64,000 bases of DNA from Erodium maritimum (Eukaryota; Streptophyta; Magnoliopsida; Geraniales; Geraniaceae): positions 18,171,001-18,235,000 of the forward strand of contig OY997594.1 of assembly GCA_963921825.1 (NCBI GenBank), given 5' to 3'. Below, piece by piece: positions 1 to 64,000 of this stretch (the stretch's first letter is position 1; the number at the start of each line of letters is the position of its first letter). The position numbers and the translations under genes were made by a program. The notes under the pieces were generated by a model that was not told where the DNA came from, ran no database searches, and worked only from the letters and a program-made list of their open reading frames with translations.

Positions 1-640
1 CATGCTCTGTTTTGCAGCTGAGAATCTTTTGAAACACTTATTTTGCTTGCGGCTGAAGGAAATGTAACTAATGCTCTTTTCAAAAAGTCCAGTTGCTTGC
101 AGCTGAAGAAACTTAGCAACAAAGGGAGCCAAATGGTGTTGAAGCATTGAATCAACTCAGAGCAAAAATGGACTACTCTTCGAGGTGCTGAAGATCACAT
201 AGCATCAGACAAAACGCTAGGGGGTTTCTTGAAAAAGCATGATTGTAAGCCAGGCAAATAATGGAGTGTTCGATTGAGGAGTATAATATAGCATCTGTAA
301 CCATGAGAACCTGTAGGAAGGAAGAGCTGCAACACCTGCAAAGAAGAAACACTCAACCTAAGGAAATTCTACCCTCACACCAGAACCAGAAATAGGACCC
401 CCACACAAGAACCAGAATAGATCAAAGCAACAACAAAGGAACCTTACCAAACTCACAACAGTACCCAAACCACCCAAACCCTTCCCAGAACCCAACCCCA
501 AGAAAGCCAAAGCAAAACAAAAGTCCTCAGAAGAGAGGAGAGGAAATACACCAAAATACCCAAAGAACCAAATCACAAAAGAAGCAGCAGAGAGAATGGT
601 TGATCCAAGCATATTGCAGATCTTGTAAGAAGCAGACTCA

Positions 641-1573
641 TCAAACATTAGAGGAAATTCTCCTCTGATAGCAGGACTTAGGAGAGCTTAGCCAAGAGTT
701 ATATGAGAAAAAATAGGCATTGTTTTTTAATTTAGCCCATTCCCAATTATAAGCTTGGCTTTGGATTTTTTGGAAAATGTCTTCTGTAGAAAGAAAAAGA
801 CCTTCAAAGACAGCTTCATTCCTTGCAAGCCATAATTGCCAACAAGTGATTTGAATCAGATTCCTCCACACTTTCTTGTATTTTAGAGGAGCCAAGGTTG
901 CCCAAGATGTGAAGAGGGATTTTATGGACTTTGGCATGGACCAAAAAATCCCCCACCAAAGTAATACCAAACTCCAAACTCTCCAAGCTCTGAAACAATG
1001 TACCAAGGTGTGAGATGCATCTTCCAAGTCATCATTGAATATTGGACATAAAATTCCTTGTAGAGATAGTTGTAACCCTCTTTTTTCAAGAAAACATCTA
1101 GTGGGGATGGCTTCCATGCAAGCTAGCCACCAATAGGCTGTAATTTTTGGAGGAATACCAGTGATCCACAAAGCTTTGGTCCATGAGACATTAATTGAAG
1201 GAGCTGAGGTTTGATTGTCCAGTAGGTTGTACAACCTTTTGACAGAGAATCCTTTTGAGTCCCCAACCCAAACAAGAAGATCCTTCTCTTGAGTTAAAAT
1301 GATATTTGCTAATATTTGTTGAAGAGTGTTCCAGTTTGCTTCTGCTCTCCCTTTAGGATTTCTTCTGAAAAATAGATCCCATTCCCCATCTATGCAAGCT
1401 TCAGCCACAAGCAATTTTGTTATTTGTAGAGAGGATATAAAGTCTTGGAAAAAGGGTTTTGAAAGGATGATCACCCCACCAAATGTCATGCCAGAAAAGC
1501 ACTTTACCTCCATCCCCCAATATCCAGGACATACCTCTAATTCCAAACAAATGCCCAAAAAAAGGATCAACAT
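641..1573 (-). pseudogene. LINE ORF2 C-terminal part (zf-RVT region)
   Basis: This is a 310-residue open piece of ORF2 downstream of the reverse transcriptase. It carries the plant LINE zf-RVT zinc-binding pattern: a Cys (CPIF, where the second Cys of the usual pair is missing), then SHTLVHC, followed by the Trp-rich WQLWLARNEAVFEG block typical of the ORF2 C-terminus. It overlaps, in a different frame, the piece at 1401-1751 (MAKMNIALLAKWWWRF), which is the connector between RT and zf-RVT. At least one frameshift therefore separates them. The region is thought to assist RNA or DNA binding during target-primed reverse transcription. Non-functional here. Confidence 0.8.
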
Positions 1574-1781
1574 TAATGGATAAAATATGACTCATGAAGC
1601 TGGTATTTCCAATTTCTGAAAAAATAGAGGGATCCCATTCTGAGATAGACCAACCATATTTGCTACAGATCACTCTCTTCCATAGTGAGTTTGAATCAAG
1701 AGCAAATCTCCACCACCACTTGGCAAGGAGGGCTATATTCATTTTAGCCAATTTTTTTATACCCAGACCACCTTCTCGATT

Positions 1782-2948
1782 TTATTTACATACATTATTC
1801 CAATTGACTTTCCAAAAGGATCTAGGATTTGAGGATCCATGCCACAGAAACCTCCTTTGCCAGGACTCCATTTCTCTGAGAACAACTTTGGGGACTTTGA
1901 TTATTGAGAAGAAATATAATGGGAGGGCACTTAGAGTGGACTTTATGAGTGTGATTCTCCCCCCTAATGACAACAATTTAGCCTGCCATAGCCCTAATGC
2001 AGCTTTAAATTTCTCCACAATTGAATCCCAAGTCTTGATTCTCTTTGGATTAGCACCTAAGGGAAAGCGTAGATATTTGGTAGGCAATTTTCCTTTAGAA
2101 CAAGATAAGATCTCCAACAAAGTATGTTTCCTCCCCTCATCAAGATTGAAAAATATAGCTGAAGACTTATCATAATTGACAGATAAACCAGTAGCTAGTT
2201 TGAACACAGTTAAAGCAAATTTGAGACATAAAGCACCTGAATCTGAGTCTTGAATGAAGAATATGGTATCATCTGCAAATTGTAGATGAGATATGATTGG
2301 TCCATTGTTCTGAAAGTGTATTCCTTTGAAGAGACCTTGCCTTAACCCAGCTTTCATTAATTGGTTTAGACCCTCTGCAACTAAGACAAATAGGAGGGGA
2401 GAAAGGGCACAACCTTGTCTTTGCCCCCTAGACATTTGAAAATCAGGACTGGGGGAGCCATTTATCAAGACTGATACATGAGCCCTTAGACAAGATAGTA
2501 TCCATAGATTCCAAAGACTACCAAATCCCATTCTTGTTAGAATTTTGAGGATATAGGACCAACTGACTTTATCAAAAGCCTTTTCAAAATCAACTTTGAA
2601 TATAATAGCTTTTTGCTTGGTTGTTTTAATATAATCAACTACCTCAGCAGCCACAAGAATTCCATCTATGATCTGGCTTCCTTGGATGAATCCATATTGT
2701 TCCTCCCCCACCAAATAGCCTATGACATGCTTCAATCTAGAGGACAGTAGTTTTGAGAGTATTTTATAGCTTCCTCCCATCAAACTTATGGGCCTATAAT
2801 TATCAAAGGATAGAGGAGCCTCATTTTTTGGAATCAATGTTAGAAAGGATGAGTTAATTCCTTTTCCAAGTTGACTAGTGTGATAGAAGCAATGTAGAAA
2901 TTTCATAAGATCTTCCTTTAAAATTGGCCAGCAAACTTGGAAGATCAT
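1782..2948 (-). pseudogene. LINE ORF2 reverse transcriptase domain
   Basis: A 388-residue open stretch matches RVT_1 of L1-type LINEs. It shows the NYRPISL block, the first catalytic Asp context FKVDFEKAFD, the SRGQRQGCALSPLLF block, and the catalytic FADD box encoded at 2268-2279 on the minus strand. The thumb region continues with LSLGGRITLIKS. The enzyme would copy the LINE RNA onto a nicked target. The catalytic residues survive, but the domain is cut off by frame changes on both sides: the linker piece at 2875-3261 is in another frame, and the connector at 1401-1751 follows in another. Confidence 0.9.
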
Positions 2949-3244
2949 CCTCAGTGAATGGTCTCTCTAACCATTGTGATTGTTGTGGAGAGAGGGAGTG
3001 AAATGGAAGATCATCTAGATGTAAGTTTGAATCAATGCCTTCTGAAAACCTCTGAGCAAAGTGTTCTGCAACATCACTTTTAATATCTGAAGGGGAGGAA
3101 AGCAATTGGTCTTTGTACCATATATGACTAATTTTTTTGATAGTACCTTTGAAATTTGCCAGCCTATGAAAAAATTTGGAGCCTTTATCTCCATCATCAA
3201 ACCACTTTCTCCTGGCCTTTTGACTCCATAGTTTTGATAGCAAC

Positions 3245-4199
3245 TTATACTTCAATATCAAAGAGGCTTTTAAGTTCCCCTCTCAAAGCACATTCAGCAT
3301 GAAGGATGGGCCTTGATTCCACAATTGAGTCAAGATCATCAATTGACTTACTCAGTTGAGCAATGTGGGATTCCAGATGCCCATAGACTTGAGAATTCCA
3401 TATCTTGAGATCAGCTTTCAAGAGTTTGAGTTTCATCCATAGAACATAATAGGGTTGGCCAAAAGCTTGGTAGGGGGACCAAAAATTTTCCACTACAGCA
3501 TAAAATCTAGGATCTTCTGTCCATATATTTAGGAATTTGATTGGCCTAGGCCCCCAATCCACTATGTTGTCAAAAAGAATTATAGGCCTATGATCTGATA
3601 TTGTTCTAGGAAGCATACATGTGAGAGGGAGCTGAATTTTGCCAAGAATTCTTGAGAGATGAGAAACCTATCTATTCTGGAGGCTCTTGATTGCTGGCCA
3701 AACCAGGTATACTTGCCTCCTTTTAGAGGGAGATTTAAAAGTCCCCAGATTTAGTATAAATTGTTGAAACATATACATATCTGAACCACCTGCCCTTTGA
3801 GAAGATCTTTCCTGAGCTGTAGTCACTACATTAAAGTCTCCGCCAGAGAGTATTAGAGTTTCAGAAGGGAGGGCTAATATTCTAGCCTCTAACTTGAGCC
3901 ATAGATCCGTTCTCCCATAGGATGTAGAGGGGGCATAGATATTAATAATGAAGCAAATACTTTGGCAATAATGAATTTTCCCAAGCCATAGTAGGGCACC
4001 CCCCCTGTTCAAAATAATGGGAGATAGAGAAGTCTTTCACTTTCCACAATGTAATCAACCCACCTGAGGTATCTACAACATCTGAATAACAAGAGTCACA
4101 GCCCCAAGGAAGAGCACATGACCTAAGAAAATTGGTTGGCATGTTATCTAGTTTGGACTCCTGAATCATGATGAAATCGGGGGCTTGCTTGTTCACCAA
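3245..4199 (-). pseudogene. LINE ORF2 apurinic-type endonuclease domain, broken
   Basis: Three pieces in different frames cover an exonuclease/endonuclease/phosphatase domain: 3942-4199 (IMIQESKLD, near the N-terminal catalytic Glu), 3668-4012 (FIINIYAPS and GGDFNVV, the Asp/Asn pair) and 3245-3616 (ISDHRPI, the catalytic Asp/His). In a working LINE this domain nicks the target to prime reverse transcription. At least two frameshifts break it. The linker to RT continues at 2875-3261 with RKWFDDGDKGSKFFH, a typical plant LINE linker motif. Confidence 0.85.
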
Positions 4200-4270
4200 G
4201 GTACTAAAGCATCTCCTCTTCTGTTAAGACGAGATTCCTCTCACATTCCATGAGAGGAATTTCATGATAA

Positions 4271-5102
4271 CTAGGAGGGACCAATGCCAGTGGCTCCTTT
4301 GTCCACCTGCAAAACTGGATTAGTGGCTCCTTTGTCCACCTGCAAAACTAGATCAGAGTCTTTGTCTAGATCAACAAATTCATTATCTGGGCCAGCATCA
4401 AAGTACACAAATTGATTTTTAAATTCCTCAAGATCCTTTATCTGGTTTAGGATGATCTGATCAGACACCCCAGCTTTGAGACCAATGGCCTTACCAAATC
4501 CCCATGCTTTTTTGGCTAGAGTATTTTCATCCAAGAAGCTCTTTTTCTTATTCAGACTTGCTGGAGAGATAGAAGCAAGCAGATCAGGAGAAATGGAAGG
4601 ATCTCCAAGAGCATTGAGCTTTGATCTTGTAATATATAAATGTGGAGTAGCTCCTCTGGTGATTATTTTCTTCTTAGAGTTGAGCTTAGTTTTTAGTTTT
4701 GGAGTAGCTTTGTTGAGACCCAAAAAATAAGTTCTTTCCATAATTTGTAGTTGCTCAAGTTGCTATTGGGGGGGAAGAGAGCCCATCAGAACAAACATTT
4801 CCACTGTTCAGACAGCCTAGCCCTAAGAAATCCATTGATTGAGATTGTAAATGACCAATATCCTCTAGCTTTTCAGAGTTGATTAGTGCTTGGGATAGAG
4901 GGATGCATGGGGAGCTTGTATTTTCTTCTTGAGCCTCTCCCCTTATTAAATGCTCTTCAGCTTCTGTCCTTTCTGGAATTATAATAGAAGGAATTTTGAA
5001 GGTAGGGACCCGAATAATAGAATTATCCACCAGACTTGAAGCTTTATCCAAAGGGTTTGGATGGCTGTCAAAGAGGGTTTCTTCAATAGTTGCAGTAGTC
5101 AA
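4271..5102 (-). pseudogene. LINE ORF1-side or ORF1/ORF2 spacer coding remnant
   Basis: Two minus-strand open pieces (4755-5102 and 4271-4741) lie directly upstream of the endonuclease. They are hydrophilic and Ser/Lys-rich, with a basic stretch near TKLNSKKKIITRG, and have no domain I can name. The position fits the C-terminal part of ORF1 or the spacer before ORF2. The RRM or CCHC part expected in plant ORF1 is absent, so the element is probably 5'-truncated near 5160. The piece ends with a duplicated 11-residue unit (see the tandem repeat at 4289). Confidence 0.5.
4289..4354 (-). repeat. 33-bp tandem duplication in the LINE
   Basis: Two adjacent 33-bp copies start at 4289 and 4322 (core AGTGGCTCCTTTG). 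They encode the unit QVDKGAT twice in frame at the end of the ORF1-side remnant. Confidence 0.85.
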
Positions 5103-5545
5103 GGGGTTGATAGGACTTGTGAGCTGGCTGGTGAGGTTTTGTCTAAATTGCTCCTGAATTTGAATTTAAAAACAGTTTTTATTTTCAAAAAATCAGATTT
5201 AATTTAAAAAAAAAATCAGTTTTTCTTTAAAAAATCACTTTAATAATAAATCTGATTTTGTTTTATTTATTTTAATAATAAATCTAATTTTTTTTCAATT
5301 TTATATTTTGAATTCTATTTTATATTTTTTTCAATTTTCCAATTTTGTTCAATAAATCTGATTTTCCAGTTTTTATTTTAAAAAATCAATTTTTATTTAA
5401 AAATTTATGTTTTTCTAAATATCATGTTTTGTTATTAAATTTTTTAATAAACATAAAACAATTTTTTTTACAGAAATTCTTATTAATTCTTTTATTTCTC
5501 TTTTTTCCCTGTTATTAATTCTTTTTAAATATAACTAACCCACCA

Positions 5546-7395
5546 ATATTCTTATGAACTAAATTTCTCTAGGTGTAGATCGCAAAAAATGACTCTCTCT
5601 ACTAAAGTTGCTGGCCGGAAAACAGGTTCTCGCCGGAGTCATGCCCGTTTGTCTTTCTTTGAGTTTGGGACGAACTTGCTAGCCTTGTATCAAGCTTATG
5701 TAGGCATTGAAGGTGGCTGCAGCAGCAACATCAAATCCACATCAAGGAAGCAGAGATTGAAGAGCGATTGTGGTCCGAAGGTAGCAACCGATACGGTCAA
5801 GCCGAGGCCATCAAGGAGAGTGCCTAGTACAGGTCCGATCGGAGAGTTTGTTCCCTCGCCGGAAAATACCAAGGCAACACAGTTGGTAAGGGAGGTCCCC
5901 GTTTCCGATCAGGTTGAGAAAAATTCCAAGGTTGCAACCAAACCGGTTGGGAATGGTTGCGAGATTTTCTTGTATAACCTGCCATGGGGGACGACTGCGG
6001 ATTGGATTCGGCACTCTTTGCAGCCCTTCGGAGAAGTGAAGTCAGTCTCAGTAGCAACAAGGGCGAATCGCAAGGAACGGTATTTTGGGTTCGCTGAATT
6101 TTCGTCCCCGGAGTCGGCTTCTCAGGCAATTCAGACCCTGAACGGCTTTAAATATAACGGGTATAAGCTGTTCGTGGCCCTAGCTTGGCCGGGGTCAGGT
6201 GTCAATCGAGTCTCAGCGCCGGCGACGTCCGATCACGAAAAACAGAGCATGCTCGTATCGAAGCAGAGCAACTCTTCCGGGGCGCTTTCTGATGCTTCGC
6301 GTGCTCCCAGAACTGCTGGAGTCTCACCCAGGGTGGAGGAAGGTAACGCGGCAAGGTCCTGTGGGATCGACGTTGTGCCCTCGCCGGAGGTTTTCGGAAC
6401 TGGGTCGGCGGTGGAGGCGACGAAGCTGCGTCCGGATTCACGGGAATCATTGATTCGTTTGGATACGCATTTGATTTCAGAGAAATCAGTTGGAGATACG
6501 CAGAATCCTTCCCATTCTGGTCGCGATTTGGTTGATCGCGAAACAGGGGCGTTCTGCGATTTGATTCTTGCGTCTTCTTCGCGTGAAGACGGTCCACGGC
6601 CCAATTCTGCAGCCCAAGTTGAGGTGCTTCAATTTGAGGAGGTGGGCCAACAGGTTTCAGGCCCAGGTGGTCAAAAGGTAGTCCATGATCCAAGTCTGGT
6701 TGACGTTTTTAACCGTATTGGAAAGGATTTGGCTGCAGACTCTATTGGGCGAGTGGTGTCAGGTTCGCAAGCCCAAGAGACATCTGGGAAAGACGATACT
6801 CAAGTGGAAGAAACTTATGTGGATCACCCGTGGAAAGACATCCTCCTGAGTCCAAAAAGTATCCCCGTTGAGGTCCCGAGGAAACGTGGTCGTCCAAAAA
6901 AAGGACAGCCAAAAAAGACTGCTCCCCTAGTTGTTTTTTATCAAACAAGAGCCAAAACTTTGTCTGCCAAAGGGGGCCAAGCGGGAAGCCTCACAATCGA
7001 CATTGCTAAACAAAGTAAAGATGGGGAGTGAAGCTTTAGTAAGAAAACGGTGAAAAGGGCTGTTGCCCATTTCCCAGTTTTTGAAGCCCCACAGCGTGCT
7101 GAGGTTGTGGAGGGCGGCGAGCTTAGCGAGGACGAGGTTAACCCGGACTGGAGTTCTCTTGCAACTCCTGTTTCGGTCTCTAACCGATTTCTTTGCTTGT
7201 TCTCGGACAAGAAGTAGGCAAGGAGGGCGGTGCTCCGATTAGATTACTCTCTTGTTCTAGTTTTGGCTGTTAGTATTGTTTTTGTGTCTGTTTCGGTTGG
7301 GGAAAAAGGTCCTTTTCAGGATTGTTTTTCTCGCTTCGTTTTACTTTTTGTAGAACGTTTTCTTAATAAATTTTCGCTTATCAAAAAAAAAAAAA
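5546..7395 (+). mobile_element. ORF1-only LINE insertion with RRM ORF1 and poly(A) tail
   Basis: The insertion is flanked by a 13-bp duplication, AACTAACCC(A/G)CCA, at 5533-5545 and 7396-7408. It ends in a run of A preceded by TTAATAAATTTTCGCTTATC, a 3' end typical of plant LINEs. It has a 43-bp 5' leader, a 480-residue ORF1 and a short 3' UTR, and no endonuclease or reverse transcriptase. It is therefore a non-autonomous LINE derivative, presumably moved in trans. It lies inside the AT-rich inverted-repeat element and so is younger than that element. Confidence 0.85.
5589..7031 (+). CDS. LINE ORF1 protein with RRM domain and AT-hook
   Basis: The ORF encodes 480 residues, starting at an ATG 43 bp inside the LINE. 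An RNA recognition motif spans about residues 124-200, with RNP2 IFLYNL at 126-131 and RNP1 RYFGFAEF at 164-171. Residues 430-443 form an AT-hook-like basic patch (core RGRP at 433-436). Between them lies a long Ser/Gly-rich linker. RRM-type ORF1 proteins define the BNR-like L1 subclade of plants, where ORF1 is taken to bind the LINE RNA. After the TGA at 7029-7031 the same frame stays open for 61 more codons to a TAG at 7215-7217, so the TGA may be a premature stop in an originally longer protein of about 541 residues. A host RRM gene is unlikely given the flanking duplication and poly(A). Confidence 0.85.
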   Translation: MTLSTKVAGRKTGSRRSHARLSFFEFGTNLLALYQAYVGIEGGCSSNIKSTSRKQRLKSDCGPKVATDTVKPRPSRRVPSTGPIGEFVPSPENTKATQLVREVPVSDQVEKNSKVATKPVGNGCEIFLYNLPWGTTADWIRHSLQPFGEVKSVSVATRANRKERYFGFAEFSSPESASQAIQTLNGFKYNGYKLFVALAWPGSGVNRVSAPATSDHEKQSMLVSKQSNSSGALSDASRAPRTAGVSPRVEEGNAARSCGIDVVPSPEVFGTGSAVEATKLRPDSRESLIRLDTHLISEKSVGDTQNPSHSGRDLVDRETGAFCDLILASSSREDGPRPNSAAQVEVLQFEEVGQQVSGPGGQKVVHDPSLVDVFNRIGKDLAADSIGRVVSGSQAQETSGKDDTQVEETYVDHPWKDILLSPKSIPVEVPRKRGRPKKGQPKKTAPLVVFYQTRAKTLSAKGGQAGSLTIDIAKQSKDGE

Positions 7396-7691
7396 AACTA
7401 ACCCGCCATCTCACTTTCACAATTTGCAATTCAGATTCACAATTTGCGTTCATCTCACTTTCAGACATCTCACCCTCCACCTCAACTCTCCATCTCACTT
7501 TCATCCCCATGTCAATTTCTAATTCGATTCAGATTCAAATGTTGCACGAAATCGAACGATATCAAACCCAAAACTCTCAGCCATGCTGTTCTCGTCGATC
7601 GCCAGAGCTTCGTTCCCGTGAAATTGCTGCTGAAGAACAGGTGAAGACCGGTGATGACGAACGTCGCCGTCGCTACTCCGCTCCACCGTGA

Positions 7692-7759
7692 GGTTGTCCA
7701 GATCTGTTGTAGAGGACATCGAAACGTGATAGGAGAGGAAGAATGAGATCTGGACAACC
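7692..7759. repeat. 14-bp perfect hairpin
   Basis: GGTTGTCCAGATCT (7692-7705) is exactly inverted at 7746-7759, with a 40-nt loop, inside the non-coding interior of the AT-rich inverted-repeat element. Function unknown. Confidence 0.7.
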
Positions 7760-8170
7760 ACATATCTGGTCTCGTCGGTTCTTCCTCACCGTCTTCTCAT
7801 CGTGGACGATGAAGCCGGACTGGTGTGACTTGGTTGGGAAATCGGGAAAAGGGAAGAAGATGAACATATGAAGAAAGCGGGGAAGAGAGATCTGAAATGG
7901 TGAAGCAAAGAAAGTGGGGAAGAAGATGAATAAAAACTGATTTCTTAAAGAATAAAAACTGATTTGTATAAAGAAATAAGTAGAAAAATCAGATTTATTG
8001 AAAAAAATTGAAAATTTGAAAAACATATAAAATAGAATTCAAAATATAAATTTTAAAAAAATCATATTTATTATTAAAATAAATAAAACAAAATCAGATT
8101 TATTATTAAAAGTGATTTTTTTTAAATTAAAACTGATTTTTTGAAAATAAAAACTGTTTTTTAAAAATAA

Positions 8171-8630
8171 AATCTGGTTTTTGTAAAATAATATTTTTTT
8201 GAAAACCTTAATTTAACTTTGATTTAAAGAATATAAAAAATAAACATGGTTAAGGGTATTTTGGGCATTTTTGAAAAAGTGAACAGTAAACTGACTGAGC
8301 TGACTGACGGAAGGGGGTCTGAGTTACATTTCGAAACTTCAGGATATGTATTTGTTACGTTTAAACTTCAGAGTAAACATCGGTTAAATGACCATAATTT
8401 TGGGTAGGTATCTGTAGTTTTCCCTTATACTTATTCTAGTTTAATATGCTTGAATACTTCTTCTCATAAGAACATCTATAGACTATACATGACCTACAAC
8501 AGAATTATGGAGGGGCTAGCCAAAACCAACGGTTTTGAACCCAATGGTTTAAATTCCAACGGTGAGAAAGGCTTAAAGGTACACCCTTTTACAAGCAAAC
8601 AAACGAAAATGTATAAATTAGTTCTTTGTT
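8171..8630. other. 3' flank of DUF569 copy 1; shared with the copy 3 flank
   Basis: No gene is seen. 8171-8415 is AT-rich, with a block (GGGTATTTTGGGCATTTTTG) that looks like a TE terminus, but no partner was found. From about 8425 to 8630 the sequence matches 50310-50468 (for example the blocks near TTCTCATAAGAACATCTATA and AAACAAACGAA), which lies downstream of DUF569 copy 3. This shows that the duplicated unit includes at least 200 bp of 3' flank. Confidence 0.65.
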
Positions 8631-9800
8631 CTATGATCTCGGCTTCTTGGCGGTCGCTGTCTGTGGCGAATTGCGATGTGGCAAGTTTGACTTCCTTGGC
8701 GCCGAAGACGCATTTGCCCGCGATTTGACCGGCGAATTATGCTGCAAACAAATGTTTGATTTCCCTGAGGACGCAGGTTTATTTGCAAGCGATCTAACAG
8801 GCGAATTGCGCTGCAAAAGTGATGGCCTCGATGCAGAGGGAGAATTACGTTGCGAGCAATGGTTTGATTTCCCGGACGTTGAATATTCATTGGCTCGTGA
8901 TCTAACCGGTGAATTGCGCTGCAAAGGTGATGCCCTTGGAGCAGAGGGAGATGCTTTTGCAGGCGATTTGACAGGAAAATTAGGCTTCGAGCAAAGGTTA
9001 GACTCTGCCAAGGACGACGATGTATTGGGGAGCGATCTGACAGGCGAATTGCGCTGCAAAAGTGATGCCCTTGGAGCAGAGGGAGATGGATGTGCACCTG
9101 ATTTGACAGGCGAATTACGCTGATGATTATTTACACGCGATCTGACCGGCGAATTGCGCTGCAAAGGTGATCCCTTGGAAGAGTTGACCGGTGATCTATG
9201 CACTGAGGACGAAGATTTATTTGCACCCAATCTAACTGGCGAATTGCGCTGTAAAACTGATGCCTTGGGAGCAGAGGGAGATGCATTTACGTGCAAATTA
9301 CGCTGCAAGCAATGGTTTGATTTCCCAGACGACGAAGATCTAACAGGCGCATTGCGCTGCAAAGGTGATGCACTCGAAGCGGAGGGCAAAGATTTATTTG
9401 CCCCTGAATTTGTCCCCGCGCCCGAAGGAGAGAGTACCTCCACGTACCAAAATATGCCCTTGTCGGTCTTAAGCTTTTCTTTCTGGTGCGGGCTTGTGGA
9501 GTTGTGGTCGGGCCAGGTCTTGAGCTTCACCGGAACGCCATCATTGCATATCAGCTCCCAATCCTTGTTACAGTAGGTGGCGGTCAGGCACTGGCCCGAA
9601 CAGCTCTTGAGCCGAATCACCTTTGGCTTCCCTTCCACCGTCTCGATGAACCACTTGGCGTTCGGGGATGAGCCGTGATGGCTCTGCCGGACGGTCCGTT
9701 TGTTGACGTCCGCCACCATGTATGTACGGTTTTCATTCCGGAGCTTGACGGGAGTTGCTCTACCGGACAGCGCCGAAACACAGAAAGAAGCAGGCTCCAT
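8631..9800 (-). CDS. DUF569-domain protein with SPxR tandem-repeat tail (copy 1)
   Basis: A single open frame of 389 residues, with the first real ATG at 9800; the frame opens slightly further upstream but without an ATG. Residues about 14-125 form the DUF569 domain, a plant family predicted to fold like the fascin-type actin-crosslinking beta-trefoil. Visible marks are NAKW at 47-50, VIRLKS at 61-66, WELI at 81-84 and FWYVEV at 117-122. From about residue 125 to the end is a Ser/Pro/Arg/Asn-rich array with about a dozen variants of QRNSPVRS separated by SPSAPRAS or SSSGKSN blocks. The tail has no aromatic core and is probably disordered; the many Ser-Pro pairs are possible sites for proline-directed kinases (inference). 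The gene looks intact and intronless. Biochemical role unknown. Confidence 0.8.
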   Translation of the reverse strand: MEPASFCVSALSGRATPVKLRNENRTYMVADVNKRTVRQSHHGSSPNAKWFIETVEGKPKVIRLKSCSGQCLTATYCNKDWELICNDGVPVKLKTWPDHNSTSPHQKEKLKTDKGIFWYVEVLSPSGAGTNSGANKSLPSASSASPLQRNAPVRSSSSGKSNHCLQRNLHVNASPSAPKASVLQRNSPVRLGANKSSSSVHRSPVNSSKGSPLQRNSPVRSRVNNHQRNSPVKSGAHPSPSAPRASLLQRNSPVRSLPNTSSSLAESNLCSKPNFPVKSPAKASPSAPRASPLQRNSPVRSRANEYSTSGKSNHCSQRNSPSASRPSLLQRNSPVRSLANKPASSGKSNICLQHNSPVKSRANASSAPRKSNLPHRNSPQTATAKKPRS

Positions 9801-10440
9801 TGCTCTACAGGAAAAACAGGACAATTGGATAATATATATGGTTTAATTGACTTCCTTAGACGAATTTCGTAGTACGTAGTTATGTACGCGTCAACAGAAG
9901 GTGAAATGTACATACCAACGAACCACAAGTCATGAGATTCTATTTTTGGTAGGAGAGAAATGCTTGGTCTTTCAAACTTTATTAACGATAAAGAATTGAA
10001 GATATTAAATTGGATCTATTTAATTATACAGATTACACAACAACAAACAAAGTCGCTAGTTTGGTGAATTAGTTAAGTGTGTAAAATCACAAAGACAGAT
10101 ATTTAAGTTGGTGAAATAAGTAAACGCGTAGAGGTAGAGCAGAAGATTTATTGGCAACAGTTGAAGATTATGTATGCAATTAATATTTAATTTTGGGTAA
10201 GAAAATTAAAGAGAAATTAAAAGTTTTATTCTTGCGTGTCGTTGCTTGATAGCATTGAATAGGATATAATATATAATTCTTGGTCCCCTAAACTCGGAAA
10301 GCAAAGAGATGGATAGAACGAGTCATGGAGAGAAGTCATGAACGTTAAATTTCGTGGTAAAGAGAGAGAAATGCACTTGCTTGTTTAGTCCGTAGGATAG
10401 AGCGATGGTTGACGCTTGGAGCTTTCCCGAAGATACAGAA
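9801..10440. other. 5' flank of DUF569 copy 1, duplicated upstream of copy 3
   Basis: No ORF of note. A TATA-like run (ATATATA) sits at 9831-9839, about 30 bp upstream of the ATG. About 9870-10290 matches the copy 3 flank, which is now in pieces at 51540-51731, 53174-53239, 55433-55465 and 59999-60145 (for example TCTATTTTTGGTAGGAGAGAAA and GCAATTAATATTTAATT). The conserved segment marks the ancestral promoter-side flank. Confidence 0.6.
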
Positions 10441-10628
10441 ATTAAGTTTTTTTTTTTTCAGGTAAAAAGTTTTAATAATATTATTATTAGAAGATATACT
10501 TTTATTAAACTTCGAAAATCAACTACAAAAAATTATGTCTGTCAATAAATTTGACTAGAGTTCTTCCTAATATTAACTTTTTCTCTCCCAACTTTGATAT
10601 CTCCTTCTAGTCCTAGCAGCCGAACGCT
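10441..10628. other. T-rich junction and leader before an unassigned ORF
   Basis: A run of T at about 10447-10458 followed by AT-rich sequence may be the 3' end of a minus-strand retroelement, but no matching target duplication was found. 10560-10628 is a pyrimidine-rich leader before the ORF at 10629. Confidence 0.3.
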
Positions 10629-11324
10629 ATGGAGCTATCTCCAACTTCTTCTGCCGCAGTGCCAGCTGCCATCACTAGGTCGGTGATAACCGTCGCTGAT
10701 CCTATCAGTGGTTCTCTTCTCCCCTTCCCTTTCCCTAACCAACCCGCTTCGAAACCTGGGAAGGAGGAGCGTCGCAGGCGGAAAGAAAAGCCGACCCTAA
10801 TAGCTTCGTCACCCTCTGTGTTCTCTCCGACTCTGGGACCGATTTTAGATGGAGGTTCCTTCGCTTTGGGGTCAGCATCTCCTACCCCGGCGGCTAAACC
10901 GAGACGGGGGAGGCCTCAGCTTCGTCCGGCGCTGCCTTCCTCTCCAAGTAAGGGTCTTCTCGCTTTACCTCCCCCAATACCTAGCGTGCCGCCTTGCCCT
11001 ACAAGCCGTGACTTCGCTCTGGTTCCCCCGAACCATAGCGTGGCGCCTTGTCCTACAAGCCGTGACCTCGCTCTAGCTTCCCCGAACCCTAGCGTACCAT
11101 TTCTCCCTGCGAGCCATGACCTTGCTCTGGCTCCGCTACCTAGTGGCGGGGTCTTTAGGGTTTCGGCGCCACTTGGTGCTACCTCAACCCTATTTAGGGC
11201 TGATTACTCCCTAGGTCAAGATCCTGGTTGGGCGTCCGTTCCTAAGATTACATGGGACCAGGTACACATTCCTACTGATGAGGCCTCGGGTGCTAACCCT
11301 AGTACGCTCCCATTACTACACTAG
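10629..11324 (+). CDS. Unassigned Pro/Ser-rich 231-residue ORF with AT-hook-like patch
   Basis: The ORF starts at an ATG (MELSPTSSAA) and is open for 231 residues. A basic patch (GKEERRRRKEK) precedes an AT-hook-like motif, PRRGRPQLRP. Three tandem copies of a unit of about 20-24 residues follow (PCPTSRDFAL, PCPTSRDLAL, LPASHDLAL), and the C-terminus is non-repetitive (ITWDQVHIPTDEAS). No recognised family. It lies between the DUF569 copy 1 flank and a PIF/Harbinger-like ORF1 fragment on the same strand, so it could be the N-terminal part of a transposon ORF1 or a decayed exon. High GC relative to its neighbours makes a chance ORF possible. Confidence 0.35.
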   Translation: MELSPTSSAAVPAAITRSVITVADPISGSLLPFPFPNQPASKPGKEERRRRKEKPTLIASSPSVFSPTLGPILDGGSFALGSASPTPAAKPRRGRPQLRPALPSSPSKGLLALPPPIPSVPPCPTSRDFALVPPNHSVAPCPTSRDLALASPNPSVPFLPASHDLALAPLPSGGVFRVSAPLGATSTLFRADYSLGQDPGWASVPKITWDQVHIPTDEASGANPSTLPLLH

Positions 11325-11397
11325 GGTTACTTTTTTAATTATGTATGTTACTTTTTTATTAAATTTTAATTAAAGTGTTAATGTTGACGTAGGTCTA

Positions 11398-11552
11398 ATG
11401 GGACCACCGGCCAATCAAATGGGACAACCATTCCCCCCTTTCCCACCATAATTCCGACCACCAATGTTCGACCCTTACGGTCTTGTAGAAATTTTTTTCG
11501 GCCAACAAAAACATGTCGGCGGCAACTCCATAACCCGTTTGTCGTCTACTTC
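11398..11552 (+). pseudogene. PIF/Harbinger ORF1-like gene, N-terminal fragment
   Basis: From the ATG at 11398 the frame reads a Pro-rich start (GQPFPPFPP, then a stop, then RPPMFDPYG), as in the N-termini of plant PIF/Harbinger ORF1 or NAM-associated SANT proteins. It is interrupted at 11552 by LTR d. Joining across the 5-bp duplication ACTTC brings it in frame with the SANT-like part at 24589. One in-frame stop shows it is already decayed. Confidence 0.5.
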
Positions 11553-12805
11553 TGTAAAGACCACTCCGTTCGAAAGTTTTGTTATTTACTTTTTGTTCGA
11601 TTGGAACGTCGAGGTAAAAGAAAACGGGTTAAAAAAATTGGAGCAAAAGCAAAAAGAAAAGAAAAGAAAAAAAGGGAGAAGAGAGTGGAAGTAGGCTGGG
11701 CCGGACCAGGTTTGGGATCAGCCAGCCGGACCGGGCCCAAGCCCAACTCGGGTGCCCAACCCTAACGTGAACTATTCACGCGTCTTCCTCACACCGCGCA
11801 CACCTCCCGAGGAAAACCCATCGCTTCCTCTCACCTTCGCTCTCTCGCCTCGCCTCGCTCTCTCCCTTCCTCTCTCAGATCTCGCCGACCAAAACCCTCA
11901 CCGCACCGTACACGTTTCGACCCCGTCGGCGAAGGAGGAAACCCCAGAGTCTCAAACCGTCAGAGACCCCTCGTGTCACACCCCAAATCCGGTATTGACC
12001 GGACTTGAGACGTGACCGGAGTTAAAGGTAGAAACGCGATAAAGAAATACCAAAACCTTTATAATAACAAGATAAACTCTCTCTATATCAACAACTATAA
12101 AATAGTTCCAAAAATTCCAATGAGTCACAACTCAACATAAATAGTCAAATAAATAATGTTTAAAACACACGCCCAACATTGCTCTAAGATAAACCCCAAA
12201 ATGTCCAAAAGCTCCCGATCCTCGAACTCACTAGACATCTGCTACGCCTGTAAAACAGAAAGAAAACCAAAGGTGGGGTGAGCTTACACTCAGTAGGAAA
12301 AACCTTAACAACTCAACCCTTAGGTCAAAACTGTACTGGATAAGCAGATAACTCAAATAACAATAAAATACGATTAACAACAGAATAACGGGTAACAAGA
12401 TAGAATGAGATAAATACGATGAAATAATATATAGACAAGATAACATTAACTTGAAATGTTCCATAAAAGAATCAATATAAAGTATCATAACGATTAAAAA
12501 AGGAGTAATTGATATCACACCAACCACGTGCTTTCTCAAGCCTCTGATCCATGAATAGATTCTAGTGTCACCTCGGTTCCCATAGTCCGATCCACTAGAG
12601 TATTCATATCACATCATATTTTCCCTCGGTCCGGAGGACGCACATACGTCGGAGCACCGGAAACCATCCCATAGGGATGCTCATCTTTGGTATTCTCGAA
12701 AATGTCTCCAAAGGACCATAGTCATAGGGAACCAAGGTAGTGCTCCCGTAGGACACACACCCTTGGGTGAAACCTCAGAAACCATCTCTCATGAAATAAT
12801 CCCAT

Positions 12806-13085
12806 CAATATCCCGTAGGATCTGCCGAGCCATAGGCTCCTAAATCTATCAATATCCCGTAGGATCTGCCGAGCTCTCACGCTCCAATAATCAATCAATA
12901 TCCCGTAGGATCTGCCGAGCCATAGGCTCCTCACATCACTCAATATCCCGCAGGATCTGCCGAGCCCTTAGGCTCCTAAATCTATCAATATCCCGTAGGA
13001 TCTGCCGAGCTCTCAGGCTCCAATAATCAATCAATATCCCGTAGGATCTGCCAAGCCATAGGCTCCTCACATCACTCAATATCTC
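12806..13085. repeat. Minisatellite inside LTR a
   Basis: Five or so copies of an interrupted unit built on TATCCCGTAGGATCTGCCGA followed by GCC/CTC...AGGCTCC, with alternating spacers (AAATCTATC, AATAATCAATC, CACATCACTC). It occupies the same relative place as the different arrays in LTRs b, c and f. Confidence 0.85.
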
Positions 13086-13120
13086 ACTGTATCTGTCCAA
13101 CTCCAACTACCACCGGATTA

Positions 13121-13145
13121 CCCCCCCCCCCCCCCCCCCCCCCCC
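13121..13145. repeat. Poly(C) run of 25
   Basis: An uninterrupted run of C in LTR a. The homologous place in LTR b (opposite orientation) has a G run at 18950-18960, so the run is a real family trait, although its exact length may be a sequencing artefact. Confidence 0.8.
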
Positions 13146-14010
13146 GGTGTAGTACCGAACCGAACAACCAAGCAATTCAAGAATAAGAATAAAGAAAATA
13201 CATTATAACACATCAACCAACCAACGCTTATCGAATCACACTTTCACCACAACACAGACATCCAATAACACTTCACACTTACCGTATACTGACCTGTCAC
13301 GAACCAGCGGTACATCGATCACCTGATTGTACCCCTTTGGCACAACCAGTCATACTCGATCATCCGTTCAACCAACAATTATATCAACACAATCACTCAA
13401 CCAATCAAGTAAGCCTTCAACCAATCAACAATCATGTGAACGATCAATTAAGTATTCAATCATATAAGCTAACTAGTTTCATTAGACTCTTAGTTGTCCT
13501 AATAACGAGCAACCAAGCATGTGAGTCTAGCACACAACTAATCCGAGAGCTCTTCACAGCCTCTCTACCAGTAAATCAATCCCCAAGTATTGGAAGCGAG
13601 TTACACTAGTGATCTTCATCCTAAACATGCATTCTAGACACTTCCGGTTATTAGTAATTGAAAGACGATTATTCTAGTTATTCGCACCCTATAGGCAATT
13701 CTAGGACCTTTCCAATTTTATTAACCTAACATGCATACTATGCGTTTAATTAAGAAGTTAAGACTTTCCCTACCTTGTGGTCTTCCTCTAAACTTTGTTG
13801 TCAAGCTCGATAGTCGCAACTCTGTTCTTCACACGGGTCCCGGCGTGGTCTTCGTTCTTCAAGTTCGGTCCCAAGGTCTTCAAACACCAAAAAAACTCTA
13901 ATTAGCCTCCACTTAACAGTAAGTAAAGTCCCCAAAACCTTCCCAAAAGTTCAGCCCCAAACAAGGATCAAAAACGGTGTAAAACTCTCAAAATACACCA
14001 GAACAGGTCT

Positions 14011-14147
14011 GTCACGGACACGGTCACGGAGTCGTGACCCCAACCCTCACGGATGACGTCACAGAGCCGTGACGTGTGCCGTCACGGACTCCCTCACGGA
14101 GCCGTGACGTCGGCCGTCACGGAATCCGTCACGGATCCGTGGCGCTC
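14011..14147. promoter_or_regulatory. Palindrome cluster CCGTGACGG/CCGTCACGG in LTR a
   Basis: A dense series of GTCACGG, CCGTGACG and GTGACGTC words, several self-complementary, some with a bZIP-type ACGT core. The homologous block is present in LTRs b, e and i. The regulatory role is inferred, not shown. Confidence 0.5.
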
Positions 14148-15070
14148 TAGGGCAGTCTCGCCCTTCTTCAACCTCCAGCTCATTTTCTCCTAAAATCCAC
14201 TACCAAACTCCATTTTTAACCATCTCCAACTCTCAAAACAGTCAAATACCTCCAATACTCCTCTACTCATGGTAGGAATCAACAAATAAACAAGTTTCCA
14301 AGAATTCTCCAAATCAAAAACTCCATTAAATCCAAGGTCTTCCATCAAAAACCCAACAAAGCTTCTTAGCAACATCATCTAACCTCATTGCAATCAATTC
14401 CAACAACTTCTAGCAAACCCAAACCAAAATCCAATAAATGAAATGAAGGGAAAAGAGGTGTAACTAGTTCCATTACCTTTAGGAGAGTGAGATGGAGATG
14501 ATGATGATGAAATGGAGAAGGAAGAGGTAGAGAATGGCCTCAAGTTGCCCCTTTTTCCTTTGCTTCTTCTTCAAGACTCCATGGGAGCTCCTCTCTCTCT
14601 CTTCTCCTCCAATTTTCGGCTATAACACAAAATGAATTGGTTTTTGGTCTTCCAATTCCATATAATACCTAGAGTTGGTTAATGACTAAAAGCCCTTTAG
14701 ATATTTTCCCTTGTAAAGGCTTTTAGGAGGGTATAGTGGTCCAAGACCACTCCCTTTTCTCTCTTCTAACCAAATAAGGACAAGTGTCCAAGTTGGTCCT
14801 CTAGCTTTCCAAATTAATTTCCAGCACAATAATTAATATTGTTTTAGTCGATAAAAAGTCCCATTTTGACCAAATTTGACTTCCTTCAATATTATACTCA
14901 AATGAAAGGAAACGACCCAATTAAGCCCACCGTGATGACGGCTAAGCATTTTGGGCCCCGGAAAAGCCCCGAATGACCTTCTGACTCATCAGTTGACTTT
15001 TCCGGCAAAAAGTCAAACTTATCTTAAAAGACACCGGTTCGACCGGGATCGACCGGGAGCGGTTCTTACA

Positions 15071-15368
15071 CCTCGACCTGGTTCTGCTCTTCTGGTTGCG
15101 AATCGCGCGCGCCGACGACTGAGAAAAAACTCGGGTCCGTGTTTTCTCTCTCTCGCCCCCGTTCAGCGCCACGACAACGCCACTAGAGACTCGCGGCGAC
15201 GCTGGCTCGGACGAACTCATCCGGAACGAGGAGTGGGACCGCATGTCAGCCACCACCTCACCGCCCTGGCCATGCCGGAGTCCTGGCGCCTCTCCCCGCC
15301 ATGGCCGTGCGTCCTCTGAGCTGCCCTGCTGCGTCATCGCCTCCAGAGCAAAACCCTAGCCGCCTCGC
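15071..15368 (+). other. Exposed LTR d sequence between LTRs a and b
   Basis: This 298-bp GC-rich piece of LTR d separates two opposite-facing LTR copies. It has no convincing gene; short open frames here are incidental. Confidence 0.5.
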
Positions 15369-16293
15369 TGTAAGAACCGCTCCCGATCGATCCCGGTCGA
15401 ACCGGTGACTTCTAAGACAGGTTTGACTTTCGGTCGGAAAAGTCAAACGATGACTCAGGAGGTCACTCGGGGCTTTTTCAGGGCCCAAAAAGCTTGGATG
15501 TCATCACGGTTGGCTTAATTGGGCCGTTTCTTTTCGTTTGAGTATAATTTTGGGGAAAGTCAACTTTGGTCAAAATTGGACTTTATATCGACTAAAGCCT
15601 AATTAATTAATGTGCTGGAATTTAATTTGGAATAATGGACCCTACTTGGACACATGTCCATAAAATATTGGAAGAAAGGGAAATGAGTGGTCTTGGACCA
15701 TTATACTCTCTTAAGGACCTCAAATTGGGAAAATATCTAAAGGGGCCTTTGGTCTTTTTACCAATTAGGTCTATTAAAGAAAAAGGGAGCAACAAATTCA
15801 ACACATTTTGCTAGTGTTGGCCGACCATATAGAGAAAAAGAGAGAGAGGAGAGATCCCATGGAGTCTTGAAGAAGAAGCAAAGGAAAAGAGGCAACTTGG
15901 GTCCATTTTCTACCTCTTTCTTCTCCAAAACCTCACCATCTTCTTCATCTCTTTCTCCTAGAGGTAAGGACACTATCTAAATCTCTTTTCCCTTCATTTC
16001 ATTTCATGAGTTCTGGCTTGGTTTTGCTAGAAGTTGTTGGGTTTTGTTTGTGTTAGTGTTAGAGGATGTTGTTGAGTTGTATTTGTTGGTATTTGATGGA
16101 AATCCTTGGGTTTTAGTGGGTTTTGAAGTTGGTTTTAGTTTGTATTGTTGAGATTTTGATGATTCCTACCTTGGGTAGAGGAGCTTTGGAGTTATTTAAC
16201 TGTTTTGGGAGTTATTGTTGACTGAAAATGGAGTTTGGATGGTAATTTTCGGGAAAAATGAGCTGGAGGTTGAAGAAGGGCGAGTCTGCCCAG

Positions 16294-17954
16294 TGTTAGT
16301 CTTAGTGCCCCTAGTTCAATCCTAAATGTCCAAATGTATATATCATCGTTAGCAATAAAATTAAAGCGGCTTTATATTACTTATGTGTTGGAGTAATATA
16401 TCGATGTGTGCTCTGATCTATGCCCACCATGCGAATAGAACCATAGATCGAGATAGATCACACTCGATGGGTCCCTAGTCAACAAAGCTTCACTAGAAGC
16501 GACTAGTATGAAAGATGGCTCTTTATGGCTTACGATCTGTTAGTCATTGGAATGAGATTCCGGAGTCTGATCATAGATATCATGTGGGACATGATATTGG
16601 ACGATCCGCCCTGAATATGTGCCATAGATTAAGTCATGAACATATTCAGTGTCGTAGCTTGTCATGTATCCTTAGACCAAGGAGTCTTTGTGATCGCTAT
16701 GTAGTCAACAACTGAGTTTGACCTGAGCCTAACGTTGTCCGTAACAGGGCTTCCATAACGGCCATGATTGGCTTGGGGATGGGCTACATGAGTGACACGA
16801 AAGGCGGCTAAGGGATTTATCCCTCATACTGAGGTATGGGAAAGATATCGGTTCTCGGCCGCTTGATCGAGAGTGACTGAAAGAATAGCATGGCCATGCA
16901 CATGATACTGGGTATCATATCTTCAGTCATCTCACATATCAAGGAACGGTGATTGAGAATAATAAGGATGACGGCTCTATGCCTTATCTCAATTAGGATA
17001 TCGGAGATAAAAGGATAATGACATGGATGACGGAAAGGTTAGAATCGGCATGGTCGATTCGTTATGCAGTGTCAGGCAATACTAAAGTCTCGTTAGTTGC
17101 CACTTAAATAGGATCAAGTAAAATGGGATTTTACATTGATCTATTGACATGCATAAACCTAAGGGTCACACCAGAGGATGAAACTCATTGACACATTTAT
17201 GGAGAATGGACAAAAGGGAGTTGTCTCGGGACATGACCAAAGTGAATAGGACTTTACGGATCGAGACAAGGCTTGGAGTCTTGGGATTGATCGCGTCGGA
17301 TAATGTTGGACATTTCCGGTATGGAAGGCTTGGAGGCGATGAGCGAATCACGGGACCTCGTTGGAAATGGCCACGGGCCATGTTCCAAGAGGCCCATGAA
17401 AGGCCCATGCAACCAAGGCCCATGGAACTAATTAATCAAGTCTTGATTAATTAGTACTAAGTAAGGAAGACAAGGATTAAGGTGTTGGTGATTCACCACC
17501 TAACCCAATCTTGTCTAGCCATACTTTGTCCTATTTACACCTTACTTGACACCATACTTGTCTCATGCCTTTAGTTGGACAAGTATGAGTTTTATTATGT
17601 TTAAGTCATCTTTTTTCAACATAACAAACACAAGACAAGAATAGAAAACACAACTTCTCTCCCCCTTCCCTTGCAATTTCGGGTTTGGCAAGCTCCCACC
17701 TCCATTTTTGTGTTCTTGAGTCCTCAAAGAGAAGAACTACGTGGCTTTGATTCCCATGTGGATACGTAGGCGTCTTGGAGACTCAAGCCAATCATTCATT
17801 ACCCGGTGTTCTTGTTTTGGTAAGAACTAGTGCTGAATTTTTCTCTTGTGAATCCATTCTTTGTTAGTTGTTTCATGGTTTTAATCGTCTCTTGGTTTTC
17901 ATTGATTTTCCGCTGCGAGTTGGTTCATCTCCAACCCTACCTCGAGACCCAACA
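16294..17954 (+). mobile_element. Second LTR-type family (TGTTAGTC...CCAACA), 1661 bp, nested in LTR b
   Basis: It starts TGTTAGTCTTAG and ends ACCCAACA. The 5-bp duplication CCCAG lies at 16289-16293 and 17955-17959. No coding domain is seen, so it is a solo LTR or a short non-autonomous retroelement. A truncated inverted copy of its first 400 bp lies at about 25273-25722. Confidence 0.8.
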
Positions 17955-17962
17955 CCCAGACC

Positions 17963-18062
17963 TGCCACGGATCCGTGACGGATACCGTGACGAGAGGCGT
18001 CACGGCTCCGTGACGGAGTCCGTGACGGGTGGTGTCACGGCTCCGTGACCCATTCCGTGGCA
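17963..18062. promoter_or_regulatory. Palindrome cluster in LTR b
   Basis: It starts CCACGGATCCGTGACGG and repeats CGTGACG and GTCACGGCTCCGTGAC words up to CCGTGGCAG. It is the counterpart of the clusters in LTRs a, e and i. The function is inferred only. Confidence 0.5.
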
Positions 18063-18989
18063 GATCAGTTTTGGGTCCTTTTGGGGTGTTTTTCGTTAAT
18101 TTCGATCTTTTTTATGAACTGGTCTTTTGGGGTTGTTTTGGGGCTTTAATTGCTTCTTAGTTAGATCTTGATTAGAGTTTACTTTTCTTCCAAGACCTTG
18201 GTTTCGAGCTCGAGGGACGAAGACCAATCCGGGACCCGTGTGAAGAACGAAGGACAGGCTAGTCGATTTTCAGCAGAGAATTGTTAGAGGAAGACCACGA
18301 GGTAGGGAGAGTCCTAACTACTCGAGTATTTCTATGCCAGTATGCCTAATAGGTTAATAAAATCGGAAAGGTCCTAGAATTGCATATAGGATGCGAATAA
18401 CTAGAATAATCGTCTTTCAATTACTAATAATCGGATGTGTCTAGTGTGCATGCTTAGGATGTGAATAACTAGTGTAATTCGCTTTCAATACTTGGGAATT
18501 GCTTTACTGGTAGAGAGGCCATGATGAGCCCTCAGATTAGTTGTTTTTGCTTGCGTCACATGCTCGTTTGCTTAGTTCAGGCTAAGTTAAGAGTCTAATG
18601 AAACTAGTTAAATTGTATGCTTGAATGCTTGATTGAAGGTTTACATGATTGATTGACTGAATGATTACATGATTGGTTGAGTGATTGAATGCTTGAATAA
18701 TTGAATGGTTGAACGGATGATCGAGTATGACTGATTGTGCCAAACGGTACGATCAGGTGATCGATGGACCGATAGATCGTGACAGGTAAGTATACGGTAA
18801 GTGTAGAGGACTAAATGGATGTCTTTGATGTGTTGTGGTGAAGGTGTGATTCGATAAGTGTTGGTTGATATATATATATATATATTATAATGTGATTCTC
18901 TTGTCCTTGGTCTTGAGATGTTTGGTTGTTCGGTATGGTACTTACACTAGGGGGGGGGGGTAATCCGGTGGTGTTTTAGTCGTTGGTGT

Positions 18990-19200
18990 TTGGCAGATCC
19001 TGCGGGGCATTGATTATTGGAGTCTGCGAACATTGGTTATTGGACCCTGTGGGGCATTGATTATTGGAGCCTGAGGGCATTGGTTATTGGAGCATGCGGG
19101 GCATTGATTATTGGAGCTTGCGGGGCATTGGTTATTGGACCCTGCGGGGCATTGGGGTGGACCCTGCGGGGCAATTGGATGGTTTACCCTGCGGGAAATG
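18990..19200. repeat. Minisatellite inside LTR b
   Basis: About eight variants of a 20-30 bp unit, CCTGCGGGGCATTGATTATT with GGA. A short array of the same unit is in LTR f at about 34858-34950, but not in e or i. Confidence 0.85.
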
Positions 19201-20491
19201 ATTACTTATGGTTTCACCCAAGTGTATGCGTCCTGCGGGAGCACTACCTTGGTTCCCTATGACATATGGTCCTTTGGAGGCATTTCCAGGAATCCCGATG
19301 ATAAGCGTCCCCTTGGGATTGTTTCCGGTGCCCAGATGCATGTGTCTCCTCTGGACCGAGGAAAAATCTGATATGATATGAATATTCTGGTGGATCGGAG
19401 TATGGGAACCGATGTGACACCAAAATCTATTCATGGATCGGAGGTTTGAGAAAGCAAGTGGTTGGTGTGATATTACTTGTTCCCATTTCAATGGTTATGA
19501 TATCTTTATAGTACATTTCACGTAATCTTTTAAAGTTACAGTTATCTTTGAGAATGCGATACTATTCTTAATTATACTGATTCCTAGTATTTCATTGTTT
19601 GATAGTGTTTAGTTGTAAATTGCGTTGTCATGCTAAGGCAGTTTTATTACTAAACTAAAGGTTAACTTATTTATGATTTTTTCCTACTGAGCGCAAGCTC
19701 ACCCCTATGGTTTTTCTCACTTTTTTTTTTACAGTCGTACCTGATGTTTAGTGAGTTCGAGGCTCGGGAGCTTCTGGATGTTTTGGGGGTTATTCTAGAG
19801 TTGTGTTGGTCTTTTGTACTAAACACTATTTATCTTGCACTTTATGTTGAGCTGTGACTCATATTCGATATTTTTGGATTATTTACTATGAGGATTTGAT
19901 GGAGCTATTTGAATTTCTAAAAGATCTATTAATTGTTCATTATTTTCTACTTTTAACTCAGGTCACGTCTCGAGTCTGGTCAAAACCGGATTTGGGGCGT
20001 GACACTCGTCGTCGTGATCGAAAACCCAAACCAAAACCCGTCAGAGTTGGGCCTTGGGCCAGATCGAACCAAGCGAACTCCGGCCTTGGGGCCAGGACGG
20101 GTCTTGGGCCCAAGAAGGACCTCGGGCAAGGCCCAGGTTCCTGGACTGGGTCTGGACTGGGTCCGAGTCAGTCCTGGGTCAGGGTCTGGACTGGGTCAAA
20201 TCCGAGTCAGATTCGGGTCGGGAAAAATATTTAATTAATAATTTAATTAATATAATTTAAAAATGGTTATTTAAAGGACTATTTGGACAAATCAGAGGAC
20301 TTTTGGACTATACCGGGACTGATTGGAAATTTTACCTGTTAAACCCAGACTTGGACTTCGCCCGAGAAGACCGGAGGAAGGTCCGGACGTCAGCAACTAG
20401 GAGACGTAGCTGTTATAATTACGGAAAGTTACTAGCATGCATGATTAGGAGTTAATAATAAACGGAAAGGTCCTAGTTGGCATATAGGATG

Positions 20492-23135
20492 TGTAAGAAC
20501 CACTCCCGGTCAATGCCAGTCATATCGGCGAAAAACAGGGAAATTTAAAATTTTTGGACAGACACTTAAATGAACCTAAATTTGACCCCGAGGGTCATAC
20601 CGGACTTAAGTTGACCCCAATATCGACCAAAGTGAGTTCCGGGGGACTCAGGGCAACTTTCTGACCAAATTGGGAAAGGTTGACTTTTTGCTGGAAAAGT
20701 CAACCGAGCGACGTTTTGGTCCGTTTGAGGTCCATTTTGGATCCAAAAAGCTTAGCCGTCGTCACAGTGGTCTTAGTTGAGCCGTTTCCTTGTAGCCCGT
20801 GAAGTTTCGTAATTTCTTGGGAAAAGTGCCCGTTCGGGGTCCGAGACGGCCGAATTTCGCGAACCTGACTGAAAAATATCTAGAAGATATTCTCCAAAAG
20901 GGGTGGGACCCACTTGTCACATGTCACCAATGTGGTGGTGTTAGATAACATTGAACAAAACAAAGAAATGGAAAGGTGGTGTTAGTTTTGTAAATATGGT
21001 AAAAGTGTGTGTTTATGAAACAAAACAAAGGAGATGGCAGTGTAGGTGTTCGGCCATTATAGAAAAAAAAAAGGAGTTTTGAAGAGAAAGAAAGGAAATA
21101 GAAAGAGGAGAGAAGGAGAAGAGAAAAGAGAAGGGGGGAGTTAGGGTTTTGGTAGTTCCCGACTATCCAACCGGTGGATCGTCTCAACGATCAAGGAATC
21201 GAGCTCCCACCGTCATTCCTTACGGTGAGTACCCTTTCGATTTTCGTTTTGGTACGTTTAAAGTATAGGGTTTGGGTTAAAACAAGTAGACTATGGATGA
21301 GTTGAGGTGTGGGGTTCGTTGGAGACATTTTGGAGTGAAAGATGAACGTTTTCCGGTGACCGGAGGCTCGGGGGAGCTCCGGCCACCGTGTATGGTGGCT
21401 ACCGGAGTTGGGGTGGTGGCTGGCCGGAGCTAGAACCGGCCACCACCATGGTGAACCGGCCCAAAACGGGCCCAACCACCCTCGGGTCTTAAGGGCCGGG
21501 TGGGGCCCACATGCTCGGGTCTCGGGTTTCGTGTTCGGGTGGTTTAGGACGATCCCCAAGTCGTTAATCCACACCCGGAACAAATTTTGGAATTAAATTG
21601 TGAAAGTTGTAATTGACGGGTTTAGAAACTTTAAACGCGAATTAAATTGCTCGGAAGTCGGAAATTGTTTCCGTCGATTGCGTTGGAACCCTTGAATTAT
21701 TTAAGATTGTAGAAACGAAAACGGGAATTTTCGGAGCCCCGGAAGGGCGTTTTCAAAACCCGGGCAGATTCGCCAAACCGGGCGAATCGAGCTTTTCCGA
21801 GCCCATTATTGACAATGTCGAGTAATTGGGTAGTTTGGGAGTGATCGACATTGTCGGGGTTGCATTTGGGCGTCAAGTGTATTAAAATTCAGTTTATGCC
21901 TGCGAACTTAAAAGGTGTTTTAAATTGTGTTCTTATTAGATCGTGTCGCAGACCGAGGAAAAGGAAGGCTAGGCGAGTGATCGTAATCACGCTGGAGCTT
22001 GGTCGTGAGCTTACGAGGTAGGGAAAAGTAGCCGGATCTCGGCCCTGATTAAGGAAAGTTAACAGTAGAAATGCATGAGACACTTGGGTGTCGTGGGTTA
22101 AGTAAGTTTATCGAACAATAGAAAGGCAGGCGACATCGGGTGGTGTCGTATGAAACGGGAACGTATAGAACAATATAAATGCATGTGACACTTAGTAGTG
22201 TCGTAGGAGCAGTGAACGTATTGATATTAGAAATACTAGAGGCATTTGGTTATGCCCGGAGGTTGATTGTATTGTCTGTGGGTGGCCATGAGTGCCCGTG
22301 GGGTTGTTGAGCCCGTGTTTTACTGTTGGTGTCTTGGGTGGCCATGAGTGCCCGTCTGATCCGACTGCGTGTCAGGAAAAGTGCGACAGGTCGACCGCCT
22401 GATCCGACTGCGTGTCGGGAAAAGTGCAACAGGTCGACCGCCTGATCCGACTGCGTGTCGGGAAAAGCTGCGTGGGTATTGGCTAGACAGGTCGACCACC
22501 TGATCCGACTGCGTGTCGGGAAAATTTGCGTCGGCAGGCTCGAGCCCAGCCGGTTAGCAACCGGCACTGAGCAGCTGGAGTGCGATCCTTTGTGATCTTG
22601 TTTGGTGTGCGATCCTTTGTGATCTTGGGTGCTGTGTGGTTATCTTTTGAGTCTTTGGTGGAGGTCGTAACCGCCGTGTTGGGTCTACATTACGTGTCCG
22701 AGTGTTGAGTCGTTTAGGGAAAGTAACAGTTGTGTGTCAGTCGGGTTACTTGAGTTGGGGATAGTAGTCCCCGGTGTTGGGCTTGTTGTTGGTGTTTCCG
22801 GCATTGTCTGCTAGTATGTCGTAGTCAGTCTGGTATCCGTGGTGGTGAGCGAACGCTCACCCCTAGCTGCTTTTCCTACAGGTACTGGTTGCGGGACGGA
22901 CTAGGTGAGCTCTCGAAGCTTGAAGAGCTGGGAGCGGGAGTCCGGGTTTCCTTTTGAGTTTAGCGACGTACGCCTTGTCTTTTGTCCGCTTGTTTGGACG
23001 TACTTTTGAGTTGTAATTATTATTTTTATTAACTAAATGGTGATTTTAAGCGATTTATTTAAAAGGTTTGAAAATGGTTTTATTGTTTCACAGTTCGCGT
23101 TCCGGGTTCGGTTCTACTGAATTCGGGGCGTGACA
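20492..23135 (+). mobile_element. LTR c: solo LTR nested in d
   Basis: It starts TGTAAGAACCACTCCCGG and ends TTCGGGGCGTGACA. The perfect duplication GGATG lies at 20487-20491 and 23136-23140. It is 2644 bp with no coding domain. Instead of the CCGTGACGG cluster it has a block with CCGGTGACCGGAGGCTCG and GGAGCTCCGGCC, shared in part with LTR g, so it belongs to a second subfamily. Confidence 0.88.
22350..22535. repeat. 43-bp minisatellite inside LTR c
   Basis: Four copies of a unit starting CTGATCCGACTGCGTGTCGG and ending ACAGGTCGACC. The third copy has a short internal expansion. Confidence 0.85.
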
Positions 23136-24588
23136 GGATGTGATTCACTAGAATAGCTGCTTCCGATTATTAAATAGCCGGACGAGTCTTAGTAACATGT
23201 AGGATGTGATTCACTAGATTACCTGCTTTCAATACTTGGGAAATTGTCGTGCTGGTAGATGGAACATGTCGAGCCTTAGGGTTGCGTGCTGATTGAAATG
23301 CTTGATGCGTGTTATAACCGTTGTGTGAGAGTCTTAATAAGATTATACTCAGTGTGGCATGTTGTGACTTGTGTGGGAAAGTGTGTCGTGGTTGTTATGA
23401 CGTGAAACCTTGGTTGTGTTATGATCGGGTGAGTGATAGACCGACTGTGTGTTATGGTGACTTGACTCGGTTGGTATACCGTGGTCGAATTATGGTTTTT
23501 ACCGCGTGTTATTTCCCTTTATGCTCTGTGTTCCGAGAGGATGTGTGTCTGGAATGATACCTACACTGAGAGAATAAGTCGGTGTAGAGTATTGAGGACG
23601 AGGACGGTGTGACCGTTATCCCGATTCTCTATGACGGGAAGACTTATGACCTAGGTATGTACCGGTCCGTTGTACGTGAGGCTCTGATTCTACGTGACAC
23701 GAAGACGTCCGACTGCGGGATTTCCGGTATGGGATGTTACCCCGATTCTACATGACGAGAAGATGTCGGGACTGAGGCTTCGTGTTCCGGTACGACATAA
23801 ATGGATTGGGATGTGATAGCTGGAGATGTCGGAATGGTTGTACTCGTTTTGTGTGGGTCTGTTGTGTGTGTTGTGCGTGCTGTTTGGCTTTGTACGTTGT
23901 CTGCTGTGTGTGTTGTGCGTGCTGTTTGGCTTTATGCGTTGTTCTAAGAGTGATTATGGTCTTGTGAGAGTGTTTGATGACTCGAGGTGCTGTTATACCT
24001 GATTTTCTGTGTTGCCGTGCGAGTTCGCACGTGTGTTCGGTTGCGAGATAACCATGGGCGTTGTCCATTGAGAATTGTTAGGTGATGAGTGTCAAGAGCA
24101 AGGTTGAGAAGAGTGTATGTGTTCGGTTCATTGTGAGTTTGATTTACGGGTTGTGCTTTATTGCAGGTCAAGCGTTGTCTTGGAGTAATTGTTTAATTTG
24201 ACTTTTAACTGCTATGCTTACCAGTATGCCCTAATTGGACGGTTACTCGTGGTAGTGAACTGATGTTCATAACCTTAACTACTTTTCCTACTGAGCGAAA
24301 TCTCACCCCCTTACTTTGTTGTGTTTCAGGTCTAGAGCGGGATTTGTACTAGCTGGATGCTCGATGCTTGGGAGCTAACGAGGGTCCTAGGCTAGCTTGT
24401 CTAGAGACGTACTGTGATTTTGAATTAAACTTTAACTTTGGATTTATGAGCTGTTGAATCTTTTATCGGGTTGTGGTGACAATTTATTATTACTTTAAAC
24501 CTTATTTCATTTAAAGTTGTTTTAATTATTACCGTTTTAAGTTCACGTCTCGAGTCCGGTCAAACCCGATTTGGGGCGTGACAACTTC

Positions 24589-25275
24589 ATCATACGTTGG
24601 ACCGAGGGCCAGGGTGGTTCCAGATAGGATAACCAAGTGGTCCCCTTCAGTGGAAATGCTCCTAATAACTGCTTGGCAACGCACAACAAAAGATCCCATC
24701 AAGGGGACCTCCCAACATGGGAACACGTTTTGGTCCACTGTGACCAGAAGATTCGTCAGAGCTGGGAAGTTCAGAGACGAAGATTTTACACAACAAGCCG
24801 TCAAGAGCCATTTTAACAAATGTGCGTCAAGAGTGAGGCGATATATCTCACTGATGAGGAAGGACAAGGCATTAGATCATAACGGCTAGAACGACGAAAG
24901 GTACAGGGACCGGGTCATGGAACTCTATCGGATTCACACCGTAGGTAAAAACGACCCGAAGATTTTCAGGCTCCACCTATGATCGAGTCGTTGGAACACG
25001 ATGACAAGTTCTGGGCAGAGGAAAGTCTTGGCGGGTGTGTACGACGACGCTTGAACGAGTCCGGCAGTTACAGCACAACCCCACCTAGCTCACTTCCCAC
25101 CGACGATGAAAATGTTACACATCTTGGTGCTGACGAACAACCATTCGAAGGACCTAGTTCCTCAATTGCCCCAAGTTCCCCAATTGGCCCAAGTTCCCCA
25201 ACTGGCAGGTGTTCCCCGATTGGCACTCCGCGTGAACAACAACGCCCTATTGGCAATAAGGCCACGAAGATTGCG
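24589..25275 (+). pseudogene. PIF/Harbinger ORF1-like (SANT/trihelix, NAM-associated) fragment
   Basis: The coding frame restarts after LTR d with ITKWSPSVEMLLITAW, then KDPIKGTSQHGNTFW and FNKCASRVRRY. This is the SANT/Myb-like trihelix pattern of plant PIF/Harbinger ORF1 and related NAM-associated proteins (W...AW...DP..G..Q....FW). Further on are DKFWAEES, a Ser/Pro-rich low-complexity stretch, and RPIGNKATK, matching the usual RPIG(R/N)KA(A/T)K motif that closes this region. ORF1 partners the DDE transposase and binds DNA. Frame changes and stops near 24887-24980 show it is dead. It ends where a truncated retroelement begins. A domesticated host gene remnant cannot be excluded. Confidence 0.6.
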
Positions 25276-25722
25276 ATCACAAAGACTCCTTGGTCTAAGG
25301 ATACATGACAATATACGACAGAAAGACTCCTTGGTCTAAGGATACATGACAATATACGACATTGAATATGTTCATGACTTAATCTATGACACATTTTCAG
25401 GGCGGGTCATCCAATATCATGTCCCATGTGATATCTATGATCAGACTCCGGAGTCCCATTCCAATGACTAACAGAACGTAAGTCATAAAGAGCCATCTTT
25501 CACACTAGTCGCTTCAAGTGAAGCTTTGTCAACTAGGGACCCATCGAGTGTGATCTATATCGATCTATGGTTCTATTTGTATGGTGGGCATAGATTAGAG
25601 CACACATAGATATATTAATCCAACTCATAAGTTATATAAAGCCGCTTTAATTTTATTGCTAACGATGATATATACATTAGGGCATTTACGATTGAACTAC
25701 AAGCACTAAGACTAACACCAAT
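25273..25722 (-). mobile_element. Truncated inverted copy of the TGTTAGTC retroelement
   Basis: It is the reverse complement of the first 400 or so bases of the element at 16294, ending CACTAAGACTAACA. It is cut at its inner side, where a 40-bp segment (25281-25320) is duplicated at 25322-25361. Confidence 0.8.
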
Positions 25723-27690
25723 ATCCTCTTCTTTGGGGCAAGTGGCATGACAATCAATCTTTCATCCTTGAGGATAAATTTCATTATTCCTTTCTTCGTC
25801 TGTCGGGTAATCGGGGCCTCATATGGAGTGCTCTGATTGGATAGATCTCTGTTGTCTTCTTGGGTTTTTCAATTTCTGAATGATCAGGTGCAATCTCCCA
25901 ATCATAGGTCGATACGTTCCTAGGGGAGGGGGCATGGATTGATTGGGTGTGCATGGTCCATTTACTCGCGTCGAGGTTTGTGCTACATGTTTTTGGTAGG
26001 GAATCTTGCATTGATGGTGGGGCTTATAGAGCCAAGGGGGAGAAGACCAGAGGGACAAAAGGTCTCGGTGTCATGAACATCCTGGGATTTTATGTGGATT
26101 GCATATGTCAGTCCCTGTTAGCAGTATGTTTGTCCGGAATGGAGTCTGTCTAAGTCCTTCGGATACATGCCTTGATGTAGGGGATTTCTATGGCCATAAG
26201 AGAGATGTCGAAGTTTGGCGGTCCCACCGGTAGAAGAGGGTCCCTCTATTTGCAGTCACTCACATGATGTCTAATACATCCACAATGGAAACAATAGAGT
26301 GGTAAGAGGACGTATTGGATACGAACCTAAAGTGGTGTCTTCGCTCGTATATAGTAACCTTGATTGTACGTCGAAGTGGGGTGGCTAGGTTCTTCCAAAA
26401 TCTCACTCGGAGTACCCCTCTACTCCCCATAGCTGACGTGTCCGTTCGGACACCCAACCCCAAGTGCTTCGCCTATCCTCCCTCCCGTTGTTCGAGTTAG
26501 ACTGTCCAATGGAAGATCTGATATCACCGCTCACAATAGGAGTCTTGAAAACTGTAATGTACCCGGGTTCACCCCCGGTATGAGGTCTTCGAGGATAACT
26601 AGAATGTTCTTTATAAGTAGAATCCCAAGATTCCCCATCCCAAGTCCCTGATCACCAGGCCTTCATGATTCCATACTTTGTTCATGACTCCTTTAGTGAT
26701 TTTTTGGTCACACTCCTGTAAAGTGATTAGACGACCAGGCAAGCCAAAGTTGGTTGGGCCCAGAGTCGAGTAGTCTCAAGGTCTTTATGGAAGAGGATAT
26801 TCTCATCCTTTTCCTCCTCCATTTGGAGAGTATTAAATCTCTGTTGAACAGCCATAATGGTCTCCATAGGGGACTTACCTAGGTCCGGTTGGAGAAGGGT
26901 GTCATCAATTTGCTGCCTAGACGATGGTTCCTTTGAACGGTTCCCCTCATTAAGGTACCTTCCTGAGCTTGCACTTCCGTCCCCCGTATTTGTAACCACA
27001 CGTTATTCCGGGTTAGATCAATTCAGGCTCCCTAGAGGAGGTCCTGGGGAGGCGGTAATAGGGACGCATCTGGAGACCACATCCCACATTGTGTATGGGA
27101 GGGGTGTTGGGGAAGTAGTTCCTATGGCATCGTTCCCAAGCATGTGGTGGTCATGGGGACCGAGTGGGACGGAGGCGCAGACCGTGGGGGATCAGTCATG
27201 TTCATTCCTGGTACGATATTGGGGGTCGTAACTAGTCCGAGTTCTCGTGGTTGGATCATTGTTATATCCGATAGTGGAGTCAATACCATCGGGGGGAGGG
27301 GTTGCAGAGGTGTTGGAGTTGGTCTTTTAGTCTTTTTTTTTATATCTAACGGGTTTAATATGATGGTACTCGGGCCGGTGGCATCTAGTCGGGTTCGCCC
27401 GTCGCAATTGGTTTCTGGCCAACAGCGGGGTTGGGTAGGAGAGGACATACCTTAGTGGTGTTCAACAACATGAGGAAAATGGGTTGAGCTTGTGTGGAAT
27501 CCATGGAGGAAGTTGATGATCGGCGAGATTGACAATGACTGAGGCGGCAAGGTTCGTCAAGGGCGTCTGTCCATTAGAGATTGAAAGCATCGATTGGGAC
27601 GACGCAAAACTGGACATATCGGAGAACTTCAACGACGCTAAGCATGGAAGATGATCAGAGTACGAAAAGATATTTAACCCTTTTTTTTAT
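25723..27690 (-). pseudogene. LINE ORF1 remnant (DUF4283 + CCHC)
   Basis: Minus-strand pieces follow plant LINE ORF1 order. An N-terminal stretch at 26727-26999 is followed by a DUF4283-like region. Then comes GVLRVRFWKNLATPLRR, equivalent to the conserved strand before the knuckle. A perfect CX2CX4HX4C knuckle (CFHCGCIRHHVSDC) lies at 26252-26293, and a low-complexity tail follows. ORF1 of this type binds LINE RNA. Frames change repeatedly and no RT follows. No poly(A) end or target duplication was found; the 3' side abuts the truncated LTR element. Confidence 0.65.
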
Positions 27691-28019
27691 CTAGATGGGA
27701 GCTTATAATGAATTATTTTTCATAAGATTATTTTTAATGAATTTGGATTCAATATGATTCGAATTATCTTTCACCTACATTCATGAATAAACTTATAAAT
27801 CTGATTAATAATGAGATTAAACCTTCTATTGATTTTGTTTCATGTATATTTATGGTAGAAGATTTGTAAGCAAGATTGTTCACTTTGAAGTAAGTTTCAA
27901 ACAAGCTCGCGAGCCAGTCACTCTTAACCAAAACAAACAATTTGAAACCCAAACGTTACAAGTCAAACGGTAACAAATTTAATATCTAATGTACCCAAAA
28001 TCTTGGGATGCCCAAACTA
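27691..28019. other. 3' flank of DUF569 copy 2
   Basis: AT-rich sequence without a convincing gene. It is not obviously homologous to the flanks of copies 1 and 3, so copy 2 belongs to an older or separate duplication. Confidence 0.4.
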
Positions 28020-28769
28020 TTAAGGAGACGGAGATTGAGATGGAGAGGGAGGTGGTGAATTGGTCTGCCCAAAAGGATTTGACACCTGAGGTGGCGGAGG
28101 TTTTTTTGGAGCTGATGCAACCGGCGAGTTGAGCTGCCCAAAAGGATATGACACCCGATTAAGCTGCAAAATGCTTCTAGCCGGAAGAGGGGCCAAAATG
28201 TTATCTGCAACCTGAAAATTTAGCTCCGACTCCGACCTCATACCAGGGGTGAACCCGGCTACATTGGGCTGCGACCCAATGAATTCCTCCGGAGCAGCAG
28301 ACACCTCCACCACGTCCCAGAATACCCAATTCTGGGTCGCGCCGCTGTTCGGCTCATGGTGGCTGATCGAGGTTGGCTCGCAGCAGGTCTGAAGAATCTC
28401 GCCGACCCATCTCATGAAATTCACTGTCCAATTCTGGGTGTTGGGCTCGTCCTGGCTGATCGAGTTCGGGCCGCCGTTGGCCTGAAGAAGCTTGTCGCCC
28501 CAGCTCTTGAGCTTCAATTGAACGCCACCATCGCATATCAGCTCCCAATCCACCTTCCCGTCCGTGGCGGTGAGGTACAGGTCAAAACAGCTCTTGAGCC
28601 GAATCACGTTTGGCTTCCCTTCCACCCTCTCCACGACCCACTTGGCATTCGGGGATGAGCCGCCGTCGCTCTCCCCGACGGTCTCTTTGTCATCATGGGC
28701 TACCAGGTACGCGCCGGCGCCTTCGTGGCTCCGGAGCCTGATGGCGTTTGCTTTACCGAGCAGCTCCAT
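28020..28769 (-). CDS. DUF569-domain protein (copy 2)
   Basis: An intact, apparently intronless frame of 249 residues starting MELLGKANAIRLRSHEG, the usual start of plant DUF569 proteins. Domain marks are NAKW at 41-44, VIRLKS at 55-60, WELI at 75-78, LLQANGG at 94-100 and FWDVVEV at 150-156. These predict a fascin-like beta-trefoil with no catalytic site visible. Residues about 101-150 carry an internal duplication (NSISQDEPNTQNW and TSISHHEPNSGATQNW). The C-terminal 50 residues are Pro/Ser-rich, with a doubled motif, VSYPFGQLNSP and VSNPFGQTNSP. This tail is the counterpart of, but different from, the SPxR arrays in copies 1 and 3. A TATA box lies about 70 bp upstream. This is the best-preserved host gene in the window. 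Confidence 0.88.
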   Translation of the reverse strand: MELLGKANAIRLRSHEGAGAYLVAHDDKETVGESDGGSSPNAKWVVERVEGKPNVIRLKSCFDLYLTATDGKVDWELICDGGVQLKLKSWGDKLLQANGGPNSISQDEPNTQNWTVNFMRWVGEILQTCCEPTSISHHEPNSGATQNWVFWDVVEVSAAPEEFIGSQPNVAGFTPGMRSESELNFQVADNILAPLPARSILQLNRVSYPFGQLNSPVASAPKKPPPPQVSNPFGQTNSPPPSPSQSPSP

Positions 28770-28837
28770 TCACGAAACAGAGCAAGAAGAGAGTGGAAAC
28801 AAAAGTAGATGGTTTTGTGAAACGAGCGAAACACTTG

Positions 28838-28845
28838 TATTTATA
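28838..28845 (-). promoter_or_regulatory. TATA box of DUF569 copy 2
   Basis: TATAAATA on the minus strand, about 70 bp upstream of the ATG at 28769, in a suitable position for a plant core promoter. Confidence 0.55.
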
Positions 28846-28879
28846 CTCGTCAGAAGAAAAGGGGGAGTTTGTATAGTCT

Positions 28880-29530
28880 CGTTTGTGCAAGCGCGGTGGA
28901 TAGATTAGTGACATAATAAATATATAATGGTAGGTAAGAAAATATATAAAAAAATCACTGAAATTGTTAATACCCAAGATTGTAAAAGAAAAGAAGACCT
29001 TGAATGAGTCTTGAAGAAGATGATGATAAGTATCCTAAGTTGACGATCCATATTTGTATAGGTTGCGCGTCCAGAGTACAGGATTCTGGTTTTGGTTGTT
29101 TATAAATGGCGAGATGGAGAGAGATCGTTGACTTTGATTGTACATGACCTCATTCGCAAGGGACTCTGCTGAGCGGCTTGATTTCTGCATCTCGGTGCAC
29201 GTACAGCCCGTCGACCCATATTGCGAACTGCGAACTGCAAATCGAATTGCGATTTAACGGTTCGCAGGTCGCGGCGGTTCCATGTGGGGCGCCGATTATA
29301 CGACCCGCGAATCGTTAAATAGTGGGTCGGTTCATGTCGCGCGACTCGTGCTTTGGGATCGTGGGCCGCGGGTAGTACGAACAGAGTCGCTCGGCCATCC
29401 AATAGCACGTTGACATGTGGCATTGAGAAGAAAAAAATTCCGACCGTTGGAAATAGTCGGAAATGAACGGTAATATTTTTAATTCATTTAAATTTTAATT
29501 TTCAACTGTATAAATACCCCTCTCTCCGAC
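28880..29530. other. Intergenic region upstream of DUF569 copy 2
   Basis: No gene is seen. It has a GC-rich stretch at 29210-29350 with repeated GCGAACTGC words and, at 29508-29515, a plus-strand TATA-like box (TATAAATA), which could serve the gene-like sequence beginning near 29530. Confidence 0.4.
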
Positions 29531-30019
29531 CTCCGACATTGGCACGTCGGAAAATCATCCCGACGTGCAGAACGCCGACGACAACGACGCCCCATCTTGG
29601 AGCTCAACTCCAACGTCTCCCTCCCTTTCCATTGGGAGCAATGCCTCGACTTAAAGACGGGAGAAGTTTATTACATAAACTGGAGAACCAGGATGCGAGC
29701 CACGGAGGATCTAAGGATGGTGTTGCCTGAGTTCAATGGTGATTAGTACTACTACTCCGAGGACGACAGCTCGTACGATAGTGATGAATGGTTGTCGAAA
29801 TCATCCCCTTTGACTGGAGACCAGCATTATAACGACGGCGACGGAGACATCAGCTCTGATCACCACCGCCGGACGAATAACCCCATCCACTAGTATCGGT
29901 GAAGATTACACATCTCTTGATGGTGACACCCAACAAGAATGGCCAACTTGCGATCCCACCGAGGGAGGTTCTCCAGAAAGACCCCCTTCCACCATGCCCG
30001 AGGGAGGTCTTTCTCAAGG
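29531..30019 (+). pseudogene. Unidentified gene-like remnant, 5' part
   Basis: It lies downstream of a TATA-like box. In one frame it reads an acidic run (YYYSEDDSSYDSDEW), but stops and frame changes are frequent. The host sequence is split by LTRs e, f and g and continues at 32601-32643, 35741-35826 and 46164-46370. I do not recognise a family; a transposon ORF or a decayed nuclear gene are both possible. Confidence 0.3.
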
Positions 30020-30024
30020 ACCTC

Positions 30025-32595
30025 TGTAAGACCCGCTCCCGGTCGAACCGATGACTCTAGAAGTCACTCGGCACTTTTCCGGAACCCAAACGAATTGGCC
30101 ATCATCACGGTTGGCTTAAGGGGAGAAATTCCTTTCGTTTGAGTATAAGGTTGGAGAAAGTCAATTTTGGTCAAAACGAGACTTTTTATCGACTAAAAGC
30201 ATTATTTTATTGTGCTGGAATTTAATTTGGAAAAAGTAAATAACCTTTGGACACTTGTCCCCTTTTGGTTGAAAGAGAGAAAAAGGAGTAGACATAGACC
30301 ATTTTACTCTCCCAAAAGCTTCTACAAGGAATTCTAGCTCAAGGGCTTTTGGTCATTTGCTACATCTAGGTATTATATGAGATTGGAAAAGCAAATTCAA
30401 CTCATTATTTTGTGGTGTAGCCGAAATTGGGAGTAGGAGCAAGAGAGAAGAGCTCCCATGGATCTTTGAAGGAAAATCAAGGAAGAAGAGGCCACTTGAA
30501 GTCTTCCTTTAGCCATCTTCTTCATCTCAACATTCTAGAGGTAGTGGAACTCTCTAATCCTCATTTCTCTTCATCTCTTTTCATGGGTTTTGGGTGAAAT
30601 TGCTAGATGTTGTTGGGTTTGAGTAGAAATGGTGGGAGATGTTGTTGATGAGAAGCTTTGTTGGGTTTTTGTTGAGAAATCTTTGGTTTGTTGGAGCTTT
30701 TGAGTTGGGTTTGATTTGATGAATCATTGGAAACTTGTTTGTGTGTTGATTCCTACCATGGGTAGAGGAGTATTGAAGGATTTGGACTGTTTTGGGAGTT
30801 GGAAGGGGTAAAATTTGGGGTTTGAAGGTGGTTTTTCGGAGAAAAGGAGTTGGAGGTTGAAGAAGGGCGAAACTGCCCTGGTGCGCCACGGATCCGTGAC
30901 GGATCCCGTGACGGGCGACGTCACGGCTCCGTGAGGGAGTCCGTGACGGCACTCGTCACGGCTCCGTGACGGTAACCGTGAGGGTTAACGTCACGGATTC
31001 GTGACCAGGTCCGTGGCAGACCAGGGTGAGGGTTTCTTGAGGGTTTTTGCACCTTGGTTGATTTTGGTTTTGAGCTGAACTTTGGAAAGGTTTTGGGGGG
31101 TTTTGCTTGCTGTTTAAGTGGAGTCTAATTATCGTTTCTTTGTGTCCAAGACTTTGGGGATCGAGTTAGAGGAGCAAGGATCACGCCGGGACCCGAGTGA
31201 AGGACGGAGTGGTGACCACCGGGCTTCATCAAAGTGTTGAGAGGAAGACCTTGAGGTAGGGAAAGCCTTAACCTTTCGTTTATGATGTTTAGTATGCATG
31301 TTAGGTTAATAAAATTGGAAAGGTCCTAGAAATGCCTATAGGATGCGAATAACTAGCATAATTGTCTTTCAATTACTAATAACCGGAAGTGTCTAGTGGT
31401 GACCGATTAGGATGCCAATCACTAGTGTAACTCGCTTTCAATACTTGGGAATTGTTTGTCTGGTAGAGGAGCCTTGGCAAAGACCTCGGATTAGTTGCGT
31501 GTTAGGATCGCATGCTTGTTTGTTTGGTTGCTTAGTGGATAGGCTAAAGAGTCTAATGGAACTAGTTGAATCGCATATCTGAATGCTTGATTGAAGGTTT
31601 CCATGTTTGGTTGATTGAACTCATTTTGGACTGTTGACTGTATTTGGATGATTGCTTGTTTTCCTTAAATGATTGCTTGGAGCATCGAGTATGACTGGTT
31701 GTACCGAGCGGTGCAATCAGGTGATCGATGCCCCGTTGGATCGAGACTGGTAAGTGAACGGTAAGTTGTGATTGTGTGATTCGTGTGTTGTGTGTTGCGT
31801 TGAATCGGTGATGTGTGAGCTATGTGTGATAGTGGATTGGTGGTTGGCGGGTTTGGACCGCTTCGTGTTTCGGTTGAGTACGTTACTAAATTATTATCTG
31901 ATTGTGGTTGACACGGTATGGTACCTACACCGTTGAGGAGTCCGGTGTAGGATGTTATAGTGAGTACTTGTTGAATTGCCCAAGTGTATACCTCCTATGG
32001 GAGTAATACCTTGGTTCCCGAGGACATAAAATCCTTTGGAGACGTTTCTGAGAATCCTGATGATAAGCGCCCCGAAGGGTTGTTTCCGGTCGCCTCAATG
32101 TTATGCGTCTCCTCTGGATTTGAGGGAAAATCCGAGAGGACACATCATATGTGGATCGGAGGGTGGAGACTTCATGTGCCACGGCATTGAACTGGGTTAC
32201 CTATTATCCGTGTTTGTTAAGATCTATCTTGTTGACTTGCTGTTGACTTTATTGAGTTTAAGGTCCACCTTGTTATGTGTTTTCTCTACTGAGCGCAAGC
32301 TCACCCCTGTGAGTTTACTGTTGTGTTTACAGGCTTGATTGAGGAGTAGAGGCTCGGGAGCTTCTCGGTGTGGGTGTCCATAGTGACTTCGTTTATTCTA
32401 TTTTCGTTTGGAACAGATTTTGTAGAGGATTATTATTACACCCCTGGAGGGTTATTTATGTTTTAAACTAAACTTTTCGGATTTGAGTTACTTATTGGAG
32501 TTTTCTGGAACTTTTTTGTTGAATTGTTATCTCTTAAATCACCTATTCCTAGTAACGCCTTGAGTCCGGACAAGAACCGGATTTGGGGCGTGACA
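30025..32595 (+). mobile_element. LTR e: solo LTR
   Basis: It starts TGTAAGACCCGCTCCCGG and ends GGGGCGTGACA. The perfect duplication ACCTC lies at 30020-30024 and 32596-32600. It is 2571 bp, non-coding and very similar to LTR i throughout. Palindrome cluster at 30887-31017. Confidence 0.9.
30887..31017. promoter_or_regulatory. Palindrome cluster in LTR e
   Basis: Starts CACGGATCCGTGACGGATCC. It contains GACGTCACGG and several CCGTGACGG/CCGTCACGG words, and matches the cluster in LTR i almost word for word. The regulatory role is inferred. Confidence 0.5.
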
Positions 32596-32648
32596 ACCTC
32601 AACGTGTAGAAGAGTGACCCTTGGAAAAGAATTCTTCGAAGAGGAAGG

Positions 32649-35600
32649 TGTAAGAACCGCCCCGGTCGATCCCGGTCGAACCGGTGATTTCTAGACAAGT
32701 TTGACTTTCGGCCGGAAGAGTCAACCAATGACTCAAGAAGTCATTCGAGACCTTTTCGAGGCCCAAAAAGCTTAGCCGTCATCACGGTTAGCTTAGTTGG
32801 GCCATTTCCTTCAGTTTGACTGTAATATTGGTTAAGTCAACTTTTGGTCAAACTTGGACTTTTTATCGGTTATTTTCCGATCTAATCTTGGAAGGCTGGA
32901 AATTTATTTAAGGGAAAGTGACCCCACATGACACTTGGAATTTTTGGCTTGGAGGATGAAAAAGGGGCTTCCATTGAGCCTTATACCCTTCCAACTTACC
33001 TTTCAAGGGATAAGACCTTAAAGGCCTTTAAGTAAATTGACACAATAGGTCATTTAAAGAAAAGGGAACACACAATTCAGCTCATTATTTGTTGTGGCAC
33101 CGAAATTCACCAAGGGAGAGAAGAAGGGAGAGTTCCATTTCTTGAGGAAAAAGAAAGAGAGGAAAGCTAGCATTTTGGGACTTGTTCTTGACCATTTCTT
33201 CTCCATTTTCCTTCCATCTTCATCATCTCATCTTCCTAGAGGTATGGATGTCCTTAACACTCCATTTCATCCACTTTCAAGTTTTGGGTTTTGTGGGTAT
33301 TTGGCTTGAAGTTGAAGAACTAGCTATTTTGATTGTTAATGGAGAAGAATTAGTGAAGTTAGGTTGTTTGGATTGTGTTTTGGTTGAAGTTTTGATGAAC
33401 CCATTGAGGGTGTTGATGATTCGAGGCTTTTGATAATTATTTTGGAGTTGTTTAGAGCTGGAAATGGAGTTTTGGGAGTGATTTTCGTGGAATCCGAGTT
33501 GGGGAAGAAAGGGGAAGGCTTTGGTCAGGTCTGGCACAGAACGTGACCCGGACTGGGCCATGTGCCGGCACGGCAGGCCGCACGGAACGGGTCTGGTACC
33601 GGCACGGTACGCGGCGCGGAACGGGTGAGAGTCTGGCACGGTACCTCACACGGTCCGTGTCAGACTCCGGGCCGGTGCATCGCGTGGTTCGTGCTGGTTA
33701 CCGGGCCGGTCTGTGATACGGTCCGTGCCAGGTTTCGGCACGGCCAGTGACACAGTCCGGACCGCATTCCGGATCAGATTTCCAGAACCAAAACCCTTTC
33801 TTTTGAGTCCATTTCGATTCCTAGATCATTCCTTTGACTTTGTTTCTATTCTTGAGGATTGTTCTGTATTTTTGGTTGAGGAGCACTCCGTTGAGTTACT
33901 AATTTTGGTATTGTTGTGGTCCAAGACCGTGAGACCGAGCTCGAAAGGAGGAAAGGCCTTGGAACCGAGCTAGAGGGACGAAGACCACTCCGAAACCCTT
34001 GTGAAGAACGGAGGAGAGGCTAATCGAACCTTACAGCAGAGTATTATTAGAGGAAGACCACAAGGTAGGGAAAGTCCTAACTCGTCGTTTAAATAACGTT
34101 TTAGTATGCCTATTAGGTTAATAAAATCGGAAAGGTCCTAGAATTGCATATAGGACGCGAATAACTAGAATAAATGTCTTTCAATTACTAATAACTGGAT
34201 GTGTCTAGTAAGCATGCCTAGGATGTGAATCACTAGTGTAGCTCGCTTTCAATACTTGGGAATTGATTTACTGGTAGAGAGGCCGTGATGAGCCCTCGGA
34301 TTAGTTGTGTTTGGTTCATATGCTTGGTTGCCTAGTTTGGTTAAGCTAAGAGTCTAATACAACTAGATGATTCGAATGTCAAACATGAATGTTTGAATGC
34401 TTACTTGATCGGATGCTTGGATGAATAATTGTATGAACGTTGAGTGTAATTGTTTGTGCTAAATGGGACATGATCGGGTGAATGATAGACCGATGGAGTG
34501 TGATTGGTAAGTAATTGGTAAGTGTAAGGCTACATTGATTCTTGTGGTGTGTTGTGATAAAATTGTGATTTGTTAAGCTTTGGTTGCATCATGATTGTTG
34601 AGTATGTTATTCTCTTGTGAGTCTTTGGGTTGGGATCTATATCGGTATGTACCCACGCTGCGGGTGGGGTAGTGCCTGTAAGGTACCCACACCAAAGGGA
34701 ATGCTGGTGTGGGGTAGTACCTAAACCGATGACTTGGTATCCGGTATGGTACCCACACCGAAGGAAGTACCGGTGTGGGGTAGTATCATAGTCGGTATCC
34801 GGTATGGTACCTACACCGAAGGAAGTGCCGGTGTGGGGTAGTATCATAGCCGATGGATTGGACCCTGCGGGGCATTGATTATTGGACCCAGCGGCGCATT
34901 GGTTATTGGACCCTGCGGGGCAATTGGATGGTTTACCCTGCGGGGGATGGTTATTGGTTGATTCACCCAAGTGTATGCGTCCTGCGGGAGCAATACCTTG
35001 GTTCCCTATGACATATGGTCCTTTAGAGACGTTTCCGAGAATCCCGACGATAAGCGCCCTCAGGGGTTGTTACCGGTATTCTCGACGTTATACGTCTTGT
35101 GACGTCATGCGTCTCCTCTGGACCGAGGGAAAATCCGACATGACACAACGAGTATTGTGGATCGGAGGGTGGTGACTTCATGTCCCACGGCATTAATTGG
35201 ACGCCCTGTTTTCTCATGATCTTTAAAGAAATGCATTAATTCCCTTATTTTACTATGATTATTGTTGACTCTTTGAAAGTGTTAAACACTCGGTTTGCCT
35301 CCGTATTTCATCATCTGTTTGGTTTCTCATCTTATTAAGATTTGAATAAACTTGTGAACTCCTATTTATTAAACTGAAAGGTCGCCTTGGTTATGCATTT
35401 TTCCTACTAAGCGTAAGCTCACCTCTATCTGTTTATGACTGTTTTACAGGTTTACGTGATGAGTAGTAGACTCGAGGCTCGGGAGCTTCTATGGTCCGGG
35501 TGCTTGTCTCTAGAGGCGTTGGTCATATTTTTGGTCATGAACCTTTGTTAAGGGATTTATTATGAGTTTTATGAACCTTGTGTTAAAGGTTTTATTATAA

Positions 35601-35735
35601 GTTTGTACTTCAGATGTTTTGAATTGAACTTAACTTGGAGAGTTTTATTGGTTTTATATTACTTTTATCGTTATACTTGGCTTCATTCTTAAGTCACGTC
35701 TCGAGTCCGATCAAAACCGGATTTGGGGCGTGACA
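32649..35735 (+). mobile_element. LTR f: solo LTR
   Basis: It starts TGTAAGAACCGCCCCGG and ends TTTGGGGCGTGACA. The perfect duplication GAAGG lies at 32644-32648 and 35736-35740. It is 3087 bp and non-coding. In place of the CCGTGACGG cluster, 33540-33760 holds a related GC-rich block of GGCACGG/GGTACCGGCACGG words. It has two arrays, at about 34660-34855 and 34858-34950. Confidence 0.9.
34660..34855. repeat. Minisatellite inside LTR f
   Basis: Three or more copies of a unit of about 60 bp with TATGGTACCCACACCGAAGG, ACCGGTGTGGGG and TAGTATCATAG. Degenerate relatives (CCGATATCTATATCGAGG types) are in LTR g at 45020-45420. Confidence 0.75.
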
Positions 35736-36078
35736 GAAGGGGAAGACCCTCATCGACAAAATAATTGCCATAGCGGACATGGAATGAGCAAGGGCCAGGT
35801 GCAATGAATAAACTTAGAAAGGGGCCGACTATGTAAGAACCGCCCTCGGTTGAACCGTTGAAATTTAGGAAACGTTGACTTTCCGTCGGAAAAGTCAACC
35901 GATGACTCCGGGAGTCATTCGAGACCTTTCTAAGACCCAAAAAGCTTAGTTGTCGTTACGGTTAGCTTAGTTGGGTCGTTTCCTTTCAAATGACTACTTT
36001 TGCGAAAAAGTCAAATCCGGGTTAAACGGGGTCGAATTAGAGGTCTTATCGAATTAATTTAATTTAAGTTGACATATT

Positions 36079-36462
36079 TGTTGGGTTTGCCCTAGGCCCA
36101 ATCGGGTTTCAAGCCCAATTGAGTCTTGTACCCAATAATGAAAACTATATAAAGAGATAATTAGGGTTAAGAGAAAATAATTAGATTATTCTCTGCAGCC
36201 ACTTTTTCTATTCTCTCCCAAACAACCAAAAGAAGAATCGTTCTTCTCTATAGCCGTCTCAATCGTTGAAAGCATCAAAGATCGTTACTCGGTGTGGATA
36301 CACTAGAGGCTTCGTAGTTTCGGAGCTATATCGGTTTTGCTCTACATATCAAGTAAGTAAACCTTTTTATTGTTTTAACATTGGTTCAAATGCAAATAGA
36401 TCGTTTTGGATCGAATCCTTTTATTCCGCTGCGAACATATGATGTTTGTTTTCGATCCTTCA
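36079..36462 (+). repeat. Copia 5' LTR
   Basis: 384 bp, TGTTGGGTTTGCCC to GATCCTTCA. Contains a TATA-like ACTATATAAAGAG about 70 bp from its start. Confidence 0.95.
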
Positions 36463-36464
36463 AT

Positions 36465-36477
36465 TGGTATCAGAGCC
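36465..36477 (+). other. Copia primer-binding site
   Basis: TGGTATCAGAGCC, two bases after the 5' LTR. It is complementary to the 3' end of initiator tRNA-Met, the standard primer of plant copia elements. Confidence 0.92.
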
Positions 36478-37239
36478 TTGGATTTTTTGCTTTTAAATCA
36501 TATGTGAAATTGGTTTTATTGTTAATATAAAGCTGTATACATATACTCTATTTTGGATAAAACTGTGTATCTTATATATGGGTACCGATTCTACGGTCAC
36601 TTGAATCAGGAATATGATTCCAATGTCTTTGTTCTTTTGCAACATGTAAAAGTGTATGTGTATATATATACTTTTCCGTACATGATTGATTATGGCGCAT
36701 GAGTTAACTAGGTGATCATGTCTTGGTTATTATGATGTTTATTTTTAAACATTTAATATGGTTGGTTTTTGTTGCAAATCACAGTATATGATTCATGGCT
36801 AAAACTTGGTTTTAAAATAGATGAAACATGTTCTCTGTCGTACCGAGTATGATAACTTATACAGTGAGTCTTGCATGATAAACCATGTTCATATATAGAT
36901 GCTTATAATCATGTTCATGAGAATATACATGTTGGTATGATTTAAGTTGGTTGATCGGGTAATGATCAATTTTATTATTGACGATTATATACGATATAAT
37001 CATAATTGTTATTAAAATTGTTTTAATGACATAAAATTGATTATTTTAAAATTATTGAGTTTTAATTGATAAAATATGAGATATTTTGTCATCGGCTTTT
37101 TCATCCAAGTAGATAAATAATTATTATTCGTTTACAAGGAACGACCTGACTACTAGGGGACTTGTAGTTCGGAATAATTTTTTACTTTATTTTTATTTAC
37201 AAGGTACGACCTGACTACCAGGGGACTTGTAGTTCAAAG

Positions 37240-37275
<36 letters not shown>

Positions 37276-37732
37276 CTCTTATTTGCATACGATGCAGGTA
37301 CATAGAAAATTATTTAATGTTAGTACTTATAGTCTGGACTACCCAGAGGGTATAACTTTAATTAATTTTCAAGAGGAAGTAATTTTGTCTATTGCATGTG
37401 ATGCGTGAGTGAAGAAAAAAAAATTATTTGATGTTACACTTATAGTCTGGACTACCCAGAGGGTGCAATATTAACTGGTTTTATGTCACTAGGATGAATA
37501 AACTCAAATATACTAATAGGACCGACCTGACAACTAGGTGACTATGTAGTATATAGCCTGTTGTGGTTTTATGTGATAAAATCAAGAAAAACTTTAATTA
37601 TGTGTGAGAAACGACTTGACAACCAAGGGGCTCATTCATGTTTTAAAGTTTGTATTATCATTTTGATGACTCGTATGTCTTAATGATGTATGTTTGTGCT
37701 ATTGTTGTTTTCCTTTACAGTAACTTTCTGAA
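36478..37732 (+). other. Copia 5' leader with iterated motifs
   Basis: Long untranslated leader before gag. It has two near-identical blocks, ACGACCTGACTAC(T/C)AGGGGAC, at 37141 and 37206, and two degenerate versions at 37521 and 37611. Two copies of TATAGTCTGGACTACCCAGA lie at about 37328 and 37441. A (TA)n run is at 37243-37273. The blocks may fold or act in packaging (inference). Confidence 0.7.
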
Positions 37733-39088
37733 ATGGATACTATCTCACTGCGTGGCATACTTGATGCTAACAAATTGTCTGGTAACAATTTTGATGACTG
37801 GTACCGGAACTTGAGAATTGTTCTCATGCATGAAAAACTTATCGATGTGATCGATAACCCCATGATGGAAGCTCCCGTTGAGGGAGTGACTGATGTAGTT
37901 GCATTAGATGCATATTCGAAGTACCAGGAACGAAGTACTACTACTCAGTGCATCATTTTGGCTTCCATGAGTCCTGATCTTCAGAGGCAACATGAGACTA
38001 TGAATCCACCACAGATCATAGAGCATCTTAAGAAGATGTATGGGTCTCAGAGTAGGACTGCAAGATATCATATATCTAATTCCTTGTTCAAATCTGAACT
38101 GAAACCCAAGGAACCAGTTCGCACCCATGTTCTAAAGATGATTGATCTTGTAGAACGGCTTGAGAAGCAAGGCTGCACACTTGGTAAGGAGTTATCGCAG
38201 GATTTGATCTTGCAATCTCTTGATGACACTTTTTCACCGTTCATTGTTAATTATAACATGAACAAGATGGATTGTGATCTTCATGAATTGCTCAATTTGT
38301 TGATCGATTTTGAGAATCAAATCACATCTGAGAAGGTGAAAGTGTCGGGATCTGTGAACCTGATCGGTAGCTCTTCTAAGGGAAAGTGGAAAAATGCGAG
38401 GAAATCTAAGAAAAATCCACTTGGGCCAAAGAATTATGTTATGAACAAATTCAAGAAAATGAAGTTGAGCACTGGTCCGGAGGATGCTGAATGTTTCTTC
38501 TGCAAGAAGAAAGGACATTGGAGGAGGAATTGTCAAGAGTATTTGGCTACTCTGAAGGACAAGAAACAAGGTAAGGCATTAATGAAAAATGTTTTCATGA
38601 TCACTTTGACATCTATTGATGCTTCGAAATGGGTATTGGATACCGGAAGTGGTTTTAGCATCTGCAATATGTTGCAGGGGCTAAAAATCAATAGGGTGTT
38701 GAAGAAAGGAGAGGTCAACATACAAGTTGGATATAAAGCAAGTGTTGCTGCCCTAGCTGTAGGGACTATGACTCTTGTAATGCCTACTGGAAAGACTTTA
38801 TTGTTGGAGGATTGTTATTACATTCCTACGTTTCTTTCAAACATAATTTATGTTTCATATTTGGTTGACCATGGATTTCGTTTGGATATTCGTGGTAATC
38901 ATTGTTCTATATTTCATGGTGATGAATTATATGTCGATGTTTACAAACAATATGGTCTTTATGTCTTACCTGAATTAGTTACTTGTCCTGCTATGACTAT
39001 TTCTGGCCAAAAGAGGAAGAGAAATAATCAAGTAAATCAAAATTACCTTTGGCACTGTAGGCTTGGCATATCGGTGAGAAAAGAATAA
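37733..39088 (+). pseudogene. Copia gag-protease reading frame
   Basis: The frame opens at an ATG (MDTISLRGILDANKL) and runs 451 residues. The gag part (about 1-250) has the UBN2-type pattern WYRNLRIVL. The CX2CX4HX4C knuckle CFFCKKKGHWRRNC begins at residue 254 (38492-38533). The aspartic protease active site DTGSG is at residue 303. The pre-integrase motif begins with NYLWHCRLG. A one-base deletion near 39068 then shifts the frame, so integrase is read in the next frame. Gag would form particles and the protease would process the polyprotein. Confidence 0.92.
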
Positions 39089-39093
39089 ACAAG

Positions 39094-40830
39094 TTGCATA
39101 AGACGGGGAGTCTTGGGCTATATGATTATGAATCATACGATACTTGTGAATCTTGTCTCATTGGAAAATTGACAAAATCTCCTTTTAATGGAACTGGAGA
39201 AAGAGCCAGTGAACTTTTGGGACTCATACATAGTGATGTATGTGGACCAATGAAAGTTCAAGCAAAAGGTGGATATTCTTACTTTATCACCTTCACTAAC
39301 GATATGTCGAGATATGGTTGCGTATATCTCATGAGACATAAGTCGGAATCTTTTGAAATGTTCAAAAGGTTTAGAAGTGAAGTTGAGAAACAAACCGGTA
39401 AGAATATCAAGGCACTGAGATCTGACCGTGGGGGTGAGTATCTCACAGATGATTTTATTGATTATTTATCACAAGATGGAATCCTATCACAATGGACTCC
39501 TCATGGGACACCGCAACACAACGGTGTTTCTGAGAGGCGAAATCGTACCTTATTAGATATGGTACGATCGATGATGGGGTTCACAGATCTTCCTATCTTC
39601 CTATGGGGATATGCTTTAGAAGCTGCTGCATATTTGTTAAATAAGGTTCCCACTAAGGCAGTTGCTGAAACACCGTATGAGATATGGAAAGGACGGAGAG
39701 CCGGCCTTAAACATTTAAGGGTTTGGGGTTGTCCGACCTATGTTAAGCGACTGCAATCAGACAAGCTTGAGGCTAAGTCTACCAAATGCAGATTTGTTGG
39801 TTATCCCAAGGAGACTATGAGATACTATTTCTACCATCCTTCTGAACACAAAGTGTTTGTGGCTAGGAACGCGACCTTTTTAGAAATGGAGTTCCTTGAT
39901 GCTGGAAAAACTGGAGTAGAAATAGATCTTGATGAAATACAAGATACCAATGAGCCAGCACCGACTCAAGAGCATGAGATGCATATTGAGAAACCTTTTC
40001 TTGATGTCTTACAGTTGCCACCGAGGGTTCCAACCTCAAACGTTGAGGTAAATGATTTGGTTAATGAACCAGTTCAGGAACAAGGGCAACAAGAGAATCA
40101 AGAAGTACAAGAGCCTCCTAGAAGATCAATTAGAGAACGTCGTGCACCAAATAGGATGAATCTATTAGTGTGCAATAATGAGGATAATCATATTGATGAT
40201 GACCTTGTTATTGAAGACGATCCTAAGTGTTATCAAGAGGCGATGGCTAGTCCAGACCATGAGAAATGGCTTGCTGCCATGGAATCCGAAACGGAGTCAA
40301 TGAAGATCAACAAAGTGTGGACTTTAGTTGATGACTCTAATGACTTAAAACCTATTGGGTGTAAATGGGTTTTTAAGAGAAAGATTGGAGCGGATGGTAA
40401 GGTTGAAACCTTTAAAGCCCGTCTGGTTGCTAAGGGTTATAATCAAAAGGAAGGTATTGATTATGAAGAAACGTTCTCCCCTGTTGCAATGCTCAAATCT
40501 GTTCGGATTTTGCTAGCTATAGCTACATACTATGATTATGAGATTTGGCAAATGGATGTGAAAACAGCTTTCCTTAATGGTGAGCTCAAGGAGGATGTCT
40601 ATATGACTCAACCTGAAGGTTTCACATTGTCATCTGCTCCTAGTAAAGTATGTAAGCTACAACGATCCATTTATGGATTAAAGCAAGCTTCTCGTAGTTG
40701 GAACATTCGTTTTCACACGACAATCGAAAAGTTCAATTTTGTGCGTTGTGAAGAGGAGCCATGTGTGTACAAAAAGGTTAGTGGGAGCATAGTTATTTTC
40801 CTATTGTTGTATGTAGATGACATGTTGTAA
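39094..40830 (+). pseudogene. Copia integrase and N-terminal reverse transcriptase
   Basis: 578 codons in the shifted frame, continuing pol. The CESC zinc-binding pair is followed by the integrase core with LIHSDVCGP, RSDRGGEYL and NGVSERRN (the D, D and E positions). A linker rich in Glu/Pro/Asn follows, then reverse transcriptase with FKARLVAKGYNQKEG, WQMDVKTAFLNG and the catalytic YVDD at 40810-40821. A one-base deletion two codons after YVDD creates the stop at 40828-40830. Integrase would insert the cDNA, and RT would copy the RNA. Confidence 0.93.
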
Positions 40831-40850
40831 TAGGAAATGATGTTCCAGTC

Positions 40851-41759
40851 ATGCAAGAAACAAAGGTTTGGCTATCTGAAAACTTCTCCATGAAAGATAT
40901 GGGAGAAGCAACTTATATTCTTGGAATAAAGGTCTATAGAGATAGATCAAGGAAGTTGCTTGGAATCTCCCAATCTACGTACATTGATACTATCTTAAGG
41001 AAGTATCACATGGATAATTCCAAAAAGGGTTACTTACCTATTGGAACTGGAGTTTCTCTTTCTAGAGAGGATAGTCCTAAGACCCTAGAGGAAAGAGAAC
41101 GCATGAGTAGAATCCCATACGCTAACGCAGTGGGAGCTATCATGTATACCATGACATGTACAAGATCGGATGTTGCCTATGCGCTAGGAGTAGCAAGTAG
41201 GTACCAAGGAAATCCGGGTGAGGCACATTGGAAAGTTGTCAAAACTATTCTTAAGTACTTGAGAAGAACTAAAGACCAATTCCTCATATATGGAGATAAT
41301 GAGCTTAAATTGTTAAGCCATACCGATGCAAGTTTTGCATCAGATAAGGATGATAGCAAATCTACTTCTGGTTATGTCTTTACCTTGAATGGTGGAGCAG
41401 TGAGTTGGAAGAGTTCCAAACAAGCTACAGTAGCTGATTCAGTAACCGAAGTAGAATACATAGCGGCATGTGACGCTGCTAAGGAAGCTGTATGGATAAG
41501 GAAGTTCTTAACTGAGCTTGGTGTGGTTCCTTTAACAAAGGAAAGTGTTCCTTTATTTTGTGACAATACGGGAGCTATTGCACAAGCCAAAGAGCCGAGA
41601 GCACATCAGAAATCCAAACACGTTCTTCGGAAGTTTCATCTAATTAGAGAAATAGTTGAACGTGGAGACGTTCAAATTCTGAAGGTGGAAGGAAAAGAGA
41701 ACGTTGCAGATCCTTTCACTAAAGCACTTGGTTCAAAGGAGTTTGACAAGCATAAGTAG
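40851..41759 (+). pseudogene. Copia C-terminal reverse transcriptase and RNase H
   Basis: 302 codons in the next frame. They cover the RT thumb region (FSMKDMGEATYILGIKV), the usual copia motif DVAYALGVASRY, and the RNase H domain with SHTDASFASD, VEYIAACDAAKEA and FCDNTGAIA, ending with DPFTKAL. The order and length are normal for copia. It is separated from the preceding piece only by the one-base deletion near 40827, so pol would otherwise be continuous. RNase H would remove the RNA template. Confidence 0.93.
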
Positions 41760-42915
41760 AATATAGGATTGAGGTTCATGAATGGTTGGCTTTAGATTAA
41801 ATGCTAATCTTTACGCAACATTATTATTAGCACATTTTTGAACTATGGATTGTGATTAATGGAGTTTAATGCAATGTTTTATAGTTATCATATATGAATA
41901 TTTATTGATATTGTGATATGATAAGTCCTTGATTAAACTGTTATACTTGTCATTATAATGGAGATTATGATAATGAGAGTCAAGTATTATAGAGTTTTAT
42001 CTAAAAGTGTTCTTGGTCATATGATCATCCTACTAGGACCACGATGATCCGGATAGACCAATATATGTATAATTGTACTCATTGGATGAGTATTAATGGA
42101 TCTCATTCATTAAGTTATAATATAGATGATGCATATAGTGGATATGATCATTGAACTGACCAAACGTAAGATTTCCAAATGGTTGACTTTACCTATACTG
42201 TCAATGTGGAAATTCTCTTAAGGAACAAATGTATATTGTTTTTGTCCTTTGACCTGAGATCACCATAGTGGTTAATAGAAAATACTTGTTATACTTTGAT
42301 ACCGAACACCTAGTGTGTAAAAAATGCTAGTTGAAAGGTCATTGGGTATAATTGAGTACCTATATAATCAATGGCGAGTCAAGAGGGGATCCATCAACTC
42401 AAGGTAATGAGTTTGAACTCTATGTTGTTATGAATCTTATGGTTGGAAAAGATCCTTGGCCAAGGCAGAAGAATGATTTGAGAAAGGAGTTTCTTAAAGT
42501 CATTCAACAACCAGTAACGATCAACATGAAACATAGTGGTTATCCATTAGGGTTTGACAGTCAAACCATACCCTAGGATAATCCGGAGTTGGAAAGATGG
42601 AAGGAAAACAATTCATCGTCCTTAACCAGGTTCGTCTTTATTGGATATTGATATTCACGTTATCCGGTCGTCGAGGAGTGTTGTTAGACGCCAACCTCGA
42701 TTAGTAGTTAATGAGATTAATTACTACCGGTTTAGCGTTGAACCTATGTGGTCACACACTTACGAGTGATGTTTGATGTTTAAGATCATTTAAATTTATT
42801 ATGAGATAATTTATTGAAATGATTTAGATGGCATATTTGTTATACCTTCTGCTAACACAGAAGTGTAATAAATATTGGAGTTCTTGACCGATTGGATCTA
42901 GGTCAAGTGGGAGAT
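41760..42915 (+). other. Copia 3' untranslated region and polypurine tract
   Basis: About 1.15 kb after pol, without a recognisable env or accessory gene. The purine run AAGTGGGAGA at 42905-42914, immediately before the 3' LTR, is the likely plus-strand primer. Confidence 0.75.
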
Positions 42916-43299
42916 TGTTGGGTTTGCCCTAGGCCCAATCGGGTTTCAAGCCCAATTGAGTCTTGTACCCAATAATGAAAACTATATAAAGAGATAATTA
43001 GGGTTAAGAGAAAATAATTAGATTATTCTCTGCAGCCACTTTTTCTATTCTCTCTCAAACAACCAAAAGAAGAATCGTTCTTCTCCATAGCCGTCTCAAT
43101 CGTTGAAAGCATCAAAGATCGTTACTCGGTGTGGATACACTAGAGGCTTCGTAGTTTCAGAGCTATATCGGTTTTGCTCTACATATCAAGTAAGTAAACC
43201 TTTTTATTGTTTTAACATTGATTCAAATGCAAATAGATCGTTTTGGATCGAATCCTTTTATTCCGCTGCGAACATATGATGTTTGTTTTCGATCCTTCA
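42916..43299 (+). repeat. Copia 3' LTR
   Basis: 384 bp, identical to the 5' LTR except for four transitions, and followed by the ATATT duplication. Confidence 0.95.
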
Positions 43300-43510
43300 A
43301 TATTTTGGGTAGAGGTGGACCCCACATGGACACATGTCCATGTATCTTGGAGGAGAAGAAAAGAGGAGAAAAAGACCCTTTGATCCCCACTTGTGGACAA
43401 AAGAGAGAGAGGGGTTAAAGGACGAAAGGGACATTTAACTTTTAAGTTAAAGGCCACATGGGGGCAACATTTCAGCCACATTTCATCACCTTGGCTGAAC
43501 CTACCTTGCT

Positions 43511-43536
43511 AGAGAGAGAGAGAGAGAGAGAGAGAA
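43511..43536. repeat. (GA)n microsatellite
   Basis: About 13 AG units in LTR g. Confidence 0.9.
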
Positions 43537-46163
43537 ACTCCATTGAAGCCTCCATTTCTCGAAGAAGAAGAAAGTGAAGAAAAGGAGCTCCTTTGGTTGA
43601 TTTATAACACCAATCTTCTCTAAATTTACTCCATTCTCATCCCCTCTTCATTCCTAAGGTGAGTAACCATTAAAACCCCACTTTTAATGAACTTTGGGGT
43701 TGTGGGTTTGGTAGAAATTGCATGAACTAGGCTTGGGTTTTAGGGATTTGAGGTTCTTCATGTTTAAATAGATGATTTGTGGAGAAAAGTGGAGATTGAT
43801 GATGAAATTCCATTGGGTTTGCTGTTATTTGGATGAAACCCACTTTGGGTTTCAAGTTTTTGGAGTTGTTGAGGTTAATTTTGAGGTTTTAGAACTTAAC
43901 AATGGAGTTTTGGAGAATCTAGAGCTTGTTAGGAACTTTTTGGAGAAATGTGGTATTTTTCCGGCGATCGGAGGCTCGCCGGAGCTCCGGCCGGTCACTG
44001 GAGTTCCGGTAACCGGGGGGTATAACCGGCCATGGCCAGAGGGAAGGCACGGAACCGTGACCGGCCACACGGTGGCGGTCCGGTCCGGCTACCCACGGTC
44101 CACGTGTGGCCGTGGGGCCCACATGGCCGGGGTACGGGTGTGTCATGTTCGGGTGGTCTTGGATGAACCTCGGATCGATAATTCACACCCGGAACGAATT
44201 ATGAGAGTGATTCGTGAAATTTCGGAAAATGTGATTAGAAACTTTAATTGCGGATTTAGAACGCTCGGACATCGGAATTTGATTCTGTCAAGTGCGTTGG
44301 AACACGTGAATTTAATTAGGAATGATAGAAATGAAAAGGGAAATTTTCAGAGTCCCGAGGGACGTTTTCCCGATCCCGGGTAAAATGGGCCATTCCGGGC
44401 CCATTTTGACAAGTTGAGTAATTGAGAGTTAGTTTGGGTATTTTCACTTTAAACCACCCTTGAATTAGTATTAATTCTCGTATTACTTTGTGATCTTAGA
44501 CGTTGTTCCCGAGCACGGCGGAGGAGGCTACTAGGTGACTCGTGTTCTTCACGTTCGGATAGCGGTTGAGGTAGGAAAAAGTAGTGAATACCGGTTTAAT
44601 TGCGGAAAGTTACTAGTATTCATATAGGTTACGAATTCTCGATATATTATAGACTTGAATGTAGGATGTGAATAACTAGCGTAGTCATATGAAATATGGA
44701 ACCACTTGCGGCCATGTCGTGTCGTAGGTGTGGGAATTGTTGTGCTGTAGTATCACATGTGGGTCCTTGGTTGGGCCCGTAGGATTGCGTGTTGGTTGTG
44801 TTTGTTGTGATTAGTAGCTTGTAATGTTCGATATGTGGTATGTCCGTTGTTAAATTAAGGATCATGATATGCTATGAGAACTTGGTGAACGTTAGTATGA
44901 ATTATCGTCTTGTGATATGATCGGGTGATTGATAGACCGATGTGGTCTGTTCGGTAAGATTTGTTCGGTATGATATGCTGGTGTGATATGTTTGGTATGA
45001 TCTGTTTGAGGATGGTGTTCTGGTCCGATACCTATATCGATGGATGGTTCCGATATAGATATCTACATCGAGGCTTCCGGTATGATATCTATACCATTGA
45101 GGATTCCGGTATAGGATATCCAGGCCGAGGATTGGTTCCGGTGCGATAAATGTGCTGCATGTGTGTATTCCGGTACATGGGATCTAGAGCCGAGGAGTGT
45201 GTTCCAGACAAATGTTTATACCGAAGAGAATTCCGGTATAGGATACCTAGGCCGAGGATGAGTTTCCGGTATGGTATGTGTGATGTGATTTGTACCCCGT
45301 GCTACGGGAAGATATACCCGAACGAGGGAGGATTCCGGTCCGCTATATTATGAGTTGTACGCCGATGCTGTGTGTTCCGGGAAGATGTCTAGGCCGATGT
45401 CGAGTTCGGTACGATGTGGATAAGTTGGGTTATGGGATCTGGCGTATTGCTCTGGAATACCAAGGGTGGATGTGGTTACTAATAATATCATCTGTGTGTT
45501 GATTTGTTTGGTTCGATGTGGTTACTTATGCCTGTTTTGTGATCTTCTGTGGTTTTGAATACATTTATATCTGAGTTCAGTGTATTACTATGTGAGTTCG
45601 CACGCGTGGTCGGTTGTGAGATAACGAGGGTCGTGGTCCATTGAGAATTGTTTAAGTGACGGATGCTAAGAGCATAGTTGAGGTGAAATGTATAATTGTC
45701 GGCTCAGTATCGAGTTTGATTTACGTGTTTCTCCTGAGTGAGGGTCAAACATTGTCTTGGGTTACTTGTTTAACTGGTTCGTTAGTTTTTGTGCTTACTA
45801 GTATGCTCTAATTGGACGGTTACTCATGGTGGTAAGCGGATAGCTCACCCCCTTAACTACTTTTTCCTACTGAGCGAAAGCTCACCCCCTTCATTAATGT
45901 TTTACAGGTTTCGATCGTGAGTTGGTTTAGAGGACGTCTCAGAGCTGGGGAGCCTGGCGAGAGTCCTTGTTTTTGGGTTGTCTAGCGACGTGTTTCCCTT
46001 TGTACTAGACTTCGTTTTACTGTGGTTTTAGAGCGTTGATTCGGTATTGTTACCTTTAAACAACTTATTGGAGCTTTATTTCGTTTAAACTTGTTTTAGT
46101 TATTATTACTTTTAGCTCACGTCTCGAGTCCGGTCAAAACCGGATTTGGGGCGTGACAGACTA

Positions 46164-46450
46164 TATTAACACTTCTCTATGCAATGGGACCAACACTTCA
46201 AACAATACAATGAGATGCTGGACAAGGACATCTCCAACCACACCGAGGAGCAGTTAATCCGACACACATTAATGATGTCCCGATTGTGGGCTCGAATGGA
46301 AGATCTTGACGCTCAAATGAAAATGATTCAAAAACAACGATCGGGGTCCAACGAAAGGGGTCCAACTTAAATTGTATGCTTCAACTTGTATTTTTTGAGG
46401 GGTTGTATTATTAAGGGGATGAATAAAAGTTGAAGTTCATTATTTCGGGG
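46164..46450 (+). pseudogene. Unidentified gene-like remnant, 3' part
   Basis: After LTR g, the host sequence encodes a 63-residue helical-looking piece from 46179 (QWDQHFKQYNEMLDKDI ... MMSRLWARMEDLDAQ), rich in Met/Gln/Glu and ending in a TAA near 46370. A possible polyadenylation signal AATAAA follows at about 46425. It reads like the C-terminus of a transposon ORF or a coiled-coil host protein. I cannot assign it. Confidence 0.35.
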
Positions 46451-46902
46451 TCCAAATTAATTTATGTTATTATTAGTTAATTTTGTCAAATTTATTTCAT
46501 TTTTATATACTATTTACTTCTTTATAAAGACTTTAATAAAATCAGCAAAATATCAATTTACCATCCACTCGCAATACAATTCCCTATCTGGTTTGTACCA
46601 CTGTGGAGCACGTTTTGTTTCAAGTCCTACAAACCACTATTTTGAACAATCAGCATACAGTTTGATGATACGGTTTGACCCATTGTACATGCTCTTATTG
46701 CTCATTATCATTAAACGAAATAATATGTGGAGAAGAAATCAAATAAAAACTCATCCTTAACCTAAAAAATGTGTGAACTCATCCAAGCCATCCATTTCAT
46801 AAATGGTTTGGATGAGATGCAATTGAGTGGTTGACTTGTTGACTACAAAAACACAACACTTTTTGATAAGTGGTAGGGGCTTTTTAGTAAAACTATCTTA
46901 TT
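46451..46902. other. AT-rich spacer with left direct-repeat copy
   Basis: No gene. 46733-46850 is a direct-repeat copy of 47793-47912 (shared words AAATCAAATA, CTTAACCTAAAAAA, CCATCCATTTCATAAATGG, GTTGACTTGTTGACTA). Confidence 0.7.
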
Positions 46903-47610
46903 ACTTTTTTTACCAATTCACTAATTTAATCATTCTCGTTTCGTTTAAACTCCGATTGGCTTTAAACTTATGCCAATATTTTGGTTTTTTCAAGAGCTTT
47001 CTATTAAGATCAGTAGACAATATATTTTGAAGCACGAAAAAAATTTATTTCGGGGCTAATTTAAAAAATATATATCTGGGTAAATTTTATCAACACTGAA
47101 CACTAGTTTTATCACCTCATTTTTCAAAATCGAACATGATTTTTATCAACTCATCACATATTTTTTTATGAACATTGAACACTAGTTTTATCAACACTAA
47201 ACATTAGGTTTATGATTTATCATTAAATTACATGTTTTTATCACCTCATCACATATTTTTTTATCAACCCTGAACACTAGATTTATCAACACTAAATTAC
47301 CCTTATTATCAAAATTGAACATGATTTTTATAACCTCATCATATGTTTTTTATCACTTAAATACATTCTTTTGATCAACATTTAGCACTAATATAATCAC
47401 TCTGATATATAACATTTATTAGTGAATATTTATCAACACTCAACATTATTTATCACCCTGATATAAATTTTTATTTTTTTGCTTCAAAATATATTCAATA
47501 TGTTACTTGATAGATAGTCATTGGAAAAAGGAAAATATTGGCGCAAGTTTGAAGCTAATCGGAGTTCAAACGAAACGGGAATGATTAAATTAGTGAATTA
47601 ATGAAGAAAA
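46903..47610. mobile_element. Inverted-repeat (MITE-like) element with internal degenerate repeats
   Basis: Arms of about 120 bp at 46911-47033 and 47481-47600 are reverse complements (for example AATTCACTAATTTAATCATT and TGCCAATATTTT). The interior, 47085-47470, is a degenerate tandem series built on TTTTTATCAACACTGAACAC and ATCACCTCATCACATA. It is flanked more widely by a direct repeat (46733-46850 and 47793-47912). Superfamily not assigned; no clear target duplication at the arm ends. Confidence 0.65.
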
Positions 47611-48150
47611 AATGGACACTTGTTCACATGGCACCATGATGTTACAATTATGTCCTTGCTTGTGTGAGAAATGATGAAAGTGGCGTGATTTTGGGTGGGA
47701 TTGAGGTGATGATGTGACATCATGATAAATGTTGCATCTTAGTAGTGTGTGGTTAGGATGTGTTCTCACAGATTTTAAGATCAGAAGGGTGAGAATAAAT
47801 CAAATAGAAACCATGTCTTAACCTAAAAAAAATTGTGAAGAACCAATCTACGCCATCCATTTCATAAATGGATGGATGAGATGTTAAGTTACGAAGTTGA
47901 CTTGTTGACTATTTTTTTTAATTAAAAATAGCACATTCGGTGTTTTGTAATAATGTTGTTGTGGTGAGGGTATACTTGTAAATTAAGTTATACTGATTTC
48001 GTGCTTCCGAATAGCAAGCAACGTTCTGTCTTCTCTCTAACACACGGTCCTCTCTCACGCACTCCTCTCTCACGTAGTCCTCTCTAAGTTCTCACTTCAT
48101 CTTCATTGTGCTCTCGGTTTGCTCGAGCTCTCATGTTGTTGAAGCATAAA
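47611..48150. other. Spacer with right direct-repeat copy
   Basis: 47793-47912 is the second direct-repeat copy. 48000-48150 is a pyrimidine-rich, UTR-like stretch with repeated CTCTCTCACGCACTCC words. No gene is seen. Confidence 0.5.
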
Positions 48151-48154
48151 TTGT

Positions 48155-50171
48155 TCATCTCGACATAATACATTTAGGTTTGGTTCGATTCTCCTTGTTG
48201 TGAGGAGACCTTGGATACAATGGTAGGGGACAGGGGTCCAAAACCTGGTGGGACGTCCGGAGACACCTTGACCTCCTAATCGGCCGTGTACTGCTTGGCC
48301 TTCCGATCCTGCTGAAACTCCAACATCGAGTCATCAAAACGTGGGGTACCACGCATCTCCCGATCACACTCCTGAGCCTTATGACCGATCCTCCTGTAGT
48401 TGAAGTAGAATGTGGGGAGCTTCGTGTAGGTGAGCGAAAGCCGAACGGGGTCTGGGAACTCCCTAAAATGCAACAACAGATGTCGACAAAGAGGATGTTC
48501 CACGGGGTGCCAGAACCGAACCCTTACCGTCTCTCCACAACACAAAGACCATTGATCGCATGGGACCTCCACACAGGTACCCAAAGCTGTGCAAATATTT
48601 TCTCCAGTCGACTTCGTCCGGGCCGATAGAGGGAGACCATAGGCATGGACCCATAGCTGTAAACGATCCAGGGAAGGAAGTCCCTTGGCCAATGGGTCAA
48701 TGTACTCAAAGAGGAGAGGACGACCATCAAAGCACCAAGGTTCATTGTCCCGGACCCATGTCTGCGCTTCCTCCGATTCAAAGTAAAACCCAAAGACCCT
48801 CAAGCTTATGTCCTTGATAACCAAACCCATCATCGATCGTCCTCATGCATTGGTGATGATGTGTAGTAGGACTTCCTTCCGAGAAGGCCTCGGGGCCCAA
48901 AGCTTACCCACCATGTCAAAATATTGGCGTGCCAACACAGATGGATTAACCGGTGAGTAAGGAACCAACACCTCTGTTTACTCTTCATCATCGAGAGAGC
49001 ATGATGAGAGACAACCATTGAGACTTTCCATGGTTGACGCAAGCAAGCCCGGGGGCATCAGGACTTTTGGTTCTAGGGTTTCGTCTGACGGAAGCGTAGT
49101 TCCTCCTCGCCGAACCATACCTACAAGATCAGTGAGTAAGGACGGGATCACTAGGATCCGATCAGTATTGGGGAGGGAGAGGGCAGCATGTAGAGGCGCC
49201 TTCATCTCCTTTCTCTGGTCGTTGTCGACGGGCGCATTCCCTCGACTAGGGTCCCTCCGTAATGGAGGAAGAGACTTAGAACCATCTATGGATAGGAGGA
49301 GCGGCTGATGGAGGGTTGCGGTGCCACGCCCCAAATCGGGTTTTAACCCGAACTCGAGACGTGAACTAAAAATAATAATAAAGAAAGTAACTTTGAACGA
49401 AATAAACCTCCAAATAATAGTTCAAACCAATAATTCCGACAACAAGAGTCAAATGCTCGAAATCCAAGCAATAAGAAGTTTAGTACAAAAGGAAAGTACG
49501 TCTCTAGACCATCCAAACTAGGACTCTCGCTAAGCTCCCAAGCTCCGAGACGTCCTCTAAATCAAATCGCGATCAAAACATGTAAAACAGTAGAAATGGG
49601 GGTGAGCTTTCGCTCAGTAGGAAAAAGTAGTAAAGGGAGTGAGCAATTGCTCACCACCACGGATACCCGTCCAATTATGGCATACTAGTAAGGCAATAAC
49701 AGAGACGGCTAAGCTTTTAGGGTCCCGGAAAGGTCCCGAATGACTCTCGGAGTCATTGGTTGACTTTTTCGGTGAAAAGTCAGCTCTTCCCGATTTCCAA
49801 CGGTGTCGACCGGGGGCGGTTCTTACATGCGTGAAGCCAAAGGCACGGTTAGGGCTTTCATCGAACGACCCCTCCAAGACTTCAATAGTGGCGACGCCAA
49901 CGATGTGATGAGCCTTGGAAAGAAAGCCACAATCGCCATGGAAGATGGGGGCGATGGAGGTATTCTAGCAGCGGTTGGATTCGGCTTCCTCATACCTCGT
50001 GCCTTTAAGGGGTTCGGGACGTCAGATGAAGAACGTGGGGGTGGGGCGATCAGCGATGCAGAGAATTGCATGGTAGGGGATGGTGATGGGACAAGATCGG
50101 ACGTTAACTCGCCGTTGTCGACGACGACGACCAGAATAAAGAGTATCATAAATAAGGCTAAGGTTCCTTAA
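48155..50171 (-). pseudogene. LINE ORF1 remnant (DUF4283, dead CCHC), split by LTR h
   Basis: The 185-residue piece at 48276-48833 matches plant LINE ORF1. It has the DUF4283 core (FYFESEEAQTWV, then PWCFDGRPLLFEY), the following strand VRVRFWHPVEHPL, and a knuckle position reading YFNYRRIGHKAQEC, where two Cys are replaced by Tyr. Upstream coding pieces continue to 50171 across the 506-bp LTR h. No RT follows, and the 3' limit is not defined. Inactive. Confidence 0.65.
49322..49827 (-). mobile_element. LTR h: internally deleted solo LTR, 506 bp
   Basis: It begins TGCCACGCCCC and ends GGGCGGTTCTTACA, the two family termini in minus orientation. Flanks TGCGG (49317-49321) and TGCGT (49828-49832) are a 5-bp duplication with one change. 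Only about one sixth of the usual length remains, with both ends intact, so the middle has been deleted. Confidence 0.8.
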
Positions 50172-50468
50172 AAAGGCACGCGACATAGCATGACAGAGAG
50201 AATGGTCACTATTGATATATCAGTATTGTTTAATTCAAGGGCGAGGTGTGAACCCGTTTATTGACCCTCTCTGCATTGCGTTTCCAACACTCGCATTCAT
50301 TATTTTTTTCGTAACATTTTAGTCTAATATACTTGAGTACTTTTTCTCCTAAGAACATCTATACATGACATAAAACAAGATTGTGGAGGGCTTCAATGGT
50401 TTAAATTCAAACAGTGAAAGGGCCTATTACAAAGAAACAAACGAATATATATAAATTGATTCTTTATC
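50172..50468. other. 3' flank of DUF569 copy 3
   Basis: From about 50310 it matches 8425-8630 downstream of copy 1. No gene is seen. Confidence 0.6.
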
Positions 50469-51476
50469 TTATGATCTTGAACTTTTGGCGATCGCTGCCT
50501 GCAACAAAGAGTTGGACGGCGAATTGCGATGGGACGGAGAAGATGTATTTGCATGAGAATTGACCAGCAAATTGCGCTGCAAAGTTGATGCCCTCGGAGC
50601 AGAGAGAGATGCATTTGCACACGGTCTCGGTGGCGAATTGCGCTGCGAAGGTGATGCCCTCGGAGCAGAGAAAGATACAATTGGACGCGATCTCGATAGC
50701 GAATTGCGCTGCGAAGGAGATGCCCTCGGAGCAGAAGAAGATACAATTGGACGCGATCTCGGTGGCGAATTGCGCTGCGAAGGAGATGCCCTCGGAGCAG
50801 AGGAAGATGCAATTACACGTGATCTCGGTGGCGAATCACGCTGCGAAGGAGATGCCCTCGGAGCAGAGGAAGATGCAATTGCACGCGGTCTCGGTGGCGA
50901 ATTGTGCTGCGAAGGAGATGCCCTCGGAGCAGAGGAAGATGCAATTGCACACAATCTCGGTGGCAAATTGCGCTGCGAAGGAGATACCCTCGGAGCAGAG
51001 GGAGCAGAGGTGGATGCATTTGCATGCAATTCAGTAGCCGAATTAAACTGGGAGACATGGTTTGATTTCCCGGAGGACGAAGATTTCTTTGGACGCGATC
51101 TTCCCGGCGAAGTTTGCTGCGAAGGTGATGACCTCGGAGCAGAGGGATCTGCCTTTGCTGGCGAAGTGCAAAGGCTTGATTTTCCTGAGGACGAAAATTC
51201 ATTTACACGCAATCTAGGCTGCGAATTGCCCTGTGACGGTGATGCCCTTGAAGCGGAGGGTACAGATTTAACCGGTGAGCTTCTCCACGCCTCCGAAGTG
51301 GTCGAGTTCCGGTCGGAGCAGCTCTTGAGCCCAATCACGTTTGTCTTCCCTTCCACCCTCTCGGCGAAGCCGTCATGGCTCTGCCGGACTGTCTGTTTGT
51401 CGACGCCTGCCACCGTGTATGTAGGGTGTTCAGAACTGAGCTTGACTCCCGAAACAGAGGAAGAAGGCGGGTCCTT
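50469..51476 (-). pseudogene. DUF569 copy 3: start codon lost, domain truncated, repeat tail expanded
   Basis: The frame is open from 51512 to 50469 but has no ATG. The position equivalent to the start codon of copy 1 reads AAG at 51474-51476. The DUF569 part is reduced to two blocks (TYTVAGVDKQTVRQSHDG and ERVEGKTNVIGLKSCSD), lacking NAKW and everything from LTAT to the end of the domain. The tail is longer and more regular than in copy 1, with about seven 22-residue units of the type SAPRASPSQRNSPPRSRPI. The tail remains open although the domain is broken. It is most likely a pseudogene; a non-AUG start or an alternative upstream exon is the only route to a protein. Confidence 0.75.
50566..51010. 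repeat. 66-bp coding minisatellite in DUF569 copy 3
   Basis: Units begin at 50632, 50698, 50764, 50830, 50896 and 50962, exactly 66 bp apart, each starting near GGCGAATTGCGCTGCGAAGG, with weaker units on both sides. A 66-bp unit keeps frame (22 residues). It is open on both strands, so the long plus-strand frames here are shadows. Confidence 0.92.
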
Positions 51477-51731
51477 TATACTTGTGACAATCAAAGAGAA
51501 GGGCGAGAACAAGTGTTACTGAATGGTAGTTGAATTGAGTTTCTTAGAACCCAAGACAGCGGAAAATTAAGATGAATTTCTAGTAAGTAGTTTTGACTTA
51601 TGTACGCATAGTTATGTCAGGAAATTAAGATGAATTTCCTGGTCATGAGCTTCTATTTTTGGTAGGAGAGAAATTAAATTCGATCTATTTAATTATACAG
51701 ATAACAGAAGAGGAAACAAAGTCGTTAGTTT

Positions 51732-53173
51732 TATTTTTTTATTGAGAAGGAATGATAATATTATTAAGGAAATTAAAATAGATCGATGATCACATTGTGG
51801 TTCTCATCATACAACCAGGAAACTAAATAGCTAATGTAACGCAATAACAGAAAAATAAACGTTGCTCTGGACATAGGGGCGACCGAAGGGGGAAATCTGT
51901 GGTAGCATTTGAACACACCGATACAGCATGCTCCAACCAAATGGCACTGATCGAGCCGATCAAGTGATAAGTTAATAGTGGTGGACCGACATCTCCCCCG
52001 GCAAGTCAGCGTGCGTCGTCCTCCCTTGAGTGATACGTGTAGGGCTCCTGAACGCGGGATTGCTGACCCCGGATTGGTAGGGGATACTCATGTCGACTGT
52101 TGATGGTACCATCGCCACCAAACAGCTAGGGATGTGGTACAGCCGACCAACCCCTCCCTGGGATTCCAAATCCTCATTCCTGGAGGCGGGGGTGCTTGTG
52201 GCCCCCCACCGCTGCTACATATGACACCCCATTTGACGCCGTCGACCATTCACATTCCTCTGGATCCACTTCCCGCTCCAGGCGATGAATGACCCGACCC
52301 TACCCTGGGCCGCTCGACCCGAACATGGCTACCCATGCCCCGCCGTCGCCCAATCCAACCCTGTTCCAACCCGTCTCAGCTGTGGGCTGGACCGCTCGTG
52401 GCCCGCGCCAACCAAGCCCGAACTCTGCCCGTGGCAACCCCGTCGGCCCATCCTGCTAGGCCCTACGGATATCCACGAGTATCCCACAGCCCAGGCCCGT
52501 GTCACCTTGCTCCCGGTCCGGCCCACTTGCAGAAACCCTAATGATTTCGCGCTCCACCGCCTTCCCCGTCCTTCGCCATCTCGCCAACGCCACCGGTGGT
52601 ATCTCTGACGTCTCCCGGCCAACCTTTGGTCGTGGTCCCTTCGTCGGCATGCATCGTATAATACTCTGCGACGCCGCATGGAAACGACCCGTCCCCATCG
52701 TCGCTCGGTCTCCATCCTCGAGCCTAATCGTCGCTCCCGTTCCAGTGTCGTCTCCACTCGATGCATGGATTTACCGGAGTCGTTGAAACCGATCTTTGCG
52801 ATCGCCTCCAATAAACCGCATAAACCTAGCTTTCGGTTCTACAAGAGAAACGAGAAAGGGATGCGAAGTCGAACACAACCTATCTGAGCCCGTTGTGTTC
52901 GTTGCTACACATCCATGACAGATCATGGAGTGAGATCGCACGCCATGGAAACTCCATGGTCGGTGGACTGTCGCCCGTGCCGAGAACCCACGACGGGAAT
53001 TGATCACGCGCGGAAGGGAGAGCTTCAACGCATGCTGCCCCAATCGCCACCCTGCTCCCTCCAGCGTGGACCCATGAGCAGCAGGGATAGGTATATTGTC
53101 TCTACTGCCATGGACTTGCAGAAGTTCTTCAAACCCTAGGAGGGGAAGACTCTATGTAGCCGCCATCATCTAA
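51732..53173 (-). mobile_element. LINE A: short LINE insertion in the copy 3 flank
   Basis: The duplication TCGTTAGTTT lies at 51722-51731 and 53174-53183. The left end is T-rich (the 3' tail of a minus-strand LINE, reading CTCAATAAAAAAAT on that strand). The uninterrupted flank of copy 1 confirms the insertion point. It is 1442 bp with a GC-rich body and no RT. No ORF1 domain could be recognised. Confidence 0.75.
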
Positions 53174-53239
53174 TCGTTAGTTTAATGAATTAAGTGAGTG
53201 TGTAGAATCAGAAAGACAAGTATAAATAGATTAGTGAAA

Positions 53240-55432
53240 AAAGGAAAAGTCTAGGAGACTACTAGGATTTTATCTCTTTTTTTCTCTTACATCCTCCCTT
53301 TCTTCTATTTTAATTTTCGTCTTTCTTCTCCATTATCACTATGGACCCCTCATCTCCCTCATTATCATCACCCTAAAAACCCTGTCTCCACCGCGTATCA
53401 GGGCCGACCACCGCGGCTTGGCACTGCCATCTCCACCAACAAAGGATGTCGGGCCAGTCTTTTCATCCCGATGGGCTCCGATCCAGCATCAGTCTTCCTC
53501 ACCATACGGGCGCTTCTCGCCAAAACGTCGGGTGCAGAACCTTATGTCGCCGCTGGATCTACATGGGTCCATAGATCTGAATGCACCTCTAGCATCCTAT
53601 CCACCACGTGCCATGCATGTCTCACCGGATCTAATCGTACCTAGCCTCGACGTCCTATCGACTAACCTGAGCGGTTTCTCCATCGAGGACGAGGAAGACG
53701 AGGATGCAGTTGTGGTGGTTCCTCAAAAGGCGGTCCCACATGCAGACGACGGATGATACCGACTTTCTCTTGTGAGTCGGATAGTGAGCAACACCTGATA
53801 CAAGACGAAGGTACTAATTAGGGTGATGCTTAAGCACTAGCAGATTAATGATATTGGGGTGGACGTAATTTCCCTATCTGTTGTCTCGTTTCGGTTTCCG
53901 TCCAAGGCCACCCTCAACCGGATCTGACATAATGGTCCATGGACTTTCAACGGCTAACCTCTTATTCTCCTCTCATATGTACCATGCACGCAGCCGGACA
54001 TCATCACGTTCCTATTCATGGAAATAGGAGTGCGAGCTTTTAATGTTTCTGGGGATGCTCGAAACGACTCGATCCGGGCCCTCGCTGCAAACTCTATCTG
54101 CCAGGAGGTACCGGAGGCCCCTATTCCGGAAATGAAACCCTGGAATGATTTTATGTGGTTTAGGGTGGCCCTGGATGTTGATAGACCACTAAGGAGAAAG
54201 ATCTGTCTGCAATTTTTGTGGCATCGGGTGGCTACAACGGTGGTCCTGCAATATGAATGACTGTCGGGCTTTTGTGCTCCATACAGGAGGCTCAACCATC
54301 GGATCCAGAAGTGTAAAGCCCAGCTCCAGAGAGTGGGTAAGGATGAGGTACGTTTTGGTGATTCTGTACGTGTTATTACTAGGGTGGATATTGATAGGTT
54401 GTTGCAGATCCGTTGGGGTCCCCCTCAAAATCGAGCACGGGTTCGGGTGGAGGAGTTAATGACGTCCCTATGCATTAGCCCGGACCGTCACCACCCAGTG
54501 AGGGATGGGAAGCTCCTTCGCTCACTTGGTTTCTCAGTTTTTCCGATTAAGAAGGGACGAACAACATCGAAGACCGGTGACATGGCTAAAGAGGGCCCCA
54601 AGGGGACACCTTTAGTTACTCAAGGAGAGAACCCAAGTTTGTTAGATGGGACTTGGGAGATCGCAAAGACTCGTGACATGGCTAACCTGGATCAGGAAGT
54701 CGGGTGTGGGGAAGTGGGGGGAGTCCCCTTCATTTCTATTTGGACTCCCACAATTCCACTACTGCATCCTCATATATGCAGCCCTCACATGCTAGATATA
54801 CCTACTCAAGGGGGGAAACAAAAGGAACCTCGGGAAATGGGAGGAGGGTTAGGGCCAAAGAGGTTGAAGATGTAGAAGACCAAGACTCGGGGTAGATCAA
54901 GCCAAAGCCACACCCGGACTACACAAGTGAAGTTGAAGAGAGCATTGGGTGCAACGGGACAACTAACAGGGAGATTCCAGCTTAGGGATGAGGAAGACAT
55001 TAAGGATGCATTAGAAGTGGCGCATGCTGCAAAACAGCCTCGCTAGAAGACATGAGGCTACTTGGACCTCGAGGGGTAGATGGGTGGTGGCCTACCCCTC
55101 ACGACTCAGGCCCAATACTCGCTTGGGAGCTCAGGACTACACAAGAGGATCCTTTTTTTTCTTTCTTTTATTATGACTTTTGTTTCTAGTACTTTCTTGG
55201 TTTTTGGTTGTTTATGTTTCTGTTGGACTATTTCTCTAGTTTTGGTCGGTTTGATCATAGGGACTTCTATTTTTTTCTAGGATGTCAACTAGGTTGTTTC
55301 TACGGGTTCCGAGCGTTGGGTGTCCTACGGGAGACCCAGACATTATTCTGTTCTCAGGACTTTAGTCCGCCACTTGTACCGGTTCTCAAGCATTAATATA
55401 ATGCACTCCCTCGGTTTGACTTTCCAAAAAAA
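53240..55432 (+). mobile_element. LINE B: ORF1-only LINE insertion
   Basis: The perfect 12-bp duplication AGATTAGTGAAA lies at 53228-53239 and 55433-55444, with an A-run at the 3' end. A DUF4283-type ORF1 remnant occupies about 53940-54560, with DFMWFRVALDVDRPLRR followed by a knuckle position CAPYRRLNHRIQKC (54273-54314), in which the second Cys is Tyr. ORF1 is followed directly by a T-rich 3' UTR (55130-55430); there is no ORF2. 2193 bp. Confidence 0.85.
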
Positions 55433-56925
55433 AGATTAGTGAAATAAGTGTGTGGAGGTAGAAGAACTGTTTTTTAGAATAAAAAGCATATTTCATTAAA
55501 TAGCAAAGAGAGTCATTATAATGGTTAGTACTCTTGGAGGGATAGTGATCCAATAACCTTCAGAAACGTTATAGTCACTGTAGCAAGTACATGAAAAGTA
55601 AGTAAAACACAAATGTTAACCAAAACTAAGACATAAATGAAAACCAAAGGGTTCCAACTACCAAGAACCGCTCAAAGTAGGGCCTGAACGCTGCTTGGTC
55701 CCTGCTCTTCAAGGACTCATTTTGTCAACTGAGCTACCGAACTTGAACCTAACAGTGTGGCTGGGAGGAATGGTTTGTCTCAGGGACCCCTCCCGGAGTA
55801 AGTCTCTAGAGCCAGGGATTCCTATCATCCCTCATGGCGGGGCTGCTTCCCCTCCCTCTCTTGGTCCTCCAGCGGCTCTCTCGCTGAATCCCTCTTTGAA
55901 TACCCAGGGAGACCTATCCCTGAAGACTGACAAAGTTCGTGAGGGTAAGGCACCACCTTGAACCGGCCATGATCCTAAAGGAACGGGTTAGGTACCGTGT
56001 CCGAGATCAGAAGGGGCTCATTTCCTCGAGATGACCCAGTCATAGGTACCGTGTCCGAGACCAAAGGTGCAAATCCCGACGGCGGTGGAGGTGCTTCCCG
56101 TCCCCAATCCGTGGCATACGGCTTGTCCACCTTGTCGGTCTTGAATTCCCAGATGGAATCATCAAAGCGAGACATGCCTTGCACATCCCAATCACAATCT
56201 TATACCATGTGACCGATCCTCCCACAATTGAAACAAAAAATGGGTAATCGATCATATGTTAGTCACCAAGACCGGATCTTGGTACTCTCGAAAGCGCATG
56301 ATCATGGTGTGCCGAAGAGGTCGATGAATATCCATTCAAAATCCGACTTTCACTGTACCACCCCAACAGAGGCCTCATTGATCGCATAGGATTTCTACGT
56401 GCTCACCCGATATAACACCTATAACCTCCTCAGTCGCCTTCGTCCTGACAGGCGACAGTATCCTCCTAGCATGCACACACAATTGAAACCGGTCTAGATG
56501 CAAAAGATCTCGAGCTAAGGGGTCAGTGATCTCCAATAGTAGTGCATGGCCGTGAAAACACCACGACTCGTTATGGCGGACCCAGACCCGAGCCTCAAGG
56601 GACACGAAGTAGAATGCAAACGTGTCGGGTTCTAGGTCCTTGACCACCACACTCATGCTAGCTCGGCCATATGCCCGTGTGATGACCGACATCAGCAACT
56701 CCTTTCGGGGTGGGTTGTATGGTACGACGACCTCCACCGTCTCATCCTCCATGAGGCAGCATAAAGAGAAATTGGACTGGAGGTCCCCCATCGATGATGG
56801 AAAAACGGGAGGAACCAGAGTTCTAACGAAGGTGGTCAACGCCTTGATGGGGTCGGAACCCTAGGAGGAGAGGTGGTCGGCTTCACTGAAGCATGATGCT
56901 CTGAAACCCTAGCCACAATAGCCGC

Positions 56926-59525
56926 TGTAAGACCCGCTCCCGGTCGAACCGGTGGCTTTTCAAGCAAGTTTGACTTTCTATCGGAAAAGTCAACCGATGA
57001 CTCAGGAAGTCACTCGGGGCTTTTCCGGAACCCAAACGACTTAGCCATCATCACGGTTGACTTAAGAGGATGAATTCCTTTCGTTTGAGTATAATGTTGG
57101 AGGAAGTCAAATTTAGCCAAAACGGGACTTTTTATCGACTAAAAGCATTATTTTATTGTGCTGGAATTTATTTTGGAAAACTAAATAACCTACTTGGACA
57201 CTTGTCCCTTTTTGGTTGAAAGAGAGAAAGGGGAGTGGTCTTGGACCATTATACCCTCCCAAAAGCTTCTACAAGGGATTCTAGCTCAAGGGCTTTTAGT
57301 CATTTGACACATCTAGGTATTATATGAGTTTGGAAAAGCAAAACCAACCTATTTTGCTTGGTGTAGTCGAAAATTGGAGGAGGAGCAAGAGAGAGGAGCT
57401 CCCATGGAGCTTTGAAGAAGAAACAAGGAAAAAGAGGCTACTTGAAGTCTTCCTCTAGCCATCCCTTCTCCAAATCCTTACCATCTTCTTCATCTCACTA
57501 TCCTAGAGTTAATGGAACTCTCTAATCCTCATTTCCCTCCATCTCTTTTCATGGGTTTTGGTTGAAATTGCTAGATGTTGTTGGGTTTGAGTAGAAATGG
57601 TGTGAGATGTTGTTGATGAGAAGCTTTGTTGGGTTTTTGTGAGAAATCCTTAGTTTGTTGGAGCTTTTAAGTTGGTTTTGATTTGTTGAATCATTAGAAA
57701 CTTGCTTATTTGTTGATTCCTACCATGGGTAGAGGAGTATTGGAGGTCTTTGACTGTTTTGGGAGTTGGAAGTGGTGAAATTTGGGGTTTGAAGGTGGTT
57801 TTTCGGAGAAAATGAGCTGGAGGTTGAAGAAGGGCGAAACTGCCCTGGTGCGCCACGGATCCCGTGACGGGCGACGTCACGGCTCCGTGAGGGAGTCCGT
57901 GACGGCACTCGTCACGGCTCCGTGACGGTAACCGTGAGGGTTGGCGTCACGGGTCCTTGACCAGGTCCGTGGCCGAGCAGGGTGGCGGTTTCTTTGAGGG
58001 TTTTTCACCTTAGTTGACCTTGGTTTTGAGCTGAACTTTGGAAGGGTTTTGGGGCTCTTTCTTGCTGTCGAAGTGGAATATAATTAACGTTTCTTTGTGT
58101 CCAAGACTTTGGGAACCGAGCTAGAGCAGCAAAGATCACGCCGGGACCCGTGTGAAGAACGGAGTGGTGACCACCGGGCTTATCATCAGAGTATTGAGAG
58201 GAAGACTTCGAGGTAGGGAAAGTTTTAATCTCTCGTTTAAATGCTTAGTATGCATGTTAGGCTAATAAAATCGGAAAGGTCCTAGAAATGTCTATAGGAT
58301 GCGAATAACTAGAATAATGGTCTTTCAATTACTAATAACCGGAAGTGTCTAGTGGTGAATGATTAGGATGCCAATCACTAGTGTAACTCGCTTTCAATAC
58401 TTGGGAATTGTTTTACTGGTAGAGCGGCCTTGGCAAAGCCCTCGGATTAGTTGTGTGTTAGGATCACATGCTTGGTTGCTTGGTTGTTTGGTTGCTTAGT
58501 GGATAGGCTAAAGAGTTTAATGGAACTAGATGAATTACATGCTAGAATGCTCGATTGAAGGTTTACATGTTTGGTCGATTAAACTCGTGCTTGACTGTTG
58601 AACTTATTTGAATGATTGCTTGTTTCCTTAAATGATTGATTGGAGCATCGAGTATGACTGGTTGTACCGAGCGGTGCAATCAGGTGATCGATGCACCGAT
58701 GGGTCGTGACTGGTAAGTGAACGGTAAGTTGTGATTGTGTTATTCGTGTGTTGTGATCATGTGATTCGTGTGCTGTGTGTTGTGGTGAAACGGTGATGCG
58801 TGAGCTATGTGTGATAGTGGATTGATGTTTGTTGGGAATGGATTGCTTCGTGTTTCGGTTTGAGTGTGTTACTCAATCATTATTTGATTATTATTATTGA
58901 ATTGCCCAAGTGTATACTTCCTATGGGAGTAATACCTTGGTTCCCGAGGACATAAAATCCCTTGGAGACGTTTCTGAGAATCCCGATGATAAGCGCCCTC
59001 AGGGGGTTGTTTCCGGTAGCCTCAATGATATGCGTCTCCTCTGGATTTGAGGGAAAATCCGAGAGGACACATCATATGTGGATCGGAGGGTGGTGACTTC
59101 ATGTGCCACGGCATTGATTGGATTACCTATTGCCCGTGATTGTTAAGAAGTATCTTGTTGACTTTGCTGATGAATTTATTGAGTTTAAAGTCCACCTTGT
59201 TATGTATTTTCCCTATTGAGCGCAAACTCACCCCTATGAGTTTATTGTTGTGATTACAGGCTTGATTGAGGAGTAGAGGCTCGGGAGCTTCTTGGTGTGG
59301 GTGTCTTGTAGAGACTTCGTTTTTATTTCATTTCAGTTTTGAACAAACTATGTTGGAGGATTATTATTACACCCCTGGAGGGTTATTTATGTTTTAAATT
59401 GAGTTATGTGGATTTGAGTTTTATATTGGAGATTTTCAGGAAGTTACTGTGAGTTATTGCCTTTTTAATCGTTTTATCCTAGTCATGCCTCGAGTCCAGG
59501 CAAGAACCGGATTTGGGGCGTGACA
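56926..59525 (+). mobile_element. LTR i: solo LTR nested in LINE C
   Basis: It starts TGTAAGACCCGCTCCCGG and ends GGGGCGTGACA. The perfect duplication GCCGC lies at 56921-56925 and 59526-59530. It is 2600 bp, non-coding, and the closest relative of LTR e in the window. Palindrome cluster at 57853-57975. Confidence 0.9.
57853..57975. promoter_or_regulatory. Palindrome cluster in LTR i
   Basis: CACGGATCCCGTGACGG followed by GACGTCACGG and repeated CCGTGACGG/GTCACGG words. Slightly shorter than in LTR e (one unit lost). Confidence 0.5.
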
Positions 59526-60148
59526 GCCGCTGCCATAGGTAACAGCGGAGGCGTTGGGGTCGTGTCCGGTAAGTTCACCGGAGAATGAGGATCCCCCATG
59601 AAAGCTGGCGAGGCAACTTGAAGTTTGAGAGGCCGGTCCCGTTTGACCGTGGTCGTGATCAAAGTCGATGTGGTGTCCCCCAACGAGTAGACCACTAGTG
59701 GTTAGTCCTACAACAGTGAAGGTTGCAGAGCTTCATGCGAGGGTGGTGATGGAGGAGTTTTGGGTTGACGCTTCTTTTTCTTCCGTATCGGTTTGACAAA
59801 CCCAACCGGTGGTTTGGTAGGCATGATAAGGAGGAGGGGAGCGTGCTCACCTGATGATGGGTATCTGTCAATAACTAAGGCTGGTGACACAACAAATGAG
59901 GGAGACAATGGTACAAACATTACAAGAGGACTAGACAAAGCTAAGATAGACGATGCAAATATTGAGAGAGAATTTCCTTCTCAATTAAGGTTTTTGCTGG
60001 AGGGAGAAGATTTATTTGCCACTGTTGAAGATTTGGGAAGCAATTAATATTTAATTATCGGTAAAAAAAAATAAAAAGAATGAAATTTTAAGTTTAAATC
60101 TTGCATCTCGTGGCTTGATAGCATTAAATTCATAGGATAGTATATATA

Positions 60149-61330
60149 TTTTTTGAAACAAGTAAACGAGGAAGTGCATTACTGCAAATAAGAAACCATA
60201 CAAGGTAGGGCGTACAAGCCCTAGGTTGCAGATATTTGTCCGGGCCGACCGTAGCAAGCCCAGTGCTCATGGACCCATAGAAGATAGTTTGCTTTTGATC
60301 GCAGACAAAACTCAAGACATGCCCTTACCGACATTTCAGAAGTACTAAACATAAAAAAAAACTAATCCAACAAACGAAAGGAACTAACCAACCCAAACTA
60401 AAATAGTAATAAACATACCGCAAACTTGAAACCAGTGCTCTGATTGTTGCTTTCCCGAGACTTCCCAACACCGGTAGTCTCGGGTCTGTGGGTATAGTCC
60501 GTAGTCAGACCCTCCCACCCCCGTCGGGTCTCCTCATTTTGCCGAAGGAGGCCGTAACACCTCCGTCTGTGGATCCTTGAGACGATCCGTCTCCATCGAA
60601 AATTTACCTGCAGTTACCCGTCGGCTACATGTCCCCCTAGAGTTCCATCTGCCTAGATGACCCAGTTCCACCGCGAGACCACCCTCATGCGGCAAATATT
60701 GTGGCCGAGACGGAGGGACCTGCCTACCCTTCAGGTCTATACCGATCCCTATGGTGTGATCGGTTTGGCTCTCAATCACCGGATCGGGAAGTGAGCGGAC
60801 CGGTGCCGAGAGGATGACAGCCATAGGATGAAAGATGGTTGCCGGATCCGAAATGGAAACCGTTGGGGGGAGGTTCATGTCCAGCAAACTGGTGAAGGAT
60901 GGTTGGGGCGATGATCGGTAGAGGAGAACGTCGAGGTGTGGCCGGCGTGAGGCTCCTTCATGGGATCGAGGCCGGTTGTAGAGATTCATGCACGAGAATG
61001 AAGCAGGTTGCAAGGGGGTGGAGCGTTGGCGGACGCGAACGGTTGTTTGCTGCGCGAAGCAAACTGTGGCCAAAAAGAGAGGGTGGGTGGTTGTGATGGA
61101 TTAGAGGCCATGGAAGTGGGATAGGAGATGATGGAGGCGGCTGGAAAAAGAAGAGTTCAACCCTAAGGGGTTCTTGTGCAACCCAAAAGGGTCCTCCGAG
61201 AGCAGAAAAACAATGAATCCTTCACTGCAAACTTCAATTGATCTATGACCACAACCTATGATCAATCACACCACATGAAAGTCAGCGGCGGCGGAAAAGA
61301 ACCGAACCGCCGCCAAGCACTCTCTTTATA
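60149..61330 (-). mobile_element. LINE D: probable short LINE insertion, minus strand
   Basis: Poly-T (60149-60154) is followed by a 3'-UTR-like region and, on the minus strand, an ORF of about 180 codons (60534-61073) without a recognised domain or clear ATG. The 3' end resembles that of LINE B (TAATGCACTTCCTCG and TAATGCACTCCCTCG). It interrupts the duplicated flank of DUF569 copy 3. No target duplication was found, and the right boundary is approximate. Confidence 0.5.
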
Positions 61331-61515
61331 AATTTTTATATCAACATTGTTTACTCATACCTAAATATATAAGTGTTTAACTAATATGGTTTCTTGAGAC
61401 CGCAAATTCCTGAAGATATTAATAGAACATTAAATTACATATTAAATAAAGAGAATTGCACGCGTTTTTGTTATAGCGAGAGGAATGATTTTAATGGAAA
61501 ATTTTAATATAATAC
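61331..61515. other. AT-rich spacer
   Basis: No gene or clear repeat. Confidence 0.4.
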
Positions 61516-61543
61516 CCACTTAAATACTTTTTTTTATTTGTAA

Positions 61544-62737
61544 GTTTTTTTTATTAAGGGATGGGTTTTCGAAACAGAAAACAAGCCTAAGGGAGAACCC
61601 TCCAGATAACAAACCTAGAGCGTGTCACAACGACACCTCAAACCAGAACTAGACATCCCCATCACAGGGTATCAAGCGGGTCATCATACCCAGATTTTGC
61701 AAACAAGAAGCAAACAGAGCCCAACCAAGGGCAACAACCAAGCTAAACCAGAACTAAACCAAACAACAAAGAAAAGGATCGAGACACAACTCGTCCAAAA
61801 CAACCCATGTAGGGGCTTGGACTCATACTAAAGTAGATAAAAACCATGAATAACAACAGTGCCAACAAGGGCAACACAGAGAACCATCAAGAAAACCTAA
61901 AAACAAAACAAAACCCAGAAGCCCAAGCCAACCAAAAACATGCCAAATGAAACAGACTACCAAGTACCAGAGGGGAAAGTTCACTCAGTCCTCCATTATC
62001 CAAAGAGATGTTCCAGAGGAAGAGAACCCGCATCTTTCGATACCGAGTGAAAAAACCCCTCAAAGTCTCGTAACCTAGAAAACCCCTAGATCGGACTCTG
62101 ATGCCGCCGGCCAACACCGGAAACGACGAGTCTGACCTCTTTGAAAACCAGAGAGATTAAGGATTTGGAGGGAAAGGGACCATACCTGATAACTCCACCA
62201 AGCAGAAGCAGCCACCAGCAACCGCGCCACCAAATCCAAAGCCAAAACAAGCTCACCGCGATGTAGTCCTCTCCACTGCATAGAGTCTTCAGAATCAAAG
62301 CCAACCTGGCAACCCCTCCTTGGAGAACAAACTGCTCCGACGAGGCTCGGAACCCCAATGATCGAGAAAGAAGAAGAAATAAAGTGGATCTGGGGATTAG
62401 AGACCACATGGCGACAAGAACACTACGGCTCGAAGCGGATCTGAGACGATATTCATGGATCTATGATGAATCCCCATCTGGAACGGTAGGGAAACATCTC
62501 CCACTAGTATATCTGAGGAACCAAAGACAACTCGAGTCGAAAGAGATGCAATCGGAGTCAAAGGAAAGAAACGGAAGGAGAGGGAGATAGGGGAAAGAGG
62601 AGGAGGGGGAAAGGTATCCACCAGCATCGATACCAGCGTCAGAGGAGACCAGATTCAACGCCGACGACGTCGCAGGCAAGAGCTAAGGTTGGGAAAGCTA
62701 GTGAGAGGCGAGAGAAAAAAGTCCTTTAGGGTTTGTT
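61544..62737 (-). mobile_element. LINE E: short LINE insertion, minus strand
   Basis: A long duplication, CCACTTAAATACTT...ATTTGTAA, lies at 61516-61543 (with an extra T run) and 62738-62759. Poly-T is at the left end, reading CCCTTAATAAAAAAAAC on the minus strand. The 1.2-kb body has a 5' leader starting near AAACCCTAAAGG and short open frames, but no ORF1 domain or RT, so it is an internally deleted LINE. Confidence 0.75.
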
Positions 62738-62760
62738 CCACTTAAATACTTATTTGTAAT

Positions 62761-62984
62761 ATAATATTTTGTGATAATTTTTTTTAATATAATATGTTGT
62801 CAAATATTTAACTATATTTTAGTATCTAATCGTTAAATTTTTGTTATTTTTCCATGCAAAAAAATATAAGAAGTTTAAAATACCCCACTATGAAATTTAA
62901 AATTTGTCATACCTTTATCTTCAAAGTTTTAAAATCTATAATAAAAAATCATATTTTTATATATTTTACATATATATATATATA
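62761..62984. other. AT-rich spacer
   Basis: No gene. It ends in a (TA)n run at about 62970-62984, which may be the target of the next element. Confidence 0.45.
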
Positions 62985-63705
62985 AAAGGACGGGATAACG
63001 TGAGAACCAGGCTTATTGTGCGAACTGCGAATTCACAGGAGGGCGACACGTGTCTTTTACGCACGCGCGCGCATGCTGTTGGTAGCGCGCGAATTTTGTT
63101 GGCCGATGGACCGTGGTGGTGCTGGTACAATACGCACATAGTGCTGGTACAATACGCACACAGTGCTGGTACAATACTCATACAATACGCACACAGTGCT
63201 GGTACAATATGCACACAGTGCCGGTATAAATACGGTATAATACGCACATAGTGCTGGTACAACTAAACCCTAAAACAAAACCCTAAACACTAAAAAAAGT
63301 AATTCCAAAGTCCTAATATATGAATAAAGGAAATCAGAAAACCAAAAAAAAATTAAAAAAACAAATCCAGAATCTAAAAGTACGATTTTGACCTTCCAGC
63401 CCGTTCCCACCCAAAAAATGCTAGGGTTTTGTCAAATTATGACACTGACTCCAGCTCAAGTTGAATTCTACTGATTTAGTACATACACAAGTGCTGGTAC
63501 AATACGCACATAGTGCTGGTACATTACATGGACAAGTGATGGTACGTCATATACATGGGTGGTGGTATGCGCGCGTGAACATCAGCATGCGCGCATGTAA
63601 ACAGTAGTTGTGTGCGCGCGCGCGAAAAGGCCACATGTCGCTCTCTTGTGAGTTCGCAGTTCGCACAATAAGGCCTGGTTCGCATTTGATACCGAATATA
63701 TATAT
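62985..63705. mobile_element. Inverted-repeat element (Mutator-like termini possible)
   Basis: Arms at 62995-63062 and 63622-63690 are reverse complements (GAACCAGGC.TTATTGTGCG, AACTGCGAA, GCGACA.GTG). The possible 9-bp duplication ATATATATA on both sides is low complexity and so weak. The interior holds a 22-bp minisatellite, alternating CG/CA tracts near both arms and no transposase, so it is non-autonomous. Confidence 0.65.
63119..63262. repeat. 22-bp minisatellite in the inverted-repeat element
   Basis: Six or seven copies of GTGCTGGTACAATACGCACA plus two bases. Two more copies lie at about 63491-63524, after an unrelated 230-bp stretch. Confidence 0.85.
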
Positions 63706-63726
63706 GGATGATATCCAATACAAACC

Positions 63727-64000
63727 CCTCTTATTGTGCAAACTAAAAATTAATCTAAGCCACTGGATACGGTCAAGATGACAGCATCAGAGCATGCGCG
63801 ATACTGACACGTGTCCTTTAGAATTTGTTTTATGGCTAACACACTCTAGAATTTATGCTTGGATTGGTGGGGGATAAAAACTGTCATTTCTGATAATATA
63901 ATTTAGTGGTTCAAGTACTGAAATCAGTTGGGTCCTTTAAGAGTTAAAAAGGAATGGAATTTGTTATTCTCCATCACCATTTGGAGTATTTGGCTTGACA
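63727..64000 (+). mobile_element. Second, partial relative of the inverted-repeat element
   Basis: CTCTTATTGTGCAAACT and TGACACGTGTCCTTTAG match the left arm of the preceding element in direct orientation (TTATTGTGCGAACT, CGACACGTGTCTTTTA). It starts only about 25 bp after that element and runs out of the window. Confidence 0.45.

Follow-up and report, generated by a model that had tools for sequence, protein, structure and literature searches.

In a 64,000-nucleotide window of the Erodium maritimum genome (the whole stretch of DNA analysed here), the minus strand carries three open reading frames (ORFs) related to the DUF569 family: copy 1 (8631-9800), copy 2 (28020-28769) and copy 3 (50469-51515). 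The question raised by this locus is whether the Ser-Pro repeats that follow the domain are a regulated part of a working protein or the remains of decaying genes. The explanation we tentatively favor, with a joint probability of roughly 45%, is that these are DUF569 duplicates in which copy 1 is coding and has a tail switched by kinases, and copy 3 is probably a recent pseudogene.

Three DUF569 copies and their flanks

Copy 1 encodes 389 amino acids from a Met start, i.e., a shortened DUF569 domain (residues 1-128, 9417-9800) followed by a tail of A and B repeats, whose residues 148-382 (8655-9359) hold 12 QRNSPVRS-type boxes. Copy 2 (249 amino acids) has the highest DUF569 score of the three, and copy 3 is a stop-to-stop ORF of 348 codons that contains no Met. 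Scored against the Pfam profile PF04601 (DUF569; IPR007679; gathering cut-off 23 bits, 142 model positions), copies 1 and 2 reach 61.3 and 96.6 bits, and the remnant in copy 3 (residues 23-75, 51291-51449) scores 22.5 bits, just under the cut-off. The initial annotation, which had described three paralogues sharing this domain, was thus right for copies 1 and 2, but copy 3 retains only a fragment of it and has no Met. The best stretches cover profile positions 6-67 in copy 1, 1-68 in copy 2 and 9-68 in copy 3; none of the three matches the 142-position model over its full length, a match that is typical of, but not required for, membership of PF04601. Copy 2 matches the profile in three stretches (its second half, searched alone, best at positions 90-139). 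The second half of the copy 1 domain found no match when searched alone against Pfam, and we count this incomplete cover against our explanation. A scan of bacterial and archaeal genomes with copy 2 gave 27 pattern matches, 0 of them confirmed, as expected of a plant gene.

The duplication took in more than the ORF, given that the 3' flank of copy 1 (8440-8630, minus strand) aligns with that of copy 3 (50310-50468) at 84% ungapped identity. The same 84% identity between copies 1 and 3 holds for the flank at either end of the ORF, and 0 of 300 shuffles reached either score. The ORFs themselves are no more conserved (ungapped identity 81% and 74%, the latter in the tail). Between the domains of copies 1 and 2, dN/dS is 0.95 (0.55-1.86), a range that does not reject neutrality, and the tails of copy 1 and copy 3 give 0.68 (0.49-0.91). 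All of this agrees with the earlier description of this family as fast-evolving.

The sequence TATAAA lies 76 bp upstream of the copy 2 ATG. The start codon of copy 1 falls upstream of the position that aligns with the copy 2 start, i.e., in the equivalent of the 5' leader of copy 2. Copy 1 may have a spliced leader, and an upstream exon may supply a start to copy 3. A pyrimidine-rich stretch ending in TGTAG is seen directly before the copy 1 ATG, and one Copia element is located between copies 2 and 3.

Repeat tails and proline-directed sites

Common A (22 residues) and B (ca. 23 residues) units make up the tail in both copy 1 and copy 3, and the alignment of the two tails scores 356, the maximum among 1000 shuffles being 188. 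Of its 24 raw gaps only 14 are multiples of 3, a point against our explanation. Copy 3 carries older A/B units in common with copy 1 (51000-51287), followed by an array (50538-50999) in which the A unit is present in seven copies of 66 bp, or 22 residues (consensus SAPRASPSQRNSPPRSRAIASS). TRF describes this array as 66 bp x 6.5 copies with 90% matches, and so bears out the regular 22-residue array reported before; the irregular QRNSPVRS units of copy 1 (12 boxes) and the doubled PFGQxNSP of copy 2 were likewise recovered. The twin boxes of copy 2, PFGQLNSP and PFGQTNSP (28053-28145), are 23 residues apart, and copy 1 also has two QxNSP boxes at this spacing. The copy 2 tail cannot be taken as a proven homologue of the other two, since its alignment score was reached by 98 of 1000 shuffles with copy 1 and by 303 of 1000 with copy 3. 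The claim that each copy has a different repeat therefore fails for copies 1 and 3, built from the same units. ST proteins with DUF2775 are reportedly plant DUF proteins whose family is characterised by tandem repeats; they resemble copies 1 and 3 in this respect but differ in domain (DUF2775 vs. DUF569).

Boxes were placed with a protein anchor, one (residue 272) being added by eye. A frame-blind DNA scan (at most 9 mismatches) returned the identical 12 boxes in copy 1 and 10 boxes in copy 3, nine of which are common to the anchor set, and all hits at 7 to 10 mismatches lie in the coding phase. Seven of the 12 boxes in copy 1 read S-P-V-[RK].

Substrates of MAPKs and CDKs phosphorylated at multiple sites show recurrent S/T-P sites in which position +3 is basic, and this is the pattern found in the tails of copy 1 and copy 3. 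Copy 1 has 8 [ST]-P-x-[KR] motifs in its tail, compared with 1.3 in shuffles (0 of 2000 had as many), and copy 3 has 7 in its tail, compared with 1.8 (as many in 3 of 2000), an excess which, as tandem copies are not independent, means that the motif was repeated and not that it was invented many times. Copy 2, the best-scoring member, has none, which we count against the kinase-tail explanation. It also counts against it that a strict MAPK docking motif is absent from all three copies; the single loose match in each of copies 1 and 2 was equalled in 476 and 194 of 1000 shuffles, respectively.

Coding or decayed

An open frame alone was rejected as proof of coding for copy 3, given that an antisense reading of this stretch also runs for 319 codons without a stop; coding was judged instead by whether phase is conserved, by simulated stop load and by codon bias. 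The frame was maintained for a long time between copies 1 and 3: phase is kept in all 689 bases of their aligned ORF blocks of at least 15 nt, but not in the outer flanks. Blocks not wholly inside the ORF fall into the three phases as 198/35/54, with two blocks that straddle the ORF ends contributing 110 of the 198.

Stop load was simulated for copy 1 under neutrality (substitutions only, 2000 runs). With 0.10, 0.15 and 0.20 substitutions per site, the frame remained free of stops in 0.85%, 0% and 0.05% of runs, respectively. If the tail grew late, this test is weaker, as 11% of runs at 0.10 and 5% at 0.15 leave the first 600 nt open.

These numbers bear on the possibility that both repeat-tailed copies are pseudogenes and that copy 2 alone may work. 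This we regard as unlikely, even though copy 3 has no Met and lacks most of the domain, the copy 1 start sits within the aligned leader of copy 2, its domain is shortened and the domain dN/dS between copies 1 and 2 is close to neutral. At about half of the synonymous distance between copies 1 and 2 (0.29), neutral drift would keep the 389 codons of copy 1 open in under 1% of simulations, or in ca. 5% should its old part be limited to the first 600 nt, and both the frame kept between copies 1 and 3 and the silent bias in the copy 1 boxes also speak against decay of copy 1. In these boxes 27 of 50 changes are silent (15.4 expected, P = 0.0006), and no silent excess appears when the same boxes are read in the other two frames. 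Counting each change once leaves 12 of 29 silent (8.8-8.9 expected, P = 0.06 or 0.13), and the SAPRAS segments of copy 1 have no silent bias (4 of 7 vs. 3.3, P = 0.41). The small samples from copy 3 give 13 of 41 silent changes in the boxes (11.7 expected) and 9 of 40 in the array (10.0 expected; unique changes 7 of 30 vs. 7.7). A Fisher test of copy 1 against copy 3 boxes gives P = 0.037 on the false premise that changes are independent. We consider the silent bias at the box level in copy 1 to be moderately supported.

The same codon counts could be read in another way, i.e., the tail may be a passenger: a functional domain would have beside it a coding minisatellite that expands through replication slippage, so that the frame matters and the sites do not. 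We think this doubtful, albeit possible. It would account for the lack of codon bias in the copy 3 array, for tails that are less alike than their flanks (74% vs. 84%), for unit lengths divisible by 3, which preserve the frame at no cost, and for a copy 1 box bias that is not significant once each change is counted a single time. However, the silent excess seen with all changes counted and a tail dN/dS whose upper bound is 0.91 argue against it; moreover, copy 3 may have left selection when its start was lost, and its array need not speak for copy 1.

Copy 1 is thus most likely a coding gene, now or recently, with an expanded tail of proline-directed phosphosites. Copy 3 is probably a recent pseudogene: its 348 codons have no Met and its domain carries deletions. 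No stops or frameshifts were found in its old frame, which is in phase with copy 1; such lesions are common in pseudogenes but not required of a recent one. The scenario of local pseudogene decay raised at the outset looks right for copy 3 and less likely for copy 1.

Published relatives and a proposed kinase-switched tail

DUF569 genes have reported stress phenotypes, and the published passages give them no known biochemical function. AT1G69890 (AtDUF569), of the same domain family as the copies described here, is NO-induced and its mutant has drought and biotic stress phenotypes; unlike copies 1 and 3, it is not mentioned as having a repeat tail in the cited passages (PMC8158135, PMC7378322). 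In AT1G59710, an S-P-P-K phosphosite was found 7 and 8 h into MAPK activation but not in the control column (PMC4202796), and a phospho-hotspot at residues 195-203 (PMC3433687) should lie after the domain, judging by the profile length of ca. 142 residues. A peptide of AT1G27100 with a terminal pS-P-R rose 8.0-fold on average after MKK7 induction (PMC5727051). Compared by published peptides, these two DUF569 proteins resemble copies 1 and 3 in the type of site, their phosphorylated S-P being followed by a basic residue at position +3 (S-P-P-K) or +2 (S-P-R), but differ in that the published passages give single peptides with sites and no tandem array, whereas copy 1 has 12 boxes and a shorter domain. 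As the sites in these passages rise with activation of the MPK3/6 pathway, this kind of site is already known, and the array represents a variant of it. The idea of a phospho-regulated tail thereby gains independent support. No DUF569 repeat tail was found in print in full-text searches of an open-licence library, where 28 papers name DUF569 and two of these (PMC9966272 and PMC10134865) also name tandem repeats; the repeat mentioned in the passages of PMC9966272 belongs to another DUF.

A constitutive interaction of the basic Ser-Pro tail with actin, microtubules or nucleic acid, which comes near the view of the initial annotation, seems highly improbable to us. Residues 129-389 of copy 1 do combine a net charge of +39 with low hydrophobicity, and "actin cross-linking" is attached to DUF569 family members, although in the published passages as a database label only. 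These passages hold no experimental actin data, and in those of PMC8158135 actin appears only as the qPCR reference gene. A sequence search of solved structures (phmmer) with copies 1 and 2 found no relative up to E = 10, and the AlphaFold model of the copy 2 domain (pLDDT 33, from an alignment of 2 sequences only) is unusable. The proposed actin link thus found no support.

We return to a kinase-switched tail, for which we postulate the following course. A local group of DUF569 genes (a beta-trefoil family) arose by duplication including the flanks, transposon insertions between the copies probably aiding their spread. Before copies 1 and 3 separated, tandem duplication behind the domain produced units of 22 or 23 residues around QRNSPVRS, a box whose proline-directed site is followed by a basic residue at +3. 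Copy 1 would be the coding and presumably expressed form, with its shortened domain and strongly basic tail; an MPK3/6-type MAPK (or a CDK) could phosphorylate many of its sites, and the added negative charge would act as a charge switch on binding to a putative acidic partner. In copy 3, one unit was amplified, and the start codon and most of the domain would have been lost.

The number of [ST]-P-x-[KR] sites (0 in copy 2, 8 and 7 in the tails of copies 1 and 3) also invites the improbable reading that the copies form a natural series, in which minisatellite expansion alters the number of MAPK-type sites of a stress-signalling protein and repeat number sets the threshold or gain of a phospho-switch. 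If true, plants would possess a rapidly mutating control on those drought or immune responses that depend on DUF569. If copy 1 is not expressed, the locus would exemplify a dying gene that leaves its coding minisatellite behind. If it is expressed, its repeated sites would point to multisite proline-directed phosphorylation as central to DUF569 action, and the copies would illustrate how the number of sites is altered by repeat turnover.

Three DUF569-type reading frames in transposon-rich DNA

Judged by its content, the window looks like transposon-rich plant DNA, and its minus strand encodes three DUF569-type (PF04601) ORFs: copy 1 at 8631-9800 (389 aa, Pfam DUF569 61.3 bits), copy 2 at 28020-28769 (249 aa, 96.6 bits) and copy 3 at 50469-51515 (348 codons from stop to stop, 22.5 bits). 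The Pfam cut-off being 23 bits, the three DUF569 paralogues of the initial annotation are borne out for copies 1 and 2, with copy 3 falling below the threshold. A tblastn search of the whole window with copies 1 and 2 (E up to 1) returned no further DUF569 domain; the sole extra match, 11 residues (10 identical) at 26556-26588 on the plus strand against the copy 2 tail stretch NVAGFTPGMRS, would at E 0.18 be chance or a stray fragment. Profile positions ~69-89 are missing from the Pfam match of copy 2, and since copy 1 aligns without a gap across the skipped point, this shortening probably predates the split of the two copies, although the second half of copy 1 gave no Pfam match on its own. 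The start codon of copy 1 falls within the region aligned with the 5' leader of copy 2, whose own start-codon stretch is deleted or altered in copy 1; in copy 3 the codon opposite the copy 1 start is not a start codon, and the entire ORF is devoid of Met. A 321-codon open frame antisense to copy 3 (50557-51522, plus strand) is read as a by-product of a 66-bp repeat.

Between copies 2 and 3 lies a Copia-type LTR retrotransposon (36078-43220), whose gag-pol ORFs occupy 37724-41759 of the plus strand. Its direct repeats, at 36078-36383 and 42915-43220, agree at 99% over their first 300 nt, and this near-identity suggests a recent insertion; no match was seen between the flanking 5-mers tried at its outer ends, which are provisional. 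Remains of a LINE-type element occupy 641-2966 on the minus strand, where the reverse transcriptase domain RVT_1 (1782-2966) belongs to one ORF and zf-RVT (641-1588) to another. A 498-aa ORF (5535-7031, plus strand) combines an RRM domain scoring 54.7 bits with an AT-hook-like stretch, KRGRPKKGQPKK, and from its resemblance may be ORF1 of a plant LINE. The 3' end of copy 3 lies ~1.6 kb from a fragment of DUF4283 (48276-48842, minus strand), a domain of plant LINE gag-like proteins.

Shared repeat units in the tails of copies 1 and 3

Each copy had been thought to carry a different repeat C-terminal to its domain. On closer view the tails of copies 1 and 3 are built of two common units: A (~22 aa, S-A-P-R-A-S-P-x-Q-R-N-S-P-x-R-S...), at residues 140, 176, 241, 286 and 322 of copy 1 and at 87, 125 and from 173 onward in copy 3, and B (~23 aa, ...S-S-G-K-S-N...), at residues 157, 265, 308 and 344 of copy 1 and at 109 and 147 of copy 3. 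The two tails align with a score of 356 against a shuffle maximum of 188 (n=1000), and homology extends into the flanks of the two genes at either end (84% ungapped identity; 0/300 shuffles reach either score). In copy 2 a distance of 23 residues separates two QxNSP boxes, and copy 1 shows this spacing too, but the homology of the copy 2 tail to the others stays below significance in a shuffle test; its 3' flank matches that of copy 1 weakly (1/300 shuffles reach the score) and its 5' flank within chance (38/300).

Copy 3 has an array of seven 66-bp A units (50999-50538, minus strand), which are 87% alike mutually, 77% to the A units of copy 1 and 76% to the older A units of copy 3 itself, and this closer likeness to each other points to amplification after copies 1 and 3 split. 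As the A units of copy 1 are also alike (84%), some homogenising took place on both sides. Other tandem arrays are present at 12804-13083, 18999-19195 and 34736-34957 (periods such as 45, 24 and 58 bp), thus minisatellite growth is common here and not peculiar to DUF569 tails.

Tests for coding constraint on the frames and boxes

In the nucleotide alignment of copies 1 and 3, all 689 bases of in-ORF blocks of at least 15 nt are in phase (689 in, 22 out at >=10 nt; 757, 59 and 23 by phase for all blocks), while the remaining blocks of at least 15 nt distribute 198, 35 and 54 bases over the three phases; two blocks straddling the ORF ends provide 110 of the 198, leaving 88, 35 and 54 in the purely outer flank. 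Copies 1 and 2, over the first part of the genes only, give 280/280 (304 in, 11 out at >=10 nt). Gaps between copies 1 and 3 are divisible by three in 3/3 cases in the domain, 14/24 in the tail and 5/16 in the flanks, against 1/3 in the domain of copies 1 and 2 (sizes 2, 3 and 5); the tail gaps, of which the small ones offset one another locally, are at best moderate evidence for frame upkeep. In neutral simulations (substitutions only, 2000 runs per level; 0.05, 0.10, 0.15, 0.20 and 0.25 substitutions/site) the full frame of copy 1 stayed open in 9.7%, 0.85%, 0%, 0.05% and 0% of runs, its first 600 nt in 31%, 11%, 5.0%, 1.3% and 0.8%, copy 2 in 26%, 7.4%, 2.0%, 1.3% and 0.1%, and copy 3 (its array reduced to a single unit) in 32%, 11%, 4.6%, 1.8% and 0.8%. 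Synonymous distances are 0.29 (copies 1-2, domain), 0.50 (1-3, domain) and 0.66 (1-3, tail), roughly half of each being assigned per branch. dN/dS (bootstrap range) is 0.95 (0.55-1.86) for the domain of copies 1-2, 0.70 (0.40-1.24) for 1-3 and 0.53 (0.25-1.24) for 2-3, 0.68 (0.49-0.91) for the 1-3 tail and 0.47 (0.00-1.07) for a short 1-2 tail match, itself not significant. Phase, gaps, stops and dN/dS together indicate that selection maintained the frame through much of its history, with amino acids only weakly constrained.

Within the tails, the 12 QRNSPVRS-type boxes of copy 1 differ from their own consensus by 50 changes, 27 of them silent where 15.4 are expected (P 0.0006); when recurrent changes are entered a single time, 12/29 are silent (8.8 expected, P 0.06, or 0.13 when sampling with repeats is allowed). 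The SPVRS part alone gives 21/40 (13.2 expected, P 0.005; unique changes 10/23, P 0.16). The excess vanishes when the boxes are read in the other two frames, and the SAPRAS segments lack it (4/7 against 3.3). Copy 3 shows no silent bias, either in anchor-found boxes (13/41 against 11.7), in DNA-found boxes (13/38 against 12.0) or in its array (9/40 against 10.0; unique 7/30 against 7.7). Thus the boxes of copy 1, where S-P-V-[RK] is still present in 7/12, look moderately well kept as proline-directed sites bearing a basic residue at +3, whereas those of copy 3 do not. The latter result fits the missing start and fragmentary domain of copy 3, probably a recent pseudogene, though it may instead possess an upstream exon.

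A putative multiplied phosphosite type

Sites of the [ST]-P-x-[KR] form number 8 in the copy 1 tail (net charge +39, 261 residues), 7 in that of copy 3 (+35, 272 residues) and 0 in that of copy 2 (charge 0, 89 residues), and the charge-hydropathy boundary formula puts the first two on the disordered and the last on the folded side. Multisite phosphorylation of the basic copy 1 tail could act as a charge switch; it speaks against this idea that a scan for strict MAPK docking motifs gave no match and that the best-scoring copy, copy 2, is without the site. An actin role, which the initial annotation also raised, goes back to a database label and gained no support here.

For Arabidopsis AT1G59710, published data place a phospho-hotspot at residues 195-203, inside FRQESTDSLAVGSPPKS (PMC3433687), and its S-P-P-K serine is phosphorylated 7 and 8 h into sustained MPK3/6 activation but not in the control column, in data where, as the authors note, direct targets are not told apart from indirect ones (PMC4202796). 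The AT1G27100 peptide RPTSSPLSAEpSPR rises a mean 8.0-fold (p 0.023) upon MKK7 induction, this protein not being one of the six tested in vitro (PMC5727051), and a switchgrass protein matched to AT1G59710 contributes a peptide, with no visible S-P site, to a herbivory phosphoproteome (PMC7481182).

The DUF569 domain, the gene family and the site type are already known. Searches of open-licence full texts turned up no DUF569 protein with a tandem A/B array of these sites, and this array would be the new part. The natural reading is that copy 1 would have multiplied a site type already in use within the DUF569 family.
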